Shown: positions 1-64,000 of the stretch, piece after piece
Layout of the letters: the number at the start of each line of letters is the position of its first letter
Position numbering within the stretch: the stretch's first letter is position 1
Source: Mya arenaria
Taxonomy: Eukaryota > Mollusca > Bivalvia > Myida > Myidae
Length of the DNA stretch: 64,000 bases
Assembly: GCF_026914265.1 (NCBI RefSeq)
Contig: NC_069125.1
Coordinates: forward strand, 74,277,546-74,341,545
Direction: 5' to 3'
Program-made: the position numbers and the translations under genes
Notes under the pieces: generated by a model
The model's database searches: none
Seen by the model: only the letters and a program-made list of their open reading frames with translations
Told to the model about the DNA's origin: nothing

Positions 1-400
1 ACATATTAATCTTGTTAACATTGATTTGCAACACCTTGGAAGAGTATGGGGCATTGTGGATGACGTAAAACATTCCATTGAAAATCACATGTGTATTAAA
101 CTCCTTTCCGCCCATATAATACATGCATTTGAAATATGGTGTTGTCACGGTACGAGAACGTACACTTGCTATTGCTCAATAACTGGTCACAAACATTCGG
201 GGTATCAACATTTTAAGCCCGCTTTATATCGTGTTTGTAATGCATTTGATATCTTCATCTTCTACAAATGCAGGTCACGAATTCAAATTTTATTCTTTCT
301 GTACATTGTCAGAAGCCGGGTCTCCGGACAAACTACTTCTAGTTAGATAGAAAATATGAAACGGCGATCTAAAGTGTGCCTTAAAGTGTTGTAGGAAAAA
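1..400. other. no gene recognised
   Basis: AT-rich sequence. A 106-codon open frame on the plus strand from position 26 has no recognisable domain and a composition typical of chance ORFs. No repeat or mobile-element motif was seen. Confidence 0.5.
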
Positions 401-2010
401 CGTGGAGCATTATAGGGTGGTGGCATTATAGTGTGGTATATTATAGCAAAACGTGGTGTAGGATAGTGTAGTGAAGCGTGGTGAAATGTATTGTGGTGTA
501 GAGCAGTGCAGCATGATGCATCGTGGTGCAATGTAGTGTAGTGTAGTGTAGTGTAGTGTAGCGTTGTGCAGTGAAGTGTTATGTAGATAAGATAAGTGTT
601 GCGTGGTGCAGTGCAGTTTGATGTAATTGCGTGTAATATAGCGTGGTGAAGTGTAGTATTGTGTTGAAAGTACAGCATGGTGCAGTGTAGTGTTATATAG
701 TTTAGTGTGGTGTTGCGTGGTGCAGTGCAATTTGATGTAAATTTGTGAAAGGTAACTTGATGTGGTGCAGTGTTATGTAGTGTAGTGTAGTGTAGTGTAG
801 TGTAGGTGTAGTGTAGGTGTAGTGTAGTGTAGTGTAGTGTCGTGATGCGTTGTGCTGTGTAGTGTAATATAGTTGAGTGTAGGTTGCTTGGTGCAGTACA
901 GTTTTATGTATTTTGTGTAATTTAGCATGTTGTAGTGCAATGTAAAGTAGTCTAGTGTTGTTTGGTGCAATCGAGTATATCGTGGTGCATTTTAATGTAG
1001 CTAAGTGTAGTGTGGTGCAGCGAAGTATATGGTAGTGCAGTTTATTACAGTTTAGTGTGGTTTGGTGCAGTGTGGTATATTTTGGTTCATTGTAATGTAG
1101 ACATGCGTAGTGTGATGCAGTGTAGTATATCGTGGTGCAGTATAATAACGTTTTTGATAGTTTGGTGCAGTGTAGTGAGGTGCAGTGAACTGTAGCGAAA
1201 TGTAATGCGGTGCATTGACGTGTAGCATTGTGCAGTATAATGTGGTTTAGTGATGTTTAGCGTGGCGCATTGCAGTTTGATGTAGTGAGGTGCTGTGTAG
1301 GTGGTACAGGCCAGTGAAATGTAGTGTAGCGCGGTGCAGTGTACTGTGGTGCAGTGCAGTGTAGTGTGGTGCAGTGTAGTGTGGTGCAGTGCAGTGCAGT
1401 GCAGTGTGGTGCAGTGTAGTGTGGTGCAGTGTAGTGTGGTGCAGTGCAGTGTAGTGTGGTGCAGTGCAGTGTGGTGCAGTGCAGTGCCGTGCAGTGATGT
1501 GTAGTGTGGTGCAGTGCAGTGTGGTGCAGTGTAGTGTGGTGCAGTGTAGTGTAGCATGGTGCAGTGCAGTGTAGTGTGGTGCAGTGCAGTGTAGTGAGGT
1601 GCAGTGCAGTGCAGGGTGGTGCAGTGTGGTGTGGTGCAATGCAGTGTAGTGTGGTGCAGTGTAGTGATGTGCAGTATAGTGTGGTGCAATGTAGTGTGGT
1701 GAAGTGCAGTGTAGTGTGGTGCAATGCAGTGTAGTGTGGTGCAGTGTAGTGTGGTGCAATGAAGTGCAGTTTAGTGTGGTGCAGTGCAGTGTAGTGTGGT
1801 GTAGTGTAGTGTGGTGCAGTGCAGTGTAATGTAGTTTAGTGAAATGTAGCGTGTGGTGTTATTTATTGAAGTGAAGTGTTATGTACCGTATTGCAGAGCA
1901 GTGTAATGTAGTTCAGTGTAGCGTGGTGAAGTATAGCGTGGCACAATGCAGTGTAGTGTAATGTAGTTTAGTGTAGTGTAGTGCAATTATGGAGTCTAGT
2001 GTAGTGCTGA
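400..2010. repeat. pentamer-derived G/T-rich satellite (AGTGT/AGTGC/GGTGC)n
   Basis: Almost continuous runs of five-base units agtgt, agtgc, ggtgc and agtga. They are ragged at the edges (400-1000 and 1830-2010) and most regular at 1320-1830. The minus strand reads ACTGCACCACACTACACTGC and similar. Several frames are open only because the unit lacks stops in some phases, so the Thr/His/Leu/Cys-rich open frames here are low-complexity artefacts. Confidence 0.92.
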
Positions 2011-2612
2011 GAAGTGTTGTATTCTCGTTTCTGCTGAACAAATATCAGAGATGTAACCCAGAATATTATATTTGTTAGTTTTTGCATATGCATATGCTTG
2101 TTCTGTTCATACCATCCATGGCTTCCAAACGCATCCTTGCAACATGTTTTGAAGGTACCAATTTTGACTTGTTTAAATAGCGTCGCCATTAAAACATGCT
2201 TTTAGAATCATGTGCAGCGCAATACCACAATACTTAACCCTGTCCATTAGTAAACCGCTCCGCTGATCTAATCGGGTCGGGACAAACTGTCCAAAAATCT
2301 TTAAGAGAGACTGAACACAATATTGCTCGTGACTTTGTTTTCAGTCCTCGCAACGGACCAATATTTTGAACAGTAGAAACTATCAATAGTGCTTGGATAT
2401 AGATATTGCACCAAAGGTCCCTTTCCTAATGTGTTCACTAATTAGACATGTACATTAAAATGAAAGATTGAATGAGGAGTCATTGTAGTTTACACACTTA
2501 TTTCGCGAAATCCGGTGTACGTTTCGACACCGTGGTTAAGGCGTTTGCGTTTATTCCGTATGTATAGCAACTATCCTACTGATGCTCTTGTTTTTCTGCT
2601 GAACAACCGAGG
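2010..2612. other. upstream region of gene 1
   Basis: Unique-looking AT-rich sequence between the pentamer satellite and the first exon of gene 1. It must hold the promoter and 5' UTR if gene 1 is real. I could not single out a convincing TATA box or transcription start. Confidence 0.4.
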
Positions 2613-5600
2613 ATGGTGCGGTTACAAATATCGGTAGTGTTTATGATCATGTTCTTTATTCTGGAATTCCGTGGTCTTTGTGAGTTATTAATTATGCATT
2701 ACTACAATACCAAGTATTTAGACGTATTTAAAGAGAAATATCTTAATTATATATTTAAGCACTTACATTGGCGGACGTGGAATTGTAATTATAGTTATTT
2801 TTTTATGATCTGTACTATTGAAATGGTAAAATATGTGGGCGTTAAACGGGGTTACCGTGTGACAGTGTTATAAACACAGCCGGATTCCTGGTCTTGTGTT
2901 ATGAATGTTGACTTTGAACGCAAAAGACGCAGGTTTGATCCCCATCGTAAAATAAAATACACCACCTAAAACTAGTCACTGTACGAGCCCATGAAACATC
3001 GTAGGGTGACTTTAAAAGGCACTATAAAGGGTGCTTTACAAAATGTTTACGTTGCAGATTCCTTTAATCACTGTTTCGTTTTCACAGCATTTTGGCTTCA
3101 AACGTACTGATTTGATGTCAACACCACTTCCCCAAAGATGTATTTTTAAGTCACACCGGTCAAGCTAAAATGCAGCCTATGAAGAGCTGTCTGACTGAGA
3201 TAAGCGATTTCGCGTATTTCTCTGAGATGTCGACCAAGACCGTTAGGTGGATTTAAAGAGGGGCGCTGCCTTAAATCAGCATCTCGTACTTGCGTTAGCA
3301 TCGAAGCATTGCATTATGTGTGTTGACACGGGTCCAGGATACTGTATAGGATATGAAAACCGGGACATCTGGTACTTAAATTGGCCTCAGAGCATTGCAA
3401 TATGTGTGTTGACACGGCCCCATAATTTTTGTTTGTATAGTGTAGGATGCATGCCACCTAGTACTTCATTTTGGCACAGAGCAATAAGCAATAACTTCAA
3501 CTCCTCTTTCGAAATACACATAGATGCTTCCATCAATGGCCTTGGTGCCGTATCATATCAAGGGCTGCACAGCCGTTAACGCGTCATCGCATACGCAAGA
3601 AGATCCCGTACTAATCAAGAGAAGAACTAACCGGCGTATACATTATAATTTCTTGCATTGTAGTTGGACGTCAGTTTTTTAAGGATAAGCCATAAAAGGT
3701 TTAGTAGACAATACTTCCTTAAACATCATACTTACATCAGCAATATATGCTACGAGATGGACCTCGGCACTGGATCCGTACAACTTTAAACTTTAAGGTC
3801 AGAAGTGGAGATAACATTGTCGTGAATGATGTTTTAATCATTCGTAGTACAACCACATATAGAGACACTTACGATTATAGAACAATACAGAACCATGATG
3901 TAGCTGTATCAACAGTAGTATCGGCCTGGAATGAGTGAACGTTGACAAGAATGTATGTATATGTGTAAGGTGCTTTAGAAGAAAGTCAGCAACCAATACC
4001 TCTGTTAAACATCAACACTACATACCCTAAGAGCTAGTATGAATGACACTTGACCCGTCCAAAGGTTAGAAACCAGACTGCAATAACAACACCAGAAGCA
4101 TTTAACAACAACTTTATTTTGTACTGCATTACAAAGATATTTCATTCAGACCAAGGTTTTTACAGTGTACAAGTGTTTTAAACGAGTAAAGTCCTAATTT
4201 TATCTTTAAATGTTTTTTTTTTTAATAATTATGATTATATTTGGTTACGCATAGACGCGTTTAAAGTAGGCGATAAACGGTTTAAATTATGGAGTTGTAA
4301 GTATTATGGAAATTTTGGATACATTTTTTTCCTGTGAACTTGAAGTATGAGTACGAATTTGTTTAGTGTGGAGTTTGATTTCTGGTGTGGCATTTAGGCT
4401 TTATTGTAGTAGAAGTTTAATGGATGGACGAAATGTCATCCAAAGAACCTGGGGGTATGCAACCCGAACAAATTGTGTATGAAAATAATTTATATTATGG
4501 TACAAGGGGTCTCTCTCTAGATTTAGTGAATTGCACCTTTTGTTTTCAGTAGAACCGGTTTTCTTTTGTAATGCAGACATGTGATTTATTAGAATTATGA
4601 ATTATTTTAACTATGTTTAATCGTTCTAATGAAAAACCAATGTGTTGTATTTGAGCGTTATATTTTTTTATTGGAATTTCGTTTACTTGATGTAATTGTG
4701 TAATAAAGGATTAGCAGGTCTTGAATTGTCTAACTGGTTATGCATGTTTACTTTCATTGTTGTCTACTTATGGTTGGCAGCAGCAGTGTAGCAGATCACA
4801 GTTACAGTGTGGGCTCTTTTCATCATTCTATGATTTATTTACATATACGTATAACCTTGATACAATGTGAAACTTGTTGCAGACTTGTTGTTTAGCGTTT
4901 GTTGTACATGCACTTACTATTTCACAAACATGGATTTAAGATCGCTCGACCTTCCATACTGCCGTCCTATTTAACTTTTTACACATCGGTTAGGAATACT
5001 TGCTACACATCATGCCATAGATTTATATACATATTCGACTGTTCTCCGTAAAGAAGCAACATATTCATGGCCATGCATTGCAACAAAAGGCAGGTACCGA
5101 ACCAGTTGCTACAACATTTGTGCCGAGTTACGACTCATTTCTTCTTGCGAGATTGTACAACAATGTACGACATCGTTTGAACTTCATGTGCAACGTTTGA
5201 GCTCGCCTCGTTTGTTTGAAATTACCGATATACATAAAGAATAATTTTATGGAGATATTGTTCCGTTCAGTTCACGTAATTGGCATAAATTAAAAAGGTA
5301 CATAAGGACACATAATGAACCATGAATTTCATCAAAATGTAAAATTTCTAGATGACGCCGATGACTTTTATGGAGTTTTGAACGTTTGAAATGGTTAAAA
5401 CGAGTTAACGAGTTTTCCCATAATGGTGACCATATTGGGTGACAGGTGTAATTGTCCCCTACAGCACACCATTTATTATTATTATTGTTTTTTTGAGGAA
5501 TTTTGACCAGCTTTGGAAATGGTTAAATCTAGTTGATGAGTTGTTCTCAGTTTGGTAACCTATATAAGTTGGTTTGAACAACAAAACACATTTCTTAGTC

Positions 5601-7432
5601 GAGAAAAAAAGTACGGCCGGAAAAAATATTCCTTCGGCCAGAAGTGTTTTATGGCCAGGAAAATTATCTTCAAACCGGAAAACTCTTCCGGCTGTCCAGC
5701 TTTCTGACTGGATATTTAAAATGAGTATTGTTTCAGCTGGTATTCCGTATGAGCGGGGAGAAGCATTGGCAATGCAGATAGCAGATGAGCTGGCCGACTT
5801 ACTGGAATACAGTAAAGCCACCGAGGCGGCGGACGCGGAAAACCTGGTACGCATAACAAAATGGAATCGGAAACGACTGTTACAGGAGAGGTTGCGCTTT
5901 GGTGAGGTCCTGGACGCCGTATCTGCCGACCAAAGTGACATCCGAAAGGTGGTTCGAGATCGGCAGCAACTGACGGTTAAACACAGACCAAAAAGGTGAT
6001 ACATAATAGTACCAAATACATACTTTGACACAAACTTACTTCACTAAGTCTTATAATGCCGTTATAGTTTTCTTGACCGGAAATTAATAAAACAATTTTC
6101 ATCGTTATCCTTACAACATAGTACAACGTGAAAATGGAATATTCTGGCAAATTGTACCGTTCTGACCTTAAATTCCGATAACGTACGATTTAAACTGGGT
6201 TAATTTATTTTTATTAAATGTCAATTACAACTTGTGTTAATCAATACAAAGGAAACTACAACAACTAGCCCTGTAGTATAAATAGCAAAAGTCCTGTTTT
6301 AGGCACACGGTTAAGGTCTAATATACACTCAAAGAGAGGCACACTTCGAAACAATACAGCATCACAGATGGAGTATACATCAAAACTTATATTTACTTAC
6401 TGTTGGAGTTCACGCGCAACATACTTTGATAAAATTTACCTATTGCGTTTTATCTTTATTAAGGATTGTTGGGATAAGGGTGAGGTTTGTGCACATAAAC
6501 TGGTTTAAACCCCCAGTAAATTTACATTTTACTGACCGTTCCAAGGCGGTACCTAACAATTCTTGATAAACATACCAATTATTTTTATATATACGTAGTA
6601 TTTATTTATGCACTGTGCTGTTTGTAGAGTTTTGTGCTGTTCTATGTTTCTTGTTTGTGATTTTGTGTTCTATGTCTTTGGCGTTTGCCCATTGCCACTA
6701 AACCGGGTTTATGTTTAAACGTTTTGCTACTGAGCATGTTTCTGTAGCTTTTTGCATAAATAATGAGTTCACTTGGGGTTAACTAGTTCTTGAGTACTCA
6801 GCCGCACGATTGTCTTTTCGCCACGGATTGTACAGGGGGAATGTCCACACAAAATCTCCTCCAAAAACTCACCTTTTGACGGACGAACTTATGAAATGTA
6901 GCATACTGTATAGAATTTGAATAATTTTCATACATTTTCGTTATCGTTTACCAAAGCTTCAACGCCATCTGAGGAGCAACTTTATCTCTTCTTCAGAATA
7001 GTTATTAATCTACACAATTATTTGGAATTTGATAAGCTTAACGTTATTTTCGTTAGAAAGTCTTACCCCGATATGCAGTATATAATTGTACCCAATGAAA
7101 GGTTAAATTACTAACCGGGTGTAAGTATGCATATTTTGTTAAAGTGATGTATTTTTTATTGTTATGTTTGTATTAAGTCATTCGGTAAAGAAATTCCAAG
7201 GAAAAAATATATTTTAAAACTTCAATCTTGATTCCTACCACGATTTTAAGAACAGCGTACAGCCACTCAGGTTAACTTTAAATTAAAATAGGATATCATG
7301 TTAAACCTGATTGAACATTCAGACTTCTTTTAACCCCTGTTTGTATTCTCATATGTTGTTTTCTCTCTTAGGGCCTGTACAATCCCAGGTTGGTGTGGTT
7401 CAAGCGGCAAGAGAACCGGCAACGGCAAATGA
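2613..7432 (+). CDS. putative secreted peptide precursor, gene 1 (3 exons)
   Basis: Predicted exons are 2613-2679, 5737-5995 and 7372-7432, giving 128 residues. Exon 1 encodes a hydrophobic signal-peptide-like start (MVRLQISVVFMIMFFILEF) and ends at GTGAGT in phase 1. Exon 2 follows tttgtttcag-like sequence, enters in phase 1 and encodes a helical charged propeptide (GEALAMQIADELADLLEYSK, then Arg/Lys-rich). It exits in phase 2 at CCAAAAAG/GTGATA, a weak donor. Exon 3 follows ttttctctcttag. The splice completes an Arg codon, making R-P-K-R, a furin/prohormone-convertase-type site, followed by ACTIPGWCGSSGKRTGNGK and a stop. The peptide has two Cys five residues apart, which could form a ring, and a GKR amidation/cleavage signal. 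Both intron phases are shared with genes 2 and 3. The family is unrecognised; neuropeptide or hormone precursor is inference. An AATAAA lies 165 bp past the stop. Confidence 0.62.
3480..3935 (+). mobile_element. degenerate Ty3/gypsy-type pol remnant (RNase H region)
   Basis: At about 3509-3570 the plus strand encodes FEIHIDASINGLGAVSYQ, matching the start of the gypsy-type RNase H domain (DAS..GLGAVL). After a stop, RVIAYARR and then FLAL appear where the family has 'IAYASR...' and 'EFLAL'. Near 3750-3830, ATRWTSALDPYNF and then, one frame over, VRSGDNIVVNDV correspond to the end of RNase H. Stops and frame changes show it is dead. It lies in intron 1 of gene 1. No LTRs were seen. Confidence 0.65.
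3940..5736. other. intron 1 of gene 1, remainder
   Basis: AT-rich intronic sequence with no coding motif or obvious repeat, ending in the acceptor atgagtattgtttcag at 5736. A 190-codon open frame on the minus strand (5459-6031) is the antisense shadow of exon 2. Confidence 0.45.
6624..6757 (+). repeat. dispersed ~135-bp repeat, copy 1
   Basis: Nearly the same sequence (starting 'gtagagttttgtgctgttct', with 'ctttggcgtttgcccattgc') recurs at 59213-59350. There it is an insertion relative to the duplicated loci at 29.95 and 35.94 kb, so it behaves as a small mobile or filler repeat. It lies in intron 2 of gene 1. The class (SINE or non-autonomous DNA element) was not determined. Confidence 0.75.
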
Positions 7433-7597
7433 TGGCCGGGATGATAGGATGTGCTCCCGGAATCTGTTTTATGAGATGTATTTCTATGCTGTGCACCTTT
7501 TATTGTCAGTGTTATGTGACTTATAGAACATTAAATATATAAAGTACGCATTCATTGTATATTAAGGACATACGCTTTAAGTTTTTAATTAGTTCTT

Positions 7598-7603
7598 AAT
7601 AAA
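7598..7603 (+). promoter_or_regulatory. putative polyadenylation signal of gene 1
   Basis: AATAAA lies 165 bp downstream of the gene 1 stop codon and is followed by T-rich sequence. The motif is common by chance in AT-rich DNA, so its support is mainly positional. Confidence 0.4.
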
Positions 7604-10600
7604 TAATTTATTGTTAAAGATACAAACAATTTGTTAAGTTTCACCGGTTTGTATATTTTAATGTACTTAATTGAAGTTAAAATTTGATATTTGACTTTGT
7701 TTAAGAATATTGTTACTCCGTATTTTGCCATATATTGATCAAATGCTATTTGTTTAGGCTGTAGGCCGCTAGGCCTGCAGACTTTTATAACCGTATCTCG
7801 GAAATTGCATCGTCAGATCGACATAACATTTTTAACTTTCGGCGAATTAATGCGCGCACGGGCGTATCAACCCTAGCGCAGTTAGAACTGCGTTGGTCAA
7901 CCACCTTATTTACATTTACAGTTACGTCCAATATACCATGTAAGCAATCTGCTTCAATTGCTTCGGACTGCGTTCTGCATATTAATTAGCTAGCTAAAAG
8001 TAGCGCTGTTAGGTGATTTCAATCTTTGTTATGCGGTTAATATAGTTCGCATAAGCTGCGTTTTGCATAATATAACGCGATTAAAATTGTCAAAAAGCAA
8101 TTATTTCAATATCGGCGAGTTACAGAACGCAATATAAAAAGCATAATCTGCAAATAGTTTCTAAATGAACGCGTAATGAATCAAATAAATACATGTAAGG
8201 CCGAGGACCGATAATATCTACATGTACTTTGTAGTTAAGAATATAATCTGGGTCATCGCATTCAGACAGGTTTATTTCCCGGAAATAAACTCTGAGAACT
8301 CGTTAAAACCCGAGAAATGGATTGTATTATGATGCAATTAAATGCTATTTAGGCGTAAGATATCAAACCATAATGTTCTAAATGAAATTATAATACTTCA
8401 TTTTATCCTACAATCAGTTTATTTTTTGGTTACTGAAGTTCATTCATAAGAATATTTTCTATGTTTTAAACTGCTTAAATCGCTCTTACTTGACATTTTT
8501 ATTGAGATTGATAGTTTTTCCTTGTGTTTGTAAAATGAGTGTCGCAATAGACCATTCTCTTGTGTAAGTACATACTAACAACCTTTAACCAGTACTAAAT
8601 GCATATTATGCACTTTTACCATTCAAATCAAATCGCGTAAAGGATTGACAGGCTATCGACCTGCTACAATTTGTGGTATATTCATGTAATGCCGAATGAA
8701 ACAGAAAGTGTGTGAATATTCCTCAGTTTGTCTCATAAATTTCAGACCAAAGTCTTGAGCATGTAGTATAATGCATATGCATATTTAAAAACCACTGATA
8801 TAAATGAGAAATCTGTTCATTCTGTGACATAGGTTGAGGGCATTATTAACACACATATACATCAAACATACAGGGAATAAATAGTATTTGGGTGATTCGA
8901 TCCAGACGTATTTATCGTTGTAGAAGGAAGCCTAAAACATGAACCTAATTAATGTGTCCAATGCATTTTGTTGGGATGCATTTGGTTAGGCTGGCATATC
9001 CTGGAAGTAAATTTAATACGCCTAAGTCAAGTTCAAATTGTAGAGTTGATTTTACTAAAATTCCTAAATGCTTTATCCGTGGCAGTGCATTGTTTTTGAA
9101 ACCAAAGCTCCAGATAAGGTTTTATATGATATTGAGAATTACTCCATACCTTATACGTATATATTTGGCGTATTACACATTTCAAGTGACTTGTACTATA
9201 TGATCTAATAGAGAATCAACATAAAACTTTAAAATGTTCCAAAGGAAAATATGAGCGAGCATATACTATCTTTTGATTTTTATGTTAATAATTATGTTTT
9301 ACAATTGCATGACTATACTCACAAAACGTTGCAGGCCGAAAGCCATTCAACGCTTTAAGCGCTATGATTTTGTTTTTGGTTTTCATACTATTTTCTTTCT
9401 TTTTATAAGCCATATTTCATGAACGATCGCCATGTATACGTATATGCGTATGATTCAGTTTATCAATGACCAAGGGCCATGTTTTCCTTAAATGATTGTG
9501 TATATTGTGTTTTTTGTTTAAAACGAAATAAACTTTGTTTTGTTCTATTCTCGTCGTATATTGCTCAAACGAAACATTTACTTGGTATTTTAACTTTATA
9601 TTGAAGGTTAAAACTTATGTTGGTGGACAAGGACATCGATTAAAGACTACCCAGTTTATTGCCTTTGCATTGACACTGTCAATCATGAAAAATGATCGTT
9701 TGAAACTGTGCCTGATAACGAAAAAACGTCTTTGACTGACAGCGCAATAAATTGACACTAAACATTTAATATGGTGCTGTTTGGCTTCTACCAGACATTT
9801 TCTTAGTGTTTGGAATAAAGTGTCTCTTTTGAAGTTTGGTGTATTCTTGAACGGCTAACCAATTGGTTTAAAAATATTTTATTTTCAGAGAATATTCATA
9901 TGCTATAATATACGAAATAATCAATAAGATAACCAATGGAAAACCAATTAATGGACCAACTATATTAACAGAAGATTTGAGTTGGAAGGCGTAGGTCGGT
10001 GACCTGATAAGGCTCTCGCTGATAACTTGCAAAAACTTGCATCACAATGGACAGTCTGTGAATACAAAATGGCGACATGGATCATTTAGGTTACCCTCCC
10101 CGAACCGGGAATTCGGCGCCGGCCTGTATTTGGATTTAGACTCGGTTAATGCCAATATAGGAAAAAAGAACTCATTATAATTATTGCTCGGGGTGCAAAG
10201 CATCGTTTTAAAATATCGTATATTTTTAATGAGCGATATATAACAAAAAAAAATGGAAAATTCTTTTAATCTTTAACTTTAATGATAATGTTTGCAATAT
10301 TGAAACCACATAAAGAAAATTCAAATTTCACTATAGTGTTCGTTTGCATTGCTACGCACGTATACAGAATCGCAATATTCAATTCACGGCTGTAATCACA
10401 GATTACGGAAATAAATCATTGTCGTGAGCTTACACTTTGCATAGCATTATTTATATACATAGAACATAAACCGTAAGAAAATGTGTCCGAAAGCAATGCT
10501 TTATCCGAATGAATTGTTTACAAGTATTGAATTACATATAAACAGTATATTCATAAACGGAAACATAGTTTTGAAAAACTTGTCAAGTCAGTATTTTATT

Positions 10601-11235
10601 TACAAATATTTGAATAGTATGCACACTAAATGGTAAGAGTCGACGAGTTGATAAGATCGTCAACTGACCTAAACATATAATTATTTAGATATTTCATCAA
10701 TGTGTAATAGTATTATCCTCGTTGATCCTCGAAAATAGGTTGCAGTTATGTTAATGATATTTACATTTATTGTTGACAATAGTGTTACAAATTTGGACAA
10801 ACTTGGCCAGCGCGTATACTACTTAGGCACATGAGTTATTTTAAGGTCACGATAAAAGACATATTAGTAGGCGTGGTATTCATTCTATTTTTCGTTCAAT
10901 ATTTCTATACCTACCTTTTTCTTTCGATACAGTATGAGCTGAACATCTAAACCTCGTCATCATAATTATTTTATTATCATTTTTAATTCATAAAAATACT
11001 TTTCTAACACTCATCTTGTTTTGAAATTTTTGTAGCTATCTAACTTTGGTGATGAATTGATACTATCGCACAACTATTGATAATATACACCATATGGTCG
11101 TCTAACAACACTGTCAACTTGGGCTTGTGTTAATAAGAATGAGCAGCGAAGTTCATTTAGCATTTTTGAACAGACAAGAACCATGTAATCATATTATGAA
11201 CCGTGTATATAAATGAATAAAGATTACTTTTTAAT
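7604..11235. other. long stretch without recognised genes
   Basis: AT-rich DNA with only short open frames (under 85 codons) and no domain, array or transposon motif that I can identify. A 10100-10130 patch is locally GC-rich (cgaaccgggaattcggcgcc) but has no recognisable function. Confidence 0.5.
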
Positions 11236-11442
11236 TTAAACCAGAATTTCACATTTCGTATCATTCGCAAAATATTCATCTTCCTCATTCGCAGTATACC
11301 GGAGCCTTTGTTTCCAAAGGATATGTTTTAAAAATAAGATGAACACGTTCTTAATCGGGCAATGATGAAATTTCCAAATCTCTGAACCATTATTAAGTAT
11401 TGGACTAATTATTCCATCGAAAAGTTTTATATTTTCTTTCAT
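11236..11442 (-). mobile_element. LINE reverse transcriptase fragment (thumb region)
   Basis: The minus strand encodes KLFDGIISPILNNGSEIW followed by ...FLFLKHILW. This is the segment after the RT palm in CR1/Jockey-like LINEs ('KLFD..I.PILNYGSE.W...FL..IL'). Only about 35 codons are recognisable. The rest of this open frame does not match, so it is a small relic. Confidence 0.6.
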
Positions 11443-11459
11443 GCCTTTCGATGAAATAT

Positions 11460-11530
11460 GGAGTTTATCCGTGAAATAACAACAGTGAAAATATCAATTT
11501 GATATTTTCACTGCAAAATAAGGAGTGAAA
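11460..11530. repeat. near-perfect hairpin in a dispersed repeat
   Basis: At 11483-11513 cagtgaaaatatcaa is followed by its inverse, and another gtgaaaatatcaac follows. The same vocabulary (gtgaaaatat, tcgtgaaata) recurs at 12920-13000 and 43760-43850, suggesting one family of hairpin-rich non-autonomous elements. Confidence 0.6.
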
Positions 11531-12640
11531 ATATCAACTTTCAGAACTTCTTTTAAAATCCATTGTAGTTACTTCCCCTTGATAAAAATAGAACACTTCA
11601 CTTTGAACCAGAAAATCAGAGCTGTAGGACCACTCTAGATGTCATTCACCGTAGGCCTCGACATTTGCGGTTCAAAATTATTCATTTGGCGAATATCCCA
11701 CTAAACGGTGGGAATAAAACTCCCCCTTTGGCCTCAAAAATATGTTTCAGTCACACTTGGGGATATGATGGGGTCAAGCCATAACGCAGCCACTATAGGG
11801 CGCGGGCAGACCTTTATATACTAAAAAAAAACATGAACCAGAAAATTTTGCCAAAATAAAATAAATTGAAATTTAAAAAAAAACAAAGTCAACATAAGTT
11901 TATAAAAATGTATTTGGAAATAAGCAACTTACCGTTATTAGAAATTGAAATCCCGTTCTTCAAACTTTTTATTGAACTTTGATTCTGACAAGTTTTAACA
12001 GTTGGTTTCATATCAAACAAATTACAGACGAAAACAACTGCTCGAACATAATAGAATATTATATCATCGTTCAAATATATTTTGTAACTGTTTGTCGTTG
12101 TTATACGCAATATGAACTTCCCGGAAAACTCACACAACAATTAACAGATTAACTGATGTTTTTTTACCCCACCCACGCCTGAAAATTTGGCAACAACCTA
12201 GTGTGGTCTTCACTCATTACCTAGCCACAAAGATGCGCGTTTAGGGAACTTGTTTAACATTTAGATATTCATTTTGGTCCCTTAACCCAGAGTCGCCAAA
12301 ACAAAAATCGTCAAATACTCTAAAGCGGTTGTTTATTTGGACTACTCATTACCTGGATCACAACCTGTCTCCAAGCAAAACAGACTGGTCTCTGACACAG
12401 TGAGATGACTGAATATCCATGTTTTATAAAACACACTCTTATACTAAGAAAAATGTTTTATATCCAATGAGTATCCGCGATTGGTTTGCTAGCACGTTCG
12501 ACCTTTCAAAGTTTCATTCAATAAAAGTCGGTGTAGTAGTTAGGCTATGTGTTCATGCCTTGTTTAATATAAAAGTGCTTTCGTTATTTTTTTGGAACAT
12601 AGATGCACTAATAAAACTTCATTAATTGATATTCATGAAC
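11530..12640. other. no gene recognised
   Basis: Between two hairpin repeats, possibly the interior of one non-autonomous element. It contains a short GC-richer segment (11630-11810, ending 'ccactatagggcgcggg') of unknown nature and no supported coding sequence. Confidence 0.4.
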
Positions 12641-13030
12641 TGTTTGCACTAAAAACGAGCGAATAATAAACTATTAAAAATAATATCAAAGACCTTTTTC
12701 TCAGCAAACCGGAAATTGAAAATTGACAGCTACGTCATCAGCTATAACTACGCGTGAGGGGCGTACCACGGGTAGCGGCGTAAATAACACCCTTTTCAAA
12801 AAGGGGATAAATAAGAAAATAAATTAAAATACAAATAAAACTCCGAAAATAAGCATAAAAGAAACAGAAAAGTTGTTTATTTCATTGTAAGATCGTATTT
12901 GATTTCACTCGATTCATAGAAAAACTATATTTTCACTTGTGGCGAACCACTCGTGAAAATATGTTTTTCTATGACACTCGTGAAATAAAATACGATCTTA
13001 CACTGAAATAAACAAATATCCTCTATATCA
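12640..13030. repeat. palindromic dispersed element, copy 1
   Basis: 12870-13013 forms a long imperfect hairpin. 'tttatttcattgtaagatcg' and 'catagaaaaactatattttc' on the left are mirrored by 'gaaaatatgtttttctatg' and 'cgatcttacactgaaataaa' on the right, with about 20 bp between the arms. The preceding 'aaaactccgaaaataagcat' and 'ttgacagct' segments recur in the same order at 43590-43850. Confidence 0.75.
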
Positions 13031-13189
13031 TCTGCGAACAACAACATAAATATACAAACCATCTATTGAAACAGCATGTTCGTGATCGCTATCAAAATGC
13101 TGTTGAATATCGTTAATGAAAAAAGAAACAAGAAACGCCGCAATGCGACGAAACCAGGTTTTTAATGATTGACAGAAGAACTTCAGCCT

Positions 13190-15787
13190 GTGTCTGTTTT
13201 TCTATTTTTAGTAACAGTGACCTTGACCCTAGGAACCCCAAATGCAATCCATTGAAAGGTATCCATAAACTCTTCTTTTAAACCAAGTTGGGTCAGGATA
13301 TGTTATGTCAACCCTAACACAGTTATTCAGTTTCAACCATTTTTCTATTTTTAGTAACAGTGACCTTGACCTTGAATCTAGGGAGCCCAAACGCAATCCC
13401 ATGAAAGGTGTCAATAAACTCGTCCTTTATACCTGGTTTAGTCAAGATGTGTTGACCCTGATTAAAGTTATTCAGTTTCAACTATTTTTCTATTTTTAGT
13501 AACAGTGACCTTGACCTTGACCCTAGGGACCCCAAACACAATCCATGAAAGTATCCATAAACTCTTCCTATATACCAAGTTTGGTCAAGATATGTAAACC
13601 CTAACTAAAGATATTCAGTTTCAACTGTTTTTCTATTTTTAGTAACAGTGACCTTGACCCTAGGGACCCCAAACACAATTCCATGAAAGGTACCAATTAA
13701 CTCTTTCTATAGACCAAGTTTGGTCAAGATATGTCAACCCTTACTAAAGTTATTCAGTTTCAACTGTTTTTCGATTTTTAGTAAAAGTGACCTTGACCTT
13801 GAACCTAGGGCCCCCAAACGCAATCCCATGAAAGGACTCCATCAACTCTTCCTATAGACCAAGTTTAGTCAAGATATGTCATCCCTAACTAAAGTTATTC
13901 AGTTTCAACCGTTTTTCTATTTTTAGTAACAGTGACCTTTACCTTGACCCTAGGGACCCCAAACGCAAACCCATGAAAGGTCTCCATAAACTCTTCTTAA
14001 AGACCAAGTTTAGTCAAGATATGTCATCCCTTACTTAAGTTATTCAGTTTCAACCGTTTTTCTATTTTTAGTTACAGTGACCTTGACCTTGACCCTGGGG
14101 ACCCCAAACGCAATCCCATGAAAGGTCTCCATAAACTCTTCCTATAGACCAAGTTTAGTCAAGATATGTTATTCCTAACTAAAGTTATTCAGTTTTAACC
14201 GGTTTTTCTATTTTTAGTAACAGTGACCTTGACCTTGACCCAAGGGATCCAAAATGCAATCCCATGAAAGGTCTCCATAAACTCTTCCTATAGACCAAGT
14301 TTAGTCAAAATATGTCATCCCTAACTAAATATATTCAGTTTCAACCGTTTTTCTATTTTTAATAACAGTGACCTTGACCTTGACCCTAGGGACCCTACAC
14401 GCAATCCAATGAAAGGTACCCATAAACTCTTTCTATAGACCAAGTTTGGTCAAGATATGTTATTCCTAACTAAAGTTATTCAGTTTTAACCAGTTTTTCT
14501 ATTTTTAGTAACAGTGACCTTGACCTTGACCCAAGGGATCCAAAATGCAATCCCATGAAAGGTCTCCATAAACTCTTCCTATAGACCAAGTTTAGTCAAA
14601 ATATGTCATCCCTAACTAAATATATTCAGTTTCAACCGTTTTTCTATTTTTAGTAACAGTGACCTTGACCTTGAATCTAGGGAGCCCAAACGCAATCCCA
14701 TGAAAGGTGTCAATAAACTCTTCCTTTATACCTGGTTTAGTCAAGATGTGTTGACCCTGATTAAAGTTATTCAGTTTCAACTATTTTTCTATTTTTAGTA
14801 ACAGTGACCTTGACCTTGACCCTAGGGACCCCAAACACAATCCATGAAAGTATCCATAAACTCTTCCTATATACCAAGTTTGGTCAAGATATGTAAACCC
14901 TAACTAAAGATATTCAGTTTCAACTGTTTTTCTATTTTTAGTAACAGTGACCTTGACCCTAGGGACCCCAAACACAATTCCATGAAAGGTACCAATTAAC
15001 TCTTTCTATAGACCAAGTTTGGTCAAGATATGTCAACCCTTACTAAAGTTATTCAGTATCAACTGTTTTTCGATTTTTAGTAAAAGTGACCTTGACCTTG
15101 AACCTAGGGCCCCCAAACGCAATCCCATGAAAGGACTCCATCAACTCTTCCTATAGACCAAGTTTAGTCAAGATATGTCATCCCTAACTAAAGTTATTCA
15201 GTTTCAACCGTTTTTCTATTTTTAGTAACAGTGACCTTTACCTTGACCCTAGGGACCCCAAACGCAAACCCATGAAAGGTCTCCATAAACTCTTCTTAAA
15301 GACCAAGTTTAGTCAAGATATGTCATCCCTTACTTAAGTTATTCAGTTTCAACCGTTTTTCTATTTTTAGTTACAGTGACCTTGACCTTGACCCTGGGGA
15401 CCCCAAACGCAATCCCATGAAAGGTCTCCATAAACTCTTCCTATAGACCAAGTTTAGTCAAGATATGTTATTCCTAACTAAAGTTATTCAGTTTTAACCG
15501 GTTTTTCTATTTTTAGTAACAGTGACCTTGACCTTGACCCAAGGGATCCAAAATGCAATCCCATGAAAGGTCTCCATAAACTCTTCCTATAGACCAAGTT
15601 TAGTCAAAATATGTCATCCCTAACTAAATATATTCAGTTTCAACCGTTTTTCTATTTTTAATAACAGTGACCTTGACCTTGACCCTAGGGACCCTACACG
15701 CAATCCAATGAAAGGTACCCATAAACTCTTTCTATAGACCAAGTTTGGTCAAGATATGTCAACCCTTACTAAAGTTATTCAGTTTCA
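13190..15787 (+). repeat. satellite array, ~144-bp monomers in a ~1.3-kb higher-order repeat
   Basis: About 18 monomers, each containing 'ctatttttagtaacagtgac', 'aatcccatgaaagg' and 'tagaccaagtttggtcaaga'. The marker 'ttgaatctagggagcccaaa' occurs near 13371 and again near 14670, an offset of 1299 bp or nine monomers. Monomer variants follow in the same order after each, so nine-monomer blocks were copied as units. Every monomer carries TGACCTTGA, often as overlapping direct repeats TGACCTTGACCTTGAC. The array begins after 'aaaccaggttt' (13154) and ends in a GC-rich junction. Confidence 0.93.
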
Positions 15788-15830
15788 TAGGTGAGTTTGA
15801 CGCCGCCCGGCCGCGCGCCCGCCCGCCCGA

Positions 15831-15883
15831 ACAACGACGTTCGTCGTTGTAATAACCAGGTTTCGCTATGTGAAAACCTGGTT
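15831..15883. repeat. twin hairpins at the satellite edge
   Basis: acaacgacgttcgtcgttgt (15831-15850) is a near-perfect palindrome. aaccaggttt...aaaacctggtt (15854-15883) is a 10-11 bp stem with a 9-bp loop. They follow a C/G-rich patch (15803-15829) that marks the end of the satellite. 'accaggttt' also appears at the left edge of the array (13154), so these may be terminal structures of the array-carrying element. Confidence 0.6.
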
Positions 15884-15884
15884 A

Positions 15885-16660
15885 ATAAAAGTGGCGATAT
15901 TGGTTCCCCTTGTTTCACACCCATATGGCTTTCAAAGAAATCAGTATACTCTGCATTTACTCATTCACATGAAGACACGACATCATATTTTTTTCGGACC
16001 ATTTAATTGATTCTGCAAGACACGCCGTAAGGGATAAGTTTATGCCAAATACCATTTCGATAGACAACATCAAACGCCCTACGAGAATCAACAAAAGCAC
16101 AGTACTTTCATTTATCATTGGTTATAACTTTGTTTGTACTAGACTATGAATTAAATATACAGAAGTACTAGGTTTTCCTCTAAAGCCATATTAATACCCT
16201 GACAGCAACCTATTATTGTCAGCCTAATATCTAGAATAATTTAATATAATTTCGAAAACATAATGGTGAAGGTAATGCCTCTGTGGTTATTTACAATGTG
16301 TAGGTTACCTTTCATAGGTACAGGGACAAAAATACACTTTGAACAACTTGAAGGATATAAACAATAGGAATACATATAGTTTAATAATTTGCATAACATT
16401 GGAGCAAATGTGTTTCATACTAGTATTTAATAATTCCGGAGATAACCGTACCACTTCTTTTACCTCGTTTCCGACTTTCAATAACTTAAGTAACTTCCTC
16501 AATATCAACCTATTTGTCTAATTGCTTCTCATTTATAACATTTACAACCTTTTCAATGTCTAAAACAACTCTTGCAAATTCAACATCGCTGAATAACGTA
16601 CCATCACAATACAAATGATTTAAGCTTGTCTTAGCTTTCTGTAAGTCAAACGAAAGTCCC
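15885..16660 (-). mobile_element. degenerate LINE reverse transcriptase
   Basis: On the minus strand, CAFVDSRRAFDVVYRNGIWHKL (about 16060-16120) and, further on, SHMGVKQGEPISPLLL (about 15890-15940) are classic LINE RT motifs. An upstream segment (16305-16508) resembles the region before them. Several stops interrupt the frame. The same 'VYRNGIW' family motif is in the LINE at 55.7-56.3 kb. Confidence 0.75.
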
Positions 16661-17620
16661 GTCGAACTTGTTTACATTCCTGGTAAAACCATGGAGTTTT
16701 GTGTTAACTGTGGAGCAGTTGATACAGTATTGACCATTTTTGAGAAGACCGTTTCGTTCGTAACGGAACATGCTCACACACTAACAAAGTGTACTACACA
16801 GCACCAAGTAATGCTATGCAGAGCATAATATAGCAAAACGCGATATGCTCTGTTTCAACACCTTAAGTTTGAAACATGTGTATCCATACTACCCTCTGCT
16901 TTAAACATACATTCCAGTCTGTGAATTTGACATATTATATCTTTGTGCATACTGATCTTTTGTTATTGACCTTCGATTAAGGTCTCCTATCGATGTTATC
17001 TATACAATATCTTTAAAGTGAGTTCTTAAGAGTGTAAGGTTGTTTGCAACAAACATAGACCCATGAATGTCAAAAATTATATTTTGTGGTTGATATCAAA
17101 GTTTGCATCTCCACATTTTTAATGCAATTCAGTAATTGTTGTATATTAACAACAACGTGCACTGAATTAACAATTTATTTCATGAAACAAAAAAACAGAG
17201 ATACTCGAGCTGAAGTTTTATCTTAAAACATATTTTGTATGAATGTACATACCGATTGATGATTAGATCATATTTTATTTAAGTTACATATTATATACGA
17301 AATCATTCGATTGATATACACATAACTTTAATACGCTTCGCGAAGAAGCCGAATTTTGAGTACTTTCCACTCATCTTGATGAATAAAACAGTCGATCGTG
17401 TGAAACGCTTACCACAGCCATATTTATACAAAAATATGCCCAACTCTTTCACACATGAATTAATAACTCACGGGTAATAACCGAATTAAGCCTTCGGCAT
17501 ATTATTGAATCACTCCCCAAGTTATTGCGCGTAATGGTGTATGTAATTATGGGAATATTATACTATCGAAACGAAACGCATAGTATATAAGGACCCCAGT
17601 GGATGCACTTGTCGTTTGAC
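16660..17620. other. no gene recognised
   Basis: AT-rich stretch with no coding or repeat signal that I can support. It borders the 20-bp minisatellite. Confidence 0.45.
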
Positions 17621-17625
17621 TTCTC

Positions 17626-18390
17626 AAATGATAGGTTGACTACCTGAATGATGGGGCGCCTGCTTGAATGACGGATCGGCGACTTGTATGATTGATCGGC
17701 TACATGTTTGATTAGTCGGCTACATGTATGATTGATCGGCTACATGTATGATTGATCGGCGACTTTTATGATTAATCGGCTACATGTTTGATTTGTCTGC
17801 TACATGTATGATTGATCGGCTACTTGTATGATGAGTCGGCTACTTGTATGATGGGTCAGATACTTGTATGATGGGTCGGCGGCTTGTATGATGAGTCGGC
17901 TACGGTTATGATTGGTCGGCTATTTGTATGATGGGTCGGCTACTTGTATGATGGGTCGGCTACTTGTATGATGGGTCGGCTACTTGTATGATGGGTCGGC
18001 TATTTGTATGATGGGTCGGCTACTTATATGATGGGTCGGCTACTTATTTGATGGATCGGTTACTTGTATGATGGGTTGGCTATTTGTATGATGGGTCGGC
18101 TACTTATATGATGGATCGGTTACTTGTATGATGGATCGGCAACTTGTATGATGGGTTGGCTATTTTTATGATGGGTCGGCTATTTGTATAATGGGTCGGT
18201 TACTTGTATGATGGGTGGGCGGTTGGTGTGATGAGTCGGCTACGTGTATGATGGATCGGCTATTTGTATGATGGATCGGCAACTGGTATGATGGGTCGGC
18301 TATTTGTATGTCGGGTCGGCTACTTATATGAAGACCGGCTACTTGTATGATGGATCAGCTACTTGTATGATGGATCGGCTACTTGTATCG
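17626..18390 (+). repeat. 20-bp minisatellite, about 38 copies
   Basis: Tandem copies of cggctacttgtatgatgggt with frequent variants (gatcggctacatgtatgatt on the left, more homogeneous in the centre). There are no spacers, so it is not a CRISPR. The last unit runs straight into the ATG of the pseudogene's first exon at 18391. Confidence 0.95.
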
Positions 18391-19299
18391 ATGGTGCTAA
18401 CGATCATGCGCGTTATCCTGAAATTCCATGGTCTCGGTGAGTTATTTATTACCCGTTACACATACCTGAAAAGGTCTAACAACGTAAGAAATAGTTAAAA
18501 CATATTCAACAATTGATTAATTTTGTTTTTTATTGTTGGCATGTCTGTTTATATTTCACTTGCATAGAACATGAAATACGATTCTGGCCCATGTTGTCCG
18601 ACGTAGTCATTCCGGCTTAATATTCGCTACCTAACTTCCTCTTCGATTTTTTTACCAGACTTCCGCACAATTCCTATGGGCATACCAGTTTGTACAAATC
18701 CATAAACAGCAATGTTATACCTTTCCCTTCAGACATATAGTGTTTCTTATTAATTTTTTACAAAATCTCTTCGAATTTGCCAATGTTTATATGAATAGTA
18801 TATCGAACTGCCAGGTCGCATTATTCAGTTTGTAATTGACCTTTAAAAAGTCAATTTATGACCAAGTGTCTGTATAATATAATAAGTTTATGGTGAATTA
18901 GGATAATATATGTAATAAATCTTATTGCTACTGTAACATCAGAGTCAGAACATTTTCCAGTCAGTATACCAGGCAGATTTTAAAGCCTATTTTGAATGTA
19001 TTCTCTGAAAGGTGTGCTTCTCAATAATATGTAAGGAATATGTTTCATACTTAAAATAATGCGCCTTTCTTCATTTGGTTTTCAACGTGAGCGCGGTAAA
19101 GCTCTGGCCAGGCATATAGCAGACGACCTAGCTTTCCTCCTGGAGGACAGGGAAGCCTAGCATGCCTGACCTAATTGGATCGGATATGACGGCTACAGAA
19201 GACGTTGTGAGTAGCCGAGGCCTAGTCGGGTGATCAGATCGACATCCAGAAGGAGGTCCAATATCTGCAGGACCTGACTGACTAACAAATGGCGAACAG
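18391..19299 (+). pseudogene. inactivated paralogue of gene 1 (exons 1 and 2)
   Basis: 18391-18436 encodes MVLTIMRVILKFHGL and ends G/GTGAGTT in phase 1. It matches the second half of gene 1 exon 1 in sequence, donor and phase. 19075-19299 matches gene 1 exon 2: GFQRERGKALARHIADDLAF aligns with GIPYERGEALAMQIADELAD. The 3' end matches too and stops at a CAG/GTAG donor. The acceptor that is ttcag in gene 1 is ttcat here. A stop follows REA, about 29 codons in, and the exon is 34 bp shorter. No terminal exon was found; the 51-bp minisatellite begins 55 bp later. Homology is read directly; loss of function is inferred. Confidence 0.65.
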
Positions 19300-19354
19300 G
19301 TAGAATGAAAATTGAAAAAAAATGTGTCTTTGTATGTATCAAGGTGTTGGTTCA

Positions 19355-21150
19355 CGACATCCAATGTATTCATATTAAGACAATAATGACCCAGCGAGAC
19401 TAAGGAACATTCAATGTATTCATATAAAGACAATAATGACCCAAATGAGAACAAGGAACAACATTCAATGTATTCATTTAAAGATAAAAATGACCCAAAC
19501 AATGTATTTATATAACGTTTGTAATGACCCAAACGAGACCAGGGAACATTCAATTTTCTAGTATTCAAATAACGACTGTAATGACCCAAACGAGACCAAG
19601 GAGCATATATTGTATTCATATAACGACTGTTATAACCCAAACGAGACCAAGGAACATATATTGTATTCATACAACGACTGTAATGACCCAAACGAGACCA
19701 AGAAACGTATATTGTATTCATATAACGACTGTAATGACCCAAACGAGAACAGGGAACATGTATTGTATTCATATAACGACTGTAATGACCCAAACGAGAC
19801 CAAGGAACGTATATTGTATTCATATAACGACTGTAATGACCCAAACGAGGCCAAGGAACGTATATTGTATTCATATAACGACTGTTATGACCCAAACGAG
19901 ACCAAGGAACGTATATTGTATTCATATAACGACTGTTATGACCCAAACGAGACCAGGGAACATATACTGTATTCATATAACGACTGTAATGACCCAAACG
20001 AGACCAAGTAACATATACTGTATTCATATAACGACTGTAATGACCCAAACGAGACCAAGGAACGTATATTGTATTCATATAACGACTGTAATGACCCAAA
20101 CGAGACCAAGGAACGTATATTGTATTCATATAACGACTGTAATGACCCAAACGAGACCAAGGAACGTATATTGTATTCATATAACGACTGTAATGACCCA
20201 AACGAGACCAAGGAACATATACTGTATTCATATAACGACTGTAATGACCCAAACGAGACCAAGGAACGTATATTGTATTCATATAATGACTGTTATGACC
20301 CAAACGAGACCAAGGAACATATATTGTATTCATATAACGACTGTAATGACCCAAACGAGGCCAAGGAACGTATATTGTATTTATATAACGACTGTTATGA
20401 CCCAAACGAGACCAAGGAACACATACTGTATTCATATCACGACTAAAATGACCCAAACGAGACCAAGGAACGTATACTGTATTCATATAACGACTGTTAT
20501 GACCCAAACGAAACCAAGGAACGTATATTGTATTCATATAACGACTGTTATGATCCAAACGAGATCAAGGAACATATACTGTATTCATATCACGACTATA
20601 ATGACCCTAACGAGAACAGGGAACATATACTGTATTCATATAACGACTATAATGACCCAAACGAGAACAAGGAACATATACTGTATTCATATAACGACTA
20701 TAATGACCCAAACGAGAACAAGGAACATATACTATATTCATATAACGACTGTAATGACCCAAACGAGGCCAAGGAACGTATATTGTATTTATATCACGAC
20801 TATAATGACCCAAACGAGAACAAGGAACATATACTGTATTCATATAACGACTATAATGACCCAAACGAGAACAAGGAACATATACTGTATTTATATAACG
20901 ACTGTAATGACCCAGATGAAACCAACGAAGATTTAATGTATTCATTTAACGACTGTAATGTCCCAAACGAGACCAAGGAACACATACTGTATTCATATCA
21001 CGACTGTAACGACACAAACAAGACCAAGGAACACATTCTGTATCCATATAAAGACTGTAATGACCAAAACGAGACCAAGGAACATATACTGTATTTATAT
21101 AATGATTATAATGACCCAGAAGAGACCAAGGAACATATACTACTGGATTA
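19355..21150 (+). repeat. 51-bp minisatellite, about 35 copies
   Basis: The unit reads aacgactgtaatgacccaaa / cgagaccaaggaacgtatat / tgtattcatat (51 bp). Because 51 is 17 codons and the unit is nearly stop-free, several frames on both strands stay open for hundreds of codons (units YNDCNDPNETKERILYS, MTQTRPRNVYCIHITTV and, on minus, GHYSRYMNTVYVPWSRL). Outer copies are more degenerate than central ones. I treat the long open frames as a by-product of unit length, not as genes. Confidence 0.95.
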
Positions 21151-21164
21151 CAACAAAACTATTT

Positions 21165-22468
21165 TTATTGTTTGATTTTAAATTGACTTGGGCTCCTTTA
21201 CGAACGGGAAACTTTATCAGCTACATAAACAACATTTGTTGATTAATGTTGAACTATTTATAACATTAAAGATCAGTTCAAAAGACAACACTGCGTATTC
21301 CATTAAACAGAAGTGCCCTATGGAAAATACCCGCTTACTTTCTACAGCACTGTTATAGAAGTAAGACGCTTACGTCATAAAATTCCCAAACAGGTTATGT
21401 CGCTTCAAATTCAGGCCGTACCAAATCGTTTCTATGTTTAGCGGACGGATAGGTTTGGGGCTTCACGATCGAAATTTTAAATGATCCACGATCTTGGCAC
21501 TATTTGATTCCAATGATCATATTTGAAATCATTTTACAATGGAAATTTATCATACAATTGAGAATGATCCAGAATGGACTATGCAGGCTCTGGTGTCTAT
21601 AGTCTACATAGGGTGTCACTCAATTAGTATAGGTCTATTTCGTGTGTGTATGTGTGTCTGCGGGACAGAGGGGTGGGGGGTGTTCGTTTGTTGTTGTTTT
21701 TCAGGATAGATAGATGGGTTTTCATACCATTACATACATTAGTACGAGACGTATGTTGTCGATCAATATGGTAGTTAAAAGTAGAGTGATTTGTAAAACA
21801 CTGCCATCGCATTTGTTAAAAAAATGCAACCATTATATGTAGTTTAAGATTATAACAAATGTGCCTTCTTGTATGTTTATGATTTTAATGATCGTTTAAG
21901 AGCTGTTCGACTATCATTGGGGCCTATAAACCCTAGTTTTTTACTATTAAATTGTATTAAGAACAGACGAAAAAAGACGTCTTTGTTTCAAATTTTGACC
22001 AACTATCTAAGTAGAATCCCTTTCAGATAAACTTTTTGAATTTTATGAAATGTTGACAGAAATTGCTACATTTTTAACACTGTTTTTTGCTCACATCAAA
22101 ACATATTCCACAGGTAAAGTAAGCAATTGTATTTAGAAATGACATAATACATCAGAATTGCCCAAAAAATGAGAATGACTAAAACTATTAAGGCTGAAAA
22201 ACTATGAAAGTAAAATAATGTGAAACTGTTCAATGGAGTGAAAAGATCGGAGTGATTTCAGTGTATCCGCGTTTAAAAGGGATAGTATTTAAATGATCTT
22301 TTTATGGTTCCCGATCGTCATTTCACCATAACACCAATCGGTTGATGCGAATCAGTATGAGTAATATATTCACTGAGGTTTTTAAAGCTTCCGTTTTGAA
22401 TTTAGTTTGTCACATTAATCCTGGTGTCACATTTGAATCATTGAAAATATATGTTCAAGTCAAATAAA
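21165..22468. other. upstream region of gene 2; locus duplication starts near 21775
   Basis: No gene is seen. From 'ttaaaagtagagtgatttgt' (about 21775) onward the sequence matches 37437 onward with scattered differences, marking the left edge of the duplicated peptide-gene locus. The first ~100 bp of this edge also appears at 31453-31557. It probably contains the gene 2 promoter. Confidence 0.6.
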
Positions 22469-25400
22469 ATGGATGGATCAAATACCCTTGTATTTCTTGG
22501 AACATTGTGTGGCTTAGTTGTGGGCAAGTATATTATAGATTAAGAAAGAAATATATACCATCTTTTTTTACAAAATGTTGTTTAAAATTTGCTGTTTAAC
22601 TGCTACAAAGTTTACTTACAATCTGTAGAGCTCTCACGGCTTGTGAAAGGTACAACACACACTTACCTTCCTTCTGTACGTGTTTTCATTTGCGTGAATT
22701 TTAAAACACAAATATTTTATCAGTTTCGTCTGAATTACAATTTGCGAGTTTAATGGAATAAAATGGATTTAAAAAGATTTTCCTATTTTTTAGGAGTCAA
22801 AGCCTTGTAATGTTATGAGAGTAGCTGATAGAACCTCTTCGCTCTCACCCCTTGAGTGCGGATCACGCAAATAGTTTTGCCCCGACAATATGTTTGCAAT
22901 GTCAAGTCAATGCTTAACGCTAAGTCTACTGTAGCTTATCGGATTTATAAGTCAAAACATTAAATTTACAATAATACAAATCCAGAAAAAGTTGGATCCT
23001 TAAACCATTTTGATAAAAAAAATGTTGAAGAATGGTGAATGGAATAGAGCTAAACAAAAATTGACACATTACTCCATATTTGCTCTTTACAATGAGTTTA
23101 TGGTTTATAATTAAGTTTAAGAAAAGGTTTGATGTTTTTTTCATATATTCTTAATTATGGATCATAATTTTTCGATTACCATCTAGTAAAAGACATCTAG
23201 TTAATTCATAGCACATTTATGGGATCAACACTGTCAAAAAATATCAACTTATCTGCGTTTTATGAATAGTTATGCAGGACTCAATGCAAGTTTAGCGAAG
23301 AAAATTGGCATCAACGATAAATTCTTTTGACAATACTATTTTGATTCATTTTTTACTCCCATTACCATTCTTTACATAAAGGATACTAATGATATTGACA
23401 TATAATTATTTGCGCTCCCTGATTTCTTCAATATATTGATCAAGTCTTCAATACAGTGTCCACTCTGTGTGCAACATTTATTTTCAAAGTCCTTTATTGA
23501 TACTATTATTAACAGTTTTATCGATCATGACACATTATTTATACATTAATATCTAACACCATTAACCAATTTATAATGAGCAATGGGTTCGAAGATCCTC
23601 TTGATTTTTTTATCTTGCTAAAGTATTGATCCCTGACAATGTCACAATGCTGATGCAAAACCTTGATGTAGTGTCCGTGACACAGACAACTTATTTTCAT
23701 AAAATTTTACTTTGCTATTCGAGGTTTATGTGGAGTTGATAACAAGAAGTGCAATACACCGAGGGTTATTTCCCAGTGTTATTTAGTTAAGGTACACTAA
23801 CTGATAACCAAAACAATACAAGCACATTGTTTATCATTTTGAATTTCTTATAAATTTCTAAAGATATAAATGAGAAATATTGCAAACGCAAACATGTCTA
23901 AAAAAAACCTGAAGCGTCTGACTAAAATCACTTTAGACTATGAAAAAGAGGATAAGGTACATAACTTCCTATGTAAAGTTAATACCATTGGAAGACGCTC
24001 ATGTTTTACCACAGTGCAACAAAGTTACTCAAAATACAATTGAAATGGTGAGAGCTTTTGTTTTTAAATTCATCACAAATAGAAGTCAACTGAATTGAAA
24101 ACTACCATATGCCTACTTTGTATTACCAGCCTGTCATTAACTTTAAAAACAATATCATGGCGGTTTAGTGAGCCGGAATGAGCGTAAATAAAGTCAAGGT
24201 TTCCATCGTTTATACCCCACGTGACCAAAAAAAGAACGACGACATTCTTCAGTTTTTTTCTGCAATATAAACTATATTCTGCACTTTAAACTTTGTGATT
24301 TTATGGCACTTTAAAATCGTTTACCTTAGTACAAACTTAAGTTAAGTTTTCATATAGAAGACAGTTTTGTTTGTCATCCCTCTAGCTAAGCCTGTTTTTT
24401 TTTTATCGCAGTGTGTGTAGGTACCAGTGGCATCAGTGGCACTAAAAATGACTTGATCAGGGATTTGGATGGAATGCTGGAAGGAGACGAGAAAAAGGCG
24501 GCAGATGGAGCCATCAGCCTTCACGATGAAGACACCATGGATCGGCTGGCGGCAATGCGGATGGCCCAGGCAACCGTGGGCGGCTCTTTATTCGGGGACA
24601 GAAGGGCGGGTCATGCGGAAGAAGAACCAAAAAGGTATATTCCAGGAGGGCCATAATGGCCCTACATCGCCTACCTGGGTAAATATTTAAACCTTTGTTT
24701 TTTTTTATGAGACTGAATGAGTTTAATAGTTTATGACAGTGCAACCAGGAATTAAACTGTGATCGAGTATTGTTAAATGTTGTAGTTGTTAAGGTCATCC
24801 AAGCAAAAAAGTAGGTCAAAATGTCACTGTAAAGGTAATCCGAGGACAAGATTGAAATTTGTTTACAAAACTAAAGACATGGTTTAAAACTCATCGCTGA
24901 AGCTTGAAAAATAAGAAAGTAGGTCAAATTTTCACAGTTTAGGCCATCCGAGGACAACATTAACAATTGTTTTTAAAACTATTCACATGGTCAATTTTTC
25001 ATGCTTCGAAATAAAAAAGTGAGTCAATACAGGTGGGGCCAGCTTTGACCTAGGGGCATAATTTGAAGAAAACTTGGTAGAGGGTTATCAAATAACATAA
25101 CATAACATAACATAATGTTTATTGTAGTACAAGGCCTCCGGCCCAAAATACAAATATCAGAGATTTACATAATAGTGGTGACAGAGTTATGCATATATAA
25201 GTAGTATAAATATAAAACTGTATAATACAAATATATCAGGAAAATATAACTATGATAGAAAACTATCGATCACGAATGAATTCCTCTCGAATAGCAAAAG
25301 CCTTTGCAATATAGTGTGCAACCAATATAACACTTCGCCTATTGTAGTCTGATAATAGTTTGTAAAACAAGTGAAGCGTTATCATTCTATTTTCAAGTTG

Positions 25401-28400
25401 GTCATACAAGAACGTTTGTCTAACATCATTATACAACGGACAGAGTAATAAAAAGTGGTATTCATCCTCTATAACATAGACATTTCCTTTCAAACAATAA
25501 GGACAAAACCTGAAGTCCCGATCAATGTTATCGTGTCGGCCTTTTTCAATTTGCAATACGTGACTAGAGCAACGGAAATTAGAAAACGTCTTTCTCAATA
25601 TGAATGGTAGATCCATGGAAAGGTATCTTTCTGGGTTTAAAAGACTTTTATAATGATGTTACATAACAACTATCAAAGGTCTTGGCCATGTGGTTTGAAA
25701 AAAAGAAGATTGTTAAAGATTTCCTTATATACGTCTATAGGAAACTTGTGAACCATAGGGCGTGGCCAGTTCTGTTAACAGGGGGATAATTTGAACCAAC
25801 TTTGCGAAGGACCACTGATGCTACATACAAAAGATCAAGGGAAATAGGGCTTATTTAATAATTATTTAAAATGCCAAGGGAAACGCTCAATTTGCTCCGC
25901 CTTGACATTGCGACTGTGTAAAATAAATCTGAAGCAATCTGTAATTAATTGCAATCACTTTGTTAGTACCACGGTCTGCTCGCTGTACCGATTGAGACTG
26001 GATTTGAGTTCATTTGAATTTAATTAAAACATATAAGCTATCTAAAACAATCAGTTTCAAAACAGTTTTGATAACATTGGAATGAGAAACAAAACAGCCT
26101 TGTAAGTGATACACACAATAGTATATTTTATTAACACTTTTCTCCAAATGTAACCTGTAATGATATATATGATATGATATGGATATTTTAAAATTCCTAG
26201 AATAAGGCAAAATATGTTTCGATCATATAAACTTTTTCACTTTATTGTTGAAAATAGTATATTCCTCTCACATTTAAAAGTTAATCGTTTGAAAATATCC
26301 ATCCATCCATCCATCCATCCATCCATCCATCCATCTATCCATGATATTTAGATTCTGAAATATAGAATAAGTGTGAATGTTGGTGTGTGTCATTGTTATT
26401 GACATTATTATCATGGTTACAGATGGTTTAAATCTTGCTGGTGGTGCGGGGGTAGTGGGAAAAAAGCAGCAAAACCAAAACAGACATCCATCAATAAGGT
26501 ACAGCATATATATTGACCGCAAAATCGCCTCGGTCATATAGGGTTGTTTGGTCAATGTGACAGCATATTTCACAGTTAATAAGTGAATAATTGTATAGTA
26601 TTTGTTGCAGTGTATAGTTTTGCTTTAAACGTCAATTTTGCAATATTCCCCAGCGTGTTATTATAGTACGTCTTGTTTTTCTACCTTTTTATAAGCTTTC
26701 AAACGGTACTTTTGGAGTACCAGTTGCTTTTATGATGGAGTGGAAACTTAGATTATAACGTTACAATTCATAAAATTTGAAAGTTCATAACGCTTCTAAC
26801 TAAATGCCAGTATTCGGAGTCGTTTCCTTTTTAAGATCAATTCTTTATTTAAGCTTTATGTAGAATGCCGATATTCCTCCGTTTTCCTGTTTATATCACA
26901 GTGTTCGTGTCGAAGTCGGTGGATGGAGACAAAATGCTGTACTCCATGCTAATATAAAGTGTATTATCAGGGTGAGGAATCACGTGACGTCCAAAACATG
27001 AACTTGACGGACTTTTGTAGAATGATGCAACGCTAAATTATTGGCAAAGGATCATAAAAATACAACCAAATTTTAGTTTCACACACGTAGAAGCAGAAAA
27101 TAACATAGTATCTTTAAGGCTAAGAAGTATTTTCATATTTTTGTGTCAAAAATATATTTAGAAATTATCGTCACTTACTTGTTTGTATACATCGGTTGTG
27201 ATCCGTGGTGACCCATGTGAGAACCCCCTTGAATTCACGTGATCCCTAACCCAGATTATGTGTCCTCTAAATTATATTGGTGAAAACATGCACAATTTAC
27301 CATCGCAAGGCTCGTTAAAGGCTTCTGTGCATGCTCTCGGTTTGGATTTTTCATTCGGACCGGAAACACTCATATACATAAATATTTCAGTTAAGTACCT
27401 GGAATCACGGTGACAATGAAGTTAGCAGCGAAGGGGTCCAGAGGAACAGCGTACTCCGAAACCTTTACAAAATAATGGCCATGCAAAGAAGGCCGCATGA
27501 CGCGCAAGCGGGTATATACAGACGTGGTCTCCCATCCTGGATGTACAAGTCCAAAAACCAGTACGTTATCTGAGTTTTGACAAGATAATTTAATGCTTTA
27601 TTGAGTTACTTGTTGTTGTTTTAATATCAGTACCGGTATTAACATTCAGTAAGCGAACCGACTGGAAAATATTGTTGCCATCTTCACACTTTTATGTGCG
27701 GTCTATTGTTTTTCATTGTACACGTATGTATATCTCAAATAACGAATATCAGTTTGTGAGCATTTGTTGTTAAAATCGGCTTAGAAAAAACATTAAATAA
27801 GGGAATAAGAAGTGGGGTGTTGTTGCGCGTGACCTATATTACGTGGGGATGTAAGACGGGAATTACCATCGCTGGTCACATGACCGGAAACACACGTTCG
27901 GTGTGCAAGAAAGGCTCGTAATACTCTCAACCAATTCATACTGCACATGCTTTTTTATGAGTTTGAACATTCATCTCGCTAAAATATTGGGATTTTCTGT
28001 TAATCCTTGCCCTAAACGTGCAAGATTGAATATATATATATATAGTATTACAATTAGTACACCTATAAATTGTCCATCTTGTTTTGAGCATCAGCGATAA
28101 CTGTCGTGTCCGTGACTTTACACATCCATATTTAACACTTCCAAATAAACAATTCTTTCTGGGTTAAAAGAACCTCAGTGTTTCCAGAACATATGGTTTT
28201 AAAAGCATGAAATATTTCACATAATAATGAAAACAGATAGTTTATCAATTCTGATTTATAATAATTGAAATATATGGAATATATGGACTCGACCGTAATT
28301 GCCATTTCTGAAAAATAGAGTCGGACTAAAATCACGTTAAATGTTGAAAAAGAGAATAGAGTGGATTACTTCGAATGTAAAATTGGTATCATAAAGTTCA

Positions 28401-28631
28401 CTTCTTTACCCGTGTTCAATAAAGCTACTCAAAATATTGTGAAAAACGGAGAATATATTACCTTGGACATTGGTATTTAAAATATTCAAAGTAGTAAAGG
28501 AAACAATGACAGGCCCAATCCGTGTTTTCAGGTACGGCTGGTGGTTCGGAGACGGCGGTAAAGTAATAGATGGCGCTCAAGAGGACGACGGTCCCATAAT
28601 CGACAATACCGGAAACATCCTCTCCCGATGA
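22469..28631 (+). CDS. putative secreted peptide precursor, gene 2 (3 exons)
   Basis: Predicted exons are 22469-22523, 24412-24634 and 28532-28631, giving 125 residues. Exon 1 starts at AAAATGG and encodes [18 protein letters not shown], a signal peptide. It exits in phase 1 at a GC-type donor (G/GCAAGTAT). Exon 2 follows ttttttatcgcag and enters in phase 1. It encodes an acidic helical propeptide ([31 protein letters not shown]) and exits in phase 2 at CCAAAAAG/GTATAT. Exon 3 follows ccgtgttttcag. The splice restores K-R, followed by [10 protein letters not shown] and an acidic tail ending NILSR-stop. If cut at K-R, the product could be the whole 32-residue peptide or a shorter amide at G-G-K. 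The join is supported by phase and by identical architecture in genes 1 and 3. A duplicate terminal exon at 34511-34610 could be spliced instead. Function unknown. Confidence 0.62.
23889..24060 (+). other. coding-like segment 'S', copy in gene 2 intron 1
   Basis: Encodes [20 protein letters not shown] then [11 protein letters not shown]. After a frameshift it continues as NKVTQNTIE. The same segment occurs at 40733-40890, 28318-28480, 34297-34460 and 57715-57870, each just upstream of a family exon and each with different frame damage. It may be a relic exon or a piece of an old transposon; no family recognised. Confidence 0.5.
24780..25085 (+). repeat. ~105-bp tandem repeat (three degenerate units)
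   Basis: Units centred on 'aagtaggtcaaaatgtcac' and 'aggtcatccgaggacaacat' recur about every 105 bp here and at 41690-42000. They begin shortly after the second exon of genes 2 and 3, in intron 2. Confidence 0.8.
25087..25655 (-). mobile_element. 5'-truncated LINE with (TAACA)n tail
   Basis: The minus strand encodes a C-terminal LINE domain: [30 protein letters not shown] and [11 protein letters not shown], a Cys-Cys-His-Cys knuckle with 'EDEYHF'. It is followed by a 3' UTR with 'ggccggaggccttgtactac', AATAAA and a pentanucleotide tail (plus-strand taaca repeats at 25090-25112). The gene 3 locus is uninterrupted at the equivalent place (about 42045), giving an empty site. The tandem-duplication breakpoint (25573) falls inside this element; its left piece recurs at 31558-31640. 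Confidence 0.82.
26297..26342 (+). repeat. (ATCC)n microsatellite, unit A
   Basis: About ten atcc units with one atct. The same site has a shorter tract at 32281-32318 in unit B. In the diverged third copy it is a ctgt/ccgt tract (48650-48752). Confidence 0.95.
27391..27560 (+). other. exon-like segment 'e3', unit A (intron 2 of gene 2)
   Basis: Bounded by aaatatttcag and CCA/GTACGT. One frame is open: [20 protein letters not shown] ... [18 protein letters not shown] ... SWMYKSKNQ. It exits in phase 2, so it could join the terminal exon as ...KNQ-YGWW. Its acceptor is phase 0, which does not match exon 2 (exit phase 2), so simple inclusion gives an early stop. It resembles the end of exon 2 (AMQR..., RRG/RRAG) and may be a diverged second propeptide exon or an alternative first exon. 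Confidence 0.4.
28318..28480 (+). other. coding-like segment 'S', unit A
   Basis: Encodes [20 protein letters not shown], then [21 protein letters not shown], then a stop. It lies 50 bp upstream of the terminal exon of gene 2. Compared with the 57.7-kb copy, a stop and a one-base insertion (ggcccaatcc versus ggcctatcc) break the read-through into the exon. Confidence 0.5.
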
Positions 28632-29499
28632 AAACAATGCTTACTCACAAGAATGTCCTTGAACTCCGTCAGTATATTTTGGTATAATATGTGTGCATTT
28701 GTATGGTCAAGTCAATCTTAAATATACACAATTGGGTTAAAACTTGTGTTATGAACAGTTTACAGCGCTTGCCTTTTTATCTTTGTTAATAGTGTCCGTT
28801 CGCAAATATCACAGAACTAACGGTTGGACATGCATTATATAATTTCGTGGATTAAATGCTTTCAATAGTAACTGCATGTATTTTGAAAAGAGACACTAGT
28901 GGAATATTGAACTGACGTCTGGGTATATGCACGAGCATAATGTACAGCATAGCATTGAATACACGTGGCTGTTTTTTGTTTTGTTATTTCGTATGTTTAA
29001 TTTTGCAAATATGTTCATGAGATAAAAGTTGCTCTAAGTCGTCTGTCTTAAATACACCCGTCCATGTTTTAATAGAACCGAGTTGAATTTGTACACATGT
29101 GCATCCTTGTAAAATAGCCTGGACATTCAGTTCGTCCAGTTTTAAGGTGGTCCTCCTCCTTCACCGCTTTGGAACTGGTTTCGCAGAAGTAGTTTAGTTG
29201 CGCGTGGACACCATTTTCTCGCACGCCAGTCAGACTTGCTTCAATCGTGCACTGGTGATCAGGTAGCTGATGATGACAAATGAAGGAGTATATGCTCTGT
29301 CCATTATTACCCGAAGAATATGCATTTCTTATGGTTTTCTACATAGAGGATAGTGACAACAAACTGCTAATACACTTTTGGACTTGATCAGGAATTATAT
29401 ACAGATGATCGTAATTGAAGGCTTGTTATTTTGTATTTTATGCATTCACTTTTATCAGAAGTTTTGCCTTTTGTATGTTTCTAAATGTATGCATTAAGC

Positions 29500-29770
29500 G
29501 ATGTGATACCGTACTTACACCGAACTAGTACATCGATAGTACAACGGCAGCGCAACATTATCATCCCGCATAGCTCCGGCCAGCGGTGGCACATCGATAG
29601 AACAACGGCGGCGGTTCGGTACGACATCGGTGATAGAGAAGTCCTATTTCGGTAGCACATTGGCTATTTCGCTGGTAATACACCGATATTGCTACGGTCA
29701 GTTGTGATTTTTTTCGACGGAGCTCCACAGCTATCCGCTTTAGTACCGGCAATGCACATCGGTAGTGCGT
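29500..29770 (+). other. degenerate 'acatcggta' rich segment
   Basis: Short motifs acatcgatag, acatcggtga, gcacattgg and acaccgat recur at irregular 25-60 bp spacing. The same block is at 35480-35755 and 58780-59020. Open frames over it are not conserved (indels shift them), so I see no gene. Confidence 0.4.
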
Positions 29771-29949
29771 GACAGGCCATTAAGAAACAAAGCCTGCATA
29801 TACTGAGGATTGTCAATCGGCTTTGCTACATAGTGAAATGGCGACTGTAGTTTCCATGTTGGCCCTAAATCGCTAACCTGAGTGAAAGTTGTTTTTATGA
29901 GAATGCATGAGTGTGTTGGTTAATTGCAATACAAACAATGATTTAACTT

Positions 29950-30380
29950 TTAAACAAGTCGTTGCTCCCGGGTCTTGGCCAGTTTTGAGCCCAGGGGCAT
30001 AATTTGAGCATTTTTGTTAGAGAATCACCATACGATGCTACATACAAACTATCATGGTCCGTCATATGGTGCTACATACCAAATATCAAATGGCTCGGGC
30101 ACGGGTTTGAGACGAGAACGTTTTGAAGGAATTTCTTACATACATAAGAACAAAAAAAAACATGAAAACCTCGGCGCGGGTACAGATTTGACCCAGGGCC
30201 ATCATTTGAACAAACTTGATAGAGGACTACTACATGATGCTACATACAAACTATCAAGGGTCTGGGCCTAGTGGTTTCAGACAAGAAGAATTTCAAACAA
30301 AATCCCTGTAAATAAGCTTGGTAGATAGAAGTTATATGATGCTACAAATCAAATACTAAGGGTCTTCTGTTTCAGAGGAG
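29950..30380 (+). repeat. ~150-bp interspersed tandem repeat (ggggcataatttga)
   Basis: Three degenerate units containing 'cataatttga', 'atgctacatacaaactatca' and 'gtttcagacaagaag'. Related clusters lie at 25640-25850, 35960-36360, 42000-42560, 42960-43570 and 59350-60220. The style is one I associate with bivalve genomes. Confidence 0.8.
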
Positions 30381-30530
30381 ATTTTAATTTAAAATGGTGT
30401 TGTAAAAGAAAAGTTATCTTTTATTTAAGTCTTCATTTTAAGCAATATGTTGCCTTCCGACGTAGCATATATGACGTAATTTATCACGTGGTATACACAC
30501 ACTGTATATCGGAAAACTGGTTTTCAGGAA

Positions 30531-31440
30531 ATGAAAAAATACTGTGTTGAGTTAGGTCAATTGACCAATAGGGCTTTGAAATATCATTCAAATTGTATCC
30601 AAAATTTGCAGTGCGAAATATCTTCGTTGAAGAAAAATTACTTCCACCTGCTACCCGAACCTTTTATCGCAACAGCCATCGACAAGAAGGACAGCGCCAT
30701 GCACTTGTCAACATCCTTGCAGACTTTTTATGTCCCACCAAGATGAAACACGCAACGAACGGTGGTACGCGACGGCATTGAAGTTTAAATCATGTACTCC
30801 CAAGTCCACCGATTTTGCTGACAGGGACAAGTATACCGGTTTGAGTAAGTGCCAGAGCTAATGGTACACTAGAAAAGATATTTTTGAGGGTTTGGATGAC
30901 CCTGAATATGAAAACAAATTGACAGAAAAAGGCATCAAAATACGCAGTATTAAAGTGTTTCATCCGGTCGTACACGCAGCTACTAGATCGGTAGAATCTC
31001 ATTACGATCAAAGGGGCGGGATTTTTTCCCAGGCACAGTTATCGAACCTTATCTGTGAACACTCACTACTAAGGTATCGTTTTACAAACACGTCTACGAG
31101 AATGTTGAATATAAGCAATTCTGGCCACAAAAAGATGCATTGAAGGAGATTGTTTTCAACCGCTTTAAAAGAAGTGGAATGCCACAGTCTAGACTAGATA
31201 ATAATAATTGTATTCCTTCTTATACAAACGATCTTTACACATACTTCTTCATTTAACTGTATTTTATTAACATGGAACGTTCGAAATGCAATGCCATCTG
31301 CCGGAAGCCTAAGTCATTTGCTTGATAAACACAATATTATCATTGTGGTTGACACTGAACATATGCTTTCAAACAAATCAAATTATCATTGCAGCTACAA
31401 CGCCATATCAGTATGTGACGATCCCCGCCCCCTACTGATA
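30531..31440 (+). pseudogene. LINE 5' remnant: possible ORF1 plus endonuclease start, unit A
   Basis: At about 31268-31440 the plus strand reads LTWNVRNAMPSAGSLSHLL then NIIIVVDTEHML, matching the N-terminus of LINE apurinic-type endonucleases ('WNVRGL...LL....DII.L.E..L'). Upstream, frame-shifted coding-like pieces (MKKYCVELGQLTNRALKYHS; LDDPEYENKLTEKGIKIRSI; EIVFNRFKRSGMPQSRLDNN) could be the ORF1 of the same element, but I do not recognise them. The unit B copy (36511-37430) has extra indels. Confidence 0.45.
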
Positions 31441-33367
31441 TAGCTCAGTGTTGTATTTAAAAGAAGAGTGATTTGTAAAACACTGCCATCGCAAAAAAAT
31501 GCAGCCATTATGTGTAGTTTAAGATTATAACAAATGTGCCTTCTTGTATGTTTATGACGGAAATTAGAAAACGTCTTTTTCAATATGAATGGTAGATCCA
31601 TGGAAAGGTATCTTTCTGGGTTTAAAAGACTTTTATAATGATGTTACATAACAACTATCAAAGGTCTTGGCCATGTGGTTTGAAAAAAAGAAGATTGTTA
31701 AAGATTTCCTTATATACGTCTATAGGAAACTTGTGAACCATAGGGCGTGGCCAGTTCTGTTAACAGGGGGATAATTTGAACCAACTTTGCGAAGGACCAC
31801 TGATGCTACATACAAAAGATCAAGGGAAATAGGGCTTATTTAATAATTATTTAAAATGCCAAGGGAAACGCTCAATTTGCTCCGCCTTGACATTGCGACT
31901 GTGTAAAATAAATCTGAAGCAATCTGTAATTAATTGCAATCACTTTGTTAGTACCACGGTCTGCTCGCTGTACCGATTGAGACTGGATTTGAGTTCATTT
32001 GAATTTAATTAAAACATATAAGCTATCTAAAACAATCAGTTTCAAAACAGTTTTGATAACATTGGAATGAGAAACAAAACAACCTTGTAAGTGATACACA
32101 CAATAGTATATTTTATTAACACTTTTCTCCAAATGTAACCTGTAATGATATATATGATATGATATGGATATTTTAAAATTCCTAGAATAAGGCAAAATAT
32201 GTTTCGATCATATAAACTTTTTCACTTTATTGTTGAAAATAGTATATTCCTCTCACATTTAAAAGTTAATCGTTTGAAAATATCCATCCATCCATCCATC
32301 CATCCATCCATCTATCCATGATATTTAGATTCTGAAATATAGAATAAGTGTGAATGTTGGTGTGTGTCATTGTTATTGACATTATTATCATGGTTACAGA
32401 TGGTTTAAATCTTGCTGGTGGTGCGGGGGTAGTGGGAAAAAAGCAGCAAAACCAAAACAGACATCCATCAATAAGGTACAGCATATATATTGACCGCAAA
32501 ATCGCCTCGGTCATATAGGGTTGTTTGGTCAATGTGACAGCATATTTCACAGTTAATAAGTGAATAATTGTATAGTATTTGTTGCAGTGTATAGTTTTGC
32601 TTTAAACGTCAATTTTGCAATATTCCCCAGCGTGTTATTATAGTACGTCTTGTTTTTCTACCTTTTTATAAGCTTTCAAACGGTACTTTTGGAGTACCAG
32701 TTGCTTTTATGATGGAGGGGAAACTTAGATTATAACGTTACAATTCATAAAATTTGAAAGTTCATAACGCTTCTAACTAAATGCCAGTATTCGGAGTCGT
32801 TTCCTTTTTAAGATCAATTCTTTATTTAAGCTTTATGTAGAATGCCGATATTCCTCCGTTTTCCTGTTTATATCACAGTGTTCGTGTCGAAGTCGGTGGA
32901 TGGAGACAAAATGCTGTACTCCATGCTAATATAAAGTGTATTATCAGGGTGAGGAATCACGTGACGTCCAAAACATGAACTTGACGGACTTATGTAGAAT
33001 GATGCAACGCTAAATTATTGGCAAAGGATCATAAAAATACAACCAAATTTTAGTTTCACACACGTAGAAGCAGAAAATAACATAGTATCTTTAAGGCTAA
33101 GAAGTATTTTCATATTTTTGTGTCAAAAATATATTTAGAAATTATCGTCACTTACTTGTTTGTATACATCGGTTGTGATCCGTGGTGACCCATGTGAAAA
33201 CCCCCTTGAATTCACGTGATCCCTAACCCAGATTATGTGTCCTCTAAATTATATTGATGAAAACATGCACAATTTACCATCGCAAGGCTCGTTAAAGGCT
33301 TCTGTGCATGCTCTCGGTTTGGATTTTTCATTCGGACCGGAAACACTCATATACATAAATATTTCAG

Positions 33368-33537
33368 TTAAGTACCTGGAATCACGGTGACAATGAAGTT
33401 AGCAGCGAAGGGGTCCAGAGGAACAGCGTACTCCGAAACCTTTACAAAATAATGGCCATGCAAAGAAGGCCGCATGACGCGCAAGCGGGTATATACAGAC
33501 GTGGTCTCCCATCCTGGATGTACAAGTCCAAAAACCA
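33368..33537 (+). other. exon-like segment 'e3', unit B
   Basis: Duplicate of 27391-27560 with the same acceptor, donor and open frame. Confidence 0.4.
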
Positions 33538-34510
33538 GTACGTTATCTGAGTTTTGACAAGATAATTTAATGCTTTATTGAGTTACTTGTTGTTGTTTTA
33601 ATATCAGTACCGGTATTAACATTCAGTAAGCGAACCGACTGGAAAATATTGTTGCCATCTTCACACTTTTATGTGCGGTCTATTGTTTTTCATTGTATAC
33701 GTATGTATATCTCAAATAACGAATATCAGTTTGTGAGCATTTGTTGTTAAAATCGGCTTAGAAAAAACATTAAATAAGGGAATAAGAAGTGGGGTGTTGT
33801 TGCGCGTGACCTATATTACGTGGGGATGTAAGACGGGAATTACCATCGCTGGTCACATGACCGGAAACACACGTTCGGTGTGCAAGAAAGGCTCGTAATA
33901 CTCTCAACCAATTCATACTGCACATGCTTTTTTTATGAGTTTGAACATTCATCTCGCTAAAATATTGGGATTTTCTGTTAATCCTTGCCCTAAACGTGCA
34001 AGATTGAATATATATATATAGTATTACAATTAGTACACCTATAAATTGTCCATCTTGTTTTGAGCATCAGCGATAGCTGTCGTGTCCGTGACTGATCTAC
34101 ACATCCATATTTAACACTTCCAAATAAACAATTCTTTCTGGGTTAAAAGAACCTCAGTGTTTCCAGAACATATGGTTTTAAAAGCATGAAATATTTCACA
34201 TAATAATGAAAACAGATAGTTTATCAATTCTGATTTATAATAATTGAAATATATGGAATATATGGACTCGACCGTAATTGCCATTTCTGAAAAATAGAGT
34301 CGGACTAAAATCACGTTAAATGTTGAAAAAGAGAATAGAGTGGATTACTTCGAATGTAAAATTGGTATCATAAAGTTCACTTCTTTACCCGTGTTCAATA
34401 AAGCTACTCAAAATATTGTGAAAAACGGAGAATATATTACCTTGGACATTGGTATTTAAAATATTCAAAGTAGTAAAGGAAACAATGACAGGCCCTATCC
34501 GTGTTTTCAG

Positions 34511-34610
34511 GTACGGCTGGTGGTTCGGAGACGGCGGTAAAGTAATAGATGGCGCTCAAGAGGACGACGGTCCAATAATCGACAATACCGGAAACATCCT
34601 CTCCCGATGA
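34511..34610 (+). other. duplicated terminal exon ([10 protein letters not shown]), unit B
   Basis: Intact copy of the gene 2 terminal exon with acceptor tgttttcag, entry phase 2 and the same stop. No signal-peptide or propeptide exon was duplicated with it. It can only be expressed by splicing from gene 2 exon 2, about 9.9 kb upstream, or be silent. The protein sequence is unchanged from unit A. Confidence 0.6.
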
Positions 34611-36510
34611 AAACAATGCTTACTCACAAGAATGTCCTTGAACTCCGTCAGTATATTTTGGTATAATATGTGTGCATTTGTATGGTCAAGTCAATCTTAA
34701 ATATACACAATTGGGTTAAAACTTGTGTTATGAACAGTTTACAGCGCTTGCCTTTTTATCTTTGTTAATAGTGTCCGTTCGCAAATATCACAGAACTAAC
34801 GGTTGGACATGCATTATATAATTTCGTGGATTAAATGCTTTCAATAGTAACTGCATGTATTTTGAAAAGAGACACTAGTGAAATATTGAACTGACGTTTG
34901 GGTATATGCACGAGCATAATGTATAGCATAGCATTGAATACACGTGGCTGTTTTTTGTTTTATTATTTCGTATGTTTAATTTTGCAAATATGTTCATGAG
35001 ATAAAAGTTGCTCTAAGTCGTCTGTCTTAAATACACCCGTCCATGTTTTAATAGAACCGAGTTGAATTTGTACACATGTGTATCCTTGTAAAATAGCCTG
35101 GACATTCAGTTCGTCCAGTTTTAAGGTGGTCCTCCTCCTTCACCGCTTTGGAACTGGTTTCGCAGAAGTAGTTTAGTTGCGCGTGGACACCATTTTCTCG
35201 CACGCCAGTCAGACTTGCTTCAATCGTGCACTGGTGATCAGGTAGCTGATGATGACAAATGAAGGAGTATATGCTCTGTCCATTATTACCCGAAGAATAT
35301 GCATTTCTTATGGTTTTCTACATAGAGGATAGTGACAACAAACTGCTAATACACTTTTGGACTTGATCAGGAATTATATACAGATGATCGTAATTGAAGG
35401 CTTGTTATTTTGTATTTTATGCATTCACTTTTATCAGAAGTTTTGCCTTTTGTATGTTTCTAAATGTATGCATTAAGCGATGTGATACCGTACTTACACC
35501 GAACTAGTACATCGATAGTACAACGGCAGCGCAACATTATCATCCCGCATAGCTCCGGCCAGCGGTAGCACATCGATAGAACAACGGCGGCGCTTCGGTA
35601 CGACATCGGTGATAGAGAAGTCCTATTTCGGTAGCACATTGGGTCTTTCGCTGGTAATACACCGATATTGCTACGGTCAGTTGTGATTTTTTTCGACGGA
35701 GCTCCGCCGATTTTATCCGCTTTAGTACCGGCAATGCACATCGGTAGTGCGTGACAGGCCATTAAGAAACAAAGCCTGCATATACTGAGGATTGTCAATC
35801 GGCTTTGCTACATAGTGAAATGGCGACTGTAGTTTCCATGTTGGCCCTAAATCGCTCACCTGAGTGAAAGTTGTTTTTATGAGAATGCATGAGTGTGTTG
35901 GTTAATTGCAATACAAACAATGATTTAACTTTTAAACAAGTCGTTGCTCCCGGGTCTTGGCCAGTTTTGAGCCCAGGGGCATAATTTGAGCATTTTTGTT
36001 AGAGAACCACTATACGATGCTACATACAAAATATCATGGTCCGTCATATGGTGCTACATACCAAATATCAAATGGCTCGGGCACGGGTTTGAGACGAGAA
36101 CGTTTTGAAGGAATTTCTTACATACATAAGAACAAAAAAACATGAAAACCTCGGCGCGGGTACAGATTTGACCCAGGGCCATCATTTGAACAAACTTGAT
36201 AGAGGACTACTACATGATGTTACATACAAACTATCAAGGGTCTGGGCTTAGTGGTTTCAGACAAGAAGAATTTTAAACAAAATCCCTGTAAATAAGCTTG
36301 GTAGATAGCAGTTATATGATGCTACAAACCAAATACTAAGGGTCTTCTGTTTCAGAGGAGATTTTAATTTAAAATGGTGTTGTAAAAGAAAAGTTATCTT
36401 TGATTTAAGTCTTCATTTTAAGCAATATATTGCCTTCCGACGTAGCATATATGACGTAATTTATCACGTGGTATACACACACTGTATATCGGAAAACTGG
36501 TTTTCAGGAA

Positions 36511-37430
36511 ATGAAAAAATACTGTGTTGAGTTAGCTCAATTGACCAATAGGGCTTTGAATTATCATTCAAATTGTATCCAAAATTTGCAGTGCGAAATA
36601 TCTTCGTTGAAAAAACATTACTTCCACCTGCTACCCGAACCAGGAAGGACAGCGTCATGCACTAGTCAACATCCTTGCAGACTTTTTATGTCCCACCAAG
36701 ATGAAACACGCAACGAACGGTGGTACGCGACGGCATTGAAGTTTAAATCATGTACTCCCAAGTCCACCGATTTTGCTGACAGGGACAAGTATACCGGTTT
36801 GAGTAAGTGCCAGAGCTAATGGTACACTAGAAAAGATATTTTTGAGGGTTTGGATGACCCTGAATATGAAAACAAATTGACAGAAAAAGGCATCAAAATA
36901 CGCAGTATTAAAGTGTTTCATCCAGTCGTACACGCAGCTACTAGATCAGTAGAATCTTATTATCAAAGGGGCGGGATTTTTTCCCAGGCACAGTTATCGA
37001 ACCTTATCTGGGAACACTCACTACTAAGGTATCGTTTTACAAACACGTCTACGAGAATGTTGAATATAAGCAATTCTGGCCAAAAAAAGATGCATTGAAG
37101 GAGATTGTTTTCCGAAAGAAATAGGCGGTGCTGTTCTAAACAACCGCGTAAAAAGAAGTGGAATGCCACAGTCTAGACTAGATAATAATAATTGTATTCC
37201 TTCTTATACAAACGATCTTTACACATACTTCCTCATTTAACTGTATTTTATTAACATGGAACGTTCGAAACGCAATGCCATCTGCCGGAAGCCTAAGTCA
37301 TTTGCTTGATAAACACAATATTATCATTGTGGTTGACACTGAACATATGCTCAAACAAATCAAATTATCATTGCAGCTACAACGCCATATCAGTATGTGA
37401 CGATCCCCGCCCCCTACTGATATAGCTCAG
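36511..37430 (+). pseudogene. LINE 5' remnant, unit B
   Basis: Duplicate of 30531-31440, including the endonuclease-like start near 37255. It carries an internal deletion and an extra segment relative to unit A, and no intact frame. Confidence 0.45.
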
Positions 37431-38127
37431 TGTTGTATTTAAAAGTAGAGTGATTTGTAAAACACTGCCATCGCAAAATAATGCAGCCATTATGTGTAGT
37501 TTAAGATTATAACAAATGTGCCTTCTTGTATGTTTATGATTTCAATGATCGTTTAAGAGCTGTTCGACTATCATTGGGGGCCTATAAAACCTAGTTTTCT
37601 ACGATTAAATTGTATTAAGAACAGACGAAAAAAGACGTCTTTGTTTCAAATTTTGACCAACTATCTAAGTAGAATCCGTTTCAGATAAACTTTTTGAATT
37701 TTATGAAATGTTGACAGAAATTGCTACATTTTCAACACTGTTTTTTGCTCGCATCAAAACATATTCCACACGTAAAGTAATCAATTGTATTTAGACATGA
37801 CATCATACATCAGAATTACCCAATAAAATGAGAATAACTAAAACTATTAAGGCTGAAAAACTATGAAAGTAAAATAATGTAAAAATGTTCAATAGAGTGA
37901 AAAGATCGGAGTGATTTCAGTGTATCCGCGTTTAAAAGGGATAGTATTTAAATGATCATTTTATGGTTCCCGATCGTCATTTCACCATAACACCAATCGG
38001 TTGATACGGATCAGTATGAGTAATATATTCACTGAGGTTTTAAAAGCTTCCGTTTTGAATTTAGTTTGTCACATTAATCCTGGTATCACATTTGAATCAT
38101 TGAAAATATACGTTCAAGTCAAATAAA

Positions 38128-41100
38128 ATGGATGGATCAAATACCTTTGTATTTCTTGGAATATTGATTGGCTTAGTTTTGGGCAAGTATATTATAGATT
38201 AAGAAAAATAAACCATCTTTTTTACAAAATGTTGTTTAAAATTTGCTGTGTAACTGCTGCAAGGTTTACTTACAATCTGTAGAGCTCTCACGGCTTGTGA
38301 AAGGTACAACACACACTTACCTTCCTTCTGTACGTGTTTTCATTTGCGCGCATTTTAAAACACAAGAACTTGTCGAAACAAAAGTTTCGTATAAATTAAA
38401 ATTCGCGAGTTTAATGGATTAAAATGTATTTAAATACAACATCAAAGTTCCAAGCTATAAAGTTCGGTATAATTTAACAAATAGTAACCTTTTCGGACCT
38501 CGTTGCCGCTGAGTATGGTGAGCTCCTACCTCGTCCAAAAACGAACGGACCATTAGCGAGAGAGGCCCTCTGTGTTTTGTACTTTTTCTTATCATAATAT
38601 ATCTACGGCATTTGTAGAATAGACGTTGTTAAAGAAATCTCTCTTTAGGAGTCAAAGCCAAAAGGTTCTACGTTATGTTATGAGAGTAGCTGATAGAACC
38701 TCTTCGCTCTCACCCCTCCGAGTGCGGATCACGCAAATAGTTTTGCCCCGACAATATGTTTGACATTGTTAAGTCAATGCTGAACTGTAGCTTATCGGAT
38801 TTAAAAGTCAATTCATTAAATTAACAATAATACAAATCTAGAGAAAGTTTGATCCTTAAAATATTTTGATAAAAAATCGTTGAAAATGGTGACTGGAATA
38901 AAGCGAAAAAAAGACACATTACTCCATATTTGCTCTTTACAATGAGTTTTTTAATTTTATAATTATTAAGTTACAGAAAAGGTTTGATGGGATTTTTATA
39001 TATTCTTAATTATGGAATAATCAGAAATTTTCGATTACCATCTAGTCAAATACATCTAGATAATTCATAGCACATTTATGGGATCAATACTGTCAGAAAA
39101 TATCAACTTATCTGCGTTTTATGAAGAATTATGCAGAACTCAATGCTAGTTTTGCGAAGAAAAGTGGCATCAACGATAAATTGTTTTGAAAATACTTTTT
39201 TGATTCATTTTTTACTCCCATTACCATTCTTTACTTAATGATAACTAATGATATTGCCATATAATTATTTGCGCTCCCTGATTTCTTCAATATATTGATC
39301 AAGTCTTCAATACAGTGCCCACTCTAGTGCAATATGTATTTTCAAAGTTCTTTATTGGCACTATTATTAACAATTTTATCGATCTTGACACACTATTTAC
39401 ACAGAGACTTGAATGTATCATGCAGATCCCTACAGCTGCCCCTGGTTTACTTATAATAGTTGCCTGTGGCCTCAGCTGGGTAAAATCAGTCTTGATCCTG
39501 TAAATGAAAAAATACAACGTTTTATGGGCCGCTTATCACGCCATATGGGACACAATACAACTATTAATCATGATTTGTCGACGATATTTCAACATTCTAT
39601 AAAATCTAAAAACCCACTAGGGTTATATAATTGACAAGAGAAGAAACTCTCCAAAATACACGTTGTCATGAAAACGGTAAACGTCCAGTTAAAACATGAA
39701 TTTTATAGTTAATATACCAATCCTAAGCAAATCACTTTGTTCTGCGCAAAGAATAATCATTTTTACATCGAATTGACACAACAATCTTACCGGTTATTCC
39801 AAATTGTATCAGGAATCCGATTAAAAATATACACACTATCGCCAAATTTCGCCATACACAGGTCTTACCGACTAATTCTACTGCTGTTATGAGCGCCTGA
39901 ATGATCCCGATGGTATTATCGTATCGTCGGGATCATTTCGGAGCGATAGTTTATAATGTATAACCAATTTATAATGAGCACTTATTTCCAAAGGGGAGGA
40001 CGTTATTTCGTTTCATGGAAACATTAAGTGAGAAAAATGTTTCATGGCAAACAAAATGGCGGATTTAGAATCAAAAGTACCGAATCTGGTAATGATTACA
40101 AAAAACGTGTTGATTTTATCCACATCTTTTCATATTTTCTCGGCAGATATGGCATACCTGTGCATGTTGTAACTGTGCATGTATATATCCCTATTTTCCA
40201 AACTTCATGGTTATTTCACGACTTGACACGTTTCCAGGCCGATGTTTTGTACCTTAATCCCCCATTTTGTTTATTGCAGGCACATTACCCACATTTTGTT
40301 GAAATGCTATTTTGATTCTAAATCCGCCATTTTGTTTGCAATGAAACATTTTTCTCACTTAATGTTTGCATCAAACGAAATTACGCCCTTCCCCTTGTAT
40401 TTCTGGGTTTGAAGATCCTCTTGATTTTTTTTTATCTTGCTAAATGCAAGATGCAAAACCTTGATGTAGTGTCCGTGAAACTGGAGTGTCCGTGACACAT
40501 ATAAAAGTTTTTCCCCATCATTTTTTTCTTATTTTCATAAAACTTTTCTTTGGTATTCGAGGTTTATATGTAGTTGATAACAAGAAGTGCAATACACCGA
40601 GGGTCATTTTCCAGTATTATTTGTTTAAGGTTCACTAACTGATTACCAAAACAATACAAGCAGAATGTTTATCATTTTGAATTTCTTACAAATTTCTAAA
40701 GATAGAAATGAGAAATATTGCAGACGCAAACAATGGCCACGTCTGAAAAACCTGAAGCGTCTGACTAAAGTCACTTTATACTATGGCAAAGAGGATAGGA
40801 TACATAACTTCAAATGTAAAGTTAATACCATTGGAAGAAGCTCATGTTTTAACCCAGTGTGACAAAGCTACTCAAAATGCAATACAAATGGTGAGAGCTT
40901 TTATTTTCAAATTCATCACAAATAGGAGTCAAGTGAATTGAAAACTACCATATGCCTACTTTGTATTACAAGCCTGTCATTAACATTTCAAACGATATAA
41001 TTGCGTTTTAGTGAGCCGGAATGAGCGTAAATAAAGTCAAGGTATCCATCGTTAATACTCCACGTGACCAAAAAAAAATATTTTTCACTTTTGTCTGCAA

Positions 41101-44100
41101 TATAAACTGTATTCTGCACTTAAAACTTTGTGATTTTGTGTAAATTAAATCATTTATGGATATATTGCACTTTTAAATCGTTTGCCTTGTGAACGCACTA
41201 TTATGTGTTAAGACTGTTTTATTATTTATCCCTCTAGCTAAGCCTTTTTTATCGCAGTGGGTGTAGGTACCAGTAGAATCAGAGGCACTAAAGATGACTT
41301 GATCAGGGATTTGGATGGGTTGCTGGAAGGAGACGAAAAAAAGGCGGCAGATGAAGCCATTGGAGCCATCAGCCTTCAAGATAAAGACACCCTGGATCGG
41401 CTGGCGGCAATGCAGAGGGCCCAGGCGGACGTGAACGGCTCTTTAATTGGGGGCAGAAGGGCGGGTCATGCGGTAGAAGCACCAAAAAGGTATATTACAG
41501 GAGGGCCATAATGGCCATACATCGCTTACCTGAGTGAAATTTTTAAACCTTTATTTTTTTATGAGACTGATTGAGTTAATAGTTTATGACAGTGGAACAG
41601 TTTAACTATGATCGAGTATTGTCAAATACTGTAGTTGTCATAGTCATCCAAGCTAAACATCAAAAATTAGAAAGTTAGTCAGGAATATCCAAGCAAAATA
41701 TTGATATTTGCTTTCAAAACTGTACATCTGCTTTATTTATTGCTGTAGCTTCAAAAATACGAAAGTAGGTCAAAATGTCAGTATAAAGGTCATCCGAGGA
41801 CAACATTGATTTTTTTCAAAACTAAAGACATGGTCCAAATGCATTGCTGTAGCTTGAACAATAAAAAGAAGGTCAAAACGTCACAGGTAAGGTCATCTGA
41901 GAACAACATTGATATTTGTTTTCAAAACTATTCACATGTTCTAAATTTCATGCTGTAGCCTTGAAATAAGAAATCGGGTCAATAGCGGTGGGGTCAGCTT
42001 TGACCCAGGGGCATAATTTGAGAAAACTTCTTGGTAGAGGGTAATCATATGATGCTACATAATAATGTCTTGGCCATGTGGTTTGAAAAAATAAAAAAGA
42101 GTTAAAGATCTAGGAAACTTGTTAACCCCAAGGAGTGGGCAGTTCTGTTAACAGGGAAATAATTTGAACAAACTTGGTGGAGGACCGCTGATGCTACATA
42201 CACATGATCAAGGGGAATGGGACTAGCGGTTTCAGACAAGTACATTTTCATTTTGTTTCTTATATAAGTGTTAAGGAAACTTGTGAACCCCGGTGCGGAG
42301 ACAGATTGGACCTGAGGGAGCACGATTTAAACACACTTGATAGAGAACCAGTTTATGATGGAACATACAAAATATCAAGGATCTGAGTCTAGTTGTTTCA
42401 GCCAAGTAGATGTTCAAAGACTTACCTACATAAGTGTAAAGAAAATTTATGAATGATGTAGCCAGTTTTGTTCGTAGGGGCATCATTTGAACAAACTTGG
42501 TGAAGGGCTATTGTATAATGCTACATACAAACTATCAAGGCCGACCCTGGTCCTAGCGGATTCAGACAAGAAGATTGTCAAAGATTTTTCTTAAAGTGAC
42601 ACTCTTATTCAAAATCAATACATACACTTGTATAACAAACATAAATTTTGACTGATTAACCTTGAACTGCTTACTAAATAATGCATTTATAAAATATATT
42701 AATTACTGATAACAAGATTGTTAACATGCATTTAATAGCAAAATGCGCAAAAATATTAAATGATTGGTGAATGCTAAAAGATTAATTGTGGTCTACTATA
42801 GTCTCATAAAGTAGAAATAACGTATTTTATGCGCAATTTTCTTTCAAATTGAACTCGGTATCATTCACAAGAACCATTGTTTTCGACATTTATTCATCCT
42901 TTTTGGAATATTAAAACAATATTATCAATTGTGGTAAATCTGATTTTGGAGCAAGAGTGCATCTTTAAATAAGTCTATGGGAAGTCTCTGACCCCGGGGC
43001 ATAATTTGTCAAAACTTGGTGGAGAACCAATGTACAATGTTGCATTCAATATAGTGAGCGTCTGTGCCTAGCGTTTTTGAAAAGAAGGTTTTAAAGTTTT
43101 TCTTATATAAGTCTAACTTGTGACCGCCGGGTGGGGCCAGTTTTGACCCCAGGCGCACGATTTGATCTTGATAGAGGAATACTACATGATGTTACATACA
43201 TGTTGAGGGCCCAGCAGTTTCAAGGACAAGGATATTTTCAAAGATTATTCTATATGAGTATGTAAGAAAACTGTGACCCTGGGGCGGGGCAAGTGTTGAC
43301 CACAGGGGCATATGAGCAAACTTGGTAGAGATCCACTAGACAATGCAACACGCCACATATCTAAGCTCTAGGCCTAATGATTTCTGCCTAGAAGAAGTTA
43401 TTTCTTTCGGTTGCCATAGAAACCAGAGGTCTGCATGGAATTCAGGTGTTTGTACAAATTTGAATGGGCACCATCCAAGTAACATCCAAGTGAAGTTTCG
43501 ACAGACAAATGACGGACGACGGACGGTTGGCGACGGGACAAGCTCATCATGAGCACTTCGTGCTTCTCTTATTAATGTTAATAAAATGTTTGCACTTAAA
43601 CAACGAGTGAATGATCAACTTAAACATAAATGTCAGAGAACCTTTTCTCATAGCACTGGAAAAAGAAAATTGACAGCTCCTTCGTTTGCTATAATTTTGC
43701 GTAAAATACTAGAAAAACTCCGAAAATAAGCATAAAAGAAAAATTTGTTCGTGATCATAGAAAAACTATATTTTCACTTGTTGCTCCGCCACTGATTAAA
43801 ATATGTTATTCTATGACACTCGTGAAATTAAATACGATTTTACACTGAAATCATGTGCTAGTTCTTGGGCAAGGTTGAGGTCAAGTTCTGTGACGTCGGC
43901 GATGTAACGCCACCTATCCCGTGCATGTACACTGCATTCATATACGCTGTGTATTTTTACGTTATTTTACGTGGTATTTATACCAGAGCTTAGCAGTTAA
44001 CATTCGGATGTGTTTGAAATAGTTCGTGTCAAAATATAATATACTATTGCTTTGGAAACATTTGGGTGTAACACTTTGAAAAGTCTAAAATCTTCGTCCG

Positions 44101-47100
44101 ACATAGGTCTATCTGCCCACAGCAAAGTTTCTTTAGAACGCACGCATTGGTGTCTTGATGGTGTTTGTTCAGGGTGTAATTAAAGAATGTTACACAGTAC
44201 TATTACATTTTGTATATTTTTCTCAATCTATAACATAGTAATCTCCCTTGGCGAGCAGAAACAGTGAAATAATGCTTAATTGTTCGTTTTGTAATGTCAA
44301 AAGAGTCAATTCCAGGTTGTTTCGTCATAATGTATAATCTTTTTCAATTTATTCATAATAGTACATTGTGTTCACATAAACAAATACAATTTTTACAGTA
44401 TTATCAACAATTATGTCTTTCGAACACATGTACCTAATGTTTCATCATCGAAGAAAACAAAAACCTTTCATCGGTGATCTACGAGGGCTGTTCGTGGACA
44501 ACATCTTAATATGATAAGTATGTTTAGCTTGAGAAAATAAAATGTTACAGTCAAAACATACATTCAATTCCGCACTGGAAACAGGAACGCGTGTCAAAAT
44601 ACATTGAACATAAACTCTTTCATAGCAGCTTTACATTACAACAGTTAAAAACACCAACATATAAAGTCACGTAAAAATATTCTCCTATGCAGTTCATGCA
44701 CATGTTGATACGATCTACCCATATCATGCAAATGTCACGGTAACTTGTCATATGATGCAACTGTAAATCGTACGACCAGCACGAGTTCCTGTATATCAGT
44801 GAATCGTTGTCCATGTATATCCTCTCAGGGAGCAGAAAACAGCAAAGTCCATGGGAGTGCAATCTGGACTAGGGCGCGTGCTCCAACATATCAAAGCCAA
44901 GGAAATTAATAGTCATCAATGATTCGGTGGTTCTCTGTGAAGGTGCGTTGTCCTGGTGGTGCCTGATATCGTCGATATTCGCATGAGGCCGCTTCTTCCG
45001 GTAGGCGTTTAAGAAATCCCTGCGTAATACCTTAAAATATGAAACGCTTGTGCCTTTAAAACACATGACATCTGGGACATTTCGCTGAACCACGCTCCAT
45101 AAACTTCAGGGTCGTTTATAGTGTCATTCCTGTTGTAGCACAAGTTAAATAACGGAACGTTGTTCAGTCCTTAACGTCGTATCAATGAATTTTGCTGAGC
45201 GCGCTTACTTCCTCCGTGTGTTGTTAATATCGTTAGAATTTCAAACGTCAAGTTATGAAGTCACATTTCTGCTTAGCACGGATATGACGTCATGAAAATG
45301 CATTCAACATGCTCCGTACCGACTATACTTTCTTTAAAATTACAGAAATGTTTATATTTTTATACATTTTTCGGTGTTTTACCTTCAAATGAAATGTTTA
45401 TTTAAAATTATATGCATTTCATTAAATTTGTTGTTGATTAAATAACATTAAACGACTTATCCACGAACTTTACGAACAGCCCTCGTAGATGCATGTTTTT
45501 TTCTTCTATTTTTATCTCGTCGACTTGATGCTATGCATAAACCTTTTACTTGTCTTATTCTAACATAAGGCAAGTGAAAATTATCAATTAATTGACATGA
45601 TTTATACTAATTTGTATGCCTTTTTGAAGAAGATGGTCAATCGGTCCGCATAAGAACTGAACAACAGTTGATCTGAGACCACGGAACATCAGTGGTTGAT
45701 TGCCCTTGATCAAGAAATGACTCATTTCTGATGTGGTTCACTAGAACAAACTCTTAAGTTTTATTACAACGAACTGAAAGTACTGCAGAGAACAATTGGC
45801 AAGGTGAAACTTTACTCAAGCATGTTGCTAGAGATGTAGATTTAACTATTTCCAGGGTATGAAAATAATTTTCAAAGCTTATGAACTGTTGCATGATGTT
45901 ATTAACATATACATCGAGGCAAAAATGCCCATGAGTATGCAGCGTTTTAACAATGACGAACATAATAGCATAGTGAAGTACAGTTACTTTCTAAGCCTAG
46001 CCAATGCAGTTGTATAGCTAAATAAACATCTGACAAATAAGATTGAAGTTAAAAATCAGCCTAAAGTATGTATGATTTCGCTCTAGTGGATTCATTTAGC
46101 TCCGTCAGCCAGTTTTGAATAAAGACATCAGTAACTCGTTGTTTAACTGACAATATAGATTTATTATAATCCTCTACACCTTGTGAAATCCAAACATGGT
46201 TAAATTCCAAGGAGTGAAGTAAATGTCTTACTAAGTAAGCACACGATTTTAGGGTAATCATCTTAAACACTCTATATATTTATAAACACTATTTAAACAT
46301 AATAAATTATTTAATATTCTCCCTGTCAATAATCTTCAACCATATCGTATGACGCTTGTAGAACGTTTGGTTAACAAAGCTGTTCTTCCTAGTTCCTCAT
46401 ATACACAATTATTCTGGGTTTGTGCTTTAACTCCAAGTAAATATTTACAATAATTAAAATGTACTCTTTATATTGTAAACTTTTCGGTTATCCTAATACT
46501 TCTAAGCCATAGCTTAAGATCTGAGAAATTATTTTGTCAAACAAATCTAATATATGCTTTATGACAAAGTGGTGAATTTATTCAAACTATATTAAGTTTA
46601 AACATTGCGTTAAGAGCTTGTCCTGATAGTGTTTCAAAAGTGTCTGTAAAAAACCCACCTATTTTGAATAATACCTAAATATGTTAATTTAGAAACAATT
46701 TCTGACTCCTGGCCATTATACAAAAATCTAATTTACATATATATTATGTAATATCACTGTATATGTTTATCAACTGTAAATACGTTTTGCTCTTCATAAT
46801 TGGAGGAAATAAATAAATATATGTATGTTATACACAGGGCATATTATGACAAAGTGGTATTCGTCTTCTATATCGTTAGAGTTACACAAAATACAATTAC
46901 GATCAGCCCTTTCAATTCTATTACGTCCATATCTTCCTGTTTCAATATGTAATTTATGTGACGACAATCTTAGCTAAGACAAAGCCATTCTTATTTTTTT
47001 GGTAAAACATCTAGATAAAATTCAATTCCAAAGTGTTCCTTAAGGTATTTATAAGTACATATGGTATAACTGTCAGGTTGGAAATAATGTGAACCACGAT

Positions 47101-48665
47101 CATTTATTGACTTGAAGTATTCCAAAAACTTGTCACATTTGAGAGAACCAGTATTTTTACAACATTACCTTTAAGTAATCTCTAATATGATTTAGCATTA
47201 TGAGTTTTATCATTTTCAAACTATTTTTTTATCAAAAATAAACTTTTTCTTCCTGACAGTAGCTTTATACTCGTTTCTTGCATGTACCATATCAATTATT
47301 GACATATACCGATGATTATCGTGCTTTTGTCCGTTGGAAATTACACCTTTATCAGCGTCGGAGTCAACTATGTAAATAACCTTTGGCCTTTTACAATAAC
47401 TACAAGACTGTGGTGAATACCAACTAAGCTATAATAGGTTAAGTACTGCAGTAAATTGAATGTTGGCAACGCCATTTCTGAAAGGTTTATCGTCCCCAAA
47501 AACGATATAGTATACACTCATGAAATATTGGAGATTGCACTTCCAAAGAAGATTACCCGTACTGTTCGTTTTTATTTTGGTCAAAAGAAAAATGGTCGAG
47601 ATCACAACCAATATTGTATAGTAGGTTAACCTTAAACGGAAATGAACCATAGTGTATTAAGGATCAGTGGGTCAAAGGTCAAGATCACAGTTTGTAAGTG
47701 GTGTAAAAAGTGTAAATAGGTTGCACTTCACTAGCAGTTGCCCCGATATGGACTTGAAATCTATTAAAAAAAGGTCAAAGAATTTTCTTAAATGTACTTA
47801 TACTATATTTTGTCCTTAGTTTTCTGAACTCTTTGTGCAAGGATATAAGCGATGCATTCCCTTTAAAACAGATCTATTCGTTTTTTGGTCTCCAATTTAA
47901 ATCAATATTCCCTCTTCTATCTGGAGTCGAAAAGACCAAAAGCACACTCAACAGCATGAACGATTTTAAGCTGAAGAATTCGTCCGGCACATCTGAAACA
48001 AGATGCGCTTGTAATTGCTGATGGATTATGTGACTATTCCAAAGAAACATTAAAGCGGTAGTTTCTAACTGTGACTGTATAATTTGCAATAAACAAAAGC
48101 GAATCACCAAGAATAAAATCGCCAGAGCCGACCATATCTTTAAAGTATTTTCTCCATAATAATTATTTAAAATGCCACGGAAACGCTCTAACACTTTCTA
48201 AGTACCACGGTACAGTTCAGCCAGTTTCGATAACATTGGAATGAAAACGAAACACATCACCGAAAGCCATGCTCTGTAAGTGAAACACAAAATATCAGAT
48301 GTAATTGACACTTTTTCCAAATGTAACATGTAATGATATAGTTGATTTGATATGGGTACTTTTAAATTCCTAGAATAAGGCAATAATAATTATTAGATCG
48401 AATTAACTTTTTCACTTATCATTTTATTGTTGAAAATAGTATATTCCGTTGATAACTATATTGAATTTCATCCTCTCACATTTAAAAGTTAATCGTTTGA
48501 AAATATATGTTTGTCTGATATATGAAAAATGTATAAGATAAATATTATTTCTTGCATACCGGAACTGTTTCTTTCTATATTAGTATTTGAAATATGTATT
48601 ACTGATGGGCTGTAAGCTTATATTTAAACATCTATATATATATAGTTGTATCTATCCAACTATCT

Positions 48666-48699
<34 letters not shown>

Positions 48700-51600
48700 G
48701 TCCGTCCGTCCGTCCGTCCGTCCGTCTGTCTGTTTGTCTCTCTGTCTGTCTGATATTTAGATTCTGAAATATAGAATAAGTGTGAATTTTAGTGTGTGTC
48801 ATTGTTATTGACATTATTATCATGGTTACAGATCGTGCTGGTGGTGCGGGACTAGGGGGAAAAATTTCAAGCCAGCAAAACCAAAACATAAACCTATCAA
48901 GAGGGTATGGAATATATACTTTGCTGGTATTATTTAAAAGGATGTTCGCTGCTGATTGAGAATAAACTTATAAATGAAAATGTCAATCTTGCATAATAGA
49001 TAAAATTACATGTATCAATAAACCGTTCATGGTTGGACGAAAAGCAATTTTCCTAGACAAAGTAAAACGCAATATTGACCTGTCTTTTTATTGACCAGAA
49101 ACAGATAAGCATATGACGTCATAATAATGATTGAAAAAATAATCACTTTTAAAATGCCATATTGACCTGTCTGTTTAAAGACCGGAAATAATTTAGCATA
49201 TGACGTCATAATATATAATGCGGTATCATGTAATAAAAGTGATTTACTTATTAGCTGTAAAATATGCAGCTTATAAGTGAATAATTGTATAGTATTTGTT
49301 ACAGTGTATGGTTTGTCTTTAAACGTCAATTTTGCAATATTCCCCAGCGTGTTATTATAGTACGTCTTGTTTTTCTACATTTTTATAAGCTTTCAAACGG
49401 TACTTTTGGAGTACCAGTTGCTTTTATGATTGAGTGAAACCTTAAATTATAATGTTAAAATTCAGAAAATTTGAAAGTTCATTATGCTTCTAATTAATTA
49501 CCAGTGTTTGAAGTCGTTTCCTTTTTAAGATACTATTCTTCATTTAAGCTTTATGTTTAATGACGATATTCCTCCGTTTTCCTGTATAAATCACAAATTT
49601 CGTGTCGAAGTCGGTGGTTGGAGACAACACGCTGTAATACAAATTGTATTATCAGGGTGAGGAATCACATTACTTCCAAAATTTCAACTTGACGACATTT
49701 TGTAGAACGATGCAACGCTGAATTTTTAGCCAAGGATTGCATAATACAAATACAATCAAATCTAAATTTCACACATGTAGAAACAGATAATAGCACACTC
49801 TTTTATAGGCTTAGAAATATTTTCATACTTTTCCGTTGAAAAAGTTATTTAGAAATCAACGTCACTTGTTTGTTTAAATCGGTTGTGACACGTGGTGACC
49901 CTTATAAGAACCCATTTGAAGTCACGTGATTCCTCAACCTGGTTGCACGGAAACACTCATATACAAAAATATATTTCAGTTAAGTACCTGGAATCACGAT
50001 GACAATGAAGTTAGCAACGAAGTGGTCCAGAGAAACAACGTAGGCCTATACAAAATAATGGCCGTGCAAAGAAAGCCGCTTGACGCGCAAGCGGGTATAG
50101 ACAGACGTGGTCTCTCATCCTGGATGTACAAGACCAAAAACCAGTACGTTATCGTAGTTTTGACTACATGTTTCGTTTATTTTTGTTCTTATTTCCTAAT
50201 CAGCGATGTATTTATTTATTGTCTGTGGTTTTATTAACGTGAAAGTTTGAGTGAGAAAAAGACAACTTGTAACTAAGTTTCTGCTCTCTTTTTCCATTTA
50301 TTATGCTTTATTGAGTTGATTGTTGTTGTTTTTAATATCAGTACCGGTTTATTGTTTTTCATTTTATACGTAAATATATCTAAAATAACGTATATCACAA
50401 GTTTTTGAGCATTTGTTGTTAAAATCGGCTTAAGTGATAGGCCCGGGTGGTTTTCTATGTAATCGTTAATTGCGTTCAGTTATCAATTATTGTTTCCGTC
50501 TGCTTTGCTTGTATCCCTAAACAAGGTACATAAATGATTGTTATTCAATTCAATTCAATATTTTATTAGCACAAACATTCAAGTTCATCGCCTTTACTTC
50601 TGGCGGTAACATTAATTTACATACATGAGAAGAGCATGATATTATAATACACAGATTAATAACACTATTAGGATATTGATAATTCACGTAAAAATGTATT
50701 CCTGACGTACAACTCCATTCACTTATTTCATTGACCTCATGACCTTGACACACACACCTTAAGACTTATGACTGACCACTATATTTGTGGTGGATACTAG
50801 TTTTTTCTAACAAAAAACGAACAACATTTTGAGAAATACAAATACTGTATTTGCATAAGCATCTGGACAGTCAACTGAATTAAAAGAACGGGCACTGAAA
50901 AAATAATAATCTGATGGCCCTTATAAACTCTATACGTATGGTTAAAACAAACATTCATAAGTTTACAACAAACAACAATCGTTACAGTCCCAAACTCAAA
51001 GACACTGATAACCGTTCATGTATATCATCTTTGATATAACCATCCTTTGCACTTTCACTAACACACCGACCATGTCTTTTAAAGAGTCTGTCTTTAATAC
51101 CATTGTTTGCAGCAACAGTAGCACCACCCGATCTTAAAGAATGAAGGCAGTATTTACTCACATCGTTTACATGCGGCTATAAAGCCTCTAGAAAAACTTC
51201 TCTAAGATTGGTGTTAGACATTTTCTTATTTGCACTTCTAGTTTTGTAACCGTCTTTCGTTAAACATATATTGCAAAACAAATAATCGTTATCTGACAAT
51301 TTGCTCCAAAATATTAACTTTCTAACATTCTCGACTGGACACAACTTTGTATTTGTTTTGGCAATCATTACCCAAGCACCATCACGATATCTATCAGTCT
51401 TGCTCCCCTCCATAAATATAGCCATATATGAACATTGAAATACAATATCACACACATGAATGCTTAATAACTCAGAACTTCTCAAAAAAACCTGCGAAAG
51501 CTACCAAAAAAGCGCAAATAATACGCTGGCTTGTTTATACAATGTGTCGTATATACCATTTAAAATATTAATATCTATCGGTTCTTTCTTCTTTTTAGGC

Positions 51601-54600
51601 TTAGATAATATGCGTTTTGCAGACTCCAAAATGTTTACTACTAATTTAGAATTTGTAGGAGATTCTAAACCCATTATGTCATGAAACCATTTTATTGCGT
51701 AAAAAGCAGCAATCACAGGACTAGGTGTGTTTGCGGTTTGAATTAAAGATGCTAAATAAATAGCAACTGCAAGACTCCTAGCAGGTAAAATGTCCCTACT
51801 CCCCAACCCGTTACACAACGACCATTTATGAAAACGCATGAAAGCACCATGGTATTTTGTGTCCGTACTGTGTGCGCGTGAATGGCGTAGCAGGTCCGGG
51901 AGCAGGTTCACTCTAGCCGCCAGGACATCAGGTAGGCTATTAATATCTTCCTCATGAACCTGGAAAAATAAATGTATAAAACAAAAATCAAAATAAGCAT
52001 TTGTCTTGTTTCTTTAAATGGAACTTGCCTAGTTACAACGTAACATGAACAAAGACAATCGTCCTCTTCGTATAAGCATTGTAATAATCTCACAAAAAAT
52101 CATCGGCATGCGCCTTATTTTTATGCATTGTGGCAATTTCTTAATCATACAATCGACCAAGCAATAAAAAGCAATTCTGCTAAGTCATCTATGCGATACC
52201 ACAATGACAAATGTTATTGTTTCGGCGATACCGCCTCTCAGCAAAGCTGCAATATTACAAAACTCGTTTATTTACCCAACCAGGGTAGGTTATTCACTGT
52301 TATACTACATATTTACAAAATCACAGTTAATTCCCCTTTCTGAAATCAAACTGTAGTGCCAGCATTCTAAATTTCAAATCAGTATTTCCGAACATCCCCT
52401 TTCCATTTTTGCATTTTACATAATAATGCTTCTCGATCGGTATATCAAACCAATCGACAACTTCATCGATAAATACACCGTTTTTACACAAAAATGTCCA
52501 AAACAAAAACGATTTCCAACACGGACACACTAAAATACCTCTCGCTTTATCGTTAGCCATGTTCATGATGACTCTGTGAATGACAGCAATTGGAGGCACA
52601 AACAATCCTATATGACCTTTCCAGTTTTCTGCGAATGCATCTATACCTGAACAATTTGGATTCCAAAATCGGGAATAAAATTTCGGTAACTTTGCATTAT
52701 AATATGATGCAAACCAATCTACCTGTAATTGACCAAATCTCTCAAAAATCATTTGCGAAACGACATCAGATATTGATACGCAACATCTTGCAATTCCCTT
52801 TTCATAGAACCCTTGACAGCAATTGATCTGACACCTTGATTATCTGTATACCATTTAACCTTTTGGTGTCTTACGAAATGTACCAAAGACAACAGTACTC
52901 TGTACACTGCGACTAACTCTCTCCACGTAGACGATTTTATGCTCTCTTCCTGTGACCAAACACCTTGAGAAACACCATTTACAGTATTTATTTCATACCC
53001 TCTGTAACCAATGTCACTAGCATCTGAATATACCACCTTTGTACATGTTTTTAACTGCTCAAACATTTTGTTATTTGCTAACACTAAATTTTGTTGCCAA
53101 AACAACAACTGTTGTTGGCTTTCATCACTCAGAAAGATGTACGAATTCCAATGACTAGCATTCAAAATATCTGCACTCAAATACCTAGTCATAATTTGAG
53201 AAATATTACCAATAACTACTGTCATTGAAATCAACTGTCCTACTGTACTGGCAACTTTCCTCACAGAAACACGAACCTTTTTGTTTGCAGAAACAATTAG
53301 CTCTTTGATAGCTGAATTTGCTTTGCTCAATCTACGTTTTGGTACAGAAATGGTACCTTCTAAAGTATCAAGATCACAGCCCAAAAATTCCATATTTTGA
53401 ACTGGGGTCCAAATACATTTTTTCGCGTTAGGAATAAAACCAGATCTCAATAAATCAGACTTAATATGACTACTCAATCTCAACGCACTTTCATATGTGC
53501 TCGAACAACCTAGGCCATCATCTTGAAACATGGTTACAAGCAAACCTTCACCACGCCATTTCTTAATCAATGGGCGGCATAACTTGGTCCATAAATAACA
53601 AGCTGACGATAATCCAAATGGCATTACTACGAATCTATAATATACAGGATTACCTCCCTTGTCATTCCATGAAAACCCTAAAAACTTTGTATGAGGCTCG
53701 TAAATCTGTACAAAATGATAAGCACTAGTAAGATCAAATTTTATCATGAAACATCCTTTCTGAATCAAAGCCAATGCAGTTTTAATATCTTCATATTTAA
53801 CAGATTGCTTCCATAAATGTTTGTTAACCTCTCTTAGATCTAATATCAAACGTTTTTTACCAGAAATCTGAACTGAAACAGTTAAAGGATTAACCACATA
53901 TGTGGGGTTACTACATTTCTCTATTAAGCATCTATCTAATAAATCTTCTATGGCCTCAGTAACAAATTCTGGCTCTAAAATAGCAGACTTATTGTTTTTA
54001 CAGAAAATTTGTTCTGGCTCCGAATACAAAGGTATCATGTAACCGTTTTTAATAATGTCTAATATATAATCATTAGTACCTATGCTTTGCCAAAATTCTA
54101 AGTGATCTATTAATCTGCCCTTAACAATCATATGTTTCTGACCCTGTTCATACTCGTAAAAATCGTGAGTAAAGCGTCTATAATCATACTCATCTTTTAA
54201 TGTCACATCAGAATTCTCGTTTTCTGGAACCGGAAGGCTGGTCGCCTTGGGCACCTGCCCGAACGTGGGGGCAGTTCCGCCGGAAGTGGGTGGTCTCTCC
54301 ACAAGCGAAGCATGGGCCGGGCGCGGGTGGTCTGCCGAAGCCTGGGACTGCGTTGTAGCCGAAAACCGAAATGGATCCTGGACCGTAACCGGAAGCGTTG
54401 CTGAAGGACCCGTATGGACGAAAACGACCTCGCCCACCTCCCGTAAGAAAGGGCGACTGCACAGGCTGACGAGTGTTAGCAAAATCACGCCCCTTACCCC
54501 TTGAAGAGCGTTTCTTCTTGAGAGCTCTGCTCTCAGCTCGGTGAATCTTGGTCTCATCTTCACTATCACTCGCTACCGGATTCGACTCGTACTGTCGTAC

Positions 54601-57600
54601 CGTCTCCTATCCGCCCTCGGAACTATCAGCAGTCCTAATTAACTTATTCCTCTTTTGCAATTTGTCCGAAAACTCGCTTAATTGTTCAATACAATATTCC
54701 CTCTTTCCATGTTCTAACGCCCAAGTTGCTTGTTTTACAGCATCCAACAATTCGTTGTTAAAGTTAAACTGAACTTTGTTTCCTTCAAAACGCCACTTTA
54801 TGTCTTGCTCAGTTTTTAACTTTTTCACTTCTGATGACACTGAATAACTGTTACCATGTACTTCTTGTTTCAAGCTGCTTAACTCCGCTAAAATAGTACT
54901 TAATTGCAACTGGATAGGGTTCGAATCTCCACAACTCGTATCCTCAGTACTTAGAATGGACTCCGAAGTCATAATCTACCACGTGGTCGCCCACAGTGTA
55001 ATCAAAACCGGTTTTCAAAAATTAACAAAGAAAGTTAAGTCTTGTCCGTTTGACTGTCCGAAACTGAATGACCAATTCACTGACCAATACCTCGTTTTCC
55101 TCGTGCTAACTTACAACGCCACCTAGCGTTCATTTCATTTAACTAAGGAAATTAATTTACTTCTAATTCGTAAACTCAAACTAAGTAAATTACATTTATT
55201 AACGTGAAATTTCTTTAACAGTGGCGTACCTTAATCCTTTAAAGAACAATATCTATAAATTCACCACCCTCGCTAATGCGTTTTAGTTCACTGATCAGAC
55301 TTAAGAAGAAAAAATAATAAAAACAACAACAACAAAAACACAACATTTATTGGTTTATGATACTTTCTCGTCTTAATGTTGAAAGATATACATATTTAGC
55401 AAGTTTAATTTGTGTACTATTCTGCTCAGCTGACATTAACAATTTAAATTTTTGCATTGTGGGCCAATGGCAAATATATCAAGGTAAGCATTCAATCCGT
55501 ATGTCTCTGTAAAAAGGACATACAAGCACAAAGTGAAACTCATCTTCAACAACATTCATTTGACAAAATATACATTTACGTTCATATTGTTTTATATTTC
55601 TAAAACGGCCTTCTTCGATTGCAAGCTTGTGAGCTGAGCATCTTAATCTGGTTAGCGAAATACGATGCTTGTCGTTTTTAATACAATTAAGATAATTCTC
55701 GTAACCAAACCTACGCTTTATACTACAATAAGTTTTTAATTTGGATGACGTGTGTAAAATATATCAATGTTTTCAACTCGAGTTCCCAATTTGCAAACCA
55801 TTGCTACAGTTTTCTTGGTGTTAACAGTGATATTCCAATTTTTGCAATAATCATGAAGCTTGTTTAAGAGTATTTGTAGGCCAGAAGCAGAGTAAGAACA
55901 CAAAACAGTGTCATCTGCAAACAACAGAAGGAGTATCTGTAATTCGTTAAGTGACACAGTATCAGCAGCATCATCATATATATGGGAAGACATATCATTT
56001 ATAAACATAATGAACAGAAGTGGCGACAAGGTTTCCCCCTGTTTAACACCCATATAACTTTCAAAATAGTCCGAGCAATTGCCACTTGAACGAACACATA
56101 TTTTGACAGACGTATACATAGATTGTAACATTTTAACAAGTTTTGAGGACACATTATTGTTGAGGAGCTTAAACCATATGCCGTTTCTGTAAACTAGATC
56201 AAACGCCTTTTTAAAGTCTACGAATGCGCAATAAAGCTTTCGTCGTTCATGATGTATAACTTTGTTAATAATTGATTGTAAAACAAAAATGCAATCAACT
56301 GTTATTTTGCCTAAACCCAAATTGATATCGTGTTAGTATATCGTTATCTTCCGCCCATTTTCTTAGCCGAGTATCTAACATAAGTGAAAATATTTTAGAG
56401 AACATACTAGTAAGCATTATTCCTCTGTAATTATCAACTATATTTGTATCACCTTTTTTAGGAACAGGTATCAAAATGCGTTTCGTCCATGATTCAGGCC
56501 GAATTGTATATATGATTAAAAAGTGTACGCATTATCGGTGCTAAAATATGTTTTGAATCAATGAATATATCGGGGATTAAGAGATCACAACCGGGACTTT
56601 TTCCCCTCTTTAGACTATTTATAGCCTTTATAACATCATCGACATTAAAATCATATAATCATATGCTGTTACGTTTGGAAAATGCGTGTCTATCAATAAC
56701 TATAGGCAAGTCATTGGTCATAGAACATTTCTATGTAGGAAATTGATTCAGCTTTAAAATGATAGTTTAATTGCAATTAAAATTGGGTGGTAAAAATATG
56801 AGAAGTTAAGTAGAATCATAATGAGTATTTGTCACGGAAAAAAATCGACTCAAGGGCACGCGCGTAAGCCGGTAGCAGTCTAGCCACGCAGCATGCCCCA
56901 GGGTAAGGTTTTTTTGAACCGGACTGGAAAAACATGATTGATGTTTTTTTCCGCATACCTTAAATTTTCAATTTGTGGTAAATTTACGAAAAAAACGAAG
57001 TTTGTACATTTTACCAATAAGCGCGTGCGACGTTGTTTACTGGCGGCATGAATCGAAGTATATTTAGATCAGTCAAATAGTTCTTCTAAAATATGTTTTT
57101 TTTGTTAAAAAAAAATCAATTTCAATTTTAAGTCTTTCATGCATATATATTTTATTGTACTTTATTGAAATTGCATAATGCATTTTTCATAAACATTACA
57201 ATAAGGGAAATAAGAAGTGGGGTGTTGTTGCGTGTGGTGTAAGACGGGGTTTTCCATCGCTGGTCACATGACCGGAAACACACGTTCGGTGGGCCAGAAA
57301 GGCTCGTTATACTCTAAACAATCTCATTATGCACATGTTTGATAACTTCTTCAAACATTCATCTCGCTAAAATACTGAGTTTTTTGTTAAACCTTGCCTT
57401 AAACATGTACGATAGAATATAGATATAGTATTATAATCAGTACACCTATAAATTGTCCATCTTGTTTTGAGCATCAGCGATAGCTGTCGTGTCCGTGACT
57501 TCTTATCTTCACATCCATATTTAACACTTCATAACGAACAATTCTTTCTTGGTTTGAAGAACCTCAGTGTTTCTAGAGCTTATGGTTTTAAATACATGAC

Positions 57601-58019
57601 ATATTTCACATAACAATGAAAACCGAGAGTTTATCATGTCCGATTTATTATGATAACAAAAAGGAATATACGGACTCTACAAATTGCCATTTCTGAAAAA
57701 TATCAAGTGTCCGACTTAAATGACGTAAAGTTTTGAAAAAAATAATAGAGTGCATAACTTCGAATGTAAAATTGATATCATAAAGTTCATTTCTTTACCC
57801 ATGTTCAATATAGCTACTCAAAATTCTGTTAAAAACGGAAAACAGATTACCTTGGATATTGGTATTTCGAATAGTCATTGTCGTAAAAGAAACAATGACA
57901 GGCCTATCCGTGTTTTCAGGTACGGCTGGTGGTTCGGAGACGGCGGTAAATTTATAGATGGCGCTCAAGACGACGACGGTCCCATAATCGACAATTCCGG
58001 AAACATCCTATCCCGATGA
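38128..58019 (+). CDS. putative secreted peptide precursor, gene 3 (3 exons, long intron)
   Basis: Predicted exons are 38128-38182, 41258-41489 and 57920-58019, giving 128 residues. It is a paralogue of gene 2. Exon 1 encodes MDGSNTFVFLGILIGLVL and shares the GC donor (G/GCAAGTAT, phase 1). Exon 2 follows ttttttatcgcag and encodes an acidic propeptide ([37 protein letters not shown]) ending A-P-K-R in phase 2 at AAAAAG/GTATAT. The terminal exon encodes [20 protein letters not shown] and ends NILSR-stop. Compared with gene 2, exon 2 has three extra codons and no frame break. The last intron is about 16.4 kb because it holds a DIRS-like element, LINEs, a mariner and other repeats; splicing over it is inferred. 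Expression and peptide function unknown. Confidence 0.55.
39395..39955 (+). other. insertion specific to the gene 3 locus
   Basis: About 560 bp absent from the matching place in the gene 2 locus (23534-23565). It ends with a hairpin (aatgatcccga...tcgggatcatt near 39900-39940). One open frame (YNSCLWPQLGKISLDPVNEK) is unrecognised. Origin unknown. Confidence 0.5.
39984..40403. mobile_element. MITE-like element with ~90-bp inverted repeats
   Basis: The left end 'atttccaaaggggaggacgt' through 'gtgagaaaaatgtttcatgg' and 'aaaatggcggatttagaatc' is mirrored on the right by 'gattctaaatccgccatttt', 'atgaaacatttttctcactt' and 'cgcccttccccttgtattt'. The gene 2 locus (about 23583) lacks it, giving a natural empty site. 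No transposase is inside. I could not settle a target-site duplication. Confidence 0.8.
40733..40890 (+). other. coding-like segment 'S', gene 3 intron 1
   Basis: Encodes LKRLTKVTLYYGKEDRIHNF then [19 protein letters not shown]. It lies about 370 bp upstream of exon 2, as in gene 2. Confidence 0.5.
41690..42000 (+). repeat. ~105-bp tandem repeat, gene 3 locus
   Basis: Same family and same position (after exon 2) as 24780-25085. Confidence 0.8.
42000..43570 (+). repeat. clusters of the ~150-bp interspersed repeat
   Basis: Units with 'cataatttga...acaaacttgg' and 'tttcagacaagaag' at 42000-42560, and again at 42960-43570. The second cluster ends with 'gacggacgacggacggttgg'. Between them (42560-42960) is AT-rich sequence with nothing recognised. 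Confidence 0.75.
43590..43850. repeat. palindromic dispersed element, copy 2
   Basis: Shares 'ttgacagct', 'aaaactccgaaaataagcat' and the hairpin core 'catagaaaaactatattttc' / 'tctatgacactcgtgaaatt' with 12640-13030, but is shorter and more degraded. Confidence 0.7.
43850..44481. other. no gene recognised
   Basis: AT-rich sequence up to the mariner insertion; nothing supportable. Confidence 0.45.
44482..45485 (-). mobile_element. mariner-like DNA transposon, defective
   Basis: Flanked by TA on both sides, with terminal inverted repeats cgagggctgttcgt (left) and acgaacagccctcg (right). The minus strand encodes IDDIRHHQDNAPSQRTTESL then INFLGFDMLEHAP, the mariner transposase catalytic region (HxDNAP..., followed by '..L.HPPYSPDL'). 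One frame over are AVFCSLRE-like residues and WVDRINMCMNCIGEYF at the C-terminus. The body is about 1.0 kb against the usual 1.3 kb, the frame is shifted near 44865, and the N-terminal region is eroded. It is inactive. Confidence 0.88.
45486..46060. other. no gene recognised
   Basis: AT-rich sequence with short open frames only. Confidence 0.4.
46061..46840 (-). mobile_element. LINE reverse transcriptase, C-terminal half, degenerate
   Basis: On the minus strand, in order but in shifting frames: TFETLSGQALNAMFKLN, HFNYCKYLLGVKAQTQNN, YEELGRTALLTKR and NHVWISQGVEDYNKSILS then QRVTDVFIQNW. This is the thumb and connection region of a CR1/Jockey-like LINE. It ends abruptly at 46061. Confidence 0.75.
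46840..47190 (-). mobile_element. LINE 3' coding fragment (zinc-knuckle end)
   Basis: Minus-strand pieces YKYLKEHFGIEFYLDVLPKK, SSHKLHIETGRYGRNRIERA and CILCNSNDIEDEYHFVIICP represent the very C-terminus of a LINE. In an intact element this would follow, not precede, the segment at 46061-46840, so two LINE copies lie head to tail. Confidence 0.75.
47190..47819. other. no gene recognised
   Basis: AT-rich; no coding signal that I can support. Ends in a polypyrimidine tract and acceptor (atattttgtccttag). Confidence 0.4.
47820..48021 (+). CDS. candidate terminal exon, unknown gene
   Basis: After tatattttgtccttag, the frame entered in phase 2 is open for 66 codons (LNSLCKDISDAFPLKQIYSF ... GTSETRCACNC-stop), with a Cys cluster at the end. 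AATAAA lies at 48088-48093, 67 bp past the stop. Entry phase 2 matches the exit of gene 3 exon 2, but that join would give P-K-S and lose the K-R site. It lies just left of the diverged locus copy and has no counterpart near genes 1 or 2. It may be an alternative last exon or chance. Confidence 0.3.
48650..48752 (+). repeat. (CTGT/CCGT)n microsatellite
   Basis: Runs of ctgt and ccgt tetranucleotides at the position occupied by (atcc)n in units A and B. Confidence 0.95.
49980..50143 (+). other. exon-like segment 'e3', third copy
   Basis: Same acceptor (atatttcag), donor (CCA/GTACGT) and frame as 27391-27560. The only indel is a six-base in-frame deletion. Encodes LSTWNHDDNEVSNEVVQRNN ... KPLDAQAGIDRRG ... 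SWMYKTKNQ. Most substitutions change amino acids. Confidence 0.4.
50434..50900 (-). other. insertion edge with LINE-like 3' tail
   Basis: Start of the 6.8-kb insertion. At 50544-50575 'tcaattcaattcaatatttt' followed by attagc resembles a LINE 3' end (tandem pentamer tail plus AATAAAA on the minus strand). No coding region is attached that I can identify. Confidence 0.4.
50982..51911 (-). pseudogene. tyrosine recombinase of the DIRS-like element
   Basis: Integrates the circular DNA copy in this class. The N-terminal half starts near MNLLPDLLRHSRAHSTDTKY. The catalytic half has RSSELLS (first Arg), HSLRSGG (His-x-x-Arg box), KRHGR and AKDGYIKDD (nucleophilic Tyr), ending at 50982. The frame is broken near 51490-51505 (A/T-run slippage region) and by a TAG near 51179, so this copy cannot make a full enzyme without recoding. 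Confidence 0.85.
51912..52326 (-). other. DIRS internal spacer
   Basis: Between the methyltransferase-like ORF and the recombinase. The minus strand has only a 61-codon frame with no recognisable motif. Confidence 0.5.
52327..52752 (-). CDS. DIRS methyltransferase-homology domain ORF
   Basis: 141 codons. The start ATG overlaps the RT stop as ATGA (52752-52749), a stop-restart or minus-one arrangement. Contains QVDWFASYYNAKLPKFYSRF, DAFAENW, FVPPIAVIHRVI and GILVCPCW, the block that follows RNase H in DIRS-like elements and is usually related to Dam-type DNA methyltransferases. The frame is intact. Whether it has enzymatic activity is unknown. Confidence 0.7.
   Translation of the reverse strand: MIFERFGQLQVDWFASYYNAKLPKFYSRFWNPNCSGIDAFAENWKGHIGLFVPPIAVIHRVIMNMANDKARGILVCPCWKSFLFWTFLCKNGVFIDEVVDWFDIPIEKHYYVKCKNGKGMFGNTDLKFRMLALQFDFRKGN
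52749..54569 (-). CDS. DIRS reverse transcriptase / RNase H ORF
   Basis: 606 codons open. The first ~115 overlap gag in another frame and are probably not translated as shown; RT homology starts near ENENSDVTLKDEYDYRRF. Motifs: LILDLREVNKHLW, MIKFDLTSAYHFVQI, VVMPFGLSSACYLW and the catalytic FQDD (about residue 350; Phe-Gln in place of the common Tyr/Phe-x pair). RNase H residues are SDAS (about 515), Glu in WRELV (about 550) and YTDNQG (about 575). The frame is intact, suggesting recent insertion. Confidence 0.9.
   Translation of the reverse strand: MIVKMRPRFTELRAELSRRNALQGVRGVILLTLVSLCSRPFLREVGEVVFVHTGPSATLPVTVQDPFRFSATTQSQASADHPRPAHASLVERPPTSGGTAPTFGQVPKATSLPVPENENSDVTLKDEYDYRRFTHDFYEYEQGQKHMIVKGRLIDHLEFWQSIGTNDYILDIIKNGYMIPLYSEPEQIFCKNNKSAILEPEFVTEAIEDLLDRCLIEKCSNPTYVVNPLTVSVQISGKKRLILDLREVNKHLWKQSVKYEDIKTALALIQKGCFMIKFDLTSAYHFVQIYEPHTKFLGFSWNDKGGNPVYYRFVVMPFGLSSACYLWTKLCRPLIKKWRGEGLLVTMFQDDGLGCSSTYESALRLSSHIKSDLLRSGFIPNAKKCIWTPVQNMEFLGCDLDTLEGTISVPKRRLSKANSAIKELIVSANKKVRVSVRKVASTVGQLISMTVVIGNISQIMTRYLSADILNASHWNSYIFLSDESQQQLLFWQQNLVLANNKMFEQLKTCTKVVYSDASDIGYRGYEINTVNGVSQGVWSQEESIKSSTWRELVAVYRVLLSLVHFVRHQKVKWYTDNQGVRSIAVKGSMKRELQDVAYQYLMSFRK
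54208..54972 (-). pseudogene. DIRS gag-like ORF with one internal stop
   Basis: Starts MTSESILSTEDTSCGDSNPI. An early helical stretch (LSTILAELSSLKQEV) precedes a basic linker (RALKKKRSSRGKGR), a Gly-rich part and a zinc knuckle CFACGETTHFRRNC (C-x2-C-x4-H-x4-C). A single TAG at 54607-54609 interrupts an otherwise continuous 254-codon frame. The 3' part overlaps the RT ORF. Confidence 0.8.
55370..56700 (-). mobile_element. LINE with internal deletion
   Basis: Minus strand: VDDVIKAINSLKRGKSPGCD, then SWTKRILIPVPKKGDTNIVD, NYRGIMLTSMFSKIFS, the palm block CAFVDFKKAFDLVYRNGIW, GVKQGETLSPLLFIMFINDM and catalytic FADDTVL (194-codon open frame 55736-56320). The thumb is missing: at about 55737 it passes directly to the C-terminus (RLRCSAHKLAIEEGRF, CIFCQMNVVEDEFHFVLVC, 55540-55650). 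The 3' end has AATAAA and a T/G-rich tail near 55330. Frameshifts lie at about 56320 and 56510. Confidence 0.85.
56750..57195. other. right edge of the insertion, nothing recognised
   Basis: AT-rich, no coding motif. Locus homology resumes at about 57196 (gggaaataagaagtggggtg). Confidence 0.5.
57715..57870 (+). other. coding-like segment 'S', third copy
   Basis: Encodes HNFECKIDIIKFISLPMFNI then TQNSVKNGKQITLDIGIS. Here alone the frame runs on without a stop into the terminal exon of gene 3 (open 57750-58019). An unspliced reading through the acceptor therefore cannot be excluded. Confidence 0.5.
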
Positions 58020-59212
58020 AAACCATGCTTACTTATAAGAATGTCCGTGAACTCCGTCAGTATATTTTGGTATAATATATGTGCATTTGTATGGTCAAGT
58101 CAATCTTAAATATACACAATTGGGTTAAAACTTGTGTTATGAACAGTTTACAGCGCTTGCCTTTTTATCTTTGTTAAAAGTGTCCGTTCGCAAAGATCAC
58201 AGAACTAACGCTTGGACATGCATTATATAATTTCGTGGATTAAATGCTTTCAATAGTAACTTCATATATTTTGAAAAGGGGCACTAGTGGAATATTTAAC
58301 TGACATATGGGTGTATGACCGAGCATAATGTACATCATAGCATTGAATACACGTGGCTGTTTTTTGTTTTGTTACTTTGTTTGTTTAATTTTGCAAATAT
58401 GTTCATGAGATAAAAGTTGCTCTTAGTCGTCTGTCATAAATACACCGGCCCTTGTTTTAATAGAACCGAGTTGAATTAGTATACATGTGTATCCTTGTAA
58501 AATAGCCTGGACATTCAGTTCGTCCAGTTTTAAGGTGGTCCTCCTCCTTCACCGCTTTGGAACTGGTTTCGCAAAAGAAGTTTAGTTGCGCGTGGACACC
58601 AATTTCTCGCACGCCAGTCAGACTTGCTTCAATCGTGCACTGTTGATCAGGTATCTGATTATAAAAAATGAAGGAATATATATGCTCTGTCCATTCTCAC
58701 CTGAAGAATATGCATTTATTATGGTTTTCTACAAAGAGGATAGTGACAACAAACTCCTAATACTCTTTTGGACATGTTTCATCCCGCATAGCTTCGGTTA
58801 GCGGTGGCACATCGAAAGACGAACGGCGGCGCCTCGGTACGACATCGGTGACAGAAAAGTCCTATTCCGCGTGCACATCGGCTATTACGTCGGTAAAACA
58901 CCGATATTGCTACGGTCAGTTGTGATTTTTCAAGTGCTTTTTTCGACGGAGCTCCGCCGATTTTCTAGCCGTTTGTTGTGTGCTCCGGTTAAGTACCGGC
59001 AATGCACATCGGTAGTGCGTGACAGGCCATTAAGAAACAAAGCCTGCATATACTGAGGATTGTCAATCGGCTTTGCTACATAGTGAAATGGCGACTGTAG
59101 TTTTCATGTTGGCCCTAAATCGCTCACCTGAGTGAAAGTTGATTTTTATGAGAATGCATGAGTGTGTTGGTTAATTGCAATGCAGCCAATGATTTAAATT
59201 TTAAACAAGTCT

Positions 59213-59350
59213 TTGTAGAGTGTTGTGCTGTTCTATGTTTCTTGTTTGTAAATTTGTGTTATATGTCTTTGGCGTTTGCCCATTGCCACTAAACCGGGTT
59301 TATGTTTAAACTTTTTGCTACTGAACATGTTTCTGTAGCTTTTTGCATAT
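59213..59350 (+). repeat. dispersed ~135-bp repeat, copy 2
   Basis: Matches 6624-6757. Inserted between 'ttaaacaagt' and the 'atggccag' repeat unit; units A and B lack it. Confidence 0.75.
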
Positions 59351-60360
59351 ATTTTGACTCCCAGGCTATGGCCAGTTTTTTTGCACAGGAGTATAATTTG
59401 AGCATTTTTGTTAGAGAACCACCATACGATGCTACATACAAACTATCATGGGCCGTCATATGGTGCTACATACCAAATATCAAATGGCTCGGGCACGGGT
59501 TTGAGACGAGAAAGTTTTGAAGGAATTTCTTACATACATAAGTATAAAAAACGTGAAAACCTCGGCGCGGGTACAGATTTGACACAGGGCCATGATTTGA
59601 ACAAACTTGACAGTGGACTACTACATGATGCTACATACAAACTATCAAGGGTCTGGGCCTAGTGGTTTCAGACAAGAAGATTTCAAACAAAATCCCTGTA
59701 TCAGTCTGTAATAAAATTGTGACCCCGGGGAGGGGCCAAATTTTATCCCAGAGGCCTAATTTAAATAAGCTTAGTAGATGGCAGATATATGATGCTACAA
59801 ACCAAATACTAAGGGTCTTAGCCGAGCTGTTTCAGAGGAGAAGATTTCCAAAGATTTCACTATATATGTGTGTATAAGAACTTATGACCCCATGCCGGGG
59901 TCATTTTTGACCCCACATGCATAATTTGAACGTCTCTTTGATGCTACATACCAAATATCAAGCGTTTTGGCCAAGCTGTTTTAAACAAGGATATTTTCAA
60001 AGGTTTCCCTAAATATCTCTATGTAAAACTGGTGACCCCAAGGCCGTTGCCATTTTTTTTTATTCTAGGGGCTTTATTTGAGCACTCTTGGTAGAGGATC
60101 ACTAAGTTGCACTAGACAATGCTACTCACCAAATAGCTAAGCTTTATATCTTACGGCTTTTGTCAAGGCAACCAGAGTTTTGCATAAAATTCATTTCTTT
60201 GAAAAACGTTTTAATGGGAACACCCAAGGAACTTTTGAAGTTTCATAAAAATTGTCCAAGCGGCTTAGGTGGAGATGTTGTCTAAAGTAATTGTAGACGA
60301 CGGACGACGGACATCGACCGATCACAATTACTCACCTTCAGCGTGATCAGGTGTGCTTAA
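59350..60360 (+). repeat. cluster of the ~150-bp interspersed repeat
   Basis: Five or so units (cataatttgag, atgctacataccaaatatca, gtttcagacaagaag). Units beyond about 59700 are extra relative to unit A. Ends with 'gacgacggacgacggacatc'. Confidence 0.75.
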
Positions 60361-60409
60361 AATAGTATTTTAACACAGACCGTCCATGATCTTTAGTAGA
60401 CTTGTATAT

Positions 60410-60896
60410 CCAGAGTGTGTATACCAAGTGATAAATTGCGTCATAAATGCTATGTCGGAAGGCAATATTTTGCGTCGAATGAAGACTTTAAACAAAGATA
60501 ACTTCACTATTTCTTCACTATTTTAAATGAAACATTGCGCAGTTTACACCGCTTACGGAGCCCCGCCTTCGTTCTTTTACCAGAGTTTGATCGAGAGTTT
60601 AGTTCCTTAAAACACTCCGACAAACCTTTTCTCAATACGGCCGTCTGACGGAGCACTGTGAAAACATTATTTTGGAAACAGGTGTGTGGAAGTGTTTGAT
60701 GAAACTAATCACCTTATCAAACTCCGGTTTTAAAACGAAGGCGGGGCTCCTTAAGCGACATAGACTGCCCTTTGTTTAATTTAAAATGGTGTAGTAAAAG
60801 AAAAGTTATCTTTGATTTAAGTCTTCATTTTAAGCAAAATGCTGCCTTCCGACGTAGCATATATGACGTAATTTATCACGTGGAATACACACACCG
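60410..60896. repeat. nested inverted repeats (long outer arms, MITE-like core)
   Basis: The outer arms 60410-60527 and 60779-60896 are inverted copies (e.g. gacgtaatttatcac on the right, gtgataaattgcgtc on the left). The right arm matches 30390-30505 in units A and B. The core 60546-60768 has its own inverted ends: cgcttacggagccccgcctt at left, aaggcggggctccttaagcg at right. No coding capacity. Confidence 0.8.
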
Positions 60897-60899
60897 AAG

Positions 60900-61860
60900 T
60901 ACCAATCTGGGATTTTTCACTAAAACATTGATGTTATGCTCCGCCCACTTATCTACCTCATAAGCATAAGGTAAGTCAGTTGAACAGTTCGGAATTACGT
61001 TGGTATTTCCCATACATTTCTTTTTAATGAAGCATCGTGTGGACCCCGTGAATATATCAGACCTTATATCAATCATAGTTATAAACTCACTTTTTTCCTC
61101 TAATGATTTATTTCTAAGTGGCACTGAGGCTTTAAAACGCAGTTAAAAGAAAAAAATCAAAACGTTGTCAATAATTATTCAAATTTTCTAAAGAAACCAC
61201 TTATCAAGAATACTATATAAATCACTGATGAAACACTTCGCTGTGTATATTGTGGTGGGTAGTAGAAATAGACCAGCCGTCTATGAAGAGCTTCCGGGTC
61301 GTATGCCCGGAAATGACGTCACAATTCGAAAGTCAATGTTCAATGAACCTCGTATATCCACGATCGATGTCGATAAGCGTTACCTAAGCGGGAAAACTCG
61401 ATCTGATCTTTGTACCGTCGGCGTTTTTAATGGGGATGACTCAATGTAGATCGGCTGTTGCTCTGATTGCGTTGGCGTCACACTCGCTGTACGAGCCAGT
61501 CCTGACGTTTACGTGCCACAAGTCCCTTCCGACCAAGAACGGCCAAATGACGTAATATTGTGGACACTCATGTACCCAAATGGTGCTTACAGCTCAGAAG
61601 TTCAGTGTCTTGTCCAGATCGTATGTCAAGTTCTTGATTTATAGCTCTAATTTTGCGTCTTTAATTTTGCCATAAAGCAGAAAACTACATATCAATGAAA
61701 CTTGAATGCACTCTAAATAGTTTGACCCATAATGTCTTAATCACAGCAAGTTACATACGAGGCCCGTAAAGTGACACATATTTTATTTCCAATAATACAA
61801 GATAAACGATAAAGTCCTTCTTCGATACTTATCGGATTTTTAGACAAATAAAAAAGAATA
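60900..61860. other. no gene confidently recognised
   Basis: A 73-codon plus-strand frame (61228-61449, MKHFAVYIVVGSRNRPAVYE) and an 82-codon minus-strand frame (60876-61124) lack recognisable domains. Confidence 0.4.
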
Positions 61861-61869
61861 TACTTGAAA

Positions 61870-63120
61870 TCATATATATATATATATGTATAGCTTCAAC
61901 CATAATATAGTATCGTGTCTATTCAAAACTATATGCCTACTGCATGGTAAATCGAGACCGCCGCTACAGCGTTTAGCCCGCTTATGTTGAAACTTTCTGT
62001 AACAATAAAAACATTTATAACCTTCAATATCATAGCAAGCATCTAGATTGCCCCATGTGTCATATAAAATATCATATAATGATAACAAAGCTGATTAAAA
62101 AAATCTGAATCAGTTAATTTATCACATGTAAGGCCATTTATATTACATGACACTACTTTTACAACTGACATCACCCCCACCCCGCTACTCGTCGCCGTTC
62201 CTAAGTTGGTCACCACTTCTGTCGCTCTTTGGTTCCTGTCCCCCACGCCTCGTGTCAATACTCATTTGGTCGTTCCTCCCATTGCCGCCGCGCCTCTGAT
62301 TAACGTTATATCCGTGTACCGCATCTCCGCGTCCCTTATATACTCCCGTTCCATCAGCCCCTCCCGATGTGCCACGCCCCTGGTTACCGTCCCTTCCGTC
62401 TAACCGTAGCGCTTCGCCAAGCGCCTGGTTACCGTCCTTTCCGGCCCCATGTTCCGAAACTGATCCATCACGTACCGGGTTACTGTCATTTAATAAGATA
62501 TAATAGGTTATCCACGCTCGCTTTCATTGGTTAATGACCACCCAGACCTTGGGCATCAGCGTCTTCCGGCGAACTGCTAAATTCTTTGGGAGCTGCTCAT
62601 TGACAAAAAGGGTGTATCTTTCATGCCGTCCTGTGGTCTCCGCATTGTTTCTCTATCTATGTAAATTGGAAATTTCGCAACCATATTATATTTGCCGCCC
62701 CTTTTAGGCTGGCCCGTTCTGTGGTCACGCTCAAACGCTCGATTTTCACTGTTTCTCTTTTGATTTGCATTTCTTGTGTAATAAATCCCCGTAATATGTC
62801 TTCCGTTTGCGATGGTCTCTCACTTCACAGTTCTGAAATGTTACTAAAAACTAAATTGTTTCTCATGGATTGAGGGGTAATGTAATTCATTGAGTCTTTT
62901 AGTTCGGTATTATGTTGGTAAGTTCGTCAATCTCAGACATCGCCCCACCAGAACACATTTCTAGTGTTCCAATTCGATCATTTGCATTATTCATCTTCTG
63001 TTCGTTAGATTTACCACCATCTTGTACATGCGCCCACAACTTGTTCAGTTCTCCCTCAAAGATTGACACCTTTTTATCTGATACATCCAAGGTTTTAAGT
63101 AAATTATTCATTTCCATAAA
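61870..63120 (-). mobile_element. LINE 5' region: ORF1 and start of endonuclease
   Basis: Minus strand: a coiled-coil-like ORF1 start (MEMNNLLKTLDVSDKKVSIF, to GTLEMCSGG), then, past frame breaks, RRKTLMPKVWV, reminiscent of the ORF1 RNA-binding part. Next comes VVSCNINGLTCDKLTDSDFF (endonuclease N-terminus), then DILYDTWGN and KCFYCYRKFQHKRAKRCSGG. The match ends at an (AT)n run (61872-61888), so most of the element is missing. Confidence 0.65.
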
Positions 63121-63350
63121 TTTTTGAATTCATAACTATTAGGAAGTACAAAATTTCGGGTTGATACTAGTGCTGACCTTTTTATTCTTGACCCCAGACG
63201 ACTGGGGCCCTTGTAGCGATGGTATTATCCCCTGTGGAATTCGCCGCCTCCATAAGTTTTTCACTCAGGATTTCCGAACTTTAAAGGTTTGCGTGTTCCC
63301 CTGGTTTCGCACTTGAATGTACCTTATTTGAGATCAGTGCTTCTTTGATA
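63120..63350. other. boundary region, nothing recognised
   Basis: Between the LINE and the DIRS-like relic; no clear element end. Confidence 0.35.
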
Positions 63351-64000
63351 CGAGGACTACGAGATATGTGATTTGATAGAATTCGGATTTCCTATAGGTT
63401 ATTCTAAGGACTGTTTGCCTAACTCTGATAATCGTAATCATAAAGGTGCAGAAAACTTCCCATAGTCTGTGGAGGAGTTTATTGAAACGGAGATGAAGTA
63501 CGGTGCGCCATTCGAAATGCCATTCGAGCAGAATCCCCTGTGATGTAACACTGCAGTTTCGCCGTTGAACACCGTTGAAAAAGACATTTCAAGCCGGCGT
63601 GTTATAGTTTATTTAAGCTGGCCGTTTGAGGAGTCCGTGAACTCAGGTATTTCCAAAGATTCATACCTGGATGAAGACGTGAGCTTGACGTAACCTTCAG
63701 TTGATGAGTTGGAGAAAATTGTGTTTGAAAAAGGACATGGTGCTTTAATGTTCAAAACGGATTTAAAACGAGCATATAGACAGATTTTGGTTGACCCGGG
63801 TGACATGCATTTCCTCTGTTTTAAATGGAACAATTATATTTATATAGATAGATGTTTACCATTCGGACTTCGCTCAGCAGCCTATATTTGTCAGCGTGTG
63901 ACCAGTGTGCTCAGATATATTGTTTCTATACATAATGTTAAAGTTGTAAACTTTCTAGATGATCTCGGAGGAGCAGACAATGCTCAGTGCGCGGAGAGGT
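63350..64000 (+). pseudogene. second DIRS-like reverse transcriptase, runs off the window
   Basis: The plus strand reads FIETEMKYGAPFEMPFEQNP, NTAVSPLNTVEKDISSRRVI, SWPFEESVNSG, KDSYLDEDVSLT, LMFKTDLKRAYRQILVDPGD, LPFGLRSAAYICQRVTSVLR and the catalytic VVNFLDDLGGAD at the edge. Stops near 63473, 63541 and 63690 inactivate it. It is clearly different from the 50.9-55.1-kb element (LDD instead of QDD, and different RT sequence). RNase H and recombinase, if present, lie beyond 64000. Confidence 0.82.

Follow-up and report, generated by a model that had tools for sequence, protein, structure and literature searches.

The window analysed here, a stretch of 64,000 nucleotides from the soft-shell clam Mya arenaria (a bivalve of the order Myida), carries three genes and one broken gene copy that we interpret, with a probability of about 0.72, as a tandem family of secreted peptide precursors, this figure applying to the precursor reading and not to any one role of the peptides. 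Such a family had been proposed in a preliminary description of the same DNA and, as a reading of gene structure, the proposal is well supported. Gene 1 has three exons and genes 2 and 3 have five each (Table 1), and in all three genes a phase-2 intron splits the Arg codon of a P-K-R site, exactly as first described. The family is best read as fast-evolving and perhaps lineage-restricted and, judging from the predicted sequences, its peptides are probably disulfide-ringed and amidated.

Table 1. Exons of the candidate peptide precursor genes and of their duplicated or broken copies (positions count from the first letter of the window).
Feature	Position	Strand	Remarks
Gene 1 exon 1, signal-peptide exon	2613..2679	+	Exit phase 1, donor GTGAGT; identical to MAR_010358 residues 1-22
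Gene 1 exon 2, propeptide to P-K-R	5737..5995	+	Exit phase 2
Gene 1 exon 3, ACTIPGWCGSSGKRTGNGK and stop	7372..7432	+	Predicted peptide ACTIPGWCGSS-amide, the putative amidation being read from G-K-R
Broken gene 1 copy, exon 1-like	18370..18435	+	54.5% identical in tblastn (E 0.09) and 75% over 100 nt in blastn (E 1e-12)
Broken gene 1 copy, exon 2-like	~19047..19301	+	59.5% identical in blastn over 289 columns (E 3e-12)
Gene 2 exon 1, signal-peptide exon	22469..22523	+	GC-AG intron, donor GCAAGT
Gene 2 exon 2, propeptide to P-K-R	24412..24634	+	Exit phase 2
Gene 2 exon 3, missed in the preliminary description	26423..26498	+	Located by tblastn; present in MAR_010340 (P0002)
Gene 2 exon 4, missed in the preliminary description	27391..27560	+	Phase 0 in, 2 out; present in MAR_010340
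Gene 2 exon 5, Cys-less W-W-x-G-x-x-G-K exon and stop	28532..28631	+	
Second copy of gene 2 exon 3	32400..32475	+	6-kb tandem duplication
Second copy of gene 2 exon 4	33368..33537	+	6-kb tandem duplication
Second copy of gene 2 exon 5	34511..34610	+	6-kb tandem duplication
Gene 3 exon 1, signal-peptide exon	38128..38182	+	GC-AG donor
Gene 3 exon 2, propeptide to P-K-R	41258..41489	+	Exit phase 2
Gene 3 exon 3, SCWWCGTRGKNFKPAKPKHKPIKR, missed in the preliminary description	48832..48904	+	Present in LOC128232715 (P0001)
Gene 3 exon 4, missed in the preliminary description	49980..50143	+	Phase 0 in, 2 out; present in LOC128232715
Gene 3 exon 5, Cys-less W-W-x-G-x-x-G-K exon and stop	57920..58019	+	

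Joined by phase, the exons of gene 1 encode a product of 128 amino acids, which a protein search showed to be identical, at 128/128 residues, to the Mya arenaria protein MAR_010358; the exons, the exit phases 1 and 2 and the length of the product are those initially given for this gene. The accompanying statement that no long open reading frame reveals the family is slightly inaccurate, since a 141-aa ORF (5574-5999) includes the propeptide exon of gene 1.

Gene 3 (38128-58019) comprises five exons encoding 207 amino acids, identical at 207/207 residues to LOC128232715 (P0001), an "uncharacterized protein". About 80 residues of P0001 (gene 3) and of MAR_010340 (P0002; gene 2) were absent from the model first proposed, and tblastn assigned them to two additional exons per gene, flanked by AG acceptors and GT donors, with the phases 2 in/0 out followed by 0 in/2 out. 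At every junction, genes 2 and 3 have retained an AG acceptor and a donor that is GT or GC. The three-exon design that had been attributed to the three genes thus applies to the whole of gene 1 and, in genes 2 and 3, to exons 1 and 2, the last exon and the phases 1 and 2, but it skips two internal exons. The GC donors deserve comment: exon 1 of both genes ends at GCAAGT, and use of the GT found four bases downstream, a phase-2 site, would cause a frameshift. The LOC128232715 protein agrees with the GC donor of gene 3 exon 1. The annotation pipeline is not known to accept a GC donor other than on transcript evidence.

The other deposited models are less complete. MAR_010340 is a partial record that covers exons 2-4 of gene 2 and runs into exon 5, with a different first exon, and the full 207-aa protein of gene 2 is a join made in this analysis that corresponds to no deposited record. 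The alternative first exon of MAR_010340 (MLTEIATF...) occurs at 22050-22112 and 37708-37770, upstream of gene 2 and of gene 3. MAR_010341 skips exons 3 and 4 and reads gene 3 exon 2 in another frame, one that appears to be mispredicted. The last intron of gene 3 harbors retroelement pieces on the minus strand (51501-56320), with RVT_1 matches at 52749-54569 (E 4.9e-15) and 55736-56320 (E 1.1e-23), which may account for much of its excess length over the last intron of gene 2. An imperfect palindrome of 478 bases (60415-60892; 76%) is possibly a fold-back element.

Owing to the presence of exon 3 in the deposited models, the products of genes 2 and 3 contain two cysteines, not none. They had been described as Cys-free, a claim that does not stand: SCWWCG occurs after P-K-R in both proteins, directly in gene 3 (where the peptide of the five-exon model reads SCWWCGTRGK) and after WFK in gene 2. 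The Cys-less W-W-x-G-x-x-G-K peptide sits near the C-terminus of the two proteins and, in the five-exon form, exon 5 is preceded by ...RRGL(S/P)SWMYK(T/S)KNQ, not by K-R. As the main product of genes 2 and 3, the Cys-free peptide was rejected, because it needs a splice that skips two exons of the deposited models.

The kinship of the three genes is best seen in the predicted mature peptides. The gene 1 sequence ACTIPGWCGSSGKR has W-C-G-x-x-G-K in common with the peptides following P-K-R in genes 2 and 3, and the local alignment scores of its core with exon 3 of gene 2 and of gene 3 were reached by 1/5000 and 12/5000 shuffles, respectively, compared with 244/5000 for terminal exon 5. We rejected the exon 5 peptide as the closest kin of the gene 1 core on this count, exon 3 being much closer. 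The preliminary description had also related the genes through a shared peptide; the kinship holds, but the match is to exon 3 and not to the terminal exon, and the W-C-G-x-x-G-K likeness makes this conclusion better founded than the evidence originally offered for it. In the six frames of the window, C-x(0,6)-W-C-G-x-x-G-K was found 4 times, versus 0 times in 200 dinucleotide shuffles, two of the four sites being copies of one exon within a 6-kb duplication. The sites given by a similar scan (7376, 26436, 32413 and 48836) each lie close to the 5' end of an exon with entry phase 2.

The spacers tell less about kinship. Local comparison detected no similarity between the spacer of gene 1 and that of gene 3 (3792/5000 shuffles reach the score) or gene 2 (4888/5000), and in global comparison the score of gene 1 was reached by 232/5000 shuffles with gene 3 and by 1388/5000 with gene 2. 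Exon 5, for its part, resembles exon 3, W-W-x-G-x-x-G-K and the phase-2 start being common to both: the local score of gene 3 exon 3 against gene 3 exon 5 was reached by 0/5000 shuffles, and that of gene 2 exon 3 against gene 3 exon 5 by 5/5000. From these sequences, exon 5 may be a duplicate of the ring exon in which both cysteines were lost.

The following features of the encoded proteins bear on the precursor model. The N-termini are hydrophobic (best 11-residue mean hydropathy of 2.5-3.2), and each precursor possesses only two cysteines outside the signal region, which enclose at least one Trp. P-K-R is present in all three proteins, and at the end of the core stands G-K-R in gene 1, G-K-K in gene 2 and G-K-N in gene 3, the latter not being a dibasic amidation site and thus speaking against the model. 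We infer that exon 1 encodes a signal peptide, which would be removed, and exon 2 a spacer ending with P-K-R, and that a proprotein convertase would cut after K-R. The following exon would thereby supply a short Trp-containing peptide with a single Cys pair, such as ACTIPGWCGSS (gene 1) or SCWWCGTR... (gene 3). The Cys pair would close a small ring, and the G-K-R or G-K-K end would be trimmed and amidated. A C-W-W-C ring would be unusually tight, which speaks against this part of the model. The released peptide would then act extracellularly on a receptor or a membrane.

A pseudogene had been mentioned along with the three genes, without coordinates. A broken copy of gene 1 does occur at 18370-19301, and we do not claim that the two are identical; its exon 2-like part has no single open frame, stops being present in the three-frame translation. 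A 20-bp tandem array of 38 copies (17628-18394) runs into the start of this broken copy, and it may have grown from the broken exon 1, since its repeat unit is similar to the codons with which that exon begins. Another array, of 32 copies of 51 bp (19503-21139), begins some 200 bases downstream of the broken exon 2 and has an open frame on either strand (470 and 476 aa); these ORFs are probably a repeat artefact and no gene. The window also contains a 145-bp tandem array (13196-15787; 18 copies, 87% matches) and a 146-bp dispersed repeat, the two copies of which, 94% identical, are located in the last intron of gene 1 (6621-6766) and downstream of gene 3 (59212-59357).

Genes 2 and 3 are tandem copies, the main blocks of which share 73-93% identity. 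Gene 2 itself contains a 6-kb head-to-tail repeat (25572-31557 and 31557-37539), which may be either a recent duplication or two haplotypes placed end to end. The copied exons 3-5 differ at 1/346 bases and the rest of the repeat at 51/5600 (about 0.9%), figures that give no test of constraint (p 0.37). Between genes 2 and 3, exons and alignable non-exon sequence diverged equally, at 59/609 and 452/4374 positions in six hand-picked blocks (five with exons and one with intron, other alignment blocks being omitted), and at 57/609 and 589/6239 positions in all collinear blocks (14 of 21 BLAST blocks). This comparison leans against seeing constraint, since 609/624 exon bases of gene 2 aligned to gene 3 and only 4081/5539 intron bases did so, the other 1458/5539 being left out. 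The dN/dS ratio of genes 2 and 3 is 1.22 (bootstrap 0.69-2.7), the lowest dN being that of exon 5 (0.048). With this ratio and the equal divergence, purifying selection on the residues is not shown. Exon 3 changed faster than its flanks (12/67 versus 5/95 changed positions; p 0.017), but this comparison is weak and post hoc.

The reading frame behaves differently from the residues. In the MAFFT alignment of genes 2 and 3, the exonic indels were all multiples of three (4/4), as compared with 6/36 outside exons (p 0.002). The BLAST alignment, which covers more sequence, gave 3/5 versus 11/75 elsewhere, apparently because it split one 6-base exonic gap into 5 plus 1. An open frame alone is not decisive, given that about 10% of the runs of a neutral-change simulation remained without a stop. 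Genes 2 and 3 seem to keep their frame while their residues change freely, like young or fast-evolving secreted peptides.

These data allow us to weigh other views of genes 2 and 3. Exons 3 and 4 could be skipped in some transcripts, thereby placing the Cys-free W-W-x-G-x-x-G-K peptide directly after K-R. Exons 2 and 4 share exit phase 2, so the skipping splice stays open, and it yields the in-frame products of 125 aa (gene 2) and 128 aa (gene 3) initially predicted; the likeness of exons 3 and 5 is also in its favor. We nevertheless regard such skipping as unlikely, as both deposited models found with the propeptide in frame (P0001 and P0002) include exons 3 and 4, whereas MAR_010341, which omits them, reads exon 2 in another frame. 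Somewhat more doubtful again is an exon switch, in which the P-K-R exon would have two alternative splice partners, the ring exon (CWWC, amidated) and the Cys-less duplicate of this exon, to produce a cyclic or a linear peptide from the same cleavage site. It is also unlikely, to the same degree as skipping, that genes 2 and 3 represent duplicates in decay or without function, still open because of their youth, or that the 6-kb duplication reflects a haplotype split during assembly. Decay would fit the equal divergence of exons and alignable non-exon sequence and the tenth of neutral simulations that stay open, and a split haplotype would fit the small difference between the two 6-kb copies. 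Against decay, the exonic indels keep the frame (in the BLAST alignment too, if the gap apparently split by the aligner is considered), the splice dinucleotides are kept, and the alignment with gene 3 covers the exons of gene 2 more completely than its introns.

The tandem family of precursors was presented as apparently undescribed, which is half right: four Mya records exist (MAR_010358, LOC128232715, MAR_010340 and MAR_010341), and none has a functional name, as they are called only "hypothetical protein" or "uncharacterized protein". Protein searches returned no relatives outside Mya, the candidates that passed being solely from Mya: 3/39 with the skipped form of gene 3 plus one extra residue as the query, 1/21 in another search, and 2/16 with residues 92-186 of P0001 at E up to 10. 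As the search method relies on shared 5-residue words, distant relatives could escape it, and these results do not prove absence elsewhere. There was no significant match in Pfam (best E 0.087, below the family cut-off; 0 families at E 0.01 for P0001) or in NCBIfam (best E 0.043, far below the cut-off). Searching PDB by sequence likewise gave no significant match (best E 0.56 for gene 1 and 2.7 for gene 2 exon 3; no match at all for gene 1 exon 3), and 0 matches were obtained with Rfam at gathering scores and with a tRNA scan. The AlphaFold models, with a mean pLDDT of 48.7 for P0004 alone and of 38.6 for P0001 with P0002, are too poor to be used.

In the literature, none of the matches listed for Mya arenaria neuropeptides concerned these genes, by title or start of the abstract, and nothing relevant appeared by title among those listed for the Mya genome. 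Searching for the record names or CWWCG retrieved a single article, which, by its abstract, concerns an ecdysone-receptor promoter and is unrelated. The peptide strings of the family gave no match, nor did the combination of contryphan, neuropeptide and bivalve.

The organization of these genes recalls that of other secreted peptides. In the three-exon conotoxin superfamilies (I1, M, O2, O3, P and S), the exons correspond roughly to signal, spacer and mature peptide, the first intron being of phase 1 and the second of phase 2 in most of them (PMC3862624). In the I1 conotoxins, exon 2 lacks only the final 1 bp of the spacer, and it is also reported that the exact intron places vary, exon 2 of one O2 gene reaching into the mature part (PMC3862624). 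The Mya genes resemble these in their phase-1 and phase-2 introns and signal/spacer/mature layout, a likeness of gene structure. They differ from these cone-snail venom genes in belonging to a bivalve, in having two mature cysteines and, for genes 2 and 3, in two extra 3' exons. Clams are not known to possess a venom gland. Contryphans are short disulfide rings with a Trp and five residues between the two cysteines; five residues also separate those of gene 1, and two separate those of genes 2 and 3. According to PMC10501145, the contryphan gene of Conus ventricosus has a phase-1 and then a phase-2 intron within its reading frame; gene 1 shows the same phases, and genes 2 and 3 start in this way, then continue with two further exons.

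A second parallel is found in the CCWamide/agatoxin-like genes, which usually have three exons, with the mature peptide in the last one, and a last intron that interrupts a basic codon after its second base (PMC8557429). Our three genes similarly have a phase-2 intron within a basic cleavage-site codon. The same source attributes eight conserved cysteines and an amidated aromatic end to the CCWamide/agatoxin-like peptides, unlike the two cysteines outside the signal region and the predicted Ser or Arg end observed here (PMC8557429). CCWamide membership was rejected, as it requires eight cysteines in that description (PMC8557429) and there are two in the present case. The oyster GWE, GSWN and WGAGamide families also differ from this family in their descriptions (PMC8398477). 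The shared design, which had been taken as an argument for a single family, is indeed present, but the argument is weaker than it appears, conotoxin (PMC3862624) and CCWamide (PMC8557429) genes being built similarly. The phase-1/phase-2 architecture recurs among protostome secreted peptides and cannot, therefore, prove kinship on its own.

As to what the peptides do, the hormone or neuropeptide role suggested at the outset is not supported specifically by the sequences. The rings could be amidated GPCR ligands released from ganglia as neuropeptides or hormones, a possibility to which we give less than even weight. The spacer, the dibasic site, the G-K-R or G-K-K end and the Cys pair are among the features by which bivalve neuropeptides are recognized in PMC5996578, namely a mono- or dibasic cleavage site, a Gly as amidation donor and a Cys pair, and the design of gene 1 is like that of the CCWamide neuropeptide genes (PMC8557429). 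However, the protein searches found relatives only in Mya, whereas many neuropeptide families are common to molluscs (PMC8398477), and the dN/dS ratio is about 1. About equally likely, and similarly tentative, is that the genes encode secreted defence peptides, the Trp-rich cationic ring exons being freed from the spacer to act on microbial membranes. The charge of exon 3 (+6 in gene 2 and +8 in gene 3), the Trp content and the acidic spacer of gene 2 speak for defence, and so do the tandem duplication, the broken copy and the weak constraint, traits that are common among immune effector families. On the other side, the ring peptide of gene 1 is neutral and its spacer basic, the gene 2 peptide would be only +1 if cut at G-K-K, and the spacer of gene 3 is only -1. 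Altogether, we slightly favor an effector or local signal that is specific to the lineage and evolves fast (in defence, mucosa or reproduction) over a conserved neurohormone.

Mya arenaria is a fishery species and a host of transmissible cancer, and as such it is studied both commercially and medically. Our finding, which by itself overturns nothing, provides a bivalve instance of the three-exon, split-cleavage-codon design, resembling both conotoxin and CCWamide genes, together with a likely exon duplication whose copy lost both cysteines, and, if expressed, the genes would give this clam an uncharacterised set of small secreted peptides, with defined candidates open to synthesis.
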